Below are positions 1 through 64,000 of a stretch of DNA of 64,000 bases, in pieces. Under the pieces are notes generated by a model, which had not been told where the DNA came from, searched no databases, and worked only from the letters and a program-made list of their open reading frames with translations. The stretch is from Cephalotus follicularis. Taxonomy: Eukaryota; Streptophyta; Magnoliopsida; Oxalidales; Cephalotaceae. The first letter of the stretch is position 1. Each line of letters opens with the position of its first letter. Made by a program: the position numbers and the translations under genes. The DNA lies in contig BDDD01002862.1 of assembly GCA_001972305.1 (NCBI GenBank), positions 121,325 through 185,324 of the forward strand, given 5' to 3'.

Positions 1-920
1 ACTCCCAAACGCTCGCAGCAACGACACTTGTTGCATCAATCTGTAATAGTAGGGGGTTAGCCTTTGTCTTCACTCGGCTAAGTAGTAAAGTCATAAATAC
101 AATTAAGGATTTAAGATAATGCATGTCATGTAATGTATGCAATCGTGGATGCAATACATAGTATCTGATAATAATACATATATATTTTTGTGTATATACA
201 TGTATAACGCCAATAGAGCAAACATGCCGATTGGCTACAATCCAACCATCCAATATGCAGACAAAGGCTACGAAGACATCGCCATCTCCTGGCTCAGATG
301 CTGTACTCCTCACTTTGGTCCCATCTCCCAGACGTCAAGAAGCAGGCCACAATCCAATGTTACTAGCACGCAGCTAAGTAACCAATCCACCATGGGTAAC
401 TCTAGCAAACTCCTGGCACCTAGAGAGAAACTCGCCATTAGCCGTCCATGGCAATCTCCACCATGCGACTAACAGCAACAATCCACAACCCCATTCAAGC
501 CATTTATGAAGATAAATACTTGAAAACATATATATTTATCGAAATATATAACAATCCATTTTCCAAGTAAATCATGCATTATAAAATACTTGAAACAACA
601 TATTTGTCAAAATATTTAACAATCCTTTTAAACTGCATGTTTATTCAAAACATGCTTCAATCCATTTTAAAAATTGTATTTCGGTTTGAACATAGCAATT
701 TATACAAACTAATGATTTATAATAAATCATGGGTGGAACTCCTTAAAAATGATGATTCATTCTTAAAGCAAGTAACAATCCAATTCAATCAACAATCAAC
801 AATCCAGGCTCAATACAATGCAAGTACAACGCAATCATACGCTCAAACGTGCCTAGAGTCGTATCTAGAGTCGTTTCGGAGCTGACGGGTCCAATCCAAG
901 TAAAACCATTCAAAACAGAA

Positions 921-1353
921 GGATAAGCGTCGACACTTATCCTTAGGGCGCCGACGCTTATCACCTCAAAGCGTCAACGTTTCGTGCGTTTAATCCCAGG
1001 CTTAGCATAACTAAATGCGTCGACGCTTTTCCGAAGGCGTCGACGCTTTCTTGATACCAGAAGATATCACTTCAGAAGTCTCCATTCCAGAGGGACATCC
1101 AACCCCCAAACTTACTTGAAATCCCAGAAATCTTACCCGTCGATGTGGTAAGCTCTATAGGTTATCCATGCATATAACCAGTTCATCAATCCATCAACAA
1201 ATCATACTATTATAAGTGACATTTCAGGTACTCGCAAGCAATGTCACATTTCTACAATTATTCGTATAAGGCGTCGACGCTTTCTTGAGAGTCGACGTCT
1301 ACTGTCCATTTCACGCATGAAGGTCGACATTTATCGTGAGCGTCGACGCTTTG
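921..1353. repeat. TCGA-palindrome clusters 1 and 2, T1 left LTR
   Basis: Units of the form GCGTCGACGC lie at 921-1050 and 1268-1353. They usually form pairs about 20 bp apart, as in the two units at 1018-1050. Several are worn by C-to-T or G-to-A changes at CpG (for example GCGTCAACG). The same clusters sit at the same place in the other LTR of this element. Confidence 0.8.
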
Positions 1354-2147
1354 ACAGCCCAGTAGCGTGATTTTCACGTTTTAACCAAAACCAGGGGAAA
1401 CAATCCAATAGACATGCAATCCAGTTTCGATTATTAACTTAGATTACTCATGCATAATTAGTTTGCACATCACAGTAATCATTCCAACAATCCTATCAAT
1501 CCAATCAATTCGCAAAACAACAACAATTCATGCATAATCAATGGCATGAACATTAGCTTAAGTTCCAATTTGCATATATGAAATCACCACAATTCCCCTA
1601 GCTTTTTGTTCCAAGTTAGGAATTAGAATGTCCACCCCTTTAAGTCCTAGAATCCAGCCTCATCAGCCTCAAGGTTCGTCCCGTTGCTGCTAGCCCACAA
1701 GCTTCAAGTTCCAAGCTCCAAAATGCTCAACAATGGTGGAAGTTCCCTTTCCTTCTCTCACTGGTTCCTTTTTAAACTCATTGGTTTCTATCCTTTCTCT
1801 TTTCACAAGTGTTTAGCCGAGAAAGAGGATGAAGAGGGAGGAGTTTTATGCTGGTCACACATCTCTCTTCCTTCTTTGGCCCGTTGCATGCATCTCACAG
1901 GCTCCATTTCCCATTTTCCTCTTTCCTAGTTTTTGTTCTTTTCTTTTCTTTTTGCAGGTGCAGGTGATAAAGGACACATATCCCCCTTGCATGCAATGAC
2001 TGAGGACATGTTTTTGGTGCATGCATGGCGTCTTGTCGCATGGCTAACACGTCTCCCTGTCATGTGAAAGGCGTCTGAATAAAGCTCTACACATGCCCCC
2101 TTGCACCGCGTTTCTGTCAGTATTAGAACGTGCCTGATATTTGACTA

Positions 2148-2303
2148 TAAGCGTCGACGTTTACATGCAGGCGTTGATGCTTATAGCGTTTTACCTCAAA
2201 GGCGTCAACGCTATCCACAGGCGTCGATGTGCATGTACATGCACTTACGTGCGCTTTTTGTTTCAAAGGCGTCGACGCTTTCCTTAAGGCATCGACGCTT
2301 TTA
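2148..2303. repeat. TCGA-palindrome cluster 3, T1 left LTR
   Basis: About six GCGTCGACGC-like units lie in a region that on the minus strand is 200-350 bp from the LTR start, so probably in U3. One unit is followed by a second palindrome, GTGCATGTACATGCAC. The matching cluster in the right LTR is at 12096-12228. Confidence 0.8.
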
Positions 2304-2502
2304 GCCTCAAACTGCACCGTTTGGCTTGAAATGCTTTTCTAACATTCTTTTAACAATTCCATATCATTCTTCTTCCAAAATTCAACGTCGTTAAAGTTAG
2401 GAAAACATCATCAAAGTCGGGAATTCTGACATTCTTGTTAATTCGCAACAGAGTTTCATTTCAAATTTAAATATTACAATAATAAAAATCCTGGGCGTTA
2501 CA

Positions 2503-2515
2503 TCCACCCCTCCTT
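2503..2515 (-). other. polypurine tract of T1
   Basis: On the minus strand this reads AAGGAGGGGTGGA and touches the TG that opens the 3' LTR. This is the position and composition of the plus-strand primer of an LTR retrotransposon. Confidence 0.75.
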
Positions 2516-2536
2516 CAAGGAATTTAGTCCTCGAAA

Positions 2537-4043
2537 TTAAACAATACTAAAATAAATGCGGGTAACGCTCTCGGATATCATCCTCATTTCCCAAGTAGCC
2601 TCATCCGGTCTGTGAAACTGCCATTGAACCTTCACCATGGAAATGGTTCGGTTCCTCAATGCTCTCGTCTTCCAATCTAGAATCCGCACCGGTAAGTCCT
2701 CGCAAGATAGGTCATCTTGCACAGCAACTGAATCGTGATCCAAGATGTGTGTAGGATCCTGGATGTAGCCTCGCAACATCGAGACATGGAAGACATCATG
2801 TACATTCGATAGTGCAGGAGGCAATGCGAGCTGATAAGCAACCTCCCTGACTCTCTCTAAGATCTCGAAGGGACCAATGTAGCGTGGAGCTAACTTGCCC
2901 TTCTTCCCGAATCTTTGTACCCCCTTCCACAGAGATACCTTCAAGAACACGTGATCTCCCACATCGAAGGTGAACGGCCTCCTTTTCACACTGTCGACAT
3001 AACTCTTTTGCTGACTCTGAGCTGCTAGTAACTTCTCTTTGATGAACTTGACTTTCTCCAAAGTCTCCTCCACTAAATCCAACCCAAGCAACTATCCCTC
3101 ACCAACCTCATCCCAACAGATGGGTGATCTACCCTTCCTCCCATATGGTGCCTCGTACGGGGCCATACTAATACTCGAGTGATAGCTGTTGTTGTATGAA
3201 AACTCTATCAAAGGAATATGGTCCTCCCAAGTACCCACAAAATCGATCACACAAGCCCGGAGCATATCCTCCAAGGTCTGGATGGTACACTCTGACTGTC
3301 CATCTGTTTGCGGTGAAATGCTGTGCTGAGATTCAATCTCGTTCCGAAGGCAGTCTGGAATCTCTTCCAAAAGTTGGAAGTAAAGATCGAATCCCGATCA
3401 CACACGATGCTCACTGGCACACCATGTAGTCTCACAATCTCCTTCACATATAATCGAGCCAACTTGCTCGCCCAGTCCGTGACATGCATAGGCAGAAAAT
3501 GAGCTGACTTTGTGAGTCTATCCACAATAGCCCACACTGCATTATGACGATGCCTAGTCAGTGGAAATCCAGAAACAAAGTCCATAGTGATGTGTTCCTA
3601 TTTCCACTCTGTAATCGGAAATGGCTGTAACAATCTTGCCGACTTTTGGTGTTCCGTCTTGACTTTCTGGCAAGTCAAACACTTCGCAACATACTCAGCA
3701 ATGTCTTTCTTCATACCGGACCACCAATAGTTCCTCTTCATGTCTTGGTACATCTTCGTGCTGCCAGGATGAATGCTGTACAAAGATTTATGAGCCTCAG
3801 ACAGTAATGCATCCTTCAACCATTCTCATTCGGAAGACAAACCCGTCATCGGAATCTCAATATACCATCTGCATGCATCCAAAAATCAGACTCCGGTCCT
3901 AGATTCTCTTGAATCTTCTGTAACTCCGGATCATACAGCTGAGCATTCTTTATTTCGTTAAGTAATGCTGGCTGTGCTTGAAGACTAGCGATAAAAACAC
4001 CCGGTGACTGTGTAAATGGTGTCCACCTCTGAAAGTCTTCCAA
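2537..4043 (-). pseudogene. T1 integrase with C-terminal chromodomain-like module (broken)
   Basis: Integrase of a Ty3/gypsy chromovirus, which would insert element cDNA into chromatin. From N to C: the zinc-binding region (HPGSTKMYQDMKRNYWW then CLTC, 3819-3598); the catalytic core beginning MDFVSGFP with the Asp of CDRD (3585-3247); then, after a frameshift, the segment with [16 protein letters not shown] holding the expected Glu region (3370-3092); and the GPFEILERV and HDVFHVSMLR linker, ending in a chromodomain-like tail with VKVQWQFHRPDEATWE (3091-2537). Frameshifts or stops near 3820-3845, 3590 and 3300, plus a stop at 3091, break the reading frame. The tail and core resemble the Tekay/Del lineage, whose chromodomain is thought to steer insertion into heterochromatin. 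The lineage call is from memory of the family, not a search. Confidence 0.85.
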
Positions 4044-4049
4044 CAGTTT

Positions 4050-5899
4050 TCATTGAGATACCATCGTACTAGCTAACATGACTTTACGACTCAATGCATC
4101 TGCGACTACATTCGCCTTCCCAGGGTGATACCGAATGTTACAGTCATAGTCATTAAAGAACTCCACCCATCTCCACTGCCTCATATTCAATGCCTCTTCA
4201 CAAAACAGGTATCTCAAACTCTTGTCATCAGTGAAAATCTCAAACTGCGCCCCATACAAGTAATGCATCCATTTCTGAAGAGCAAACACAATCGCAGCTA
4301 GTTCAAGATCATGCGTCGGGTAATTTTCCTCATATGGCTTCAACTTCCTCAAAGCATATGCAATCGCTCTGCCTCGTTGCATTAATACACAACCCAATCC
4401 CTTACCCGAAGCATCACTGTAAACCGCAAGATCCTCGTTACCCTCGGGCAACGCCAAAATAGGAGCAGTAATAGACCGGTCCTTCAACTCTCTGAAGCTG
4501 CACTCACAATCCTCATCCCAAATGAACAAAGTCTTCTTTTGAGTCAACTTCATCAATGGCACCGCAATCCTCGAAAAGTTCTGGATAAACCTCCGATAGT
4601 AACCCGCCAAGCCAAGAAAACTGCGCACCTCAGTCACGTTCCTTGGTTGCGGCCAATCTCGCACCACCTCAGTCTTTGACGGATCTACAGCCAAACCCTC
4701 TCTAGATACAATGTGACTGAGAAAGATCACATGGTCCAGCCAAAATTCGCACTTGCCGAACTTGGCATACAGCTGTTGTGCTCTAAGAATCTGCAAGACC
4801 AACCTCAGGTGGCATGCATGCTCCTCCTCGCTCCTCGAGTATACCAATATGTCGTCAATGAACACAACGACAAACTGGTCTAGATACGGTCGAAATACGT
4901 CATTCATCAATGACATGAATGCGACCGGTGCGTTGGTGACACCAAACGACATTACTAGGAACTCGTAGTGACCATACCTCATCCGAAAGGCAATCTTCTC
5001 AATGTTTCCTTCCCAAACTCTAAGCTGATGGTAACCTGAGATCAAATCGAGTTTGGAAAACACCCTCGACCTTTGCAACTGGTCGAATAAATCCTCAATG
5101 TGTGGAAGATGATACTTGTTCTTAATGGTGGCTTTATTCAACATCCGGTAGTCGATGCAAAGTCTCATCGACCCATCCTTCTTCTTCACAAATAATATAG
5201 GCGCACCCCACGGAGAAACACTGGGTCGGATAAAACCTTTATCAATCAGATCTTGCAACTGCAATTTTAACTCTCTCAACTCTGCAGGAGCCATCCGATA
5301 AGGTGCTTTAGAGATAGGAGCCGTTCTAGGCAAAAGATCAATAGCAAACTCCATACTCCTCTTCGGTGGTAAAGACCCTAAGTCTGTAGAAAACACATCC
5401 AGAAATTCACTTACGACAAAAATTTCTTCAATATTCATACCTTTCTCCTTTCTGTTGTCAATCACGTAAGCCAAACACCCTTCACATCCCTTTTCCAGAT
5501 ACTTCGACGCACGAATGTAAGATATGATCGATGTTGAAAATCCCTTGTCCCCCTTGAACTGAAATGTAGTCCCATCGGGTAGACTAAAATCCACTGTCTT
5601 GTTGTAGCAGTCCATGTGGGCACGATGGGCTGACAACCAATCCATTCCCAGAATGACGTCGAAGTCATAGATGGGCAACACAATCAAGTCAGCATATACA
5701 GAAATGCCTGCAATAGATAGTTCACAACTCCTATACACAGAATTTGTATACATGGAATTCCTGCAGGTGTACTCACATCGAGCATATATGACATACTGTC
5801 AGGTATCATATCTAAACATGATGCAAATCGTGAAGCAATGAATGAATGAGATGCTCTAGGATCCATCAATATTCTAGCAAAAAAACCACAAACATGCAA
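4050..5899 (-). pseudogene. T1 protease - reverse transcriptase - RNase H (broken)
   Basis: The middle of the pol polyprotein. The protease comes first (5899 downward), with MDPRASHSFIA at its active site. Chromoviruses usually have D-P/S-G-A/S here, so the glycine is changed to arginine. LGMDWLSAH follows in the next frame. A 567-codon open stretch (5753-4050) then carries reverse transcriptase with [43 protein letters not shown] and the catalytic [10 protein letters not shown]. RNase H follows with [13 protein letters not shown] and [11 protein letters not shown]. The RT-RNase H part is long and its catalytic aspartates are kept, so this is a fairly young copy. The frame is lost at the junction with the protease and before the integrase. 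Confidence 0.9.
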
Positions 5900-5939
5900 T
5901 GTACCTCCAACAACATAAGTAGACTATGGAACCTCTGTT

Positions 5940-7168
5940 TCAGTAAGGGTGAAAACTCTACCTTTTGCGATACCCTTGTCGGTGTCTCTACGCTGTGAAG
6001 GTCCGGCGGTAGCACTACAACTCGCAGGTCCTGTCGGTGCTGTCGCTTGCCCCCTCGGGCAATTCCTCGCCATGTGCCCAGTTGTCCCACACCTTAAGCA
6101 CAATCCATTTTTCTTCCAACAATCCTTCTACTGGTGGCCCGCACGACCACAATGATATCAAACTCCAGTCTGTGCATTACTCCCCTGACTAGAAGTACCC
6201 TGTGAAGCTGTCTGTTGAGATCTGTTCTTGGATGATTTTGTCAGGGATTCACCATCCTGCCATTTCGAGGAAGCCGGTCTGGATTGTGTTGGGCTCTACT
6301 TATTCTGTTGTGCACGGGCCCTCTATGCTTGGTCCTCACTGGATATACTCTCCATCAGTCTCGCCTTCTGAACGACCTCAGCAAAAGTCCCCAGCTCCAT
6401 AGCTCTGATCCTTGACCGAAGATACGGTCTCAGACCTCTCAAGAACCTCCGTATCCTTTTCTCTTCATCAGCTACCAGATAAGATGAGTGTCTGGCCAGC
6501 TCCATAAACCTTGCCTGATATTCTATCACTGTCATCTCCCCCTATCGTAGCTCCAATAACTCCATCTCCCGTCGCTCTTGCTCAATCCGAGGAACATAAG
6601 TCTCTAGAAAATCTGTCTGAAACCTAGCCCAAGTACTGTCGAGCCTTATGGACTCCCATTTTTCTTTAACCATTTCCCACCAGTGGGTGGCCTCTCCCCA
6701 TAGACAATATACGACAAACTTTAATTTCTAATCGTCTGAACAGTCCATCACTTCAAATATTTTCTCCATATCCTGTAGACATATTTCCACAATGGTGGCA
6801 TCGAGCTCCTCTCAGAAACTGGGTGGATTCTGCAGCATGAACCTTTCAAGGTTCCTGCCGAACTGATTACCATCCTCCCCCGGGCAGTGGTCAGGAGCTC
6901 TATGTCGTGGTCGAGCTTGCGCGTAGTATTGACACATCTCCTCTACATTATCCATATTGAAGGCCATCTGCTGCAGAAAATAATCCGCAATGCGGGTCAT
7001 CGGATCCCTCTCATCTTGGGGAACATTCACCCCTTGCGGAACATCCGTCTCCTCAGGGGAATTTGCCCCAGCAGCTCTAGCTCTAGCGCGTGTTCTTCTT
7101 CTGTCCATTATGTCTCCTATAAGGAAATGATATAAACTATCATCAGGAAACATTTCATTAATTTCCAA
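5940..7168 (-). pseudogene. T1 gag (broken)
   Basis: Gag-like coding remains that start about 33 bp downstream of the primer-binding site. The N-terminal part (7168-6812) ends in a region corresponding to the chromovirus capsid start. A second open piece (6535-6323) has TVIEYQARFMELARHSSYLVADEEKRIRRFLRGLRP, typical of the gypsy gag domain (quoted as a feature of positions 6535-6430). A CCHC zinc knuckle, CLRCGTTGHMARNC, lies at about 6110-6060. Frames change between the pieces and a stop precedes the protease, so no full Gag could be made. Confidence 0.8.
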
Positions 7169-7200
7169 GGAGAATATCCTACCTAAGCATATATGGAATA

Positions 7201-7213
7201 TGCTCTGATACCA
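7201..7213 (-). other. primer-binding site, initiator tRNA-Met type
   Basis: On the minus strand this reads TGGTATCAGAGCA, complementary to the 3' end of initiator tRNA-Met, the usual primer of plant gypsy chromoviruses. It lies four bases from the 5' LTR edge at 7218, which fixes the orientation of T1. Confidence 0.9.
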
Positions 7214-7277
7214 CTGTTGTCACACCCCGTTTTCCATAAGACAACGTTAAAGCGGTAAAGGCAATCAACATAACATT

Positions 7278-9652
7278 TGTAACACCTCGCGCCTGCAGGG
7301 CAGACACGTGGCATTACTCCCAATCCAATACACAATACAGTGGTCGGGACTAGCAATATAAAAATGCAGAAAAACTTAAAACTTTGCAATACATATCATT
7401 GTGCAGAAGATACAATACAATAAACCATCCATATAGTACAAATCCTTTACAATAACAATCTTTTACAGTACAATACATTTCAATCCTTTCACTACAATGT
7501 CTCATAACCAGCTCTGCAATACCCAATCAGTCGTGCAATCAAATCGAGTCTTCAATCCTTCTGTCCGCTGCTACCTACTACCCTACCTATGCCGCACACA
7601 AAATGTACAACACAGCCCCACCCCAAAGGATGGAGTTAGCCACACTGGCTAAGCAGAAACCTCAATGTGCAATATCGGTGGCAATCTATGCAATATCAAT
7701 GTGCGGTGTATAATATCAATGCATGACATGGCAAATGCATATGTACTGTTGGCGATCAGACTATCCGTATGACACTGGCCCATAACAGAGCATATGGATA
7801 GGATCTATAACAATCAATCAATGGCAGACACTCAGTGGTGGTGCATCAAACACCCAATCAATCAATCATATCCTATAGAGCATGCAACCTCGGGTCAGTA
7901 CAATGTCAATCAATAGCAATGATCAATCCCATGGAAGGTAGTCCTTCAAAAAAGGTGGGAGATCTATCTACTGTTCTCAGACTGATCAGGTCTGGAACTC
8001 GTAGATCTTCCAGCCTATGGTTGGGTCAATACAATATCGTTGAGCTACAACCGAGGGAGCTACTGTTACCGTTAGGGAGCTAGAGCCCTCAAGGGAGCAT
8101 CAATCGTCAATCAATACAATAATGCTCGTCAGCAGGTTAATACAATCCAATAAATGATACGATCGACAGAATAGGTGGACAGAGTCAACAACCTAACATG
8201 CCGACACGAATCATAAGGTCGCTCTATAGGATCCATACAATACAATCAATCAATCTGTCAGTATAATGCCGATAAGTGGTGATGTCTAATGGAGAAATGG
8301 GAATGAGTGTCCAACGTTCCGAATTTAGACTTACAACACTTATGGCTCAATCAATCAATCAATTAATTAATCAATCAGTCAGTCAGTAGCCAATAGACGG
8401 TGACAATCGAATCAACGAGATAGAAAGGAATGTCTATCCGGTTGATGAAAGTCACTGGATCGTCGCCTATGGCTCACTCTGTCACTTTATCAATTTATCA
8501 ATTCAATCTTTGAAAACTATAGAAAACTGTGTTTCAAACGCTTGAATACCTCAAGTGAGGCTCCGGTCAAGCGGCAATGTGAAAAGGAGTTGAAAACTAG
8601 CTTTAAAACAATTAAAAGTTCCATTCAGCCCGAAAGGCGTCGTTGTCCTTGGCCAAAGACATCGATGCGTATCAGGGCATTCTCTTAAAATGATAGAAGG
8701 ACATCGACGTCTTTGAAAGACATCAATGTCTTTCTCTATTTGTATAGAGATATGGCCGAAGGACGTCGATGTCTTTGAACAAAGACGTCGACGCGATTCA
8801 ATAAAAATAGCCTGGGAATGCGCATCGATGTTCAGCATCGATGTCTTTCCTGGGGAGAAGACATCTCAAGGAAAAGACGTCGATGTCTTTGCTGCGGAAT
8901 CAAGGATACAACATTCTAAAGCGAAAGACATCGACGTCCATGGGTTGGGGTCGATGTCTTTGCTAGACAGGGTCAAGTTTTGTGTAGAAAAAGTGGTCAA
9001 TCTCAAGTCAAAATCCAATTTAAAGCCATTCTTTGAAAACTAAGGGTTAAAATCAATCATTTAAGGTTAGTAAAACTTGTTACAACCTTCTAAATTCAGT
9101 TTCAATCCTCCTAGATTAGTTAGATCAAGGAAATCAATAAAAACCCTAGTTTTTCAATTCAATGCAATACAATCACTCAATTCAATCAATCATTCAATCA
9201 ATTATGCAATTAAGCAATAGGCAATCAAGTAGGGAAGTCCTACCTCTAACGAAGCTTCAAAGTTGAGCTAACGATCGGTCAATGACCGGAAATACTCAAG
9301 AATAGGCTGCTATGTCACTCAATCGGCAACCCACACTTGCAATCGGTATCCTTGTTGAAGGAGATGCAATCCGGCTGCTAGGGAGATGGAGGGAGGCTGC
9401 CAGCAAGAGAGAGAGGGAGAAGGATAGAGAGAGGGAGAAGAATGAAAGAATGAGAGAATGAGAGTGAGAAATTGACTTATACAGTCAATTTGACCAACTC
9501 TCCGAAACTCAGCCCAAAACCTCGACTATACATGCATATAATCAATACAATAACAATAGGTATAGGAATATCTCAATTCAATACAATTTGATACGGTCCA
9601 ATATGGTACAATGTATGCATGAACAGTACAAAAGGGAATTCGGGTCGTCACA
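7278..9652 (-). mobile_element. solo LTR S1 nested in the T1 LTR
   Basis: A 2375-bp TG...CA element flanked by a perfect 5-bp target-site duplication, ACATT, at 7273-7277 and 9653-9657. It contains no coding domains and no primer site, as expected after recombination between two LTRs. Its left edge (TGTAACACC, then CACGTGGCAT) resembles the left edge of the gypsy LTR at 52044, which suggests a chromovirus LTR on the minus strand. The middle is very rich in CAAT/ATCA words (8340-8390). A GA-rich tract lies at 9403-9460. Confidence 0.92.
8635..8962. repeat. TCGA-palindrome array in solo LTR S1
   Basis: About ten units of the form AAAGACGTCGATGTCTTT. Centre-to-centre spacings include 19 bp (8705 to 8724) and 22 bp (8767 to 8789). 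Units range from GACGTCGACG to GACATCGATGTC, the series expected from loss of methylated CpG. Confidence 0.85.
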
Positions 9653-10868
9653 ACATTATCCAGCTCATGCAATTTTACGAATAAATAAAAACTTGCGAAA
9701 GCATCATATAAATAAGCTGAATTTAAACACGTGTCACGCATCCCATACTACGTGACACTAAATTGTTCCATAACAATTCCCAAAATAAAGGTCGATTGCC
9801 CTCAAACGGAGCGTGATACTAAATACGATTACAAAATTCCATTATCCAGGATAAACATATTATCCGTTAAGTACAAAACCCAAATATAAATAACCATTGT
9901 TCATTGACACAATTAAAATACAAGATATGACATATCAGTCTTCTCTTCACTCCCAAACGCTCGCAACAACAATACCTGTTGCATCAATCTGTAATAGTAG
10001 GGGGTTAACCTTTGTCCTCACTCGACTAAGTAGTAAAGTCATAAATACAATTCAGGATTTAAGATAATGCATGTCATGTAATGTATGCAATCGTGGATGC
10101 AATACATAGTATCTAATAATAATACATATATATTTTTGTGTATATACATGTATAACGCCAATAGAGCAAACATGCCGATTGGCTACAATCCAACAATCCA
10201 ATATGCAGACAAATGCTACGAAGACATCGCCACCTCTTGGCTCAGATGTTGTACTCCTCACTCCGGTTTCGTCCCCCGAACGACACGAAGCAGGCCACAA
10301 TCCAATGTTACTAGCACGCAGCTAAGTAACCAATCCACCATGGGTAACTCTAGCCAACTCCTGGCACCTAGAGAGAAACCCACCATTAGCCGTCCATGGC
10401 AATCTCCACCATGCGACTAACAGCGACAATCCACAATCCAATTCAAGCCATTTATGAAGATAAATACTTGAGAACATATATATTTGTCAAAATATATAAC
10501 AATCCATTTTCCAAGTAAATCATGCATTATAAAATACTTGAAACAACATATTTGTCAAAATATGTAACAATCCTTTTAAACTGCATGTTTATTCAAAACA
10601 TGCTTCAATCCATTTTCAAAATTATATTTCGGTTTGAACATAGCAATTTATACAAAATAATGATTTATAATAAATCATGGGTGCAACTCCCTAAAAATGA
10701 TGATTCATTCTTATAGCAAGTAACAATCCAATTCAATCAACAATCCATAATCCAGGCTCAATACAATGCAAGTGCAATACAATCATACGCTCAAACATGC
10801 CTAGAGTTGTATCTAGAGTCGTTTCGGAGCTAACGGGTCCAATCCAAGTAAAACCATTCAAAACAGGA

Positions 10869-11300
10869 GGATAAGCGTCGACGCTTATCCTCAGGGCGTC
10901 GACGCTTATCACCTCAAAGTGTCAACGTTTCGTGCGTTTAATCGGCTTAGCAGAACTAAAGGCGTCGACGCCTTTCCAAAGGTGTCGACGCTTTCGTGAT
11001 ACCAGAAGATATCACTTCAGCAGTCTCCATTCCAGGGGGGAATCCAACCCCCAAACTTACATGAAATCCCAAAAATCTTACCCACCAATGTGGTAAGCTC
11101 TACAGGTTATCCATGCATATAACCAGTTCATCAATCCATCAACAAATCATACTATTATAAGTGACATTTCAGGCACTCGCGGCAACGTCACATTTCTGCA
11201 ATTATTCGTATAAGGCGTCGATGCTTTCTTGAGCGTCGACGTTTACTGTCCATTTCACGCATGAAGGTGTCGACGCTTATCATGAGCGTCGACGCTTTGA
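10869..11300. repeat. TCGA-palindrome clusters 1 and 2, T1 right LTR
   Basis: The first unit, 10869-10890, is a perfect 22-bp palindrome centred on GCGTCGACGC, and a second unit is centred 21 bp on. 10958-10975 is a perfect 18-bp palindrome, AAAGGCGTCGACGCCTTT, with its partner 20 bp away. In the second cluster (11212-11300) the pairs are 18 and 19 bp apart. These copies are better kept than those in the left LTR. Confidence 0.85.
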
Positions 11301-12095
11301 CAGCCCAGTAGCGTCATTTTCGCGTTTTAACCAAAACCAGGGGAAACAATCCAATAGACATGAAATCCAGTTTCGATTATTAACTTAGATTACTCATGCA
11401 TAATTAGTTTGCACATCACAGTAATCATTCCAACAATCCGATCAATCCAATCAATTCACAAAACAACAACAATTCATGCATAATTAATGGCATGAACATT
11501 AGCTTAAGTTCCAATTTGCATATATGAAATCACCACAATTCCCCTACCTTTTTTTTTTCCAAGTTAGGAACTAGAATGTTCACCCCTTTAAGTCCTAGAA
11601 TTCGGCCTCGGCAGCCTCAAGGTTCGTCCCGTTGCTGCTAGCCCACTAGCTTCAAGTTCCAAGCTCCAAAATGCTCAACAATGGTGGAAGTTCCCTTTCC
11701 TTCTCTCACTGGTTCCTTTTTAAACTCACTGGTTTCTCTCCTTTCTCTTTTCACAAGTGTTTAGCCGAGAAAGAGGATGAAGAGGGAGGCCTTTTATGCT
11801 GGTCACACATCTCTCCTCATTCTCTGGCCCGTTGCATGCATCTCACAGGCTCCATTTCCCATTTTCCTCTTTCCCATTTTGTGTTCTTTTCTTTTTTTTT
11901 TGCAAGTGCAGGTGATGAAGGACACCTATCCCCCTTGCATGCAATGACTGAGGACATGTGTTTAGTGCATGCCTGGCGTCTTGCCGCATGGCTAACACGT
12001 CTCCCTGTCATGTGAAGGCGTCTGAATAAAGCTCTACACATGCCCCCTTCCACCGCGTTTCTGTCAGTATTAGAACGTGCCTGATATTCGACTCT

Positions 12096-12228
12096 AAGCG
12101 TCGACGTTTACATGCAGGCGTCGACGCTTATAGCGTTTTACCTCAAAGGCGTCGACGCTATCCACAGGCGTCGACGTGCATGTACATGCACTTACGTGCG
12201 CTTTTTGTTTCAAAGACGTCGACGCGTT
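12096..12228. repeat. TCGA-palindrome cluster 3, T1 right LTR
   Basis: Five units centred near 12102, 12122, 12153, 12172 and 12220, most of them GCGTCGACG. On the element's own strand they lie about 200-330 bp from the LTR start, where U3 enhancers and the promoter are expected. Confidence 0.8.
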
Positions 12229-12429
12229 TAGCCTAAAACTGCACCGTTTGGCTTGAAATGCTTTTATAACATTCTTTTAACAATTCCATATCATTCTTCT
12301 TCCAAAATTCAACGTCTTTAAAGTTTGGAAAACATCCTCAAAGTCGGGATTTTCGACATCCTCATTAATTCGCAACAGAGTTACATTTCAAATTGAAATA
12401 TTACAGTAATGAAAATCCCGGGCGTTACA

Positions 12430-14389
12430 TAACATCAAGAATATATTATTGCTGATATTTCTAAAACATCATCCGCGATTTTTTTTTTCTTTCAAAAATT
12501 CAGTGTCGATGTCGCATTTTTGTAACCACTGATTTTAATCCTATTGATTCATATAATCTCTATTATACCTTTACAATTATTTCTATAATTGAAGAGGTGG
12601 ATCCTATTTGAACTTAATCCCTTTTATTTCTGGCTTCATTTCTTAAATGGTGTCTATATATGTTGCTGCTATTCATTCGTGAAAAGCGTATCAACATATC
12701 CAAATTAAATTTTCTTAATATTTTTAAAATTAATTAAATTCGACTAAAAAATAAAAAGAAGATATAGATTATTTTAAATAAGTGAGTTACACATATCTAA
12801 AGTTAAAATGAATGGATTAAATATGATTATTTGGGATTATATTTTATTATTACGAAACTTACAATGGCTTGAACTGTAATTAAGTAGGGAGTTTAAATGT
12901 AATTCATTAAAAAATGTAACACTCTTTTGTAATACAAGGTGTGGACAATATTTATTATGGACTTTTGGTCTGTTGTGTGAGAACAGATCATCTGCTCCTC
13001 TAAATTCGTTGAAAAAACTAAGATAAGTAGGGTTGTGCAGTATCAAAACATCATTGGAACCTAAAAAGTTGCTTAAAAAAAGGACAAGACTTTCAATCGA
13101 TTTAGTGTTCGTTTGGTAATGCGTTGGAAGGCACAAATGCACTTTTTTCTCCTAATTCAATCCAAAAAAAAAGTTTGGTAATAAATTTAATAAGCGCGTC
13201 TGTTACAATCAATTTTTTTAAAGCGTTGAAACACTATTTTTCTTTACACATGAAATTCCTGTGTTGAAAAAATGCAAAAGTGATTTCTCCAACTGGGCAC
13301 TTATAATATGTTTGACAAGAAGATTAAAAAAAATAGTGAGAATAGAAAATTGTAAAAGAAAAGAATGAGAAAAAAAATACAATTGATTTTTCATTTATTT
13401 CACAAATTCAATTGTTAAATTTATTAATCTATATATGATATATGCATATGTTAAATATTTCTAACTATTTCATATTGATATAACAAATTTTATCATTATA
13501 TGTATTTAGCTGAACATGAGATATTCAATTGACTTAAAAATTTAAAATATACATATATCATATATAGATTATCAAATCTAACGGTTAGATTTGTAAAAAA
13601 AAAAAAAAGAGTTCCTTATAGGAAAAAGAGTGATTCCTTTTCTTTTAAAAAAAAGTATCAAATTCTGTCAATATTCTAATTTGCTATTTTGATTACAGAA
13701 CTTAAAAAATTGGTATTGACTTTTGTCATGTTGAAGTGTTAAATTAACCTGGTCATGTAATGCACTGAGTAATATTATTAATCATAAGTATAATAATATC
13801 ATAAATACATCACAAATGATCATAAATACACTTTTTCACTTTTTTTTATACATATTATTGGTTTTTTTATACATATTTTAGGGGAAGGGAAAATGAGGTA
13901 AAATACGCTTGTGAGGATATTCCCAAGACTTCTCACTTTTAAGAATGAGATCATCATACTGCAAAATTATTAACTATTTTCCACTTTTTTATATACGCCA
14001 AAAAAAAAAGTTTAAATATGAATCAGAACTTAGTTATAAGAAGATAAATATGTAAGTATGTGAATAATAAAAAAAAAGAACAGAGTAATATTATTAAGGG
14101 CTTGCAAACGCGTCTTAAAAATCAATAATATTTTCAAAATACTGGGTAAATAGCATTACTGGAGATAAACACAAAAGGATTGGTGACGTGGCAAGAGTAG
14201 TAACTGTTTGCTTTCCTCCCCATGAAAGAAGCGCGAAATTATATGGCTGCCTGCCTCATTTTTGACTTGTTCTATCAATGTTAATGGTAAAAATGATTTA
14301 AAAGAGAGAAGATATTTAGATCCGAAATGAAGCTCTACGTTTTAGGGTTTCTCTTATATGCAATTACCCTGTAAAGGATAATCTTCAGC
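12430..14389. other. AT-rich upstream flank, no gene seen
   Basis: Single-copy-looking AT-rich DNA between the gypsy element and the NADKc-like gene, with many A and T runs (for example 12480-12488 and 13596-13610). I find no coding domain or terminal repeat. The last few hundred bases must contain the promoter of the downstream gene. Confidence 0.6.
14343..14350 (+). promoter_or_regulatory. telo-box-like element upstream of the NADKc-like gene
   Basis: TAGGGTTT, the reverse complement of the plant telo-box AAACCCTA, lies about 40 bp before the proposed start codon. Telo-boxes are common near transcription starts and in 5' leaders of plant housekeeping genes. A single 8-mer is weak evidence. 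Confidence 0.35.
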
Positions 14390-15051
14390 ATGTTTGATGG
14401 TGCACACACTCATGGTACGTAACGTAATTCACATTAATCTATCTATCTCCATATTTATGTATTGAAGTTTGCAGGTTGATTATAAAGGAATATCTGGTAT
14501 AAACAAAGCAACCCAAAAAGATTCCATTTTGGATTTGTTAATTGTGATTGCAATTGCCACTGTTGTTCAGATGATAACAGCAAACCCACCTTCAAACAGA
14601 TCATGGTAGCCTCTTCTATTGGCTTGATCATCGTGGCAGCAGTTCGTTATCATTTTCGAAAGCTAAGGGATCAAAACCTGATCCCACGGCTAAGATCATT
14701 GGACTCTGGCCGAGGCGAGAAGTTGGAAAGATTTTCCCACTATGTTGGTAAGTACATATATACATCATATATATTACCCAATTCATCCATCGCAACTCAT
14801 ATTCATCTACATTGCAGCAAGGCAAATGGGATTCAAAGATAGAAGAGAATGTCCACAGTTGTGCAAGCTGGCTGCTGAATACATTAAAAAATGCGATGGA
14901 TGTGAGGATGATATATACACATTTTTCTCTAATGAGCCTGATGCAGACTCGCTCTTTGTAAAGCTTGTGGAGGAGTTCGAGAGGTGCATCCTTAGTTATT
15001 TTGCATTCCATTGGAGCCATGCTGATCTCATGATTAGTCAGGTAAAACTCA

Positions 15052-15123
<72 letters not shown>

Positions 15124-18100
15124 TCCTTTTCGTTATGTTTTCATCTTTTTTCTGTTTTTGTATATATGTAGCAGATACATGTTGATATCATTCATGGAGT
15201 TATTTTCTTTTCTTATCCTTGGTTACATGTTATTTCAGGTGTTGAGTTCTGATGTTGAGACCAAAAGGAATCTCAAGCAAATTGTCATGGCAGCAACCAA
15301 GTGAGTATTAATAAAATTTTCATGTCAGGGCAGCAGTTCACTAAATGTTAATCCAATCATCACTAAGTTATATGATATTTGTTAGCCATTTCTGAAATAG
15401 TTAGCCACATGTACTTATTCATCTAGAAATCCTTTCAGGGTGACAAAATTTACATTTTACCTTCTATATATATCAGTAATTACAAATAGAGTGGTGACTT
15501 AATCTTTAATTAAGAGGCCAAAAGGCAAATCAATCTGCAATTGTGAAATTAAGTGAATAGTAATCAAGAAAACATACTATACATTTTGTTTGATCCTCAT
15601 ATTTTATTGTGTTCTTTCAATATCTCTCTATACAATTAATGTAAGCTGAAAAATCATAAAGGGATGACAGAAAGGGGTGATAAATTTTCTCATGAATTAG
15701 TACTGGATTCTATCCTCCAAAGATTATATGCTCTTAACTACACCAGCTGACTAGGTTGGCCAAAAGCTGTGATAGAGTTGCGTCTAAAATGTTTATCAAC
15801 ATTACCACTAGTTTTAATCAAAATTTTCAGATTTTATTTTCTTTCTTATCTGTTCTTATTTCTGATTTAGGGAACAGAGATTTGAAAGGGTGACAAAGAA
15901 CCTAAAGGTGACTAGAGTATTCTATACGCTAGTGGAGGAACTGAAAGCAATGGGAATAGCATCAAACGATGACTCGCAATGTACAGAGGTGATGGCTCCG
16001 GTGGCCCACAGCGATAGAAGTCCAGTTCTTCTTCTCATGGGCGGAGGTATGGGAGCTGGGAAGAGTACTGTGCTTAAGGACATTATCAAAGAGTAAGAAA
16101 ATTAAATAAATTTTGTATTTATATCATTGCCAATATATATTTCTATTGGTATCACTTTTTTTTTTTTTGTTCAGATTCAGAAGTCATAACTATTGCTATA
16201 ACTACAATTGGTATATATATTAAAGAGCATATGGGATATGAATCCTACACTGAATCTTTTCAACTGTTGAATAAAATAAACTATGAATATGCAATACCTG
16301 ACCCCATTATTTTGATTTTCTTGGCAATTGTTAAAGAAAGACCAAGCTTGTAACAATTAATCACATTCCAGATAACCTAAAGTATTTAAATTGAATACCA
16401 GATAGTATATGAGAATTCAAAAGGTTTGCCTCCTCGACGATTATTCAAAGTATTTGACAAGCAGCATCGAACTGATGGGTGCTTAACAATTTTTCCCCTT
16501 TTCCTTTGAGAATCATGCAGAGTGCAGACATTGCACACCTGACTATGAGTGACAGAGCTTCATTGACTTGCACACCCTCAAATTTTACACTAAAAAATCT
16601 ATACATACACAACAGAACAAGACATTAATATCGAAAAAAAAATGTATTTGAGAGTATTGATATGGAAGTGGTCATGACACAATTTCAAAATATGAAAATT
16701 GACTGTTAATTGAACAGAATAGCGTTTCTTTTATGAAAGTTATCTTATCTTTTATACATTGAGTGTATTCTTTTAATTTTGTTCAATTTGTATTGAGAAG
16801 TAGATGTAAATGGTTTATAATTTATTCATGCTTATTTGTTTTTCCCATACGTTTGTATGACTTTGAAGATCCGCCAATACTTCTTTATCTGCTTAAGAGC
16901 TTGGAAACATAGTAATTATACAGACTACAATAAGTAAATCAACAAAAAGCCTGACTCTAATTGTTTTGGATGATATATGAGCAGACCCTTTTGGGCAGGA
17001 GCAGCAGGGAATGCAGTAGTAATTGAGGCAGATGCCTTCAAAGAATCAGATGTCATCTACAAAGCACTAAGCTCCAGAGGTCATGCTGACATGATTCGAA
17101 CTGCTGAAATGGTGAGATTCTGGAAAATCATATCACACAGGCACAAGTACTGCAGTTCATATATAAGTGTCCCCCAAACAACAGTTGATTTAGATAATTC
17201 GTGATGGTAATAGTTTTTTTTTAAAAAAATATTTCTATGAAGTTTACATTAACTCATATGACTCAACACATCATAATTCTAATGCAAAAAGAATGCCATA
17301 TGAATGAAAGATCATAACACAACATATAGGATTAGAAAAAAAAAAACTAAAAGAAAACAAGACTATTAACTGGGAAGAAAAGAATGAAAATAGAGAAGAG
17401 AGACAAATCTGGAGAAGACATATATATATTGTCATCCCACTTTTTATTAGTGCCCTTCTTTTATATATTTATATCTTAATATAAATACCAGTCCATTTTC
17501 AAGCCAAGTATATTGGTCTGAATCTTATGTTTAAAACGTAATGGGTCATATGATATGATCACAGCTTGTCGTAGTATTATTATATGATTTGCATTCTTAT
17601 TATTGGTTATGTCTATCCAAGAATTCTTATGAATAGGATTTATTGTCCTTGATCAAGAGCTCTGTGCCATTGAAGACCTTTTGAATAAAAAGTATTATGG
17701 AATCCAGCATCATGTCGGATATTAGAGTCGATAGTTCTTACTGGGACTGAACATTATCATAGTAAAAAAGTCAGTACTTTTTTTAGAATGATTAATCAAA
17801 CATTATTTCAACCAGGTGCACCAATCATCGACAGATGCAGCATCGTCCCTCCTGGTGACAGCACTTAATGAAGGACGGGATGTGATCATGGATGGTACAC
17901 TATCCTGGGTACCATTTGTGGTCCAGACAATAACAATGGCCAGAAATGTCCACCGACGTCGTTATCGCATGGGAGCTGGTTACAAAGTCGGTGAAGACGG
18001 ATCTGTAACCGAGAACTATTGGGAGCAAATTGAAGAAGAAGAAGAACAAGTACAAGAAGGAGGTAAAAGGAGAAAACCATACAGGATAGAACTGGTTGGT

Positions 18101-19130
18101 GTGGTTTGTGATGCTTATTTAGCTGTTATTAGAGGCGTAAGGTATGTAATTACAAACCAAAGCAGTTCAGTGGTCTTACTCATTGTATTTTAATTAATTA
18201 GCATGATAAAAAAAAAAAAAAGATTTTTCATCTGATACTGATGTACTTCAATGGGGAATTTACAGGAGAGCTATAATGTGTAGAAGAGCTGTACGGGTGA
18301 ACTCACAACTGAAATCCCACAAAAGATTTGCAAATGCATTTCCTACATACTGCCAACTGGTTGACAACGCCCGGCTATATTGCACCAATGCCTTGGATGG
18401 CCCCCCTAAGGTACAACTGCCATCCTTCTTCTCTTTTCTAGGATCCATGACCACCTCTCTAATCATATGGCATAGTAACAGCAAATAATAAAAGCATACT
18501 TTCCCCACGCACCTGGAACTTGGAATTTAAACAGGCATGTACTTGCAAAAGTTTGATTAACAAGTGGAGCCTGAACTGTTAAGCTCGGTTAAGTAGCATC
18601 CGGCCTTTGATTTTAATACACTGCAAAGCCAGCAATACAAGTAGACTGAACAAAACTTGAATCCGCTAAAATTAGAATGATCATTGATGGAACTTATTTA
18701 CACCTCAACATGGTGAAGCCTACTAGTCCCAGTCTTAGAAGTAAAATGTTTTGGTTGGGGAGACAAATGCCATGGAATAATTAGGAAAAGAGCGGTAATA
18801 AAGATTTACGAGGCATTAGTACTAAGTTAATTTCGGTAATCATGTGATACTGACATCATCATGGTCGTGAAGATGATAGGGTGGAAAGACAGAGACAAGA
18901 CTCTGCTAGTTGATCCCGAAGAAATAAATTGCTTAAAGATGGTTGGAGAATTGAATGAGAATGCAGAAACCATATATGACCTTTACAAGCAGCCTAACCC
19001 AGCTTGCGAAACTGGGTCAGTCTGGCAAGACATTGTATTGTCACCTTCAAGGATAAACATTCAAAAGGAACTGAAGTATTGTATTCAGAATGTTGAAAGA
19101 TCAAATGATATATCAACAGTACAAGGCTGA
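14390..19130 (+). CDS. NADKc-like: calmodulin-dependent NAD kinase-like P-loop protein (NADKc family), nine exons
   Basis: Proposed exons: 14390-14414, 14571-14747, 14818-15041, 15239-15300, 15871-16092, 16985-17111, 17816-18141, 18266-18410 and 18873-19130. All introns are GT-AG and all phases agree, giving 521 residues. Visible parts: a hydrophobic segment, VASSIGLIIVAAV (about 21-33), likely a membrane anchor; a basic amphipathic stretch, RFERVTKNLKVTRVFYTL (166-183), where the Arabidopsis relative binds calmodulin; a Walker A loop, GGGMGAGKST (220-229); EADAF (251-255) and VIMDGTL (302-308), typical of the zeta-toxin/kinase fold; and an acidic run, EEEEE (352-356). The family (Arabidopsis At1g04280, NADKc) phosphorylates NAD+ to NADP+ in response to Ca2+/calmodulin and supports the elicitor-induced oxidative burst. 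Two Arabidopsis paralogues have less certain roles, so orthology is inferred. The length fits the family and there are no stops or frameshifts. The 25-bp first exon is the least certain part. ATG at 14603 is an alternative start. Confidence 0.85.
15055..15120. repeat. (CT)n(TA)n microsatellite in intron 3
   Basis: About 17 CT/TC dinucleotides run straight into about 16 TA dinucleotides inside the third intron of the NADKc-like gene. It is likely length-polymorphic. Confidence 0.95.
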
Positions 19131-20329
19131 AGGAGTTTTAAACTTGTTTTGAGATTGCCCAAACATCAGAAGCTGAAGATATGTTTTTTTGATATCTAGA
19201 TTGTATTACATGAAGCTCAAATGCAGTACTGATTTTACTGTTGAAGATTGGTTTAGATAAAAAATCCAAAAACATACCTACATTTTTTTTTATATTCAAA
19301 TTAAAGGGCGTTTTCCATATTATTTTTATAACCTTTTTTTTAGAGAGAAATCACAATTACAACATAGATGGCCTCTTAGATAACTATATCCACCACTGAA
19401 AATGAAAGTGTTCAATACTTCGTTCTTTATCAGCACATTTGACAACACACCACGACTATTTTGCCCGAGGATAGACAAAATTGAATATTGGACATTCTAA
19501 CAGACTTCTGTCACTTCCAATAGCAACATTTTTCGTGTGCTTAAGCTTAATCTTAAACATGCATGCTAAATTTTAAGTTTTTTCAGAAGCAATTTTAGAA
19601 AATGTTATTTTTTTACTGGTGATCCTTCAAATGGACATTGAGCATGACTTCTTTTACTGGCTAAAGGAAGGTTTGATACAACCACATTAATCCTCCTGAT
19701 TTTGGAACTGAGTGGTGCGTCACATGCAATATTAGAGCGTACAACAAACTATCCAACCATATAGTCTTACCAAGTAGACATATAAAGGCTCCTCAAAAAT
19801 TTCCTAAGAAGTCAGGAATTGTCCTTAAAATGCTTGAATAACAAGCCAGGCAGCTACAACTGCTCTTAGCTTTTATTAACCATTTTTCTTGTGACAGTCT
19901 TTAACCATAATGGAAAAGACACTGCAGCTGAGCCACAAATCTCTCAGGCATTAACATAAAGACTTGGTCTTGAAGTTCCTTTATGCTATCAGTGAACAGG
20001 AATGGATCTTCACATTGGATAACAATGACGCTTTAGACTACTACATGCATCTAGAGATCTTACATCTTACATGAAGAGGAGCATATTACTATAACCTGTC
20101 CCAAATCATAATTCATTGGAGCTACCTTTGGCAAAAATGCCCATGCTCTTGACCCTGAACAGAGACAACTCACAACTCCTCACTCCTTCAAATATAATCT
20201 AGTCCAATCATGACAATTAATTGTACCGATGATATCATAACCGATGATCCTATCAGCCCTTGCCCACTGATAATCTTTGTTTTCAACACATCAGCTTGAG
20301 TCAATGAGAAAATTTCAATGGTCAAATAT
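19131..20329. other. downstream flank of the NADKc-like gene, no gene seen
   Basis: This holds the 3' untranslated region and intergenic DNA. I see no conserved domain, terminal repeat or RNA gene. The open frames here are short and on conflicting strands. Confidence 0.55.
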
Positions 20330-20552
20330 CTCCGTATGACATAAACCACACAAATGATGGAACTTTTTCCAACATTTGCGTTACAATCGCTTTGCGGAAG
20401 AAAGAATGAAAAAAGTGTTTGTATGTTTCTCTTTATATTGAACAGTATACATGGGAGTTCTTTATATAAAAACAAAAAAGAATCAATAATTAACATAAAT
20501 TGAGATGCGATTTTATATGATTTTAGATAGTATTTCAAATTATATAAATATA
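20330..20552 (-). repeat. distal part of the 3' LTR of copia element C (split by A)
   Basis: Removing element A (20553-36575) and one copy of its ATATA duplication joins this DNA to 36581-36590, the start of an LTR (TGTTATTGTA on the minus strand) that abuts the polypurine tract of element C. A TATATAAAGA box lies on the minus strand near 20470, where an LTR promoter would sit. The far end is uncertain because the second LTR of C is not present. Confidence 0.6.
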
Positions 20553-21200
20553 TGTTAAAGTCCAGCTCATTTGTTGGACTTCGGGCCATAAGAGAGAGGT
20601 CCATGATAAAACCAATTTTAACTTACACACATGTCAATTGTTATGATAAAAGATATAGAAGAAAACCTGAAAAAAGAGAAGTACATGCAGAAAAAATTGA
20701 TTTTTGTGGTGGCTATACAGTCTTCATCAAGCTCACGATCGGGAGGTCATTTGTGATCCTATTGAGTTGAAATTTTGACAGCATGTTCTTGACATTCCAC
20801 TCTCAAGTCCGAACAGTTGGATTGAATTTTGGAGGTCTCTACACTAGGTTTTTTTATCACATGTTTTGCTGCCTGTTTTGGTGAGATTTTCACAATTTTC
20901 TCTTGTTTTCTTCAATTTTGGGGTTTAGTTCTTCACTTCCCTTATTGTTGGAATGAGGGCTGTATTCCCTTTGTGGGAAAATGATTTTTACATTTGATTT
21001 GATTATATGGGAGATTTGGGTGGACTCTGAAATTGGTCTCATGATTTTTATCCTTCACATTGAAAGAGTTTTCCATGTTAAAATTTCTTGCGTTGTTTGT
21101 GGTTGATTTGATTATTTTATTACTAGCATATTATTTTAGTGGGTTGTGTTCAATTAATTTCTCATAGGTCAGATCGGAAAAATGTATATTTTTCTTATCA
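20553..21200 (+). repeat. 5' LTR of copia A
   Basis: A 648-bp repeat matching 35934-36575 through most of its length, with several small indels. It ends in TCTTATCA. The next bases, GTATCAGAGAG (21201-21211), are a partial match to the initiator tRNA-Met primer site. Confidence 0.9.
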
Positions 21201-21239
21201 GTATCAGAGAGAGGTTGTTATTGTTGGTTTGATTGAACG

Positions 21240-21936
21240 ATGGAATTGAATATGAATAAAATGGTTAGTCTGAATGGTAAAAATTATCATGTGTGGTAAG
21301 CTAAAATGAAAGATCTTTTGTATGTGAAGCGTTAGCATATATCGGTGTTTTGTGATTCAAAACCTGACAACATGACTGATTCCGATTGGACTTTTGAATA
21401 TAGAGTAGTATGTGGGTACATTCGTGTACATTCGAAATGTTCTGAATCATATTAGCAATGAAACACATGCAAGGTCTCTGTGGAATAAGCTTGAATCACT
21501 GTATGCACGAAAAACTGGCAACAACAAGATGTATTTAATCAAAAAAAATTTGGAATTAAAATATAGAGATGGTCAATCCGTATCTGATTACTTGAATGAC
21601 TTTCAAGGAATTCTTGATCAACTTGCAGGCATGGGGATTAAATTTGAAGATGAGTTACAAGGGCTTTTGTTGATTGGCACTTTACCAGACTCTTGGGAGA
21701 CATTATGAATGTCACTATGTAACTCGGCTCCTGATGGTGCTATCATGATGGAACCTGCTAAGAGTGGTATCTTGAATGAAGAGATGAGAAGAAAATCTCA
21801 AGCTTCATATTCACACTCTGAAGCTTTGGTTATCAAAACTAGGGGGAGAAGTTCCAATAGAAGTCCCAGAGATCGAAGCAAAAGCCCAAGCAAGTCAAGG
21901 TCATCATTGAGTGTCATCATTGTGGCAAGATGGGTC
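21240..21936 (+). pseudogene. copia A gag, N-terminal part (broken)
   Basis: Gag of a Tnt1-like copia, the capsid protein that packages element RNA. It starts at ATG 21240 with MNKMVSLNGKNYHVW. An in-frame TAA follows at once, then a TAG near 21331, so the frame is already dead. A longer open piece (21412-21708) has ARSLWNKLESLYARKTGNNK and LQGLLLIGTLPDSWETL, standard copia gag features, followed by an Arg/Ser-rich basic region. The CCHC zinc knuckle is cut by insertion of element B: CHHCGKMG ends at 21935, and the rest (DLKGNC) resumes at 31486. Confidence 0.88.
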
Positions 21937-24174
21937 TGTTAGATACAGTGACCCGACAAGCCATTAGATGAGTTGTCATATTATATCTTATCTTATATGA
22001 AACAATCTTATTCCTTGTATATACGATGTGTGCTAATTTTTTTATGGCTATATCACTTATGTTTTATCACTTAATTGAAGTAGTTTATTATTTACCTGCT
22101 TACACTTGTGATGCCCTGACATAAGGTTGGATGCCTAGTATGGAGGCTGTGAGATTGGTTACCTTATTCCTTATGTCGAATTAGTTCCAAGTAATAGGTT
22201 CACTTTGTGGACGTTAGTGAACTGGATAGACTTACGCGTATGTTGCTTGCTCATGGAATTGGAGGATGGATTCTCTCACTACCATCTGTGTTGGACACTA
22301 GGGCAAATACGGGGTGCGCGTTGGGAGCGTGTACACTGAACAGGACTTGCGTAGCAGACACTATTTGGATAGTCGCTATTCTCCTGTCAGTAGTGACTCC
22401 TACTTATTGCGGTTGTGTATAAGTGATGATCACTTAGCGAGTTCTCAAACTCGTCTGCGTCTGATCCTTAGACCTGAGCGACTACTCTATATTGTATGGA
22501 AACGGTTATGTTTTGATCTCTACCTTACTTAGTCCTTACATAGGGCTGGAAATCGGGTGGTCTTTGGGTATGATCGAATCTATACGAATATAACTGAGTG
22601 CGCAATATGGGATTGTCACACCTGAGCGAAGGTGATCGGCTCTATTATGATCTGATTATACTTTGGACTTATGAAATCCTTGGTCAAGGTTGAGGTAGAC
22701 TAGAAATTAGATTTCTGGAGAGTTTACCAAAGGTCTTAGTAATGATCAGATATTTTAGCCATTGAGGCATTATCCAGGGTTGACACATATCATTACCCTA
22801 GACCTCAATCGGGGCCAAGTATGACAAGGGATTATAGTACACGTGAATCGACAACTTAGAAAATCTAGGGTTAATGAGGTGTGTAATAAATTATGGAAAT
22901 ATTAATTAGATTGATTTTTCCATCTGGATAATATTAGATATTATTCCGAGAGCATTCAAATTGGTCTAGGACCATTTAGAATGGCTAAACTGAACCCTAG
23001 GGGTATTTCAATAATTTATGAACACTTCCGGTTTTAACCAAGATTTTATAGGGTCCCTGCCCAATAATGATTAGTTCTTTAATATGTTGGACATATTAAG
23101 TCTTGGTGTCAAATATCGGTTATGTGGATTTTGTATTTTTTGGAAACACATTTGTTTGATCTTATTTAACCAATATTAGAAAGGATTAAATAAGTTGGAC
23201 TTATACTCAAAATGCTCTATATACCAGTCAAAGCGTCGACGCCTTCTGGGAAAGTGTCAGCGCATTCCTTTAGACAAAGCGTCGACGCATTCAGGGAACC
23301 GTCGACGCTTAAGGCTTACATAGCGTTGATGACTTTTAGAAAGACGTCGATGTTTAGTGCCATGTAATCCATAAGCGTCGACACTATTGTTGAAAGCGTC
23401 GACGCTTAGCGCGGGTTGTGCAGCCTGTGCACGATCTCACTTTGTGAGCACGTTTTCTCTCACATCTCCAGTAGTTTTCTCCCATCAATGCACGTTATGG
23501 AAATGTGGGGAACATGGCTACAGTCTCCCTGGGAGTGAGGACCATGATCCCATGTTTGTGGGAGAGTGGGAGAGAAGGAATGTGGGCTAGTGAGAAGCTA
23601 TTTGTGCAGAAAATGTTTCAGTTTTTGTGGTTGGTTTTTTGCTAGGCAAAACGAGAAGAGTATTTCCTCTGCACTTAGAGTTTTTCCTTCACCTACAAAC
23701 ACCAAGCAAGTTACTTATCTATGGTAGATTATTTTTTATTGCATTAATCAAACTCAATTTTCCTTTTTATAAGTTTTGAGAGAGAAAGAGAGAGTGCATA
23801 AGGAAACTGTTTTGTTTCTTCCTTCTGGTGTGCATCTGCTGGGAGCAGTAGCTGAACGTTTTGGAGGGCAGTAATAAAGGAGTCTTCACAAGCTAGTAGC
23901 AGCAAAGACGAAGGAGCCAACACCTGTAGCTATATCTCCTTGTCTCCCTCTCTAGTTCCCATGTTTGTGTGTCACCATTACTTGCTATGGTGACACCAAT
24001 TCAACTCTTATGTTGATGTGGTTATCCATGTGGCCTGTGGTCAAGCCATAATGGACTGTTTTTGCTTTTGTTGGGCGTTCTTCCGCTGCATATTTTGTTG
24101 TATAAAATTTTGTTCTACACCCTTTGCACCTTAATCCATTTATGGCATTGAAATTGGTTATTCCGATTCCATCA
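21937..24174 (+). repeat. 5' LTR of copia B
   Basis: 2238 bp, TGTTAGATAC to ATTCCATCA. It aligns along its whole length with 29252-31482. The first 60 bases differ at about four sites, all transitions. TCGA palindromes occupy about 1.29-1.47 kb into the LTR. Confidence 0.92.
23231..23407. repeat. TCGA-palindrome array, copia B 5' LTR
   Basis: Seven to eight units of GCGTCGACGC type, several with one arm mutated (GTGTCAGCGC, GCGTTGATG). The better-kept copy of this array is in the 3' LTR at 30539-30716. Confidence 0.85.
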
Positions 24175-24175
24175 G

Positions 24176-24186
24176 TGGTATCAGAG
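24176..24186 (+). other. primer-binding site of copia B
   Basis: TGGTATCAGAG lies one base after the 5' LTR end. It matches the initiator tRNA-Met primer site over 11 bases. Confidence 0.88.
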
Positions 24187-24496
24187 AGTCCCACATCGTC
24201 CTTAGTTGAATTTGTGCTATGAATGATGTACTGATTGAAAGTTTAATTTAAAGGATTTGTTGTTTGGGTTAAACTTGATATTCAAAGTGCCTTAATGAAC
24301 TAGTTTATGAAATTGGATTTCATTGATAATTAATCTTGGAGATTATGTTAAATTGAGTTTTGAACATATTTTGAAAACCTACATGGTGTAGAATATGGCT
24401 GTAATTTGTCAGGAAATGAGTGGAATTGAATTTGCCTAATGTTCAAAACCAAGTTTCTGCAATTTTTGAATTGCAGAAACTGCCTAGGGGGTTAAA

Positions 24497-24648
24497 GTGT
24501 CGACGCTCACGTTTAAGCGTTGACGCTTGTTCAACTGTTTTCATTATGTGAGTCGACGCCTTGTCTTAGCGTCAACGCTTATTCATTTGTTTTAATTTTC
24601 GCGCCTTAGAGGTAAGCGTCGACGCCTTCTGGGAAGCGTCGGCGCTTT
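24497..24648. repeat. TCGA-palindrome array in copia B leader
   Basis: Six units in three pairs, with centre spacings of 20 bp (24501/24521), 19 bp (24554/24573) and 20 bp (24620/24640). This array is outside the LTR, in the transcribed leader. Confidence 0.8.
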
Positions 24649-25579
24649 AGCATTAAAAAAAATTTTGTTTTTAATAAAATTGGATTTTATACATTGTGGC
24701 ATTTAGAAAATCAAAATTATTGCTTGATTTAGTGGGAGTTTAACCAATATTGACAATCTTTAAATTAAATTTTATAATTAATTATTATTTATGGCATGTG
24801 TTATTTTCTGGTTTTATTATATTGGATATAATATAAGTCTTATGCACAATTGATGGTCCGAAAAAGGACATTGACCTAGTTTATGGTTTTCTGTGTGTGG
24901 ATGGATGTTATTTATTATTTTAAAGGTCTGTAATAGGTGTCTGCGTGTACCATTTATTTTTTTCCTTTTTTTTGTAATTTTAAATGTAATTTTTCTTTCA
25001 AAAATGTAAAGTTCTTTTTGTAAAAGAAGATCTTGCAAGAAAAGATGGAGGAAAGGAGAAATGGACTGCAAGACTTTTGAAGACCATGTATGCATGGTAT
25101 TTGTTGTAATAAATAGTTTTTAATATCTTAACACCTAGGAAGACCTAGTAGTGATTTTGGGCTCAAGTCCTTGCCAATCCATTGACATATTTTAGAAATA
25201 TTTCCAAGGTGCATAAGATACACGTCTTGCATGCTAAACCGTAATTAATTGCAATTGGCTAATACAACCAATAAATTAATTAATGGCTCGGTAATTAAAA
25301 TTTGAGACCGCGAATTCCCTTACTTTAATAATAAGTCTTAACGTAGGAACCCATGGAGTGGTTCCCCGTGGCCTTCCACAATTTTCGTTGAGTAGTGTTC
25401 CTAGGTTGTTGGTTTGTCATACCCTAGCTGAGGCTGATAACTTGGGGATATTATGTCAACGTCGGTGTTGGGCGCCGCAAAGGGTGGCTATGTTTTAGCA
25501 CTTGGACACGCCTACGTGTGGGTGTTAAAACTAGTACATTCCAATGAAAATTGTGGGTACTTGACTTATCAAGATTCGG

Positions 25580-26380
25580 ATGGTTTGTCATGCCCTAGCT
25601 GAGGCCATACTGAATCTAAGGCCAAATACTATGATTGGATCTTGTATTGGATGGTCCCTTCCTAAGTCGTTCTCACAGTTTTTGGTGAACTTTCACATGA
25701 ACAAGATAGAGGTAACTCTATATGAGCTGATTGCTATGTTGAGGACGGCTGAGGCCAATTTTGACTCTGGAAAGTCAAAGACCCACTCCCTACTTCTTCC
25801 TTCTTCAAGGTATGCCCAAGGAAAGGGTGGTGCCTCGTCTTCCTATAAAGGGAAGGGCGTCCTCATGCTTGTCAACACAAAAGGCAAGGGTAAGAAGAAG
25901 CAAAAGAAGAAGAAGGGGAAGCTTGGAGCTAGTGGGAGTGTTTCCAAAGATCGGATGAAGAAGTTAGCTGTTGAAGGTGCTTCTTTCCAGTGCGGTAAAA
26001 CCGGGCACTGGAAAAAGGATTGTCGTGTTGCTGTTGCTTCTGTCTCTGCTGATAACCCGCATGGTACGAGTACATCAGGTATGTTCATGATTGAACTTAA
26101 TCTAGCTTTGAATAGTAGTTCTTCATGGGTATTATATACTGAATGTGGAACTAACCTTTGAAATTCATTGCAGGGACTAAGAAAAGTTAGAAAGCTTGGA
26201 GTTAGGGACCTGGACTTGAGGCTTGGTGATGGATCTAGGATCATTCCTCAAGCTGTTGGAATTTGTGATGTGAATTTATGTAATGGTTATGTATTGACAT
26301 TGGATCCTTGTTATTTTGTGATGAATTTTACGGAATATTATAAGTGTTTCTCACTTATGTGGTATGGGCTTAGAGCTTAA
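25580..26380 (+). pseudogene. copia B gag C-terminus and protease (broken)
   Basis: The open piece 25580-26161 has a lysine-rich basic tract (KKKQKKKKG type), then a zinc knuckle, FQCGKTGHWKKDCR. It then runs into the protease, where the active-site D-T-G is replaced by Y-T-E (WVLYTECG). A TGA follows at 26159-26161. The next frame carries NSLQGLRKVRK-like protease sequence to 26380. The loss of the catalytic aspartate shows the protease is dead. Confidence 0.82.
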
Positions 26381-26519
26381 ATTCCAAGACATTGGATGTT
26401 ATATATATTCAAACCATGTTTGTGTTGGTAATGGTGTTATCAACAATGGATTATATGTCTTAAATACTTCACAATCAAATATCTTGTCCATTGAGCAAAG
26501 TAATAATAAGAAAAGATAA

Positions 26520-27300
26520 AGAGAAACTGAGCTAAATAAAACATATACTTAGTATAGTAGACTTGGTCATCTTAGTGATACTAGGCTATCACATTTGGTT
26601 AAGGATGATCTTCTTGATATCCAGGACTTAGAGTCCTATCCAACTTGTGAATCCTGTTTATTGGGAAAGATGACCAAATCACCCTTCTCTGGTCAATGAG
26701 AAAGGGCAGTGGACTTACTGGGCTTGGTCCATACAGACGTATGTGGTCCTATATCAGTCAGTGCGCGAGTTGGTTATATCTACTTCATAACTTTTACTGA
26801 CAATTTATCTAGGTATGGTCATGTGTATCTGATGAAACACAAGTCAAAATCCTTTGAGAAATTTAAGGAGTTCAGACTTGAAGTAGAAAAATAGACAGGT
26901 AAAACAATTAAAGTACTTCGGTCAGACCGAGGTGGTGAATACTTGTCAGCTGAATTCCTAGGTTATCTTAGAGATAACGGAATTCTATCTCAGTGTACTT
27001 TTCCTGGAACACCGCAGCATAATGGCGTGTTCGAAAGGAGAAATTGTCCTTTGTTAGACATGGTTCGATCAATGATGTCTTTTACAGACCTTCCTACCTA
27101 TCTCTGGGGTTATGCCCTAGATACAGCTGCTTATATCTTGAATCAGATTTCTTCAAAATCTGTACCTTCTACTCCATACCAGGTATGGTCAGGGAGGAAA
27201 CCCAGCCTAATCCATTTGAAGGTTTGGGGTTGTCCGGCTTATGTCAAGAGGCTTGACGCAGATAAGCTGGAAGTTAGACATTCAACTCTGGGCTGACCGT
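26520..27300 (+). pseudogene. copia B integrase (broken)
   Basis: The core is readable in two open pieces. 26709-26894 has HTDVCGPIS (first catalytic Asp) and a TFTDNLSRYG motif. After a TAG at 26892 come LRSDRGGEYLS (second Asp) and 26943-27296 with TPQHNGVFERRN (catalytic Glu), then the copia C-terminal GCPAYVKRL segment. All three acidic residues persist. The stop, and a frame change near 27290, disable it. Confidence 0.85.
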
Positions 27301-29053
27301 TGCAGGTTTGTGGGGTATCCTAAAGAAACTAAAGGATACTATTTCTACCACCCTAGCGAACAAAAGATATTTGTTTTGCGAAATGATGTGTTCCTAGAGA
27401 AGGAACATCTTCTTGAAGGAAACAGTGGGAGTAAGGTGGAACTCAAGGAGTTGCCACAGGTAGAAACCACACAGGAGATGGAGGAGTTGGAGGTTAGACC
27501 TTTAACAGACACAGCTGAGATTAGATCTCAGGCTGAGAATGGTTCTCAGTTAGGCAGAGCTCATTTGAGGAGATCAGGCATAATCCCATTAGCACCTGAG
27601 AGGTATGGTTTCCTCATTGATGGTACTGATGAGATAAACGTCATTGAAGATGACAAGCCTGCCAGCTATCTAGAGGCAGTGCAAGGCACTGAATCTGAAG
27701 CATGGCTAGGAGCCATGAAATCCGAAATGGATTCCATGTACTCCAACCAAGTTTGGAATTTGGTTGAAGCACCCAAAGGCATAGTGCCTATTGGCTACAA
27801 ATGGATCTTCAAGAAGAAGATGAATGCAGATGAAAAAAATCTAGACTTATAAAGCTCGATTAGTGGCGAAAGGGTATAGGCAACGGCATGGAGTCGACTA
27901 TACTGAAACTTTCTCACCTATCGCCATGCTTAAATCCATTATGATCTTGCTTGCTATTGCCGCTCATTATGATTATGAGATATGGCAAATGGATGTCAAT
28001 ACGACATTCTTAAATAGGCGTCTTGAAGTGGATATTTATATGTCCCAACCCGAGGGGTTTACATCTTCCGAGCATCCGCACATAGTGTGCAAGATCGAAC
28101 GGTCCATTTATGGACTAAAGCAAGCATCTCGTAGCTGGAATCTATGTTTTGATGAAGCATTCAAAGCTTTTGACTTCGTTAAAAATGTAGATGAGCCTTG
28201 TGTTTATCGAAAGCAAGAGGGACCTAGATCACTTTCTTAGTGCTATATGTAGATGACATCCTACTCATTGGGAATGATGTAGGGATGTTACAATCTGCAA
28301 AGATATGGCTGACTAAGAATTATTTTCATGAAAGATTTGGGAGAAGCCACCTATATACTGGGTATTAGGATCTTCAGGGATAGATCCAATAGGTTGCTTG
28401 GGCTTTCCCAAAGCTAGTACATCAGCAAGGTGCTGAAGAGGTTTAGCATGGAGAATTCCAAGGAGGCCTATTGCCAATAGGCGAAGGAATTCATCTTTCT
28501 CGAAAGATGTCTCCTCAGACATCTGAAGAGAGAGCATGCATGAGTCGGATACCTTATGCTTCAGCAGTAGGGTCGATCATGTATGCCATGTTATGTACTA
28601 GGCCTGATGTCGCACTTGCCTTGGGTATGGCCAGTCGTTTTAAGTCTGATCCTAGTGAGAAGCACTGGGAAGTGGTCAAGGGAATCTTGAAGTGCCTTAG
28701 GAGGACTCATGATATGTTCTTGATCTATGGAAAAAGATAATGAGCTGAAATTGGAGGGCTTTATAGACTCCAATTTTGATAGTGATTCGGATGATCACAA
28801 ATCTGTCTTTGGGTACGTTTTTGTACTTAATGGTGGAGCTGTGAGCTGGCGCAGTTCAAAGCAAGGGACTATTGCAGATTCTACCACAGAAACCGAGTAC
28901 ATAACAGCCTTAGATGCCGCCAAGGAGGGTGTATGGATGCGCAAGTTCATTATTGAACTAGGAGTTGTTCCATCCATTATTAGTCCAGTTGTAATATACT
29001 GTGATAATAATGGGGCTATAGCACAAGCCAAGGAACCGCGGTCTCACCAGTGA
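27241..29053 (+). pseudogene. copia B reverse transcriptase and RNase H (broken)
   Basis: Open pieces 27241-27852, 27863-28240, 28471-28740 and 28727-29053. They include [64 protein letters not shown], a YVDDILLIG catalytic box near 28246, and RNase H with [20 protein letters not shown] and [13 protein letters not shown]. Four or more frameshifts or stops separate them. The reverse transcriptase entry region (MKSEMDSMYSNQVWNLV) is very close to that of element F, so B and F are related lineages. Confidence 0.88.
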
Positions 29054-29251
29054 TCCAAACACATCGAGCGATGCTATTATTTGATCCGTGAGATTATTGG
29101 TAGGGGAGATATACAGCTAGAGAGGGTTTCCTCATAAGAGAACACAGCAGATCCACTGACCAAGGCAATGGGCACCAAGGCTCTAGAACATCATCGTGGG
29201 ACAATGGGTCTAGGCTATAGGAGTTCATGGCTTGAGGGTCAAGTGGTAGAT

Positions 29252-31482
29252 TATTAGATATAGTGACCCGACAAGCCATTAGATGGGTTGTCATATTATA
29301 TCTTATCTTGTATGAAACAATCTTATTCCTTGTATATATGATGTGTGCTAATTTTGTTATGGCTATATCACTTGTGTTTTATCACTTAATTGAAATAGTT
29401 TATTATTTACCTGCTTACACTTGTGATGTCCTGACATAAGGTTGGATGCCTAGCATGGAGGCTGTGAGATTGGTTACCTTATTCCTTATGTCGAATTAGT
29501 TCCAAGTCATAGGTTCTCTTTGTGGGCATTAGTGAACCTTATAGACTTGCGTGTATGTTGCCTGCTCATGGAATTGGAGGATGGATTCTCTCACTACCAT
29601 CTGTGTTGGACACTAGGGCAAATACGGGGTGCATGCTGGGAGCGTGTACACTGAACAGGACCCGGGTAGGAGACACTATTTGGATAGTCGCTATTCTCGT
29701 GTCAGTAGTGACTCCTACTTATTGCGGTTGTGTATAAGTGATGATCACTTAGCTAGTTCTCAAGCTCGTCTGATCCTTAGACCTGAGCGACTACTCTATA
29801 TTGTATGGAAACGGTTATGCTTTGATCTCCACCTTACCCAGTCCTTGCGCAGGGCTTGTAATCGGGTGGTCTTTGGGTATGATCGAATCTATACGAATAT
29901 AAATGAGTGCGCAATATGGGATTGTCACACATGAGCGAAGATGATCGGCTCTATTATGATCTGATTATACTTTGGACTTATGAAATCCTTGGCCAAGGTT
30001 GAGGTAGACTGTAAATTAGATTTCTGGAGAGTTTACCAAAGGTCCTAGTAATGATCAGATATTTTAGCCATTGAGATATTATCCAGGGTTGACACATATC
30101 CTTACCCTAGACCTCAATCGGGGCCAAGTATGACAAGGGATTATAGTACACGTGAACCGACAATTTAGAAAATCTAGGGTTAATGAGGTGTGTAATAAAT
30201 TATGGAAAAATTAATTAGATTGACTTTTCCATCTGGATAATATTAGATATTATTCCGAGAGCATTTAAATTGGTCTAGGAACATTTAGAATGGATAAACC
30301 GAATCTAGGGGTATTTCGGTAATTTATGAACACCTCCGGTTTTAACCAAGATTTTATAGGGTCCCTGCCCAATAATGATTAGTTCTTTAATATGTTTGAC
30401 ATATTAAGTCTTGGTGTCAAATATCGGTTATGTGGATTTTGTATTTTGTAGAAACACATTTGTTTGATCTTACTTAATCAATATTAGAAGGGATTAAATA
30501 AGTTGGACTTATACTCAAAATGCTTTATATACCAGTCAAAGCGTCGACGCCTTCTGGGAAAGCGTCGGCGCATTCCTTTAGACAAAGCGTCGACGCATTC
30601 AGGGAAGCGTCGACGCTTAAGGCTTATATAGCGTTGATGAATTTTAGAAAGACGTCGACGTTTAGTGCCACGTAATCCATAAGCGTCGATGCTATTGTTG
30701 AAAGCGTCGACGCTTAGCGCGGGTTGTGCAGCCTGTGCACGATCTCACTTCGTGGGCACGTTTTCTCTCACATCTCCAGCTGTTTTCTCCCATCAATGCA
30801 CGTTAAGGAAACGTGGAGAACATGGCTACAGACTCCCTCGGAGTGAGGACCATGATCCCATGTTTGCAGGAGAGAGGGAGAGAGGGAATGTGGGCTGGTG
30901 AGAAGCTATTTGTGCAGAAAATGTTTCAGTTTTTGTGGTTGGTTTTTTGCTGGGCAAAATGAGAAGAGTATTCCCTCTGCACTTAGAGTTTTTCCTTCAC
31001 CTACAAACACCAAGCAAGTTACTTGTCTAGGGTAGATTGTTTTTTATTGCATTAATCAAACTCAATTTTCCTTTTTATAAGTTTTGAGAGAGAAAGAGAG
31101 AGTGCATAAGGAAACTGTTTTGTTTCTTCCTTTTGGTGTGCATCTGCTGGGAGCAGTAGCTAAATTTTTTGGAGGGCAGTAAAGAAGGAGTCTTCGCAAG
31201 CTAGTAGCAGCAAAGACGAAGGAGCCAGCACCCGTAGGTATATCTCCTTGTCTCCCTCTCTAGTTCCCATGTTTGTGTGTCACCATTACTTGCTATGGTG
31301 ACACCAATTCAACTATTGTGTTGATGTGGTGATCCATGTGGCCTATGGCCAAGCCATAATGGACTGTTTTTGCTTTTGTTGGGTGTTCTTTCGCTGCATA
31401 TTTTGTTGTATAAAATTTTGTTCTACACCCTTTACACCTTAGTCCATTTATGGCATTGGAATTGGTTATTCCGATTCCATCA
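29252..31482 (+). repeat. 3' LTR of copia B
   Basis: 2231 bp aligned with 21937-24174. The opening TG is mutated to TA (29252-29253). It is preceded by GTCAAGTGGTAGAT, a worn polypurine tract. Confidence 0.92.
30539..30716. repeat. TCGA-palindrome array, copia B 3' LTR
   Basis: About eight GCGTCGACGC-type units. Successive centres at 30545, 30566, 30591 and 30611 give spacings of 21, 25 and 20 bp. Confidence 0.85.
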
Positions 31483-31485
31483 GGG

Positions 31486-31960
31486 TGACCTTAAGGGAAA
31501 TTGTTTCTAGTTGAAAAGAGAGATGAAAAACAATAATGACAACAATGAGAAGAAAGATCACGACAAAGATGATCGGGTTGCTACTACTACTGAGGACCTT
31601 GTAATTGTGGTTCAAGATGATTTACTGAATTTAGCTTGCAATGAGACTACTTGGGTTGTAGAAGTGGAGTTGTGCTTCATATCACATCAAATAGGGAATT
31701 TTTTATTTCCTACACTCCCGGTGACTTTGGTGTAATGAAGATGGGTAATGATGTCGTGGCCAAAGTATTAGGCATAGGAGATGTGAGTTTGGAGACCAAT
31801 AATGGTACTAAATTGGTTCTTAAAAATGTCATACATGTACCAGAAGTTCGTTTTAATTTGATCTTAGTTGGGAAGCTTGATGATGAGGGGTTCTGCAATA
31901 CCTTTGGTGATGGAAAATGGAAGCTTACTAAAGGGCTTTTTGGTTGTGGCTAGAGGTAAG
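31486..31960 (+). pseudogene. copia A gag C-terminus and protease (broken)
   Basis: The continuation of element A after the B insertion. It completes the zinc knuckle, runs through a charged linker (KREMKNNNDNNEKKDHDKDD), then enters the aspartic protease. At the active site the frame shifts after TTWVV, so the catalytic D-S-G is not read. The downstream frame has LHITSNREFFISYTPGDFG and VIHVPEVRFNLI, the usual copia protease body. Confidence 0.82.
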
Positions 31961-32039
31961 AAAGATACTTCCTTGTATTTATTTCAAGCTAAAATTTTCA
32001 ATGTGGCGTGTAATGTTATTGAAGTTGAAAATACAACTG

Positions 32040-32590
32040 AGGTATGACATAAGAGACTCAGTCACATGAGTGAGAAAGCAATGGGACTACTAGCCAAGAA
32101 GAATCTACTTTATGGGTTGAAGAATGCAAAACTCGAGAAGTGTGTACATTGCTTGGCAGGTAAACAGAAGAGAACTTCTTTCAAGAGTCATCTTCCTTCA
32201 AGAAAATCATCTTTATTAGAGCTGATTCATTCAGATGTTTGTGGTCCGATAAAGCGAAGAACACACCTCGTGGTGCATGTTACTTTGTAACCTTTATAGA
32301 AGACCATTCAAGGAAACTTTGGGTTTATTCCTTGAAGACAAAAGACCAAGTGTTAGATGTATTCAAACAGTTTCAAGCTTCAGTTGAAAGACAAAGAGGG
32401 AAGAAACCGAAATGCATTCGATCAAACAATAGTGGTGAATACAGTGGGCCATTTGATGAGTACTGCAAACAGCAAGGTATTCGACATCAGAAAACACCTC
32501 CCAAGACACCCCAACTAAATGGTTTAGCTGAGAGAATTAACAGAACTTTTGTAGAGAGAGTTAGATGTCTGCTTTCAGATGCAAAGTGAG
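32040..32590 (+). pseudogene. copia A integrase (broken)
   Basis: GAG-pre-integrase and integrase core of a Tnt1-like copia. HKRLSHMSEKAM and CVHCLAGKQKR form the HHCC zinc site. HSDVCGPIK gives the first catalytic Asp. The second is changed to Asn (RSNNSGEY). NGLAERINRT carries the Glu. A frame change near 32270 and a stop at about 32588 add to the inactivation. Confidence 0.86.
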
Positions 32591-34659
32591 GCATTGATGA
32601 CAGTGGTGCATGTGATTAATTTATCTCCTACTGCTATTTTGGATGGTGATGTACCGGATAAAGTTTGGTTTGGCAATGGTGTTTCTTATGACCACTTGAG
32701 GGTTTTCGATTGCAAAGCCTCTGCTCATGTTCTGCGAGATGAGAGGTCTAAGTTGGATGCAAAGACTCGACATTGCATCTTTCTTAGTTGTGGGTCTGAT
32801 GAATTCGGCTACAGGGTTTATGATCCAGTTGAGAAGAAAGTTGTGAGAAGTCGTGATATGGTATTTGTTGAAAATCAGACTATACAGGATATTGAAAAGT
32901 CAGAGATGACATTGCCCAAGAGACAGTGATGTAGTTATTGATCTTAGTCTTGTTCCAACAATTGAGGTACAAGGGCAGTTGCCATATCAGATTGGGGATG
33001 ATTTTCAAGATCAGAATCAGGATGACCAGCATGGTATAGTTGATCCAAATGCTCAGGCAGATGATGATGTTGATCATCAGTAGCATGCACCAGTCGTTCC
33101 ACCAGTTTCTCCTTTAAGGAGGTCTCATAGATATCGTCAGCCATATACTAGATACTCTTCTCATGAGTATGTGCTATTGACTGATGAGGGTGAACCAGAC
33201 AGCTTTGAAGAGGCTATGGAAAATGAGAACAAAAACAAATGGGTTAATGCTATGCAAGAAGAAATGACTTCTATGCATGAGAACCACACCTTTGAGTTAG
33301 TAACATTGCCTAAGGGCGAGAGAGCTTTGAAGAATCGAGGGGTTTATAGATTAAAACAAAATGAGGATACTTTGAATCCATGATACAAAGCTAGATTGGT
33401 TGTCAAGGGTTTCATCCGGAGAAAAGGGATTGATTTTGATGAGACATTTTCCCCAGTGGTTAAAATGTATTCAATCTGAGTTGTGTTGGGCTTGGCAGCA
33501 AACCTTTATCTCGAGGTTGAACAAATGGATGTGAAGACTGCTTTTCTCCATGGTGACTTGAAGGAGGAAATATATATGGAGCAACCAAAGGGTTTCAAGA
33601 TGAAAGGCAAAGAGAACTGTGTTTGGAAACTAAAGAAGAGCTTGTATGGCTTGAAACAAGCACCTAGACAGTGGTATAAAAAATTTGAGTCTTTTATGGG
33701 GGAGCAAGCCTATGAAAAGACTACCTCTGATCATTATGTGTTTGTGGAAGTTCTCCAAAGATGACTTTGTCATTTTATTGCTTTATGTGGATGACATGCT
33801 TATATTTGGCCAAAATACTTTGAGGATTGAGAAGTTAAAGCAAGATTTGAGCAAGTCGTTTGCAATGAAGGACTTGGGACCAGCTAAGCAAATTATTGGT
33901 ATGAAGATCAGTCGTGGCAGGAAGCCCAGGAAGTTATGCTTGCCTTAAGAGAAATATATTGAGAAAATTCTTCAAAGGTTTCATATAGACAAAGCTAAAG
34001 TTGTGAGCACCCCTCTTGCTTCACACTTCAAGCTTAGTGTAAAACAATGTGCATCTAGTGAGAAGGAGATGGAACACATGAAAAGAGTTCTGTATGCATT
34101 TATCGTGGAAAGTTTGATGTATGCAATGGTTTGCACAAGACCGGATATAGCTCATGCAGTTGGCACTGTTATTCGTTTTCTGTCTAACCCATGAGAAGAG
34201 CACTGGAAAGCAGTGAAGTGGATCTTGAGGTATCTCTGAGGTACTTCTAGTATGAAACTCTCATTTGGAAGTGAGAAGCCGATTCTTGTTGGAGATACAG
34301 ATTCAGACATGGCAGTGGATCTTGATTCTAGGAAATCTACCTCAGGTTATTTGGTCACATTCTTTAAGGGAGCTGTGGCATGTCAGTTAAGACTACAGAA
34401 ATGTACTACTTTGTCAAAAACAGAGGCAGAGTTTATTGTAGCGACTGAAGCATGCAAAGATCTACTCTGGATGAACAATTTTGTACAAGAGCTTGGTTTT
34501 ACTCAAGATAGGTATGTGCTATTTTGCGATAATCAAAGTACTATACAATTGCAAAAAAAATCTACTTTTCATGCAAAGTCTAAACACATCGATGTGAGGT
34601 ATCATTGGATACGTGATGTTCTAGAATCCAAATTGCTAGAACTTGAGAAAGTACACACC
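32579..34659 (+). pseudogene. copia A integrase C-terminus, reverse transcriptase and RNase H (broken)
   Basis: 32579-32929 is the integrase C-terminal region. Reverse transcriptase follows in pieces from 33171, with EQMDVKTAFLHGDLKEEIYM, SLYGLKQAPRQWYKKFE and a YVDDMLIFG catalytic box at about 33786. RNase H (34252-34659) has VGDTDSDMAVDLDSRKSTSGY, FCDNQSTIQL and KHIDVRYHWIRD, close to Tnt1/Tork elements. Stops occur at about 33380, 33477, 33762, 33946, 34192 and 34238. The last part is duplicated and displaced by insert D, and its final 30 codons resume at 35822. Confidence 0.88.
34592..34659 (+). repeat. 68-bp direct repeat flanking insert D (left copy)
   Basis: Identical over 68 bases to 35754-35821. 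It encodes the end of element A's RNase H (DVRYHWIRDVLESKLLELEK). A normal LTR insertion makes a 4-6 bp duplication, so this length is anomalous. Confidence 0.95.
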
Positions 34660-35753
34660 TGAAGGTAACGTATGGCAACCTTTAACTAATAACTTTGTAT
34701 GCGGAAAATACAATTTAAGCTATGAAACTAAACAATCCACACAAGAACAAATAAATAAGGACAAGTAAAGAGATAAGGGATAGAAGGAGTGCAAACAAAT
34801 TTATAGTGGTTCGGCAAAATCCGTGCCTACGTCCACTTTCTCAAGAGCCCCTTGAGTTTCCACTAGAATCCCCTAGCAACCTTTGATTTTCGACTTACGG
34901 GTGCAAATCAAAGCAAACCACCTTTACACTTGATTTTGGGTTCCGGGTGCAAATCAATCAAACACCTTACAAGGGTTCACTCCCCTCTATTACAAAGAAT
35001 GATAAAAATGATTTGTGTTGTGTTTACAATAACCTTTCAAAGGTTGGATATGAAAGTGATAGCTTAGTGCAAGCTTTGGTTATGATTTGAAAGATATAAA
35101 ATAGCTCTTGTGTTGCTTGGAAGAAGTGTATATTTGCTTGTTATATCTTGTTGTGTCTCTTATGTAAAAATACCACATTCTTCCTTTTATAGAGATCCTC
35201 CAACGGTCCTATTTTTAGGCAATCAGACCAAATCCAGTCGACTGGATTTTCCTTGCAGTCGACTGGTGAAAATATTGTGCATTTGTAATTATAGCTGTTG
35301 GAGGGAGACAGTCGGCTGGATGGACTGGGCAGTCGACTGGATGCCTTGGCAGTCGACTGATGCTCTGTTCCAGTCGGCTGTTTGGGCTAGAAATTTGATT
35401 TCCAAAGCTACTGGTTGAATTGTGCACTTCTTGGCAGTCGGCTGGAAAGTCTTGGCAGTCGACTGGATTGTCACAGCAGTCGACTGGAGCCCTGTGGCAG
35501 TCGGCTGGCTGGGGTGCAAATGCAGGTTCTGGGTTTGTTTGAAGGTCTAGTTGGCTGGTCATCCTTGGGCAGTCGGCTGGATTGCCTGTATCTGCAATTT
35601 GTACCTTTGCAACACTTTCAACATGCAACCAAGTGCGTATATGAATTTGTATGATGTCAAATCATGCATATAAGTATTTCTTGATTGTTACTTGTTTGTT
35701 AATCATCGAAGCATTAATCTTTAACACAATTAAAGGGGTGGCAAAAAGCCAAC
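34660..35753 (-). mobile_element. insert D: solo-LTR-like element in copia A
   Basis: 1094 bp with TG at 34660-34661 and CA at 35752-35753 in plus orientation. Read on the minus strand it starts TGTTGGCTTTTTG and ends ACGTTACCTTCA. The segment at 34800-34860 (a GTGGTTCGGC word, then a CCTACGTCCAC word) resembles the R/U5 part of many plant copia LTRs, so a minus-strand solo LTR is the best reading. It has no coding domain. The 68-bp flanking duplication does not fit simple integrase insertion. Confidence 0.7.
35234..35582. repeat. 21-bp-periodic CAGTCGACTGG palindrome array in insert D
   Basis: Eleven or twelve units of CAGTCGACTGG or CAGTCGGCTGG. Centres at 35239/35260, 35313/35334/35354/35375 and 35439/35460/35481/35502 give spacings of 21, 21, 20, 21, 21, 21 and 21 bp. 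The intervening bases (about 10) are unrelated from unit to unit. On the minus strand (the likely element strand) the array is 170-520 bp from the LTR start. Confidence 0.92.
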
Positions 35754-35911
35754 ATGTGAGGTATCATTGGATACGTGATGTTCTAGAATCCAAATTGCTA
35801 GAACTTGAGAAAGTACACACCGATGAGAATGGTTCAGACATGATGAGGAAGGCACTTCCGAAGGAGAAATTTGAGTTTTGTTGTTTGGTTGCTGTGATGG
35901 TAAATCCCTGA
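35754..35911 (+). pseudogene. copia A RNase H C-terminal end after insert D
   Basis: 35754-35821 is the second copy of the 68-bp duplication. From 35822 the element A frame continues with DENGSDMMRKALPKEKFEF to a stop at 35909-35911, the usual end of a Tnt1-like polyprotein. A purine tract (GGAAGGGGAGATT, 35921-35933) and the 3' LTR follow at once. Confidence 0.85.
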
Positions 35912-35933
35912 ACATGAGCTGGAAGGGGAGATT

Positions 35934-36575
35934 TGTTAAGGTCTAGCTCATGTGCTGAACTTTGGGCCTACAAGGGAGAGGCTCATGGCAAAGCCAATTT
36001 TGGCTTATATATGTGTCAACTGTTAAGGTTAAAAATATAGAAGAAAACCTGAAAAAAGAGAAAAGTATAGGTAGAAAAAATATGTTTTTGTGGTGGCTGT
36101 CCAGTCTTCATTGAGCTCACGATCGGGAAGTCATTTGTGGTTCGATTGAGCTGAAATTTTGACAGCATGTTCTTGACATTCCACTCTCAAGTCCGAATCT
36201 ACACTAGGTTTATTTATCACGTTTTTTGCTGCCTGTTTTGGTGAGATTTTCACAATTTTCTCTTGTTTTCTTCAATTTTGTGGTTTAGTTCTTCACTTGT
36301 CATTGTGAATTCCTTATTGTTGGAAAGAGGGCTGTATTCCCTTTGTGGGAAAATGATTTGTACCTTTGATTTGATTATAGTGGAGATTTGAGTGGACTTT
36401 GAGATTGGTCCTGTAGTTTTTATCTTTCACATTGAATGAGTTTTCCACGTTAAAATTTCTTACATTTTTTGTGGTTGATTTGATTGTTTTATTGCTGTCA
36501 TATATTTTTAGTGGGTTATGTTCAATCAATTTCTCATAGGTTCAGTCAGATCAGAAAAGTGTATTTTTCTTACCA
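35934..36575 (+). repeat. 3' LTR of copia A
   Basis: 642 bp, TGTTAAGG to TTACCA, aligned with 20553-21200. Differences include a missing segment near 36197 relative to the 5' copy and an extra segment near 36300. Confidence 0.92.
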
Positions 36576-36580
36576 ATATA

Positions 36581-39500
36581 TACAATAACACCCCCTCAAA
36601 CTCAAGGTGGTAAAGTGGAACCATGCTTGAGTTTGGAAGCCTGAACTCAAAACTGTCCTAGTGGATGGGCTTTGGTGAAGATGCCAACAATTTGGTCAGA
36701 TGATGCAACCGGAAGAAGACGATCAGTGTCGACAAGGAGGTGATGATAGACAAAATGACAGTCGATCTCAATGTCTTTGGTGCGTTCATGGAAGACATCA
36801 TTGTGAGCAATCTAAATAGTACTCTGATTGTCACAATGAATGGAAGTATTAGAAGCATGAGAGACACTCATGTCCTGAAGTAACCAACGTAACCAAATAA
36901 GCTCAGAGCTTGCATCAACAAGAGCTCGATGCTCAGCCGCAATACTAGAATGTGAAATATTAGTTTGTTTCTTGTTGGAACAAGATATGAGTGAGGTTCC
37001 AAGAAAGAAACAATATCCAGTAGTAGAAATGCGGTCATTAGGATTCCTAGCCTAGTCAGCATCACAATAAGCATGACGATCAAGATGAGAAGTGGAGGAT
37101 AAAAACAATCCATGAGACAGAGTCCCTTGTACGTACCTTTAGATCCGAATGATGGCAGAGTAATGAGTAGTCCGAGGAGCTGACAAGAACTGACCAACCA
37201 TGTGAACTGCAAAAGTAATGTTAGGGCGTTTCATTGTCAAGTAAACAAGACTATCCACTAAAGTGATGTAAAAAGTAGGATCATCAAAGAGTGTGCCATC
37301 AATAGTGCAAAATTTGACATTTCACTCAAGAGGTGAAGAAGCAATGAGGTCATCTGTCAAACCACCATGACAAATAATCTCAAAAGCATATTTGACCTGA
37401 GATAACCAAATATCATCATAATCATATCGCACCTAAATCCCCAAAAGATATCTTAGTGCTCCAAGATCCTTCATTTCAAGCTATTAATGAAGTAAAATTT
37501 TGAGAGCACAAATACCACCAAGATCATCACTAGAAATAATCATGTCGTCAACATATGACAAAAGAAGGGTGATGCATGTAGTAGTAGTCCAAAGAAATAA
37601 TTCAGGATCATATCGAATTGGATCGAAAACCAAGAAGCTCAATAGTGGCGTTGGATTTGGCAACCCACACTCGAGGAGCCTGTTTAAGGCCATAGAGAGC
37701 ACATCGAAGATGAAAAACCTGAGAAGGAGGAATATCAATACTATAAGGAGGACGCATATAAATTTCCTAAGTCATATCACCAATTAGGAAGGCATTTTTA
37801 ACATCCATATGATATGCCATCCAATGGCGAGCAGCCGTAACAGCAACAATAGAGAAAATAGAGGTAAGGCGAGCAACTAGAGCAAAATTCTCCTCATAAT
37901 CTATCCCATACTCTTGAGTAAAGCATCTAGCCACAAGACAAGCTTTGTAACAATCCATAGACCCATCAAACCAAGTCTTAATTTTATACACCCATTTATA
38001 ATCAATTAGGGATTTCCCATGAGCTAAAGAAACCAAGTTCCAAGTGTGATTCTTGTGAAAAGCATCCAGTTGTTCTCACATGGTGTGCTGCCAAAGAGGG
38101 TTAGAGCGGGCCTCACAATAATTGAGAGCCTCACGATGGGTGCTAAAAGCAAAATAACAATGAAAATCATGAAGATTAGTGTTTGGTATTCTTACCCGAG
38201 AGGATGGACGGAGAGGAGGTGGTACATAAGGGGCAACCGATGTGGTTGTAGTTGAAGGAAACATAGATGGATCAATAGAGAAAAAACTAGTGGTAGAGAA
38301 CTATGAGAGCTCATTGATGGTGCAGGAGTGTCATCAGGAAACAAATTTGTAAAAGGGTCAGTAAAAAACACGAGGTGAGTGTGGAATGACCTGAAGACTA
38401 GAAACACTAATGAATATGCTCCAAAAAGACAACATTTCTAGAGACACGAAGATGCTTTGTGATTGGATCATAACAACGATAGACTTTAGATCTATTCCAT
38501 ACCTAAGAAAAAAAAAACACAATCGAGAAGTCGATTTAAGTTTAGTGCGTTCATGTGGTTGAAGAAAAACAAAACAAGCACACCCAAAAACTTTTAACAA
38601 ATGAAAATTGGGGAACATATTAATCGTACATTCATAAGGATTTTTAATAACAGGTGTGGGTGTCCTATTGATAGTATGAGTGACTTTCAAAGCAGCTTCT
38701 CCCTAAAAGGATCCATGGAGTGAAGCATAAGTGAGTAAAGCACAAATTGGATCTAGTAAGTGACGCTTTTTATGTTCCGCTTTTCTATTTTGCTGAGGCG
38801 TGCTTGGACATGATCGTTAAAGTGCCCCATTTTCTTTTAAAATATATTGAAAATAAGAATTAGTATACTTAGCTATATTATCAGAATGAATTTTTTTTTA
38901 TAATTTTTTAGAATTGAGTTTTTATCACTTTAATAAAAGTGTCAAAAATATCTACAGGTTCAGATTGATGTTGAAACAAATATGGCCAAGTAAATCTAGT
39001 ATATTCATCTATAAAAAATCACAAAATAATGAGCTCTACCGTTAGTGGGAGTAGGATCAGGTCCCCAAATATCAGAATATATGAAGTCAAAAGGAGCAGG
39101 TCCCCAAATATTAGAATATATCAAGTCAAAAGGAGCAATTGAAAAAGAGTCACTTTTATTAAAGGGCAAAACACTCTATTTTCTTAGTTGATAAAACATA
39201 CAACTACTTTTGTCATAAAAAATAGAACCAAAAAGACCTTAAGAAGTAAGAGTGTGAATTCTAGATAAATATGCATGTCCAAACCTAGAATGCCATAAAT
39301 GTAAGGGAACAGAAGAATGAGCAGTAGAAGCAGAGATGGTGGATGGAACCCATAAAGATGTGATCTCAAATAGTGTTTTGACTTTACAACCGGTCCCAAC
39401 CTGCTCGCCTGTCTGAGAATCCTGAATAATACAATCACAACATGAGAAATATAGATCAAGAATAAGATCGCAAAGCTGACCAACAAAATTAATATTTAAG

Positions 39501-40055
39501 GCAAGTTTTGGAACAAGATAAGTACCAGGTAATTTAAAAGTGGAGTATGGACAAAAACTAAATGTCTGACTTGTAAACTAGAACCATCAGCAATATGAAT
39601 AAGTGGACCATTAGATACTGATATGGTGTTAGTTAACAAATCAGGGTTGGATGTCATATGGTGACAACAAGTAGAATCAAGAAGCCAAGAGTTACCTTGA
39701 AGCTCAATGGAAATAGATGGGGACAATGACCGTTTAAGCAAGGTCTCAACCTGGAAAACCAAGAGTGACGGCTGGGTAGAAGCTTCACAGTCGGAGGAGT
39801 CTGAAGTTGCAACAACTGTCTTCTTTTTTGAGCCAGTACCTTTGTTGTGTCCTTTACGACGACAGTCATTAGTGTGATACCCATAACGTAGACAATGATG
39901 ACACTATAAACCAGAAGTAGAGTGTTGTGGAGGGGCAGGTTATTGTGTAGAAGGAGTAGGCAAAATACCGGGATTGGGCACAAAAGCTCAAGGTATAACA
40001 ACAATATACTGATCAGGCAAAGAATCAATTGTAGAGCGACATGATAGAAATACAT
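36581..40055 (-). pseudogene. copia element C polyprotein, truncated and broken
   Basis: A minus-strand Ty1/copia of a different lineage from A and B. From 40055 down to 36658: a weak zinc knuckle near 39900-39850; protease (GNSWLLDSTCCHHMTSN, about 39690, with D-S-G changed to D-S-T); integrase remains (39480-38360, with INRTPTPVI and VFGCACFV); reverse transcriptase (38036-37767 with DYKWVYKIK and YHMDVKNAF; YVDDMIISSDD in 37738-37484); and RNase H (37212-36660). Stops and frameshifts are frequent. The N-terminal half of gag and the 5' LTR are missing beyond 40055. A tract of GAGTTTGAGGGGG on the minus strand (36590-36604) is its polypurine tract. It touches the LTR start at 36590, which is continued at 20552. 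Confidence 0.82.
39058..39136. repeat. 39-bp tandem duplication inside element C integrase
   Basis: Two copies of a 39-bp unit beginning AGGTCCCCAAATAT. They differ at two or three bases and interrupt the decayed integrase frame. Confidence 0.85.
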
Positions 40056-41530
40056 GTGTGCACTACATACAATAGATGTAGTTTAAACATTACTTTTTTT
40101 AGGAGCAATCTTATTTATTTAGTTAGAAATAATGTAAGGCATTTATCTTTATCATAATATGAGTAATTTAATTACTAATAATCTCACATCATAATTATTA
40201 TGATAACACATATAAAATTAAAACAAAGAAAGTATAATTATGATGAGACATAATAGGGAGATATATTTTTCTTACATATACTTTATTATTAAATAACCCT
40301 AATCGTAGGATCATTATAAAGGGCATTAGTGAATTCGGATAGATTAGCACAATATGATGTTTCATTTAACTAGGAGTATGACTAATCACATGGTCATTAG
40401 TATAGTTGACATTAGAACATATATGTGGTTGCTTATTAAAGAATAAGCTCATTGAATTGGCCCGACTAAGAGCACATAAATGTCGGTATTAATGCTTGTA
40501 AATTAGGACTTCTATGTTATAGTTGTCATGTGGTCCTTAGATTTGAGAAACCATAGTTGTGTTGTGTATATGATATCATGTTTTAATATGACTCTAAATA
40601 GCTCTTTGAAATATGATAAAGGAAATTATTGGATATGGTGGATTATATATGGAGACAATTGTGTGGTCAACAAGGAATGTATCACCCTTCTGATAAAAGG
40701 GATAATGTTCTATGTAGCATGAGTAATTCAAAATTCAGGAAGTTTTTGACCAAAGTGGGATATAATGAAAAAAAAAGAGTATTCTAATTTTATAAAAAAT
40801 TATGAAATTAGTGACAAGATACATATAATTAAATTATTACGGTTTGATAGATTAATTCGTACCCTAGATTTAATTGAAGTGTTGTATGATGGAAGAACTG
40901 ACTTGTATGATAATTGTAATTGAAAATGTTTATGGTATTTTATACATATTATATGGCTAGTCATCAGAAACAGCTCAATATCAATCTTGACTTGTAGTAT
41001 CCCGAAATAATTAATTATATTAATTAATTAGAATGGTCTAATTAATTAAATATAAGAGTTGCATATCTACTGTAAACATAATATTAAACATAAGGGACCA
41101 CACACAAAATGGTATATTTAAATTTAAAAAAATGTTTGGTAATTATTCCATAATTAAATTAAGTGGAGACTTAATAATCATGGAATTCTACTTAAGCTAG
41201 GAAACACTTTTCTACTTAAAGACTTCTTAATACATAGTTAAAAAAGGCTAGCAACTTTTGTGCCTCCCATACTATTTATGGTGGAAAAATCTAATTAAGA
41301 GATACGCTAAGAGATTAGACTTTTGTGGGATTTTCTATAAACCCAATTGAAGTTCGAGAACTATTTCTGACTAACATTTTATATGGATTTCTTTATGCAA
41401 TAAGTTCGATATTGGGAAAAGAGAATTGGTAAAAAATTTATATTTTCGCTATGCGTGATTACCAATTTTCTTACCGCGGTATCATAGCTTACCTTATTTT
41501 CATATCATAATCAAATTATTGTTTATTGTC
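40056..41530. repeat. AT-rich decayed LTR relic, related to G
   Basis: No genes. The part 40480-41000 is a diverged match to 51550-52040: both have a GTGGTCCTTAGAT word, a GATATCAT word some 30 bases on, and TATGGTGGATTAT with GGAGACA soon after. Near 41486 the sequence GGTATCATAGC resembles an initiator tRNA-Met primer site, so this could be an old plus-strand copia LTR ending near 41480. I could not fix its left edge. Confidence 0.45.
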
Positions 41531-42660
41531 GTAATATGTAGTTTATCGGTCAAAATAAATATATGACAATTTGTTTTTTAAATTGGAAAAATTGTTTTCA
41601 AGAATTTTCATTTTGGGGATTAAAAATAGACAAGCGAAAACGCAAAGTGACTGGCATCAATCGTTGCTTCCCTTGGGCCATCTGCCATCTTCACGCACAA
41701 CAACCATTGTTGTGCGTGAAACACCAACTCATGCAGTAGTGCACATGAGCACAGGTACTCCTTCAAGTGAACGGGGCGAGCACCAGTTTTGACGAATGCT
41801 TGCGATCAAAGAAGATGGAGCCGATATGCGCGGCAAGCACACTAGTTGCACTCGCTGATGTGCACTGACGGTTATTGCTCCCAAAGGTAAGAGCAGCACA
41901 GTCACCACCCTTGATAATATGTATTTTAACCGTCAAAATAAATATATGGAATTTTTTAAAAAAAAAATTGGAAAAATCATTTTCCAAGAATTTTGATTTT
42001 GGAGATTAAAAACGCGAAGTGACAAGCATCAATCATTGCTCCCCCTGGACCATCTGCCATCTTCATTGCCAACAACCATTGTTGTGCGTGAAACACCACC
42101 TCATGCACTAGTGCACATGAGCACCGGTGCTCCTTCAAGCGAACGTGGCGAGCACCGATTTTGACGAATGCTTGTGATCAGGGAAGATGGAGCCGGTGTG
42201 CGCGGCAAGCACACCAGTTGCGCTCGCTGATGTGCACACCGACGGTTACTGCTCCCGTGGGTAGTAGCAGCACAATCGCCACCTTAGATAATATGTATTT
42301 TAACCATTGAAATAAATATATGGAAATTTGTTTTTTAAATTGGAAAAATCGTTTTCCAAGAATTTTGATTTTGGGGATTAAAAAAAACGTAAACGGACAA
42401 GCGAAAATGCGAAGTGACAGGCATCAATCGTTGCTCCCCGTGGACCATCTGCCTTCTTCACGCCCAACAACCATTGTTGTGCGTGAAACACCAACTCATG
42501 CACTAGTGCACGTGAGCACCGATGCTCCTTCAAGCGAACAGGGCGAGCACCGATTTTGAGGAATGCTTGCGATCAAAGAAAATGGAGCGGGTAGTTGCTC
42601 TCGCTGATGTGCAGCACAACCGTGGGCAAGCACACTATTTCCAAGCCTGACGTAGATCTA
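41531..42660. repeat. three-copy tandem repeat, unit about 375-385 bp
   Basis: The units begin near 41531, 41914 and 42288 at the word TAATATGTA, giving periods of 383 and 374 bp. The third is incomplete and ends near 42650. Each unit runs from an A/T-rich head to a GC-richer body with GAGCACCGATTTTGA-type words. Units differ by about 10% by eye. Unit 1 holds a near-perfect hairpin (14-bp arms TTCACGCACAACAA and its complement, 3-base loop, about 41693-41723). It is worn in unit 3 and broken in unit 2. No coding domain was recognised. Confidence 0.88.
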
Positions 42661-43072
42661 GATCCAGGTTTTGATAAATAAATAAAAATCGTTTTGCAAA
42701 CCCTACTAGGCTGACGGGTCATGGGTTGAAACTTGTGATGGATCACGAGTCCAGTGTTTACTGATGGGTCAAGGGTAAAAGCTGATGGGTAAAAGGTTTG
42801 GGCCCAATTGTTGAGTGATTAGATATATCGGGTCGATTCAGGGTTTATTTGGCCCAAATCATTTTCAAGTTTAAAAGGCATAGGATTCCATGGATTTATA
42901 TAATTGGGGTATGGTTAGTGTAGTCCAAAGGATTTTAAGTTAAGAGTTAACTTAAACCCAATAGATTTTAAGTTAGGAGTTAGCTTAAAGTCTAATTTTT
43001 AATGTTAGCCCAAAATTTTCCAAAGCTAAATGTTAGCTCGTGGTTAAAAAATTATAATGTCAAGAGTTGACC
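42661..43072. other. unassigned AT-rich stretch
   Basis: No gene seen. There are short internal echoes such as CTGATGGGTAAAAG and TTTTAAGTTAGGAGTTA repeated two or three times. Confidence 0.5.
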
Positions 43073-43202
43073 TGTGACGCCCCGAGCCCAAAGGATGAGC
43101 CCGACACGTCACCTGATGTCCTATAACCATTCACTTAGTCCTATAGTTTGCGTATTAATATAAGTGTATCCATAAAATGCGGAATTTATTAAAACTTTTA
43201 AG

Positions 43203-43714
43203 CATATCAATAGAATGCTATCAAACCATTAAATATCTCATACAATTTAGCAACTGAATGTCTTCATGAAACTTTCATACATAATCATGCTTATACAAGG
43301 TCAACTGATACTATTCATGTTAAATCTATCAATTACAATTCACTATAATCCTTATCAATACATATCAGAGTTCCTTGTCAATATATTACAATCTTTAATA
43401 CAAAAGATAAACAATTACAATGCATATCCAATGCTAACTCTATCCATCGTCTTTTAATCATATCAACAGTATGCTATCAAACCATTAAATATCTCATACA
43501 ATTTAGCAACTGAATATCTTCATGAAACTTTCATACATAATCTTGCGTATATAAGCTCAACCGATACTATTCATATTAAATCTATCAATGACAATTCACT
43601 AGAATCCTTATCAATACATATCGTAGTTCCTTGTCAATATATTACAATCTTTAATACAAAAGATAAACAGTTACAATGCATATCCAATGCTAACTCTATC
43701 CATCATCTTCATCT
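43203..43714. repeat. 256-bp tandem duplication in LTR E
   Basis: 43203-43458 and 43459-43714 are two copies of the same 256-bp unit (opening CATATCAA). They differ at scattered positions, so the duplication is old. Confidence 0.9.
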
Positions 43715-44574
43715 GCAACTGCCTTCATGACTTACCATTGGTTCCAACTCCATGACCTAATCCAAAATGTAAACGCCTATCCCGAAGGACGGGTCAACTA
43801 AATACCCAAGTAGGATAACTCCATGCATATTGGAGTGAACAAGTATTGCATATATATGCATGACATATTATAATGCATGAATAACAATTGTGATCGATTA
43901 TCCATATGACAATTGTCCCATATCGGTCACATATGTGATAAGACCTACTCATAACCATCCTATCCATACATTTACCACATAACTCATACCATGTGTGGGA
44001 GCATACTCACACATATACCTATAGAGTTTATTGACCTCTCATGATACTCATGAATCTAGTCTCCCATGGATTAGTCTGTGAAAGCTCGACATAGATGTCC
44101 AATTGGCTAAGGATTAGTTGTTAGAAGCTCAACTGAATGTCCTTAGTTGCTAGAGGATTAGTCCTCATGAGCCCAACTAAGGTTGCCTAACTGCCTATGG
44201 ATTAGTCTATAGGAGCTTAGTTAAGCCTAGTTGTTGGTGGATTAGTCCATAGGAGCTCAATTAGTGAACGTGAATCAACTCGTGTAATATAATGCCAATC
44301 AAGGCAAGTGACTATATCTATGAACGGGTTTAATGGCTCACATGACTGACTAGGGGTTACTATGAAGTCACTCTAATAGGCTAAAAAAACAAGCAAACAA
44401 ATCAATTTATAACTATCACTTACCATTCCATACCATGAAAACCATATCCGTCCATAGTCGATTCAACAACAAACCCATTGAAAACACTATGATTTGGCCG
44501 ATATATGGCAAAGCCTTTAAAAAGGGGTTTAGAAAGGCTATTTTGTTTCCTTGAAATCCGTTTAAAAACCATGT

Positions 44575-44740
44575 ACGACATGTACATTGACGACCTCATA
44601 GTGGACGTCAATGTTCAACTCTTGGATGTTGATGTCATGGGATGTAAATTGACTCCTTGATTTCTAAACTATCTAATGATTGTATAGGAACATATGCGTC
44701 GATGCTCCCAATGTGGGAATGGACGTCAAAGGTTTGTAAA
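44575..44740. repeat. degenerate palindrome cluster, LTR E left part
   Basis: Worn units such as GACGTCAATG, GATGTTGATGTC and GCGTCGATGC. They are recognisable mainly by comparison with the other LTR arrays. Confidence 0.5.
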
Positions 44741-45304
44741 ACCCATTTTTTCATATCCGTTTAAACCTTTCCCTTTTAAGAAAAATTAGAAACCATTAAG
44801 GTATTCCTCCTACAAATCCTTTAAACAAGTTAAAACATGAATGCGAAGTAAGTCAAGGACTAAGAGAAGTCCCCGTATGAAAACCATATGAAGAAAAGCA
44901 TCACTTCACATTCAAGTTAGGAAACCATTACTTTTTAAGTCAATTTCGTTTCTTAAAGAAATTTCAAGTAAAACCTTTGAAAGAATCATTCATTTAATGT
45001 AAAACATATTTACACAAGTTGGATTCATGCCTTAGAAGGCTCACATAGAAACCTGTTTGAAAAACAACAAGTGAAAAGTCTCAAACGAGCTATTTCGAAG
45101 AAAACCTCTGTGAAACTTCAAACTTTGATCCTTTGAAGCCATTTGTTTGAATCCTTTGAAAAGGATGTTTAAGGATGATAAAACATATTTATAGGATTGA
45201 CACTTGAGCCTTGGAAGACTTCCGTTGAAAACTGTTTGAGAAAACAATCAAAACTCGCAAAACTGGGACTTTGCGGTGAAAATAGAATTTTCGTGCTAGG
45301 AAAT

Positions 45305-46695
45305 TGTCACACCCCGTCTTCCCACAACATAAAAGTGGTAAAGCAATCAACAAATAAATCCGGCTTATGCAAAATTACCATAAATTTAAAACTTTCTGTA
45401 TCCAACAATCACTTGCGGAAGCATACGAATATAAGCCAAATTAAAACACATCACGCATCCCATACTACGTGATGCCCACAAAAACAAACATAACCATTGA
45501 TCGCCCAAAACGGAGCGTGAAATAATACAATACAAGATAACAATTATCCAATGTTACAAAACCAGATAACATGATAAATGTTCAATAACCCGAAATTAAG
45601 AGAAAATAACAAGTCTTCTCCTTAAATCTCTGTGCATGCTCCATGTCAAGACCACTCCATCAATCTGTTACAGTAGGGGTTAGCCTTTGTCCTCACTCGG
45701 CTAAGTGAATAAACCCATAAATACAGTTCAGGTTATAAGATAAAGAGTATCATGAATGAATGCATAATGATGAGTCATGACATGTGATTTTTACGGTAAA
45801 ATATTCCAGTATGTAAATATATGCATGCCCACAGTACAGGTATAACTCATAAGATATATCAACACAAGCAGTAAATATGTTCCCAAAAGGAACCAGACAG
45901 TCCAGTCGTCATGACCGTCGCCACCTCCTGGCCCCAACGCCACGCACTCTTATTCCGTCCCCGTTTGCGAACGGTTTTGGAGCAAGTCCTCCGTAAGTTT
46001 TTTTCTCTTTCTCTCTTCTCTCTTTCCTTCTGGTGTTATAAACGAGAGAGAGAAGTGGGGAGGAATATCTATAAGCAGATAGCTTCTTCCCACTCCTTTT
46101 CTTTTGTCATTACACAGGCCAACCCGAAATCTCTCCCACTTTCTCTCTTTCTGCACATTCTTTTGTCTTCTTTTCATTTTCTTATGCAGATGGCATGTTA
46201 GGATGGCATGATCCTTGCACGTTCCATGTGAGAGTAGGTTTAGTGCTCATGGTCGGCACACAGGCATGCCCAACACGTCGAATCGCACCAGAAAAGGCGT
46301 TAGGTAAAGCCCTAAACAATTCCCTTCCCACGTTAACCTGCAGGCGAAGAACGTGCTGTCCATTCGTACCAAAGGAGTCGACGTCTTCCCTTAGACGTCG
46401 ATGTCTTTTCTCCTTTTGTAAGAAGGTGCTGAGGTCTCCCTCCCGAGTCGACGTGCATGCCCATGCAATTACGTGTGCCCTGGCTCACAAAGGAGTCGAC
46501 GTCTTTCCAAAAGACGTCGATGTCTTTTGGTCAAAACTGCGCCGTTTCAGGCTTTAACATACACACTCCATTTCTAAGTCCATAAATAGGGTTTTCAAGC
46601 ATCTTTCAAGTCAAAACTCAATATTATCATAATTCCAAATTCAATATTACATCATAAATGGAAATATTACATTCATGGAAATACCGGGCGTTACA
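45305..46695 (-). mobile_element. solo LTR S2 (T1 family) nested in LTR E
   Basis: 1391 bp, TGTCACACCCCG to GGGCGTTACA, with a perfect GAAAT target duplication at 45300-45304 and 46696-46700. The edges and blocks such as ACGCATCCCATACTACGTGA are shared with the T1 LTR (7218-12429). It is only half as long, so it is a shorter subfamily. The CAATCTGTTACAGTAGGGG word at 45660 matches T1 at about 9985. Confidence 0.92.
46373..46530. repeat. TCGA-palindrome array in solo LTR S2
   Basis: Two pairs, GAGTCGACGTC with GACGTCGATGTC. Centres 46379/46399 are 20 bp apart and 46497/46518 are 21 bp apart. A single unit with GTCGACGTGCATGCCCATGC lies between them. The array is at the same LTR position as cluster 3 of T1 but has different arm bases. 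Confidence 0.88.
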
Positions 46696-46703
46696 GAAAT
46701 GCA

Positions 46704-46792
46704 CTCTAGTCGACTGGAGAACGAACTTACAGTCGATTGGAAGTCCCTGTATGGGTGCCGGTAGACTGGAGAAGAGAACTCCAATCAATTGG
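46704..46792. repeat. CTAGTCGACTGGAG palindromes, LTR E right part
   Basis: Four worn units (AGTCGACTGG, AGTCGATTGG, GGTAGACTGG, CCAATCAATTGG) centred near 46711, 46734, 46763 and 46786. The arm words are like those of insert D rather than of the neighbouring S2. Confidence 0.7.
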
Positions 46793-47578
46793 AGCTATAA
46801 TAGTTACAGAAATCTGTGTTTTCCATTTAATCTCAAAACGGGCTAACTTTTGATTTTGAACTCCTTTTACAAATCCGTTTGAAATGAAACTTTGGGGAAG
46901 GCTTATTGACATGTCAAGAAACAAAAAATCTCAATTTAAAATTATTTGGACCTTTAGAAGGTCTCCAAATCGAAAAGGGGCTAAAAGTAGATCTAGAAAT
47001 CGATTTTCATTGAAAATCCTTTTTGATCAGTTTAAAACCGTTCTAGTTGTCTCTACTCACATCAATATACACGTGCTCATCAAGGCACAACAGTTTATGC
47101 ATATTATAAGTCATTCCAACAATTTTTCATAATGCATTTTAGGCTGAGAAATCCTACCAATCGATTGTTAAAAGCTTGAACTTGAATTTATCAGACAAAG
47201 GAGAAAGAACTTAAGTTCTTGGCATAATCCATTATTGATTGTTCATTTGGTTAAGGGATTGCGATTGAGAGTGAGAAATTGGAGGGAGAAGGGTGGGTGT
47301 GAGACATATTTAGAGAGAGAGAGAGAGAGAGAGAAGTGTTGAGAGAGAGAAGCTTTGAGAGTTATGAGAGTTCAAGTCAATGTTTCTATTTATAGAAGGG
47401 TTTAATTTTCTCTTTAAGCTTAAAGCGCTCACATCTCTCATAAGTAAACTAATACCCCATGTAATACCCCATGTTATCCCTCATGTTATCCTTCATGGAT
47501 ATGCAATATGCAACTCATGAATGTGCACATATATAGGTATATAAATACCTCAGTCGTAATCAACACCCCAAATAACGT

Positions 47579-47582
<4 letters not shown>

Positions 47583-47632
<50 letters not shown>
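47583..47632. repeat. (AC)n(AT)n microsatellite in LTR E
   Basis: About 17 AC repeats followed by about 8 AT repeats. A GA run of about 12 units is nearby at 47311-47334. Confidence 0.95.
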
Positions 47633-47633
<1 letters not shown>

Positions 47634-47700
47634 ATACACCTGTAACCATATCCATGCTCTAATGAAATAAAGAAGGATTGTCCAAACCTGCGTCCTTACA

Positions 47701-48660
47701 TCCTCCCCTCCTTATAAGAATCTAGTCCTCATATTCCACTTACTCGATAACTCAAAGAGATATTCTCCCTTCAAATTCCTTTCCTTTCATTTGCAACTCT
47801 TCTTTTGTAACCATCATTTTCCTTTGGCATTGACACTTGAGATATCCTCTGATCATCTAATAAAAATGGAAAAGACAACCTGATAGATTATTCTCTGACA
47901 ATCCTTCCCAACTCTATTTTCTCAAGGTTCTGACCCCATACTGTCCATAATCACCGCGTCAAACAGCTACGCTATCCAGTTTCTGTTAAAAATTTCTCAT
48001 TACCCTATCATGAAACCCATTCTACTGCCCTCTTTTGTGTCATAAGATTGACATCCGTCCATAATGCGATCACCTTTTTCTCTTTATACATTGACAAAAC
48101 AACCCGATACAGGCCATAATGGCTGAACCCAATTGAATATGTACACCGATTACTCCTCTCAAAACCGTCATTATCCTTTACTCGACTGAAATCTCTGTCT
48201 TCCGTTGCCATGTAGTACTCACTAACTGAACCCATGCTCGAACTGTCTGGTTTTGTCAACCAATAACTCGTCAAAATGACTGATTCTATGGTATATACCC
48301 AATTTCAGTTGACAATCAAACCTTGCCGCTTCACAGTACTGCCCTTAGCTTTCAGTGTAGCTTGTAAATTCCCAACACTGTGCATACTGTCCATACATAA
48401 TCTGGTACTTGAAGGTCAAACATAGAAGACTAGCTCAAAGTTTTGTATTATCCGGACTATAACTCAGGAAAAAATTGGTAACAAACTCCGAAAATCAATG
48501 AGTTAAGGTATGAATAACCGAATAATAACTCCTATGCATCAAGTAGCCTTTCATCCATATACTTGTCGCATCATCGAACTCTATACTGCCTTAGTTGATA
48601 TCACTTGTTGTTCCACCTAACTGTACTATGTGCTCAAGAACCCTTGATTCTGACAACTAT
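47701..48660 (-). other. eroded internal region of gypsy element E
   Basis: This begins with the polypurine tract next to LTR E but shows no integrase or other gypsy domain. It may be a non-autonomous derivative or a badly decayed remnant. One open frame (48274-48008, minus) has no recognisable domain. Confidence 0.5.
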
Positions 48661-48892
48661 GTGTTAGGGATAAGTCCTGCAAGCCAGGTTATCATGTAAT
48701 AATAGTAGTTTGTAATAAACATTAAAGTTCAAATAAAGGATGTGTTTTTATTATAATCAATGACAACTGTTCATTTATATATGTTTATATATGTATAATC
48801 AATGAAAGTCTATGGACTAAAGTTTGATGATTAAGACCATGATGAGATCATGCTGTGACACTTAGCATATTGGTAAGCTTTCTTCTAGATAC

Positions 48893-51341
48893 TGCTGGAA
48901 ACCAGGCAAGGGTTCCCGGTCAATTTGGTCCTAAGACGCAAGTGTGTATAATTTTAATTTGTCAAAAACACCAAGACAGTAAGTATAGGTTCACACTAAC
49001 ATCTTAGTACCAAATTGAAAAGCCTAGGATCACCGTTTAATTAATAATCAAACTAAAGCAAAATCAAGCAAGCATACAAAGATAATTCAAAACCATATCA
49101 GAAACAACAATTATAAAAGGGAAGCAATCATACGAACGTTGGAGGCTCCACCACTTTGTCGCTACACGCTTGCAGAAGCCACCGCTCGTCGCTGGACCTA
49201 CTGCTCGGAATCCGGCGAGCACGCCAGCGACCAGCCAAAACATCGTTGGACTCCAAAAATTCCGGTCTACCCATTTCTGGCAGAGACTAGCCGGGAAGCA
49301 CCCCAGAACATGGAGAATAGCGACAGAGACTCACTGAGTTTGGACTCAGTGAGTCTCAATCAACTCGCCATTAACCGCCCGTGACATATATGGATGCCAA
49401 ACACCTGATCTCCACACCGGTGTCTGTAACTCGCTGAGACTCGGCTAAGAACGCTAGACAAAGCTGGCGGTGAGTCACTGAGATGACTCACTGTTCATCA
49501 TCAGCGGCGGCCAAGCCACAAAAACGCCTCAGCGTCTTCAGGCCAACACACCTACACCCTAGACTCGCCGTGACTCGGGCCAGAACGCCAAGCCACGACG
49601 CACAACGAGTCGACTTGGCAAAGTCGACTAACCATCAAAAAACTGGCAAGAAAACATCGAGAAAAGCCTAATCTAAGGTCAATATAGGTAGAGCCAAAGG
49701 TTCGCTCCACCTACTAAGACCACCGGCGGTGAAAAGAGAAGGCCGGCAGCGGGAGATGCTAAAACGCGTCACGGCAAAACAGAGAGAGAAAAAGAGAAAA
49801 CGGGGAGAGAAGAAGAAGAGGCATACCATGGATGGAAGACCGCCTCTTTCCCCGGCCACCGACGCCAGCAGCGTCGTCTTCTCTTGCTAGAAGCCCCGTC
49901 CAGGTGCTGCGCACGCAAGTCATGCGCACCTCCCCTGTTTGGCATACCCGTGACGCCAAAAAGACAAAAGAAAATAATAACCTTCATCTCTTTTTGTCTC
50001 TTTCTTCTTTTATTATAATTGTCTCTCTCTTGTTTTAATTATGTGCCCCGCACATAGTATGTATCAACATACTCCCACTATGGTTCTCTTTAATATATCA
50101 ATTGACAATACGGTGGTAAATAAAAATAAATCACTAATGTTAAATTAATATATACTAGTTAAAACTAGATTTTTCGTCAAGCTAGCATGTGTGCGGCATG
50201 CATCGCTTTTTCAATAATCAGGCGGAACCCGAAAGCCCGGTGGATTTCCGGTACGATGATAAATTTCCCATAACATCCCAAAGTTCTGGTACGACTATCC
50301 AACTAATAGTCCCGGTGTGATCTTTACCCCCGGATCCGCGGACAACAAAGTACCATGTCTATCATTCGTTAGCCGGTTCCCCAGTGCTTTATCACTGTCA
50401 TCGGTTTGTGTGCCACATATCCCTCATCATCTCGGCTCCGATCGCAGACTAGGGTTTGGATTAATTTCACCCCTAGGTAAAACTGCGATAACTATAATTC
50501 CATGAACGCACTGAGACTATGGGAGATTTACCCGGAAACCTCTTGTTCCCAATCTCCCAGTGCCTGGCCAGGACTTTAAGTCTTCAACGGTCATAGATGT
50601 TATAGAGCCTATAACCCTCAACACGGGTGTGACTATCCCATCTTGCGCACTCGCTCATACATCTCGATGCAGCTCCCATAAGGCCCAAAGACAACCCTTT
50701 TCCAGCACATGGCTAGTGCTGGGGAAGGTGAAAATCAAAACCAAGCAGTTACTACACAATGCATGCCAGCCGCTCAAGTCTAAGGACACAACGTAAATCA
50801 TGTATGATCTACTAGTCACCTTTGACTAAGCACTAGCGTGACAATATGAACTTTATTGATAGAGGTGTTGACTCTCCAAATAGATAACCTATGGTGGGTC
50901 GGTTCAGTATCGTGCCTCTGCACGCACCCCGCATCAGGTTTAGGGTAAAACCCAAATGGCTATGAGATGATCCATCCTCCTTTACCATTCGGAGCAAGCA
51001 TAACACAACAAGTTTTTGCAGTTCATCAATTGCCCTAAGAAAGTGAACCTATGACTTAGAAATTTTGTCGCAAGGGAGTAAGGATGTCATTCTCATAACC
51101 TCTCAAGTACGAGATCCAACCCTTTACGGATAGGGCGCTATATGTGTATTCAGTTGACATGGTGATCAACTGATCCGTTGAGACTGTTTGGGATAATACA
51201 TATAGCCAGATGCCAATCTTTATTAAATATGCACAATAGAACATGAATGGAACTAAGAATGTACGATTCAAGAGTGTGTCATATGTAAAGGACATATATC
51301 TATAGCCTCTTCGTGGCTTGCAGGGACACCGTAATCTAACA
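48893..51341 (-). mobile_element. solo LTR S3 (copia F family) nested in relic G
   Basis: 2449 bp, TGCTGGAAACC to ATCTAACA, with a perfect GATAC target duplication at 48888-48892 and 51342-51346. It aligns over its whole length with the 3' LTR of copia F at 56195-58614, so it is the same family on the same strand. Recombination between LTRs has removed the interior. A perfect hairpin lies at 49326-49357. The open frames in it (49139-49960) are on conflicting strands and not conserved in F. Confidence 0.92.
49326..49357. repeat. 14-bp-arm hairpin in solo LTR S3
   Basis: GAGACTCACTGAGT at 49326-49339, TTGG loop, then the exact reverse complement at 49344-49357. The homologous site in F (about 56625-56662) keeps an inverted-repeat shape with different bases (GACCGA ... 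TCGGTC). Confidence 0.9.
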
Positions 51342-52043
51342 GATACTTCCTAGTCCTAGGATAACATACTTGGACATATGTTATCTGGATAGATTGTATG
51401 CCAGCTCCTTGAAGAGGTTGATTGTTCTCATAAGTCATCATGTATTAACTATGTCGCATACATGTGGGTACTCATTATTTTATGAGTTCACTGAAGTGGC
51501 TTGTTGTAGGAAGACCTGTACGGAGTTTTACTGTCATGTCAGATAGGCTTCCAGTATTGCAGTAATGTGTGTGGTCCTTAGATCTGAGCCATCACTAGAT
51601 GTCTTTTGTATAAGATATCATACTTTGATAATACTTAAGTACATCTTCTAACCATTAGGAGTATACAGGTATTAGTTAGGTATGGTGGATTATGCATGGA
51701 GACATGTGAGTGAGCAAGATGGAATCTACCACTCCCAGTGAAAGGAGTTTATGCATAGGGTTATTAGCTATAATATTTCCTGGCGAGGATGAAAATGTAT
51801 TGAAATGTTGATTCCAATATCAGAGATCAGTAAATTAGAAAGGGTTTCTAATTTGATCATGATAGCTGATTACCTGCGATATCATTTTAATGAATGAATT
51901 GATAGGGCCTGACATGTTCCTTGCTCTAGGTTTAATTCGAGCATTGTCGGTAGAGGGATTATACACGTAACTGTAATTCGAGGTTCAAGGTTATATTCAT
52001 ATTACCTGGAGGTCAACATGTATTGCAAGATTTCGATGTTGAT

Positions 52044-54314
52044 TGCCATGCCCCGAACCATTGGAGGACCCCACAGCTCAACACGTGGCATACCGTCCAT
52101 ACAATCCATCAGTATACAATAACATAATACAAAAATATGCTATAAATTAAAACTTTTATACATAAATATGCATACGGAAACATCCATTTAATACTTGCAC
52201 AGATAAGCCCAATATACATATCATGTCATCAACAATTGTCTGTAGCACTGCCATAAGCTGGCATGTCAATACAACTGAAATACATCACTCCTATACAACC
52301 AGTCTTATATATTCGAATCTCATATAAGGTAGATAAACAAAATACAGAACTGCTATCCAAATCCTATCCTGGAGGTCTGATCCATCACTTCAAAGCATCC
52401 TCTGCACTCGGCCGTAGATGTTGTGCCCATTTCGAGAATGGGTTAGCCAAACACAGCCATGTAGGTAATACTATATGCAATGAAGTGAACAGATATACAG
52501 ATATATGCATGGCATATGAGATGCATGAATGCAAATTGTGGACAACGTTATTACATCAAATGTCCCTAATCAGTGGCATACGTAATGATGTCCTAACCAT
52601 AGAATCACAATCCATACACCCTAGGTCTATAGATAATCCATCAATCGATCAATAACCATACAATGTGTGCAATCAATCCATAAGGTCTATCTTCGTCGTC
52701 TGCACACACACACCGTTTCGTAGACGAGTGAAGTCGAGATAACATTGACCACGCCAATAACAATCCAACCCCCAATCCCCGAAGGTTCTAGCCCAATTAC
52801 AATCCAATCGATCATTTACTCAATATGGTACCATCTTCCTATAGTCCATCCACAATGCGGTGTCTCCCTGAAGGTTCACCCCTAAAGGGATGTTCTTATA
52901 GTGCCACTCAATAAACGATATCAATTTCAATCAATAACGATACAATGTGGTCTACACCTAACCTTCATGACGAAAATGAAGATTAGAAATGAGTTATCTC
53001 GTCGACTCTCAAACAATGACAATCCATTAACCAATACCATAAATCATTTAAAAGATAGGTTCCTCATCATAAAGGATCACATAGGATCTATTCGTCAACC
53101 ACTACGACAATCAATCAACAATGCTAGTTCTCGTAGGTCTTGGCTCTCAATTTTGTTCCCGAAGGTCCACCTATGACAATACAATACACATTTCGGTCTC
53201 TATCAGAGTTTATAAAACCATTTATAGAAACCTTGTTAAAAATCCATTGAAGATCGATTTGTAACTCGATTGTGTCTAAAAGGAGGTTCTCATTGGTTAC
53301 ACGGCCTTAGAGAGGCTTCCTATGGATCCCATTTGAGTGTAGAAATAACTGGAGTTAAAAAGGGGTTGAAACCATTTCATTTTGTACAAAAACAGGGCAA
53401 ACCGTCGCCCTTTAGTACAAAGCATCGACGATTTGTGCCTAGCAAAGCGCCGACGCTTTGACAAAAGCGTTGCCGCTTTGTGCCTAATCAGCTAAAGCGC
53501 TGATGACAGTTCGAGGCATCGACGGTTGAATCCATTCAAAGTACCGACACTTTGGCAGGAGCAGAAACTGTCCGTTCATCACTTTTCACTTTCCAAAATC
53601 CATTTCAAAACAATTTAAACAATTTAAACCATGATCCAAGGGAGCTATAAGCTCCAATGGTCAATTAACACTTAAAACCTTCTTTAAACTATCGAAATCC
53701 ACTTCCATTAACTATAAATTGAGAGAGAAAAGAGATTGAGGCAAAAGTCCCAAAACTCATTAATCTCTCTCTGATTTCCATTGCGATCCATTTTAAACCA
53801 TACCATTTACCCTAGCTCACTCATCTAGTCCCGATCTATCATCCCATAACCATACAATCATTCAATTCCATCAATATGCATGGATTCAAATCATATATGT
53901 AGAACCTACCTCGATAACAGTTGAGCTATAGATCTGGAATGATTGGCTGTTGAATCCTTGATATGATCCTTCATTCAATTTATACACTCTGCCACGAATC
54001 CAATGGCTCCTTCAAATCTCAAATCCGAGCTCTCTCTCTCTAACTCACTATTTCACTATCTCTCTAGAAGGAGAAGAAGATAAATTATGAGAAAGAGGAT
54101 TTCAGCTCACCTATATATAGGCTCCCTGGGCGGATAACTCATAAACTTGACCTAGGTTCTATTGAACCCCTATAACCCATAAACATCCATGGAATGGAAA
54201 ATACTATAATATTATATACCATCAAAACCATCCATGAATACAATATTGTACAATACTGTACATATATACAATCAATTACAATCCGATATAAACATTTACA
54301 ACCTGGGGCCTACA
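52044..54314 (-). repeat. 3' LTR of gypsy element H
   Basis: About 2.27 kb, with plus-strand edges TGCCATGCCCCG and GGGGCCTACA. The left part resembles solo LTR S1 (CACGTGGCAT, CAATCCAT words). A polypurine tract, TAAGGAGGAGTGGA on the minus strand (54315-54328), touches its start. The partner LTR is lost or outside the window. Confidence 0.85.
53402..53555. repeat. degenerate TCGA-palindrome array in LTR H
   Basis: Seven or so worn units (AAAGCGCCGACGCTTT, AAAGCGTTGCCGCTTT, GCATCGACG). Centres at 53406, 53426, 53451 and 53471 give spacings of 20, 25 and 20 bp. Confidence 0.75.
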
Positions 54315-54357
54315 TCCACTCCTCCTTAGAGAAATCTCGTTCCGAGATTCCCTAGGA

Positions 54358-56194
54358 TCAAAATAAGTAAGGATATAACGCTCCCACGTCTTCCTCACGT
54401 TCCCATGTTGCTTCCTTAAGCCCATGATACTGCCATAACACTTTAACCCAAGGGATGCTCTTATTCCTTGACTGCTTGATTCGGCAATCCAAGATCTGTA
54501 TAGGTTTTTCCTCAAAACTCATATCTGCCCTCAAATCCAATGGCTTGAACCAAAGCACGTGAGAAGGATCTGGATGATACTTCCTCAACATCGATACATG
54601 GAAGACATTATGCACCACTGATAGGCTAGGTGGTAAGGCAAGTCTTTAGCCGACTGCACCTACCCTCTCAAGGATCTCTAAAGGTCCAATATACTGTGGG
54701 GCTAACTTTCCTTTCTTGCCAAACCTCATAATTCCTTTAGTCAGTGAGACTTTGAGGAACACATGAACACCCACTGAGAACTCTAGGTCATGCCGTCGAT
54801 GATTGACATAGCTCTTCTGTCGACTCCGGGCTGTTAGGATCCTTTCCCTGATAACTCTGGAGTTCTTTGTTGTCTCTTGCACATGCTTGGGCCCCAAAAG
54901 AATTTGTTCACCTACCTCAAACCAACAAACTGGAGTTCTACACTTCCGTCCATAAAGAGCTTCAAATGGGGCCATTCCGATACTAGAGTGATAACTGTTG
55001 TTGTAAGAGAACTCCACTAATGGTAGATATTTATCCCAACTACCTCCCAATCCATCACAGAAGCCCGAAGCATGTCCTCTAGAGTCTGGATAGTCCGCTC
55101 AGATTGACCATTTGTCTGGGGATACAAAGCTGTTCTAAAGCTTAACTGAGTACCAAAAGCTACCTGCAGTTTCTTCCAAAACCTCAAAGTAAATCATGAG
55201 TCCCTGTTGGACACAATACTAATTGGTACTCCATGAAGCCTAACAATCTCATCCACATACAAGGATGCTAACCCTTCAAGAAAGTAACTCATCTTGATTG
55301 CTAGAAAATGTGAAGATTTCGTAAAGCGATCAACGATAACCCATATGGCATCACAGTTAACTCTCGTCCTTGGTAACCCTGTTAAAAAATCCATCGTCAC
55401 ATGCTCCCATTTCCACTATGCCACTGGAAATGGCTGTAGCAATCTAGCTGGCCTCTGATACTTTGCCTTAACTTGTTGAAATATAATGCAAGAAGAAACA
55501 TACTCTACTATCTCCCTTTTCATGTCATTCTACCAGTAACTGAGCTTCAAGTATTGGTACATCTTGGTACTCCCTGGATATATTGAGAAACTAGAGCGAT
55601 GAGTCTGCGACAACAGCTCATCCTTCAACTCCTTACTGTTAGGAACACAAACTCTGCCTTGAAACCTGATCAATCCATCACCATGAATTGAGAACTCGGT
55701 GAATCAAGAACTTTGGTTTCAACCATCATTGACCATCTAATGCAATCTTGAGCAAGCTTTCATCTATACTCTAAGCCTCTTTGATTCTATCCAATAACCA
55801 TGGTCGTGTATGAATTCGGGCAACTGTTAGGCAAGCTAATCGGTGACTCAAAGCATCTGAAACCACATTAGCCTTGCCTGGATGGTGTTGTATCTCACAG
55901 TTCTAATCATTAAGCAACTTCACCACCTCCTTTGTCTCGTATTCAGATCTTTTTGGGAGAAAATGTGCTTTAAACTTTTATGGTCCGTGTACACATCAAA
56001 CTTGGTACATTCTAAGTAATTCCTCCATTTGCGTAATGCAAACACTATCACTGCTAACTCTAGGTCATGAGTGTGATAACTCTTATCATGAGGTTTCAAC
56101 TTCCTTGAGGCATAGGCAATCACCTTCCCATACTGCATCAGAAAACAACCTAAACCATTCCCTAACGCATCACTATATACCACAAAGTCTTCAT
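54358..56194 (-). pseudogene. gypsy H RNase H, integrase and chromodomain (broken)
   Basis: Minus-strand chromovirus pol, cut at its upstream end by copia F. RNase [17 protein letters not shown] and [12 protein letters not shown] (56183-55920). Integrase zinc region near 55610-55470, with several stops. Core: MDFLTGLPRTRVNCDAIWVI (55400 downward), where the second Asp region reads SNRDS rather than [20 protein letters not shown] near 55110-55060. Linker and C-terminus in 55050-54646 (YNNSYHSSIGMAPFEALYG, GPLEILERVG). Chromodomain-like tail in 54618-54358 with HNVFHVSMLRKYHPDPSHV and VKVLWQYHGLKEATWE. It is the same Tekay/Del lineage as T1 but clearly diverged. Reverse transcriptase, protease and gag are absent. 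Confidence 0.87.
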
Positions 56195-58614
56195 TGTTGG
56201 AACCCGGGAGGGGTCCCGGTCGATTTTGGGTCTAGAATGCAAGTGTGTATAATTTTAATTTTTCAAAAAACACCGAGATACGAGTCATGGTTCACAATTA
56301 CATCTTACTACCAAAATCTATGCGCCTAGGATTTCCGTTTAATATTCAATCGAACAAACCGTAAAGTCAAGCATACATCCACTTAACCGAAACCGATTCG
56401 GTAAACAACAAATACATAAGATTAGGAACCATACCAACGTTGGCGGCTCCGTCACTTTACCGCTACACGCTTGCCGAAGCAACTGTCGTTATTGGCTCCA
56501 TTGCTGGTTTCCGGCCAGTCCACAAAAAAGTCAACCAAGACACCAACAAACTCCAAAAAATCTGCTCAGCTTATTTCTGGAGGAGACGTACTGGGAAGCG
56601 CTCCGGAAGGCGGCGAACAATGGCAGTGACCGACTAAGTTTAGACTCAATGTGACTCGGTCAACGCGTCATTGACCGGCGGTGACATATGTGGACGTCAA
56701 CACCCCAACAAACCCATTGGTGGCCAAGACTCGCCGTGACTCGGGCTGAAACACCAAGTCACAGAGTCGACTCAACAAAACGAATCTGGCCACAAACGCA
56801 CTAGAAAACACCAGGAAAAGCCTAATCTAAGGTCTAGGTAGGTAGAGCCAAAGCTTGGCTCTACCCACGGTGACTGTCGGTGGCGGAAGAGACGCCGACA
56901 GTGGGAGACGCACAAAGCGTCGGGCCAAAAAACAAAGAGAGAGAAGGATAAAAACGGGGACAGAAGAGAGAGAGGCTTACCGTGGATGAGAGGCCGCCTC
57001 TTTCCCCGGCCACTGACACCAGCGGCGTCGACTTCTCCGGCCGGAAGTGCCGTCCAGGCGCTGGCACACGCAACGCGTGCGTCTCCCCTATTTTGCGCGT
57101 TACCAGGCTCAATGGCGTGTTGTGTTGCCAATTTTGACCATGTCAAAAACATAAAAGTCTCTTTCTCCCTTTTGTATTAAAAAATAACACAATAAAAAGT
57201 TTCTCTCTTGTTTTACATATGTGCACCCCGCACAACGTATGTTAAACATACTCCCACTGTGGTTTATCTTAATATATCAATTTGACAATACGGTGGTAAA
57301 TTTAAATAAATAAATAAATCACTAATGCCAAATTAATGTATACTAGTTAAAACTAGATTTTCTGCCAAGCTAGCATGTGTGTAGCATGCATCGCTTTTCC
57401 AATAATCAGGTGAAACCCGAAAGCCTGATTTGAATCCGATATGACTATAAATTTCTCAGAACATCCCATTAGTTATGGTACGACTATCCCAATAGTCCTT
57501 GACTATTAAAACAGCCTCGGTGTGAATCCCATCACCCCCTGGATCCGTAGAATCAACTACGTCTATAAGTCGACATCCGGTTAAACCAGTACTTTATCCA
57601 GTCATCGGCATATGTGTCATGTATCCTACGTCATACTTAGCTCCGACCTCTACCTAGGGTTCAGAATAATGTCACCCCTAGGTAAAGTCGCGATAACTAT
57701 AAATTTATGTACGCATTGAGACTTTTGGCAAACTTCCCCGGAAACCCCATTTCCAGTCTGCCTATACCTGATCAGGGTTTTATGAGTCTCAACGGACATA
57801 AATAATATAGAGCCGATCACCCTGCATACGGGTGTGACGATCCTTTATTGCGAACTCGCCCATACATCTCAATGAAGCTCCCACAAGGCCCAAAGACAAC
57901 CCTTTTGCCAGCACGTAGCTAGTGCTAGGGAAGGCGGAAATCAAAGTCAAGTAGTCACAACACAATGTCTGCCAGCCGCTCACGTCTAACGATACAACGT
58001 AGCTCCACGAATGGTCTACTAGTCACCATTGACTATACACTACCAAGACTATAGGAATCCTATTGACATAGGTATGACTTTCCAAATAGGTTTCCTATGG
58101 TGGGTCTGTTTAGTCTCATGCTCCTTAGCACGAACCCCGCATTATGCTTTAGGATAAATCCAAATGGTAATGAGATGGTCCATCCTCCACATAACTCGGG
58201 AGCAAGCATAATACGGCAAGTCTTTACGGTTCATCTATTTCCCTAAGAAAGTGAACCTATGACTTGGAACGTTCTGTCAGAAGGGAGTAAGAATCTCATT
58301 CTCATAACCTCTCAGGCATGAGATCCAACCCCTCGAATGACAGGGCACTATATGTGTACTCGGATGACATGGTGATCATCCGATCCATTTAAGATGGTTT
58401 GGGATATACATATAGCGGGTTGCCATTATTGATTGAATATGCACTATAAAACACAAAAAGGAATTCAGATTGTATAAATAGAGAGTGTAATATACACACA
58501 TGCAGCTGCCTCGCGGCTTAAAGAGATATCTCCAGTTAAGATGTGCATCTCATACATACATATATATTTGTGCAGAGCCACCTCGTGACATGCAGGGACA
58601 CCCCTACTCTAACA
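56195..58614 (-). repeat. 3' LTR of copia F
   Basis: 2420 bp, TGTTGGAACCC to CTCTAACA, homologous to solo LTR S3. On the minus strand it starts TGTTAGAGTAGGGG directly after the polypurine tract. It was inserted into the reverse transcriptase-RNase H junction of gypsy H. Confidence 0.88.
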
Positions 58615-60690
58615 ATCTCACACTTGACCCTCAAGCCACGAAGACCTTTAGCCTAAGCCAATCATACTTCCACTGTCACTTAAGTACTACTAATGCTCAT
58701 GGCATTGGTCAGTGGGTTTGCCAAAATTTGCTATCGTTGCAAAATCTCTAGGATAATGTTTCCTCTGTATACGATCACATAAATCATATAATATAATGAT
58801 ACAGTTGCTTAAGTTTAGAGCGGTAATGAGACTGGGTTCCATAGCCTATGCAAAGGCCCCCTATCGTCGTCACTCTACACAACTGGACGAACGATAGATG
58901 GAACTACATAAAGTTCCACAATTAACTTCCGCTATCAAACAACAACTTTTCGGTATCATAGGTTATAACATACTCTTATTCATGGTTGAGTCAATAGTAT
59001 CCCAGTGTTGTAGACTTTTCCAACTCACGCAGCACCTTCATTCAGGACAATCACATATCCTGATACAATATCATGATCATTCAGATCACATTTGAAATCA
59101 GAGTCAACATAACTCTTATTCAATTCACTATCTTCTCTAGATGTCAAGAAGAAATCTTGAGTCACTCTCAGATCTCTTTGACAATTCCTTGTGCCTCTCA
59201 CAGGGATTGGACCGATTAACGACTAGCCAGACCCTTAGGCTTGTACGATGTTAGGCCTATTACTAAGTATGATATTGCATGATGTAGCCTTTAGTGAAAG
59301 CATAAGGTAGACTACTCATGCAACACTTTCCTCTGACGTCTCTTTCAACATCCTCTTGGAAAGATGAATTCCTTGGCTAATTGACAGTAAGCCAAACGTG
59401 GAATTAGAAGTCCATACTATATTAGCACCCTGTTGAGTACTAGCTTTGGGAAAGTCCGAACAACCTACTTGATCTATCCCTTTAGATCTTCATTCTCAAA
59501 ACGTAGGAAGTCTCTCCCAAATCCTTTTAGAGAAGTTCTTGGTTAATTGTACTATAGCATACCTACAACATTACCAATGTGTTAAATGTTATCTATGTAC
59601 ATTACCAAGAAAGTGATATCTGGGATATCCTATTTCCGGTAGACATAAGGCATAGCATCATTTTTGATAAAATAAAAAACAGATGTTTCAGTTACGGGTG
59701 CTTGCTTAAGGTCATACACAAACCTTAGGAGTTAGCACACACTCTGTGCTAATGTTCCTTGGATGTAAAACCCCTCGGGTTTGGGACATTAAAATGTCCT
59801 CTTGAAGATAGTTCTTCAATGAAGACCATCTTGACATCCTTTTGCCATTTGTTATATCCATAACAAGTGGAAATAACAAGCATTATCCAAATGGACTTAA
59901 TCATTATGATTTGAAGGTTTGAACCTTTTTCATTAACGTCTATCTTCCTCTTGAAGATATATATGCAACCATTGGGCAACATACCTATGGGAGCATTAAC
60001 CAAGTTCCATACTCGGTTGACGTATATGGCGTCCATTTCAGATTTCATGACTCCCAGTCATGCCTAGAAATTAGTGCTATTCATTGTTTCCTTTGTAGCT
60101 GACAGGCTCGTCATCATCGATGACTTTAGATTTATCAGTGCCTTTTGCGAGAATACCATATTTCTCAGGCGCTGTTGAAATCTTGCCTGATCTCCTATCA
60201 TGAGGAGTGCCTTACTGAGATCCCTTCTCAGGTTGGGATCCTTTCCCAAATCTTGTCTTTAGAGGGTTCCATCTCTAATTCCTCATCGTCCTGTGGGCTT
60301 TCACCTGGTAGTAACTCACTTAGTTACACCTTACTCCCACTGCTTCCTGTAAGCAGGTATTCCTCTTTTGGAATTTTGCAGTATGCAAAACAAATTTCAT
60401 TTGTTTGCTAGGATGGTTGAAATGAAATCCTAAGCACTTCTTAGGATATCCCACAAAACCGGCAATGATACGTTCGTGTATTCAACTTAGAAGGTTTTCA
60501 CCTTCTTTCATAAGCTGAACAACAATTAACCCTCTTGGTTTAGGCTGGGTTTGCTCCTATTTAATATCTTAAAACATCTGAAGGGGATGGATTTCATAGG
60601 AATCTGGATTAGGATGTACGCTGCCACTGCAACACATAATCCCAGAAGGAGATGAGAAGATGAATAAAAGACAAAATTGATTTGGCAATG
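58615..60690 (-). pseudogene. copia F polyprotein, 5'-truncated and broken
   Basis: Read from 60690 down. The end of integrase has AVAAYILIQIPMKSIP and ILNRSKPSLN (60690-60530). A region like the copia B linker follows. Reverse transcriptase (60048-59749) starts MKSEMDAIYVNRVWNLVNAP and has PNPRGFTSKEH. Worn RNase H with a SGYVIVLNEGA word lies near 59030-58990. A polypurine tract (GTCAAGTGTGAGATT on the minus strand, 58615-58629) closes it. Stops are frequent. Gag, protease and most of the integrase are missing, since sequence of gypsy I begins at about 60690. Confidence 0.8.
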
Positions 60691-61279
60691 CTCTTTCAGA
60701 AACTTGAGTCGACTCCCACTCCCTAGTTTGCTCACCCAAATCTAAAAGAAAATTCCAAGCCTCGTTTTCATTCGTGTACAAGGTGAACCCATTGGGACAC
60801 ATTGATTCGACCTATTGCTTGGTCTGGTAGTCGATCCCTTCTTAGATGATTTGGCATAAATACCACGTGTTTAAACCATGATGAGGACACTCTAAGAGAA
60901 GGTCTTTGAAACGTTCCATACATCTAGAGAATGATTCATTGGGTCTTTGGTGAAACTGAAAAATGTCGTTCCTAAGCTTATTGGTTTTATGAAGAGGATA
61001 GAATTTCTTAAGGAACGGGACATTGAACTGATTCCAAGTGGAGATGGAATTAGTTGGGAGACCGTAGAGCCACTTCTTAGCTCCATCTTTAAGAGCAAAA
61101 TTGATGAATTGCAACTTGATATCATCGTCAGATAGTTGCTCAAGTTTCATGAGGGCACATACCTCATCGAACTCGCGAAGGAAGAGATATACATTCTCAT
61201 TGGGTAATCCATGGAAGTGCGGGAGCATGCTAATGAACTGTGATTTTAACTCAAAATTGTTCTCGTTAGGTGCAGACAA
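60690..61279 (-). pseudogene. Athila-type gypsy I gag, N-terminal part (truncated)
   Basis: 61279-60842 reads as 145 residues with FISMLPHFHGLPNENVYLFL, LKDGAKKWLYGLP, FLKKFYPLHKTNKLRNDI and ERFKDLLLECPHHGL, the standard retrotransposon gag domain of Athila/Tat-type gypsy elements. After a stop it continues (60802-60690) with VESMCPNGF, NENEAWNFLLDL and EQTREWES. It then changes abruptly into copia integrase of element F. Gag is about half its usual length, and no pol of this element is in the window. Confidence 0.85.
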
Positions 61280-61933
61280 CAGGATACTGGATGATTGCGT
61301 TGTCCTAGCGCGTTAGAATCTATCGCGAAGAGTTTGAATTGGGCGTGCATCCGTCATTGGTGTAATTGGGTGGTTAATTATTTCTAAACGATTATTGTGA
61401 CCACGCACCCAATCAGGCATACCCTAAATGAAATTCTAACGAATGCAAGAACACAAACTTAAAGCACAGAAGAAAACCTAAGGTTAACTAACAGAAAATG
61501 TTAATGAACAGTAAACACAAAGCAAATAAGAAAATTAAAACTATTTAAACTAAGTTAGAAATTGTTAAAGATTATGCAATGAAGTTAGAATTTTGTTAAA
61601 GGTTATGATGCATCCTAATTAAATTAAGTTAGAATTGTTAGAAAAATCTTTAAAAAATAAATAAAAATAAATAAACAGAAAAATAGTAAAAATAAAAACA
61701 AAATAAATACTACTAATGCAAAACAAAAAGGGAAAAATAGACAAAACACTAACAGAAAGCACAAACGGAGAATTAATAACTAACGCAAAACACACATTAA
61801 AACAGAAAATGCTAAATTAAATTAAGTAACATAAATTAAAGCAGAACACAAAGTAAAATAAACCAGTTTTTGTTCAATCTAAACTAAATACTACGAATAA
61901 GTTAAATAAATTTAAACTAATTTAAAACCGTTT
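61280..61933 (-). other. untranslated leader of gypsy I
   Basis: A-rich on the plus strand (long runs of A with scattered C/T), with no gene. It lies between the primer site and gag, as is usual for Athila elements, which have long leaders. Confidence 0.6.
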
Positions 61934-61950
61934 ACCCGGCAACGGCGCCA
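61934..61950 (-). other. primer-binding site, tRNA-Asp type
   Basis: On the minus strand this reads TGGCGCCGTTGCCGGGT, which matches the tRNA-Asp 3' end used by Athila-type elements. It lies six bases from the LTR edge. Confidence 0.9.
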
Positions 61951-62343
61951 AAAACTTGTTCATTTAAAAAGAATGTTTTAAAATTTATAGCCGCAAGTGC
62001 ACGGATCAAGCAGTAACGAGTCAAACGTAGGAAAACGTTAAACTAGTTGTAATCTATCCAACCTAAGCGAAGTATGAAAAATCAAGGTTTAATTATGAAA
62101 ACTACTCCTAATTATGCAAAATAAAATAAATAATCAAAACAGGAACTTAAGACTTCGAGAGTTAAAAACACTGAATTCGAAATACCAAGAAATAAAGCAT
62201 GCAATTTTAAAACGAATCAAAATAATGAATAAAAGTAAAGAAAATATATAATTAAAAAGCGGTCTTAGGGTATAGAAACTCACCGTAGATTGTATTGAAC
62301 AATTCCATTTAATAGAACGATCATACCTTGATAACCAGCGGCA

Positions 62344-62495
62344 GCTAGGTCGATACGGAGTGCGACGGTGATGACAAGACGTATGAGTAGTCATGCTAGG
62401 TCTATACGAAGTACGGCATCAACGACAAGACGTATGAGTAGTCATGCTAGGTCTATACGAAGTGTGTTTGTTGTGACAAACCGTATGAGTAGACT
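62344..62495. repeat. 51-bp tandem repeat in LTR I
   Basis: About three copies of a 50-51-bp unit with GACAAGACGTATGAGTAG (starting 62373, 62424, 62474) and CTAGGTCTATACGAAGT. The first and last units are more diverged. Confidence 0.88.
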
Positions 62496-62880
62496 CTGTT
62501 GATTGAGTTAAGCACCACTTATTCACCAACTTTCAGCTTCACTGACAAGATGTTTGTGGATTTTAATCAGACAGACAAAGTGTGTGTGAAGGCAGAAATA
62601 TTGAAGAGAAAATCAAATATTTAAGGATTTTTATTGATGGAATTGAAACAATAACAATCTAGGCTTGTTCTTCCCTAAAACTTTGAAGAGTTTAGCTACT
62701 AAACATTGTAAAACAAACTAGAATTGATAAAGAAGAAAATAGGGTTTCTACCAGCCTCTCCTCTCAATTTGGCCGGCCTTGCATTGTTTTTATACTACAT
62801 AATTGATCAAAAACGAAAATAAATCAATCCTGGTTACAAAATCTGGCAAAAAATCTAACTTTCTATTTCTGCTGGAGAAG

Positions 62881-63182
62881 AAGACGTCGACGCCTTTGGT
62901 TGAAGGTTGACGTGTTTCGTAAAAAATTGCGTTTTGCTAAGATGCGCGTAATGAACATCGATCCTTTTGATGAAAGACGTCGATGTGTTTTGATCCAAAA
63001 TTCACAGGTCGAATTTGCACAAAGACATCGATGCGTTTAGTGAAAGACATCGATGTCTTTCTCATAGCATTTGAATGTAGGCTGCAATCCCTGAAAGGAC
63101 ATCGATCCACACCAAAAGACGTCGATGTATTTACTATAAACCCATAAAAGACATCGATCCTTATGAAAGACATCGGTGCTTT
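62881..63182. repeat. TCGA-palindrome array in LTR I
   Basis: About nine units of the AAAGACATCGATGTCTTT type. 63042-63061 is a perfect 20-bp palindrome, GAAAGACATCGATGTCTTTC, and its neighbour is centred 22 bp away at 63029. The arm words are the same as in the unrelated solo LTR S1. Confidence 0.88.
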
Positions 63183-63860
63183 TCACTCTGTTTCTGTAGA
63201 ATCTGTCAATTCTTCAATTTTTTCTCTTTCAAGCTCCAATTTGCACAACTTTGGGTAGTGTTCATGCACTTTGGCCCTTTTGCTCTTGTACCTGAAAATC
63301 AATATAACACAACCAAAGTAGTCTATTCCAAGCATAAAAATATCACCAATAAATCATTAAAAACAACTCATTTTTATGCTAAACAAATACCCTCGTACTT
63401 AAACATTGCTTGTCCTCAAGCAAACAAAATAGAAAGCTAAAACAAAACATAAAAACAAAAACAAAGCAGAAACTAAAAACAAACAAAAAAAAAACAAAAA
63501 CCTAACTCACTTTCATAGGAATCACGATTGCATTTAGCTTATGCAACAAGCTGTTAAACCCCTAGGTGGCCCTAGTGGACGAGTTTTGTCTCGTGAGTGT
63601 TTTCCAAGCGAATAAACACACAAAATTCAGTTTATCAAAACCTTGAAAACAAGTAAAATGTATCTATACTCAAAATTTCATAGAACACCCCCATACTTGA
63701 ATTTTATTACCTCGTTTCAAGTTCTAGAATCAAAACACATCTCAATTACGGAACTTTTAGCACATTTTTCTATTATTTTATCATTAATGACCAATCCAGA
63801 TATGCATTCGTAACAAAATAAAATCATACTTCGGAGTTAGACAAAAGGACTTTAGCACTC

Positions 63861-63896
63861 ACATATATGCATATATATATATATATATATATATAT
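63861..63896. repeat. (AT)n microsatellite
   Basis: About 14 AT repeats after an ACATATATGC start, next to a T-rich run. Confidence 0.9.
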
Positions 63897-64000
63897 TTCT
63901 TTTTTTCTTTTTTTTTTCATTGAACATATTCTTCCACTCTTTTTCATCTGAAATGTCATGGATGAAGCAAACACCAGACACTCAAAGTACTAAGTAGCTT

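Follow-up and report, generated by a model that had tools for sequence, protein, structure and literature searches.

Arrays of TCGA-centered palindromes about 21 bp apart in the LTRs of gypsy, copia, and Athila-like retrotransposons of Cephalotus follicularis

The LTRs in a 64,000-nucleotide stretch of the Cephalotus follicularis genome (the window) carry clusters of short palindromes, or boxes, centered on TCGA, in elements as different as gypsy, copia, and Athila-like retrotransposons. The locus raises the question of what maintains such boxes, and the distance between them, in LTRs of different lineages.

Arrays and their carriers in the window

The following features were delineated (window positions; basis of the assignment in parentheses).

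1..2505, minus strand: T1 chromovirus-type 3' LTR, running 352 bp past the window's left edge (self-alignment; left end in the locus L042); arrays at 924-1049, 1268-1352, and 2148-2301
7217..12432, minus strand: T1 5' LTR with S1 nested inside (LTR start and end); arrays at 10872-10994, 11212-11298, and 12095-12229
7278..9652, plus strand: S1, solo LTR inside the T1 5' LTR (TG..CA ends, TSD ACATT); array of AAAGACRTCGAYGTCTTT-type boxes at 8633-8962
21937..24174, plus strand: copia B 5' LTR (LTR edges); array of AAAGCGTCGACGCTTT-type boxes at 23230-23408
24494..24648, plus strand: additional copia B array, located in the leader 3' of the PBS (24176)
29251..31483, plus strand: copia B 3' LTR; array at 30538-30716
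34660..35752, minus strand: D, solo LTR from a copia family resembling Sireviruses (sequence; LTR start shared with the L039 element); array of CAGTCGACTG / CAGTCGGCTG boxes at 35234-35580
45305..46695, minus strand: S2, solo LTR, a relative of the T1 LTR (ends, TSD ATTTC, alignment with the T1 LTR); box pairs at 46371-46408 and 46489-46527
46704..46793, strand not assigned: E, CCAGTCGACTGG-type boxes adjoining the S2 LTR
53419..53553, minus strand: H, boxes of the AAAGCGTCGACGCTTT type, decayed, within an LTR of chromovirus type that starts near 54265
62880..63183, minus strand: I, box array within an Athila-like LTR (sites, PBS, gag piece)

The T1 LTRs align at 93% (1-2503 with 9949-12430). 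This element has a PBS at 7202-7213, which we take to be of the initiator-Met type, and pol pieces with gypsy domains (RVP_2, RVT_1, RNase H, and SH3_Tf2-1); the scanned ORF pieces gave no chromodomain match at E 0.01. The borders of S1 are one among many TG..CA-plus-TSD candidates, and its extent is settled because the T1 3' LTR lacks the S1 stretch; positions 2649-2708 and 2700-3000 of L042 match 7218-7277 and 9649-9948, i.e., the T1 5' LTR flanking S1. As solo LTRs, S1 and S2 were classed by LTR ends and alignment alone. The copia B LTR pair is 94.5% identical, its ORF pieces match RVT_2, a zinc knuckle, and integrase, and its leader array has sites at 24501, 24521, 24573, 24620, and 24640 (gaps of 20, 52, 47, and 20 bp). 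An SH3_Tf2-1 match accompanies H, whose second LTR end was not located. The I element has a gag piece at 60845-61312 (Retrotrans_gag match) and a PBS at 61939-61950, presumably of the tRNA-Asp type; its outer LTR end was not found within 4 kb of the right flank. Relative to a preliminary description of the window, the T1 arrays are corrected to the minus-strand element and the three ranges per LTR given above, S1 to a solo LTR within the T1 5' LTR, and E to a position outside S2; the B leader array is one that it had missed.

In some elements, the boxes lie upstream of a TATA-like sequence, at a distance of 43 bp in D (TATA box near 35191), 87 bp in I (62794), and 174 bp in H. The TATA-like sequence is remote in S1 (572 bp) and copia B (691 bp), and none was found near the S2 array.

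Enrichment, sharing, and anatomy of the boxes

The window holds 33 perfect TCGA-centered palindromes of at least 10 bp, compared with 3.3 in dinucleotide shuffles. Palindromes with other centers are likewise in excess (ATAT, 38 vs. 9.6; TATA, 29 vs. 8.8). For longer boxes, we counted 26 occurrences of AAAGCRTCGAYGCTTT with up to two mismatches against 0.06, 22 of AAAGACRTCGAYGTCTTT with up to three mismatches against 0.16, and 15 of CCAGTCGACTGG with up to two mismatches against 0.94. The clustering of TCGA-centered palindromes in LTRs, as first described, is thus real, and it extends genome-wide, far past the window.

The boxes are shared across superfamilies: a GCG-type box is common to gypsy T1 and copia B, and a CAG-type box to copia L039 (copia gag) and gypsy L040 (RVP_2 and Ty3_capsid), both of which have an LTR pair. 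Gypsy, copia, and Athila-like LTRs align with one another only within the arrays. The earlier view that the carriers are unrelated does not hold for all of them: the LTRs of T1 and S2 align and are related.

Compared pairwise, units share a mean identity of 0.61-0.95 up to 3 bp from the palindrome center in eight of nine arrays (0.37 in I). At 10-13 bp from the center, this identity is 0.21-0.30 in eight of the nine window arrays, i.e., around the chance value of 0.26 (S2, 0.46), in agreement with the initial observation that spacers are not conserved between units. Similarly, 16 dissimilar 21-bp pairs from 283 kb have identities of 0.21-0.34 over the nine middle spacer columns, a range slightly lowered by the prior removal of near-copies. 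It is the length between boxes that is kept, not the spacer sequence. Box flanks vary among families, and a single reader would have to tolerate them. Between the paired LTRs of T1 and copia B, non-CpG box positions have diverged like the rest of the LTR (10/227 vs. 183/4,116 elsewhere), which places the constraint on the replicating element and not on the insertion.

Spacing and helical phase

We scanned the 1.577-Gb host genome for pairs of GTCGAC, counted by center distance with all family copies included. There were 166,339 pairs at 20-22 bp, 7,931 at 30-32 bp, 75,674 at 41-43 bp (a second peak), and 17,067 at 51-53 bp, against 964 at 35-37 bp (3.5 turns); the reversed pattern, CAGCTG, gave 1,742, 146, 702, 555, and 153 pairs, respectively. 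Pairs 16-26 bp apart number 178,594, of which 12,255 fall beyond 20-22 bp. The first 100 matches listed for GTCGACN{10,20}GTCGAC, all on a single contig (C1), are spaced by 19 (5), 20 (24), 21 (59), 22 (11), and 23 bp (1). The reversed pattern is itself phased (1,742 of 2,533 at 20-22 bp; 702 at 41-43 bp vs. 146 and 153) and is not a clean null, and families recur among the pairs listed at 31 bp as well as among those at 36 bp.

Within the window, 19-22 bp separate neighboring sites in 15 of 36 cases, compared with a mean of 6.8 under random placement (P 0.0002). This comparison used an 18-bp exclusion zone, one copy per LTR pair, and clusters cut by hand, and left out H and S2, which have too few sites under the strict criterion. 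Window gaps longer than 26 bp are not significantly phased (n = 18; Rayleigh p 0.26 at 10.5 bp), and phasing is weak in the 283-kb sample. Both the ~21-bp spacing and the placement on one helix face put forward in the preliminary description hold up genome-wide: the spacing corresponds to about two turns, and in uncollapsed counts, each in-phase class (2, 3, 4, and 5 turns) exceeds the single half-turn class counted (3.5 turns). Such an in-phase excess is what recognition of the duplex from one face predicts, and, within the same uncollapsed counts and one half-turn class, the arrays have the one-face arrangement that a protein-bound enhancer would show.

Candidate readers and rival explanations

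On sequence grounds, we somewhat favor the reading that the arrays are U3 cis-regulatory modules, whose phased boxes would be read by a host dimeric factor that drives U3 transcription. We infer the protein, its dimeric nature, the cooperation, and the activation as follows. Each ~18-bp TCGA-centered palindrome would be bound by a dimeric protein that the host most likely encodes; dimers bound to adjacent sites two (or three or four) turns apart would align on one face, cooperate, and probably activate transcription from the LTR promoter. Several lineages would use one reader, through convergence or array exchange, and local duplication would re-shape box number and flanks. The U3 enhancer of HTLV-1 works with three 21-bp repeats that have a palindromic core and are read by CREB and Tax; HTLV-1 is an animal retrovirus, and the likeness is an analogy of working only. 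More tentatively, one host DNA-binding protein, or a small paralogue family, may serve most LTR-retrotransposon lineages in this genome as their shared enhancer factor, with phased arrays acquired independently or exchanged by gypsy, copia, and Athila-like elements. If so, mapping its binding would chart the regulation of the entire mobile genome. The shared box, the strict two-turn rule, and more than 160,000 close pairs provide a concrete bait for the host factor that LTR retrotransposons of different origin would exploit, and could help to explain why arrays persist despite inviting silencing. The quantitative prediction is that a half-turn shift in spacing should lower activity.

Tandem duplication of a 20-21-bp unit, through slippage or unequal exchange, could also lay down a lattice, whose spacing would then be a functionless by-product of history. 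The second peak at 41-43 bp, TRF repeats of 19-25 bp (seven rows at arrays), and an 87-bp stretch of D that recurs 126 bp further on with 78% identity are consistent with this origin. However, spacers that have lost similarity still measure 20-21 bp, the palindromes remain alike where the neighboring sequence does not, and 30-32-bp pairs, no multiple of 21, are eight times commoner than 35-37-bp pairs, so we consider this account unlikely.

Quite unlikely, too, is that the palindromes act as RNA hairpins in the transcript, e.g., as small-RNA templates, with incidental spacing. Such a role was proposed for maize Sirevirus LTRs, where small RNAs concentrate on palindrome-rich regions (PMC10760457, citing Bousios 2016, as far as its accessible text goes). 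The predicted folds of all nine arrays tested are more stable than those of shuffled sequence (z -3.1 to -9.7), but every palindrome folds, and these scores do not discriminate. The array in the B leader belongs to the transcribed portion of its element, and the halves of AAAG-type boxes match above independence at six of seven offsets (e.g., 0.69 vs. 0.55 at offset 3), perhaps from pooled families. By contrast, CAG-type half-sites vary nearly independently: their 129 centers include 50 TCGA, 20 CCGA, 16 TCGG, and 3 CCGG, close to the independent expectation (5 for CCGG, estimated by hand). Hairpins have no need for 10.5-bp phasing, and the would-be loop, the center, is the most conserved part in five of nine arrays; in the B leader, E, H, and I, the arms agree better than the center does.

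It is improbable that the boxes recruit host silencing, as repressor sites or as a CpG/CHG methylation-attracting array, and persist because they are hard to lose. CG and CHG sites occur within CAGTCGACTG, and nine of ten arrays checked are CpG-rich (o/e 1.1-2.0 vs. 0.63 for the window), but D is not (0.5), and an element gains nothing from a silencer kept in 4-14 copies. In the T1 and copia B LTR pairs, box CpGs have changed more than other box positions (14/125 vs. 10/227) but, if anything, less than CpGs outside the boxes (50/245), at sites mostly from one copy. Equally improbable are element-encoded anti-silencing or activator proteins like VANC of VANDAL transposons: an L039 ORF piece has weak leucine-zipper matches that fall short of the curated cut-offs (E 2e-4 and 7e-4), but no transcription-factor-type domain was found in 20 scanned ORF pieces of the window (56 are at least 100 aa), and gypsy, copia, and Athila-like elements with differing proteins share the box. 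VANC targets, too, are arrays of short motifs in the non-coding DNA of a TE with a specific protein reader, differing in their nine-base motif, element-encoded reader, and DNA-transposon carriers (PMC12844716, accessible part).

Relation to described systems

Maize palindrome clusters resemble ours in occupying the LTR cis region but have another core and have been interpreted as RNA hairpins and hot spots of small RNAs; the maize palindrome CACCGGACNNNGTCCGGTG also ranks first among the motifs of structured Helitron regions, an instance of sharing between TE classes (Bousios 2016, via the accessible text of PMC10760457). In wheat, a gypsy LTR (RLG_Quinta) is proposed to have gained a motif from a copia LTR (RLC_Gisela), in this case a single 162-bp motif, and the available portion of the paper mentions no palindrome arrays (PMC11302176). 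The short interrupted repeat cassettes (SIRC) of Arabidopsis share with our arrays short direct repeats, some palindromic, with diverse spacers, and are common in mobile elements, including Athila; unlike our arrays, ~57% of their repeats lack a palindrome, they are not tied to U3, and no phasing is mentioned in the accessible text (PMC10342631).

The closing remark of the preliminary description, that no named element type fits, was mistaken: Sirevirus repeated-motif (RM) boxes had been reported by 2010, at which point no reader was known for them (Bousios et al. 2010, PMC2829016, accessible sections). According to these sections, RM boxes are palindromic and CpG-rich, number 8-32 per element, and occupy the upper LTR half, 5' of the TATA, with extra copies in internal non-coding DNA; they are given as Sirevirus-specific and absent from classic copia. 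All but one have a CGG-CCG core, and two of the 13 listed are centered on TCGA (Vitis CGGTCGACCG and Tnd-1 ACAATCGATTGT). Our arrays are similar in their palindromic boxes, upstream of the TATA in some elements, mostly CpG-rich composition, and extra internal copies, but differ in also occupying gypsy chromovirus-type and Athila-like elements and a copia element that lacks the multiple PPTs typical of Sireviruses (copia B has no purine run of at least 9 in 28801-29260). T1, S1, S2, H, and L040 fall outside Ty1/copia and lack the CGG-CCG core, their cores being mostly GTCGAC and ATCGAT-like. The accessible sections give no spacing rule for RM boxes, whereas ours show 21-bp helical phasing. As far as searched, this phasing and the presence of the boxes in gypsy and in further copia elements are new.

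D and L039 follow the Sirevirus pattern in having their palindromic boxes high in the LTR, a short way 5' of the TATA; in L039, the boxes are followed by CTATAAAAGG ~43 bp on (by eye). No RT match was found in the four L039 pieces scanned. Internal RM boxes of Sireviruses lie 5' of an ENV ORF; the internal array of L039 (4494-4669) is followed by ORF pieces with sub-threshold Transposase_32 matches, among which no ENV was identified. Like Sireviruses, this element has multiple PPTs (GGGGGA at 6200, 6239, 6350, and 6478, with the 3' LTR at 6487).

Spacing and helical phase of the boxes

The window is of plant type, its best named protein relatives being from plants; it includes LTR retrotransposons nested in one another and contains 33 perfect TCGA-centred palindromes of at least 10 bp, versus 3.3 in shuffles that preserved dinucleotides within 500-bp blocks; palindromes centred on ATAT (38 versus 9.6) and on TATA (29 versus 8.8) are likewise above the shuffles there.

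Box types in the window, with matches found and matches expected
AAAGCGTCGACGCTTT: 26 found, 0.06 expected
AAAGACRTCGAYGTCTTT: 22 found, 0.16 expected
CCAGTCGACTGG: 15 found, 0.94 expected

The spacing of ~21 bp claimed in the preliminary description is borne out: 15 of the 36 adjacent gaps in the window measure 19–22 bp, where sites placed at random outside an 18-bp exclusion average 6.8 such gaps (P 0.0002), and GTCGAC pairs at 20–22 bp number 166,339 across the whole host genome (1,577,397,061 bases, counted by centre distance with every family copy included). The control for this count, the reversed pattern CAGCTG, is itself phased and hence no clean null.

Pairs in the whole genome by centre distance
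16–26 bp: GTCGAC 178,594; CAGCTG 2,533
20–22 bp: GTCGAC 166,339; CAGCTG 1,742
30–32 bp: GTCGAC 7,931; CAGCTG 146
35–37 bp: GTCGAC 964; CAGCTG 153
41–43 bp: GTCGAC 75,674; CAGCTG 702
51–53 bp: GTCGAC 17,067; CAGCTG 555

Distances of whole turns of a 10.5-bp helix are populated 8- to 170-fold above the 3.5-turn class in these uncollapsed genome counts of all family copies, and repeated families occur in both the 31-bp and 36-bp classes among the matches listed. The first 100 listed GTCGAC pairs, all on contig C1 of this genome, include 85 distinct ones, with spacings all of 19–23 bp though 16–26 bp was permitted. In 20 stretches of 10 kb sampled at even steps from 20 contigs, one per contig, 141 sites were spread across 17 of the 20, and GTCGAC was the sole palindromic hexamer with a marked 19–23-bp peak (27 pairs; the next, GACGTC, had 5). 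Helical phase had no significance within the window alone and is weak in a wider 283-kb sample (n = 53), where a 10.5-bp period gives p 0.04 and a 21-bp period p 0.003. The control pattern prefers 20–22 bp (1,742 of its 2,533 pairs at 16–26 bp) and 41–43 bp (702, versus 146 at 30–32 and 153 at 35–37 bp); a second palindromic box family may therefore be phased alike.

Carrier elements and position of the arrays

Elements carrying the arrays
T1: minus strand, gypsy element with chromovirus-type domains
S1: plus strand, solo LTR inside the T1 5′ LTR, target duplication ACATT
S2: solo LTR, target duplication ATTTC, aligns with the T1 LTR
H: remnant, chromovirus-type
B: plus strand, copia element with LTRs of 2.2 kb and a further array in the leader
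D: solo LTR of a copia family, LTR start identical to that of L039 on contig C1
I: Athila-like element, so classed from PBS and gag only
E: boxes adjoining S2
L040: gypsy element on contig C1, LTR pair with the left copy interrupted by a ~680-bp insert, CAGTCGACTG boxes in U3

The S1 stretch is missing from the T1 3′ LTR. L039 contains a copia gag, and its 3′ LTR is preceded by four PPT-like copies, which mark Sireviruses; D is a member of the known Sirevirus repeated-motif (RM) box kind. An internal array of L039 (4494–4669) sits directly 5′ of ORF pieces that match Transposase_32 weakly, a placement that may parallel the RM copies before ENV in Sireviruses. Among box kinds, the GCG-type is present in gypsy and copia elements, and the CAG-type in copia and gypsy elements.

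Counted from the LTR start, arrays begin after ~170–200 bp in S2, D, L039, L040, and T1, with further T1 arrays reaching ~1.6 kb, and lie 0.7–1.4 kb into the LTR in H, B, and S1. The distance from the array to a TATA box on its 3′ side is 43 bp for D, 87 bp for I, 174 bp for H, and, read by eye, ~43 bp for L039; none was found near the S2 array, and B and S1 have only remote ones. Of the 55 clusters listed for C1, which cover its first 495 kb, 20 have a near-identical partner at a distance of 2–25 kb, as would be expected from LTR pairs.

The second palindrome array of copia B, in its leader (24494–24648), lies 3′ of the PBS and is presumably transcribed, being downstream of it. Two old B-related LTR stretches (48893–51284 and 56195–58493), ~75% alike and 62–66% alike to the B LTR, were scanned by outer arms and yielded no box with a TCGA centre; arrays may thus have been gained or lost within a copia lineage.

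Conservation within arrays and their descent

Identity between units is 0.61–0.95 near the centre (≤3 bp) in eight of nine arrays (0.37 in I) and at chance level 10–13 bp from the centre in eight of nine, which upholds the claim that spacers are unconserved; the exception is S2 (0.46), where a box pair is duplicated. The nine middle spacer columns have identities of 0.21–0.34 in 16 pairs at 21 bp, among 34 dissimilar pairs in the 283 kb. The spacer is kept as length, not as sequence. For H, I, E, and the B leader, similarity is higher in the arms than at the centre. CAG-type half-sites vary about independently; in AAAG-type boxes, pooled over families, halves match above the independence prediction at six of seven offsets. 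CAG-type boxes, as in the L039 LTR and D, frequently have CCGA or TCGG in place of TCGA (36 of 129 CAG-NNNN-CTG), giving an RCCGAC core, known as a DREB site.

Between the LTR pairs of T1 and B, non-CpG box positions diverge like the remainder (10/227 versus 183/4,116), so box upkeep acts before insertion, in the replicating element. CpG changes (14/125 in boxes versus 50/245 elsewhere, as raw counts with sites mostly from one copy) make a weak case for CpG conservation of boxes and are no part of the main evidence.

Exchange of arrays between families is possible. Array-to-array alignments of 13 pairs gave spacer-column identities of 0.50–0.80 in eight pairs of differing element kinds, a range whose reading is limited by alignments that maximise matches and are uncalibrated. 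Common descent of whole LTRs is rejected as a general cause among T1, B, D, and I, whose mutual alignments, if any, are confined to the arrays. For these four the earlier dismissal of whole-LTR descent stands; it does not extend to T1 and S2, whose LTRs align and which are therefore one lineage.

A proposed reader and the known Sirevirus boxes

Helical-turn phasing and a length kept without sequence fit a protein that would read duplex DNA, sitting on one face beside its neighbour, and the palindrome suggests that it acts as a dimer. The arrays also fold strongly as RNA, but this is uninformative for a reading as RNA hairpins, since every palindrome folds. For the duplex-reading protein, a host protein would be simplest because the box is common to lineages whose own proteins differ, and the boxes would be likelier activating or anti-silencing than repressing because elements retain 4–14 of them; we infer a host reader with one of these two effects.

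Palindromic CpG-rich RM boxes 5′ of the TATA box, called Sirevirus-specific, were described in Sirevirus LTRs in 2010 (Bousios et al. 2010, PMC2829016), so the statement that no named element type fits cannot be kept; 2 of the 13 boxes listed there are TCGA-centred. Later maize work, as presented in one paper, ties such palindromes to small RNAs and places the same palindrome also in Helitrons (PMC10760457). The arrays here extend to chromovirus-type gypsy elements, Athila-like ones, and copia elements outside the Sireviruses, and show strict helical phasing. A full-text search of a PMC subset found no such arrays in gypsy elements, no report of one box common to the LTRs of all three of these groups, and none of strict helical phasing of LTR boxes. 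As far as searched, cross-lineage spread and helical phasing are new, whereas palindromic boxes in Sirevirus LTRs were already known.

Lone palindromes in 3 and 7 viral contigs are presumed to match by chance, and relatives of three element proteins were not confirmed in the viral contigs searched. Identical 68-bp direct repeats (34592–34659 and 35754–35821) lie on both sides of solo LTR D, where a target duplication of ~5 bp is expected; they could be an unusually long duplication or the product of a template switch during insertion. Outside the described LTRs, tandem repeats occupy 41637–42593 (372 bp, 2.5 copies) and 43195–43709 (256 bp, 2 copies).
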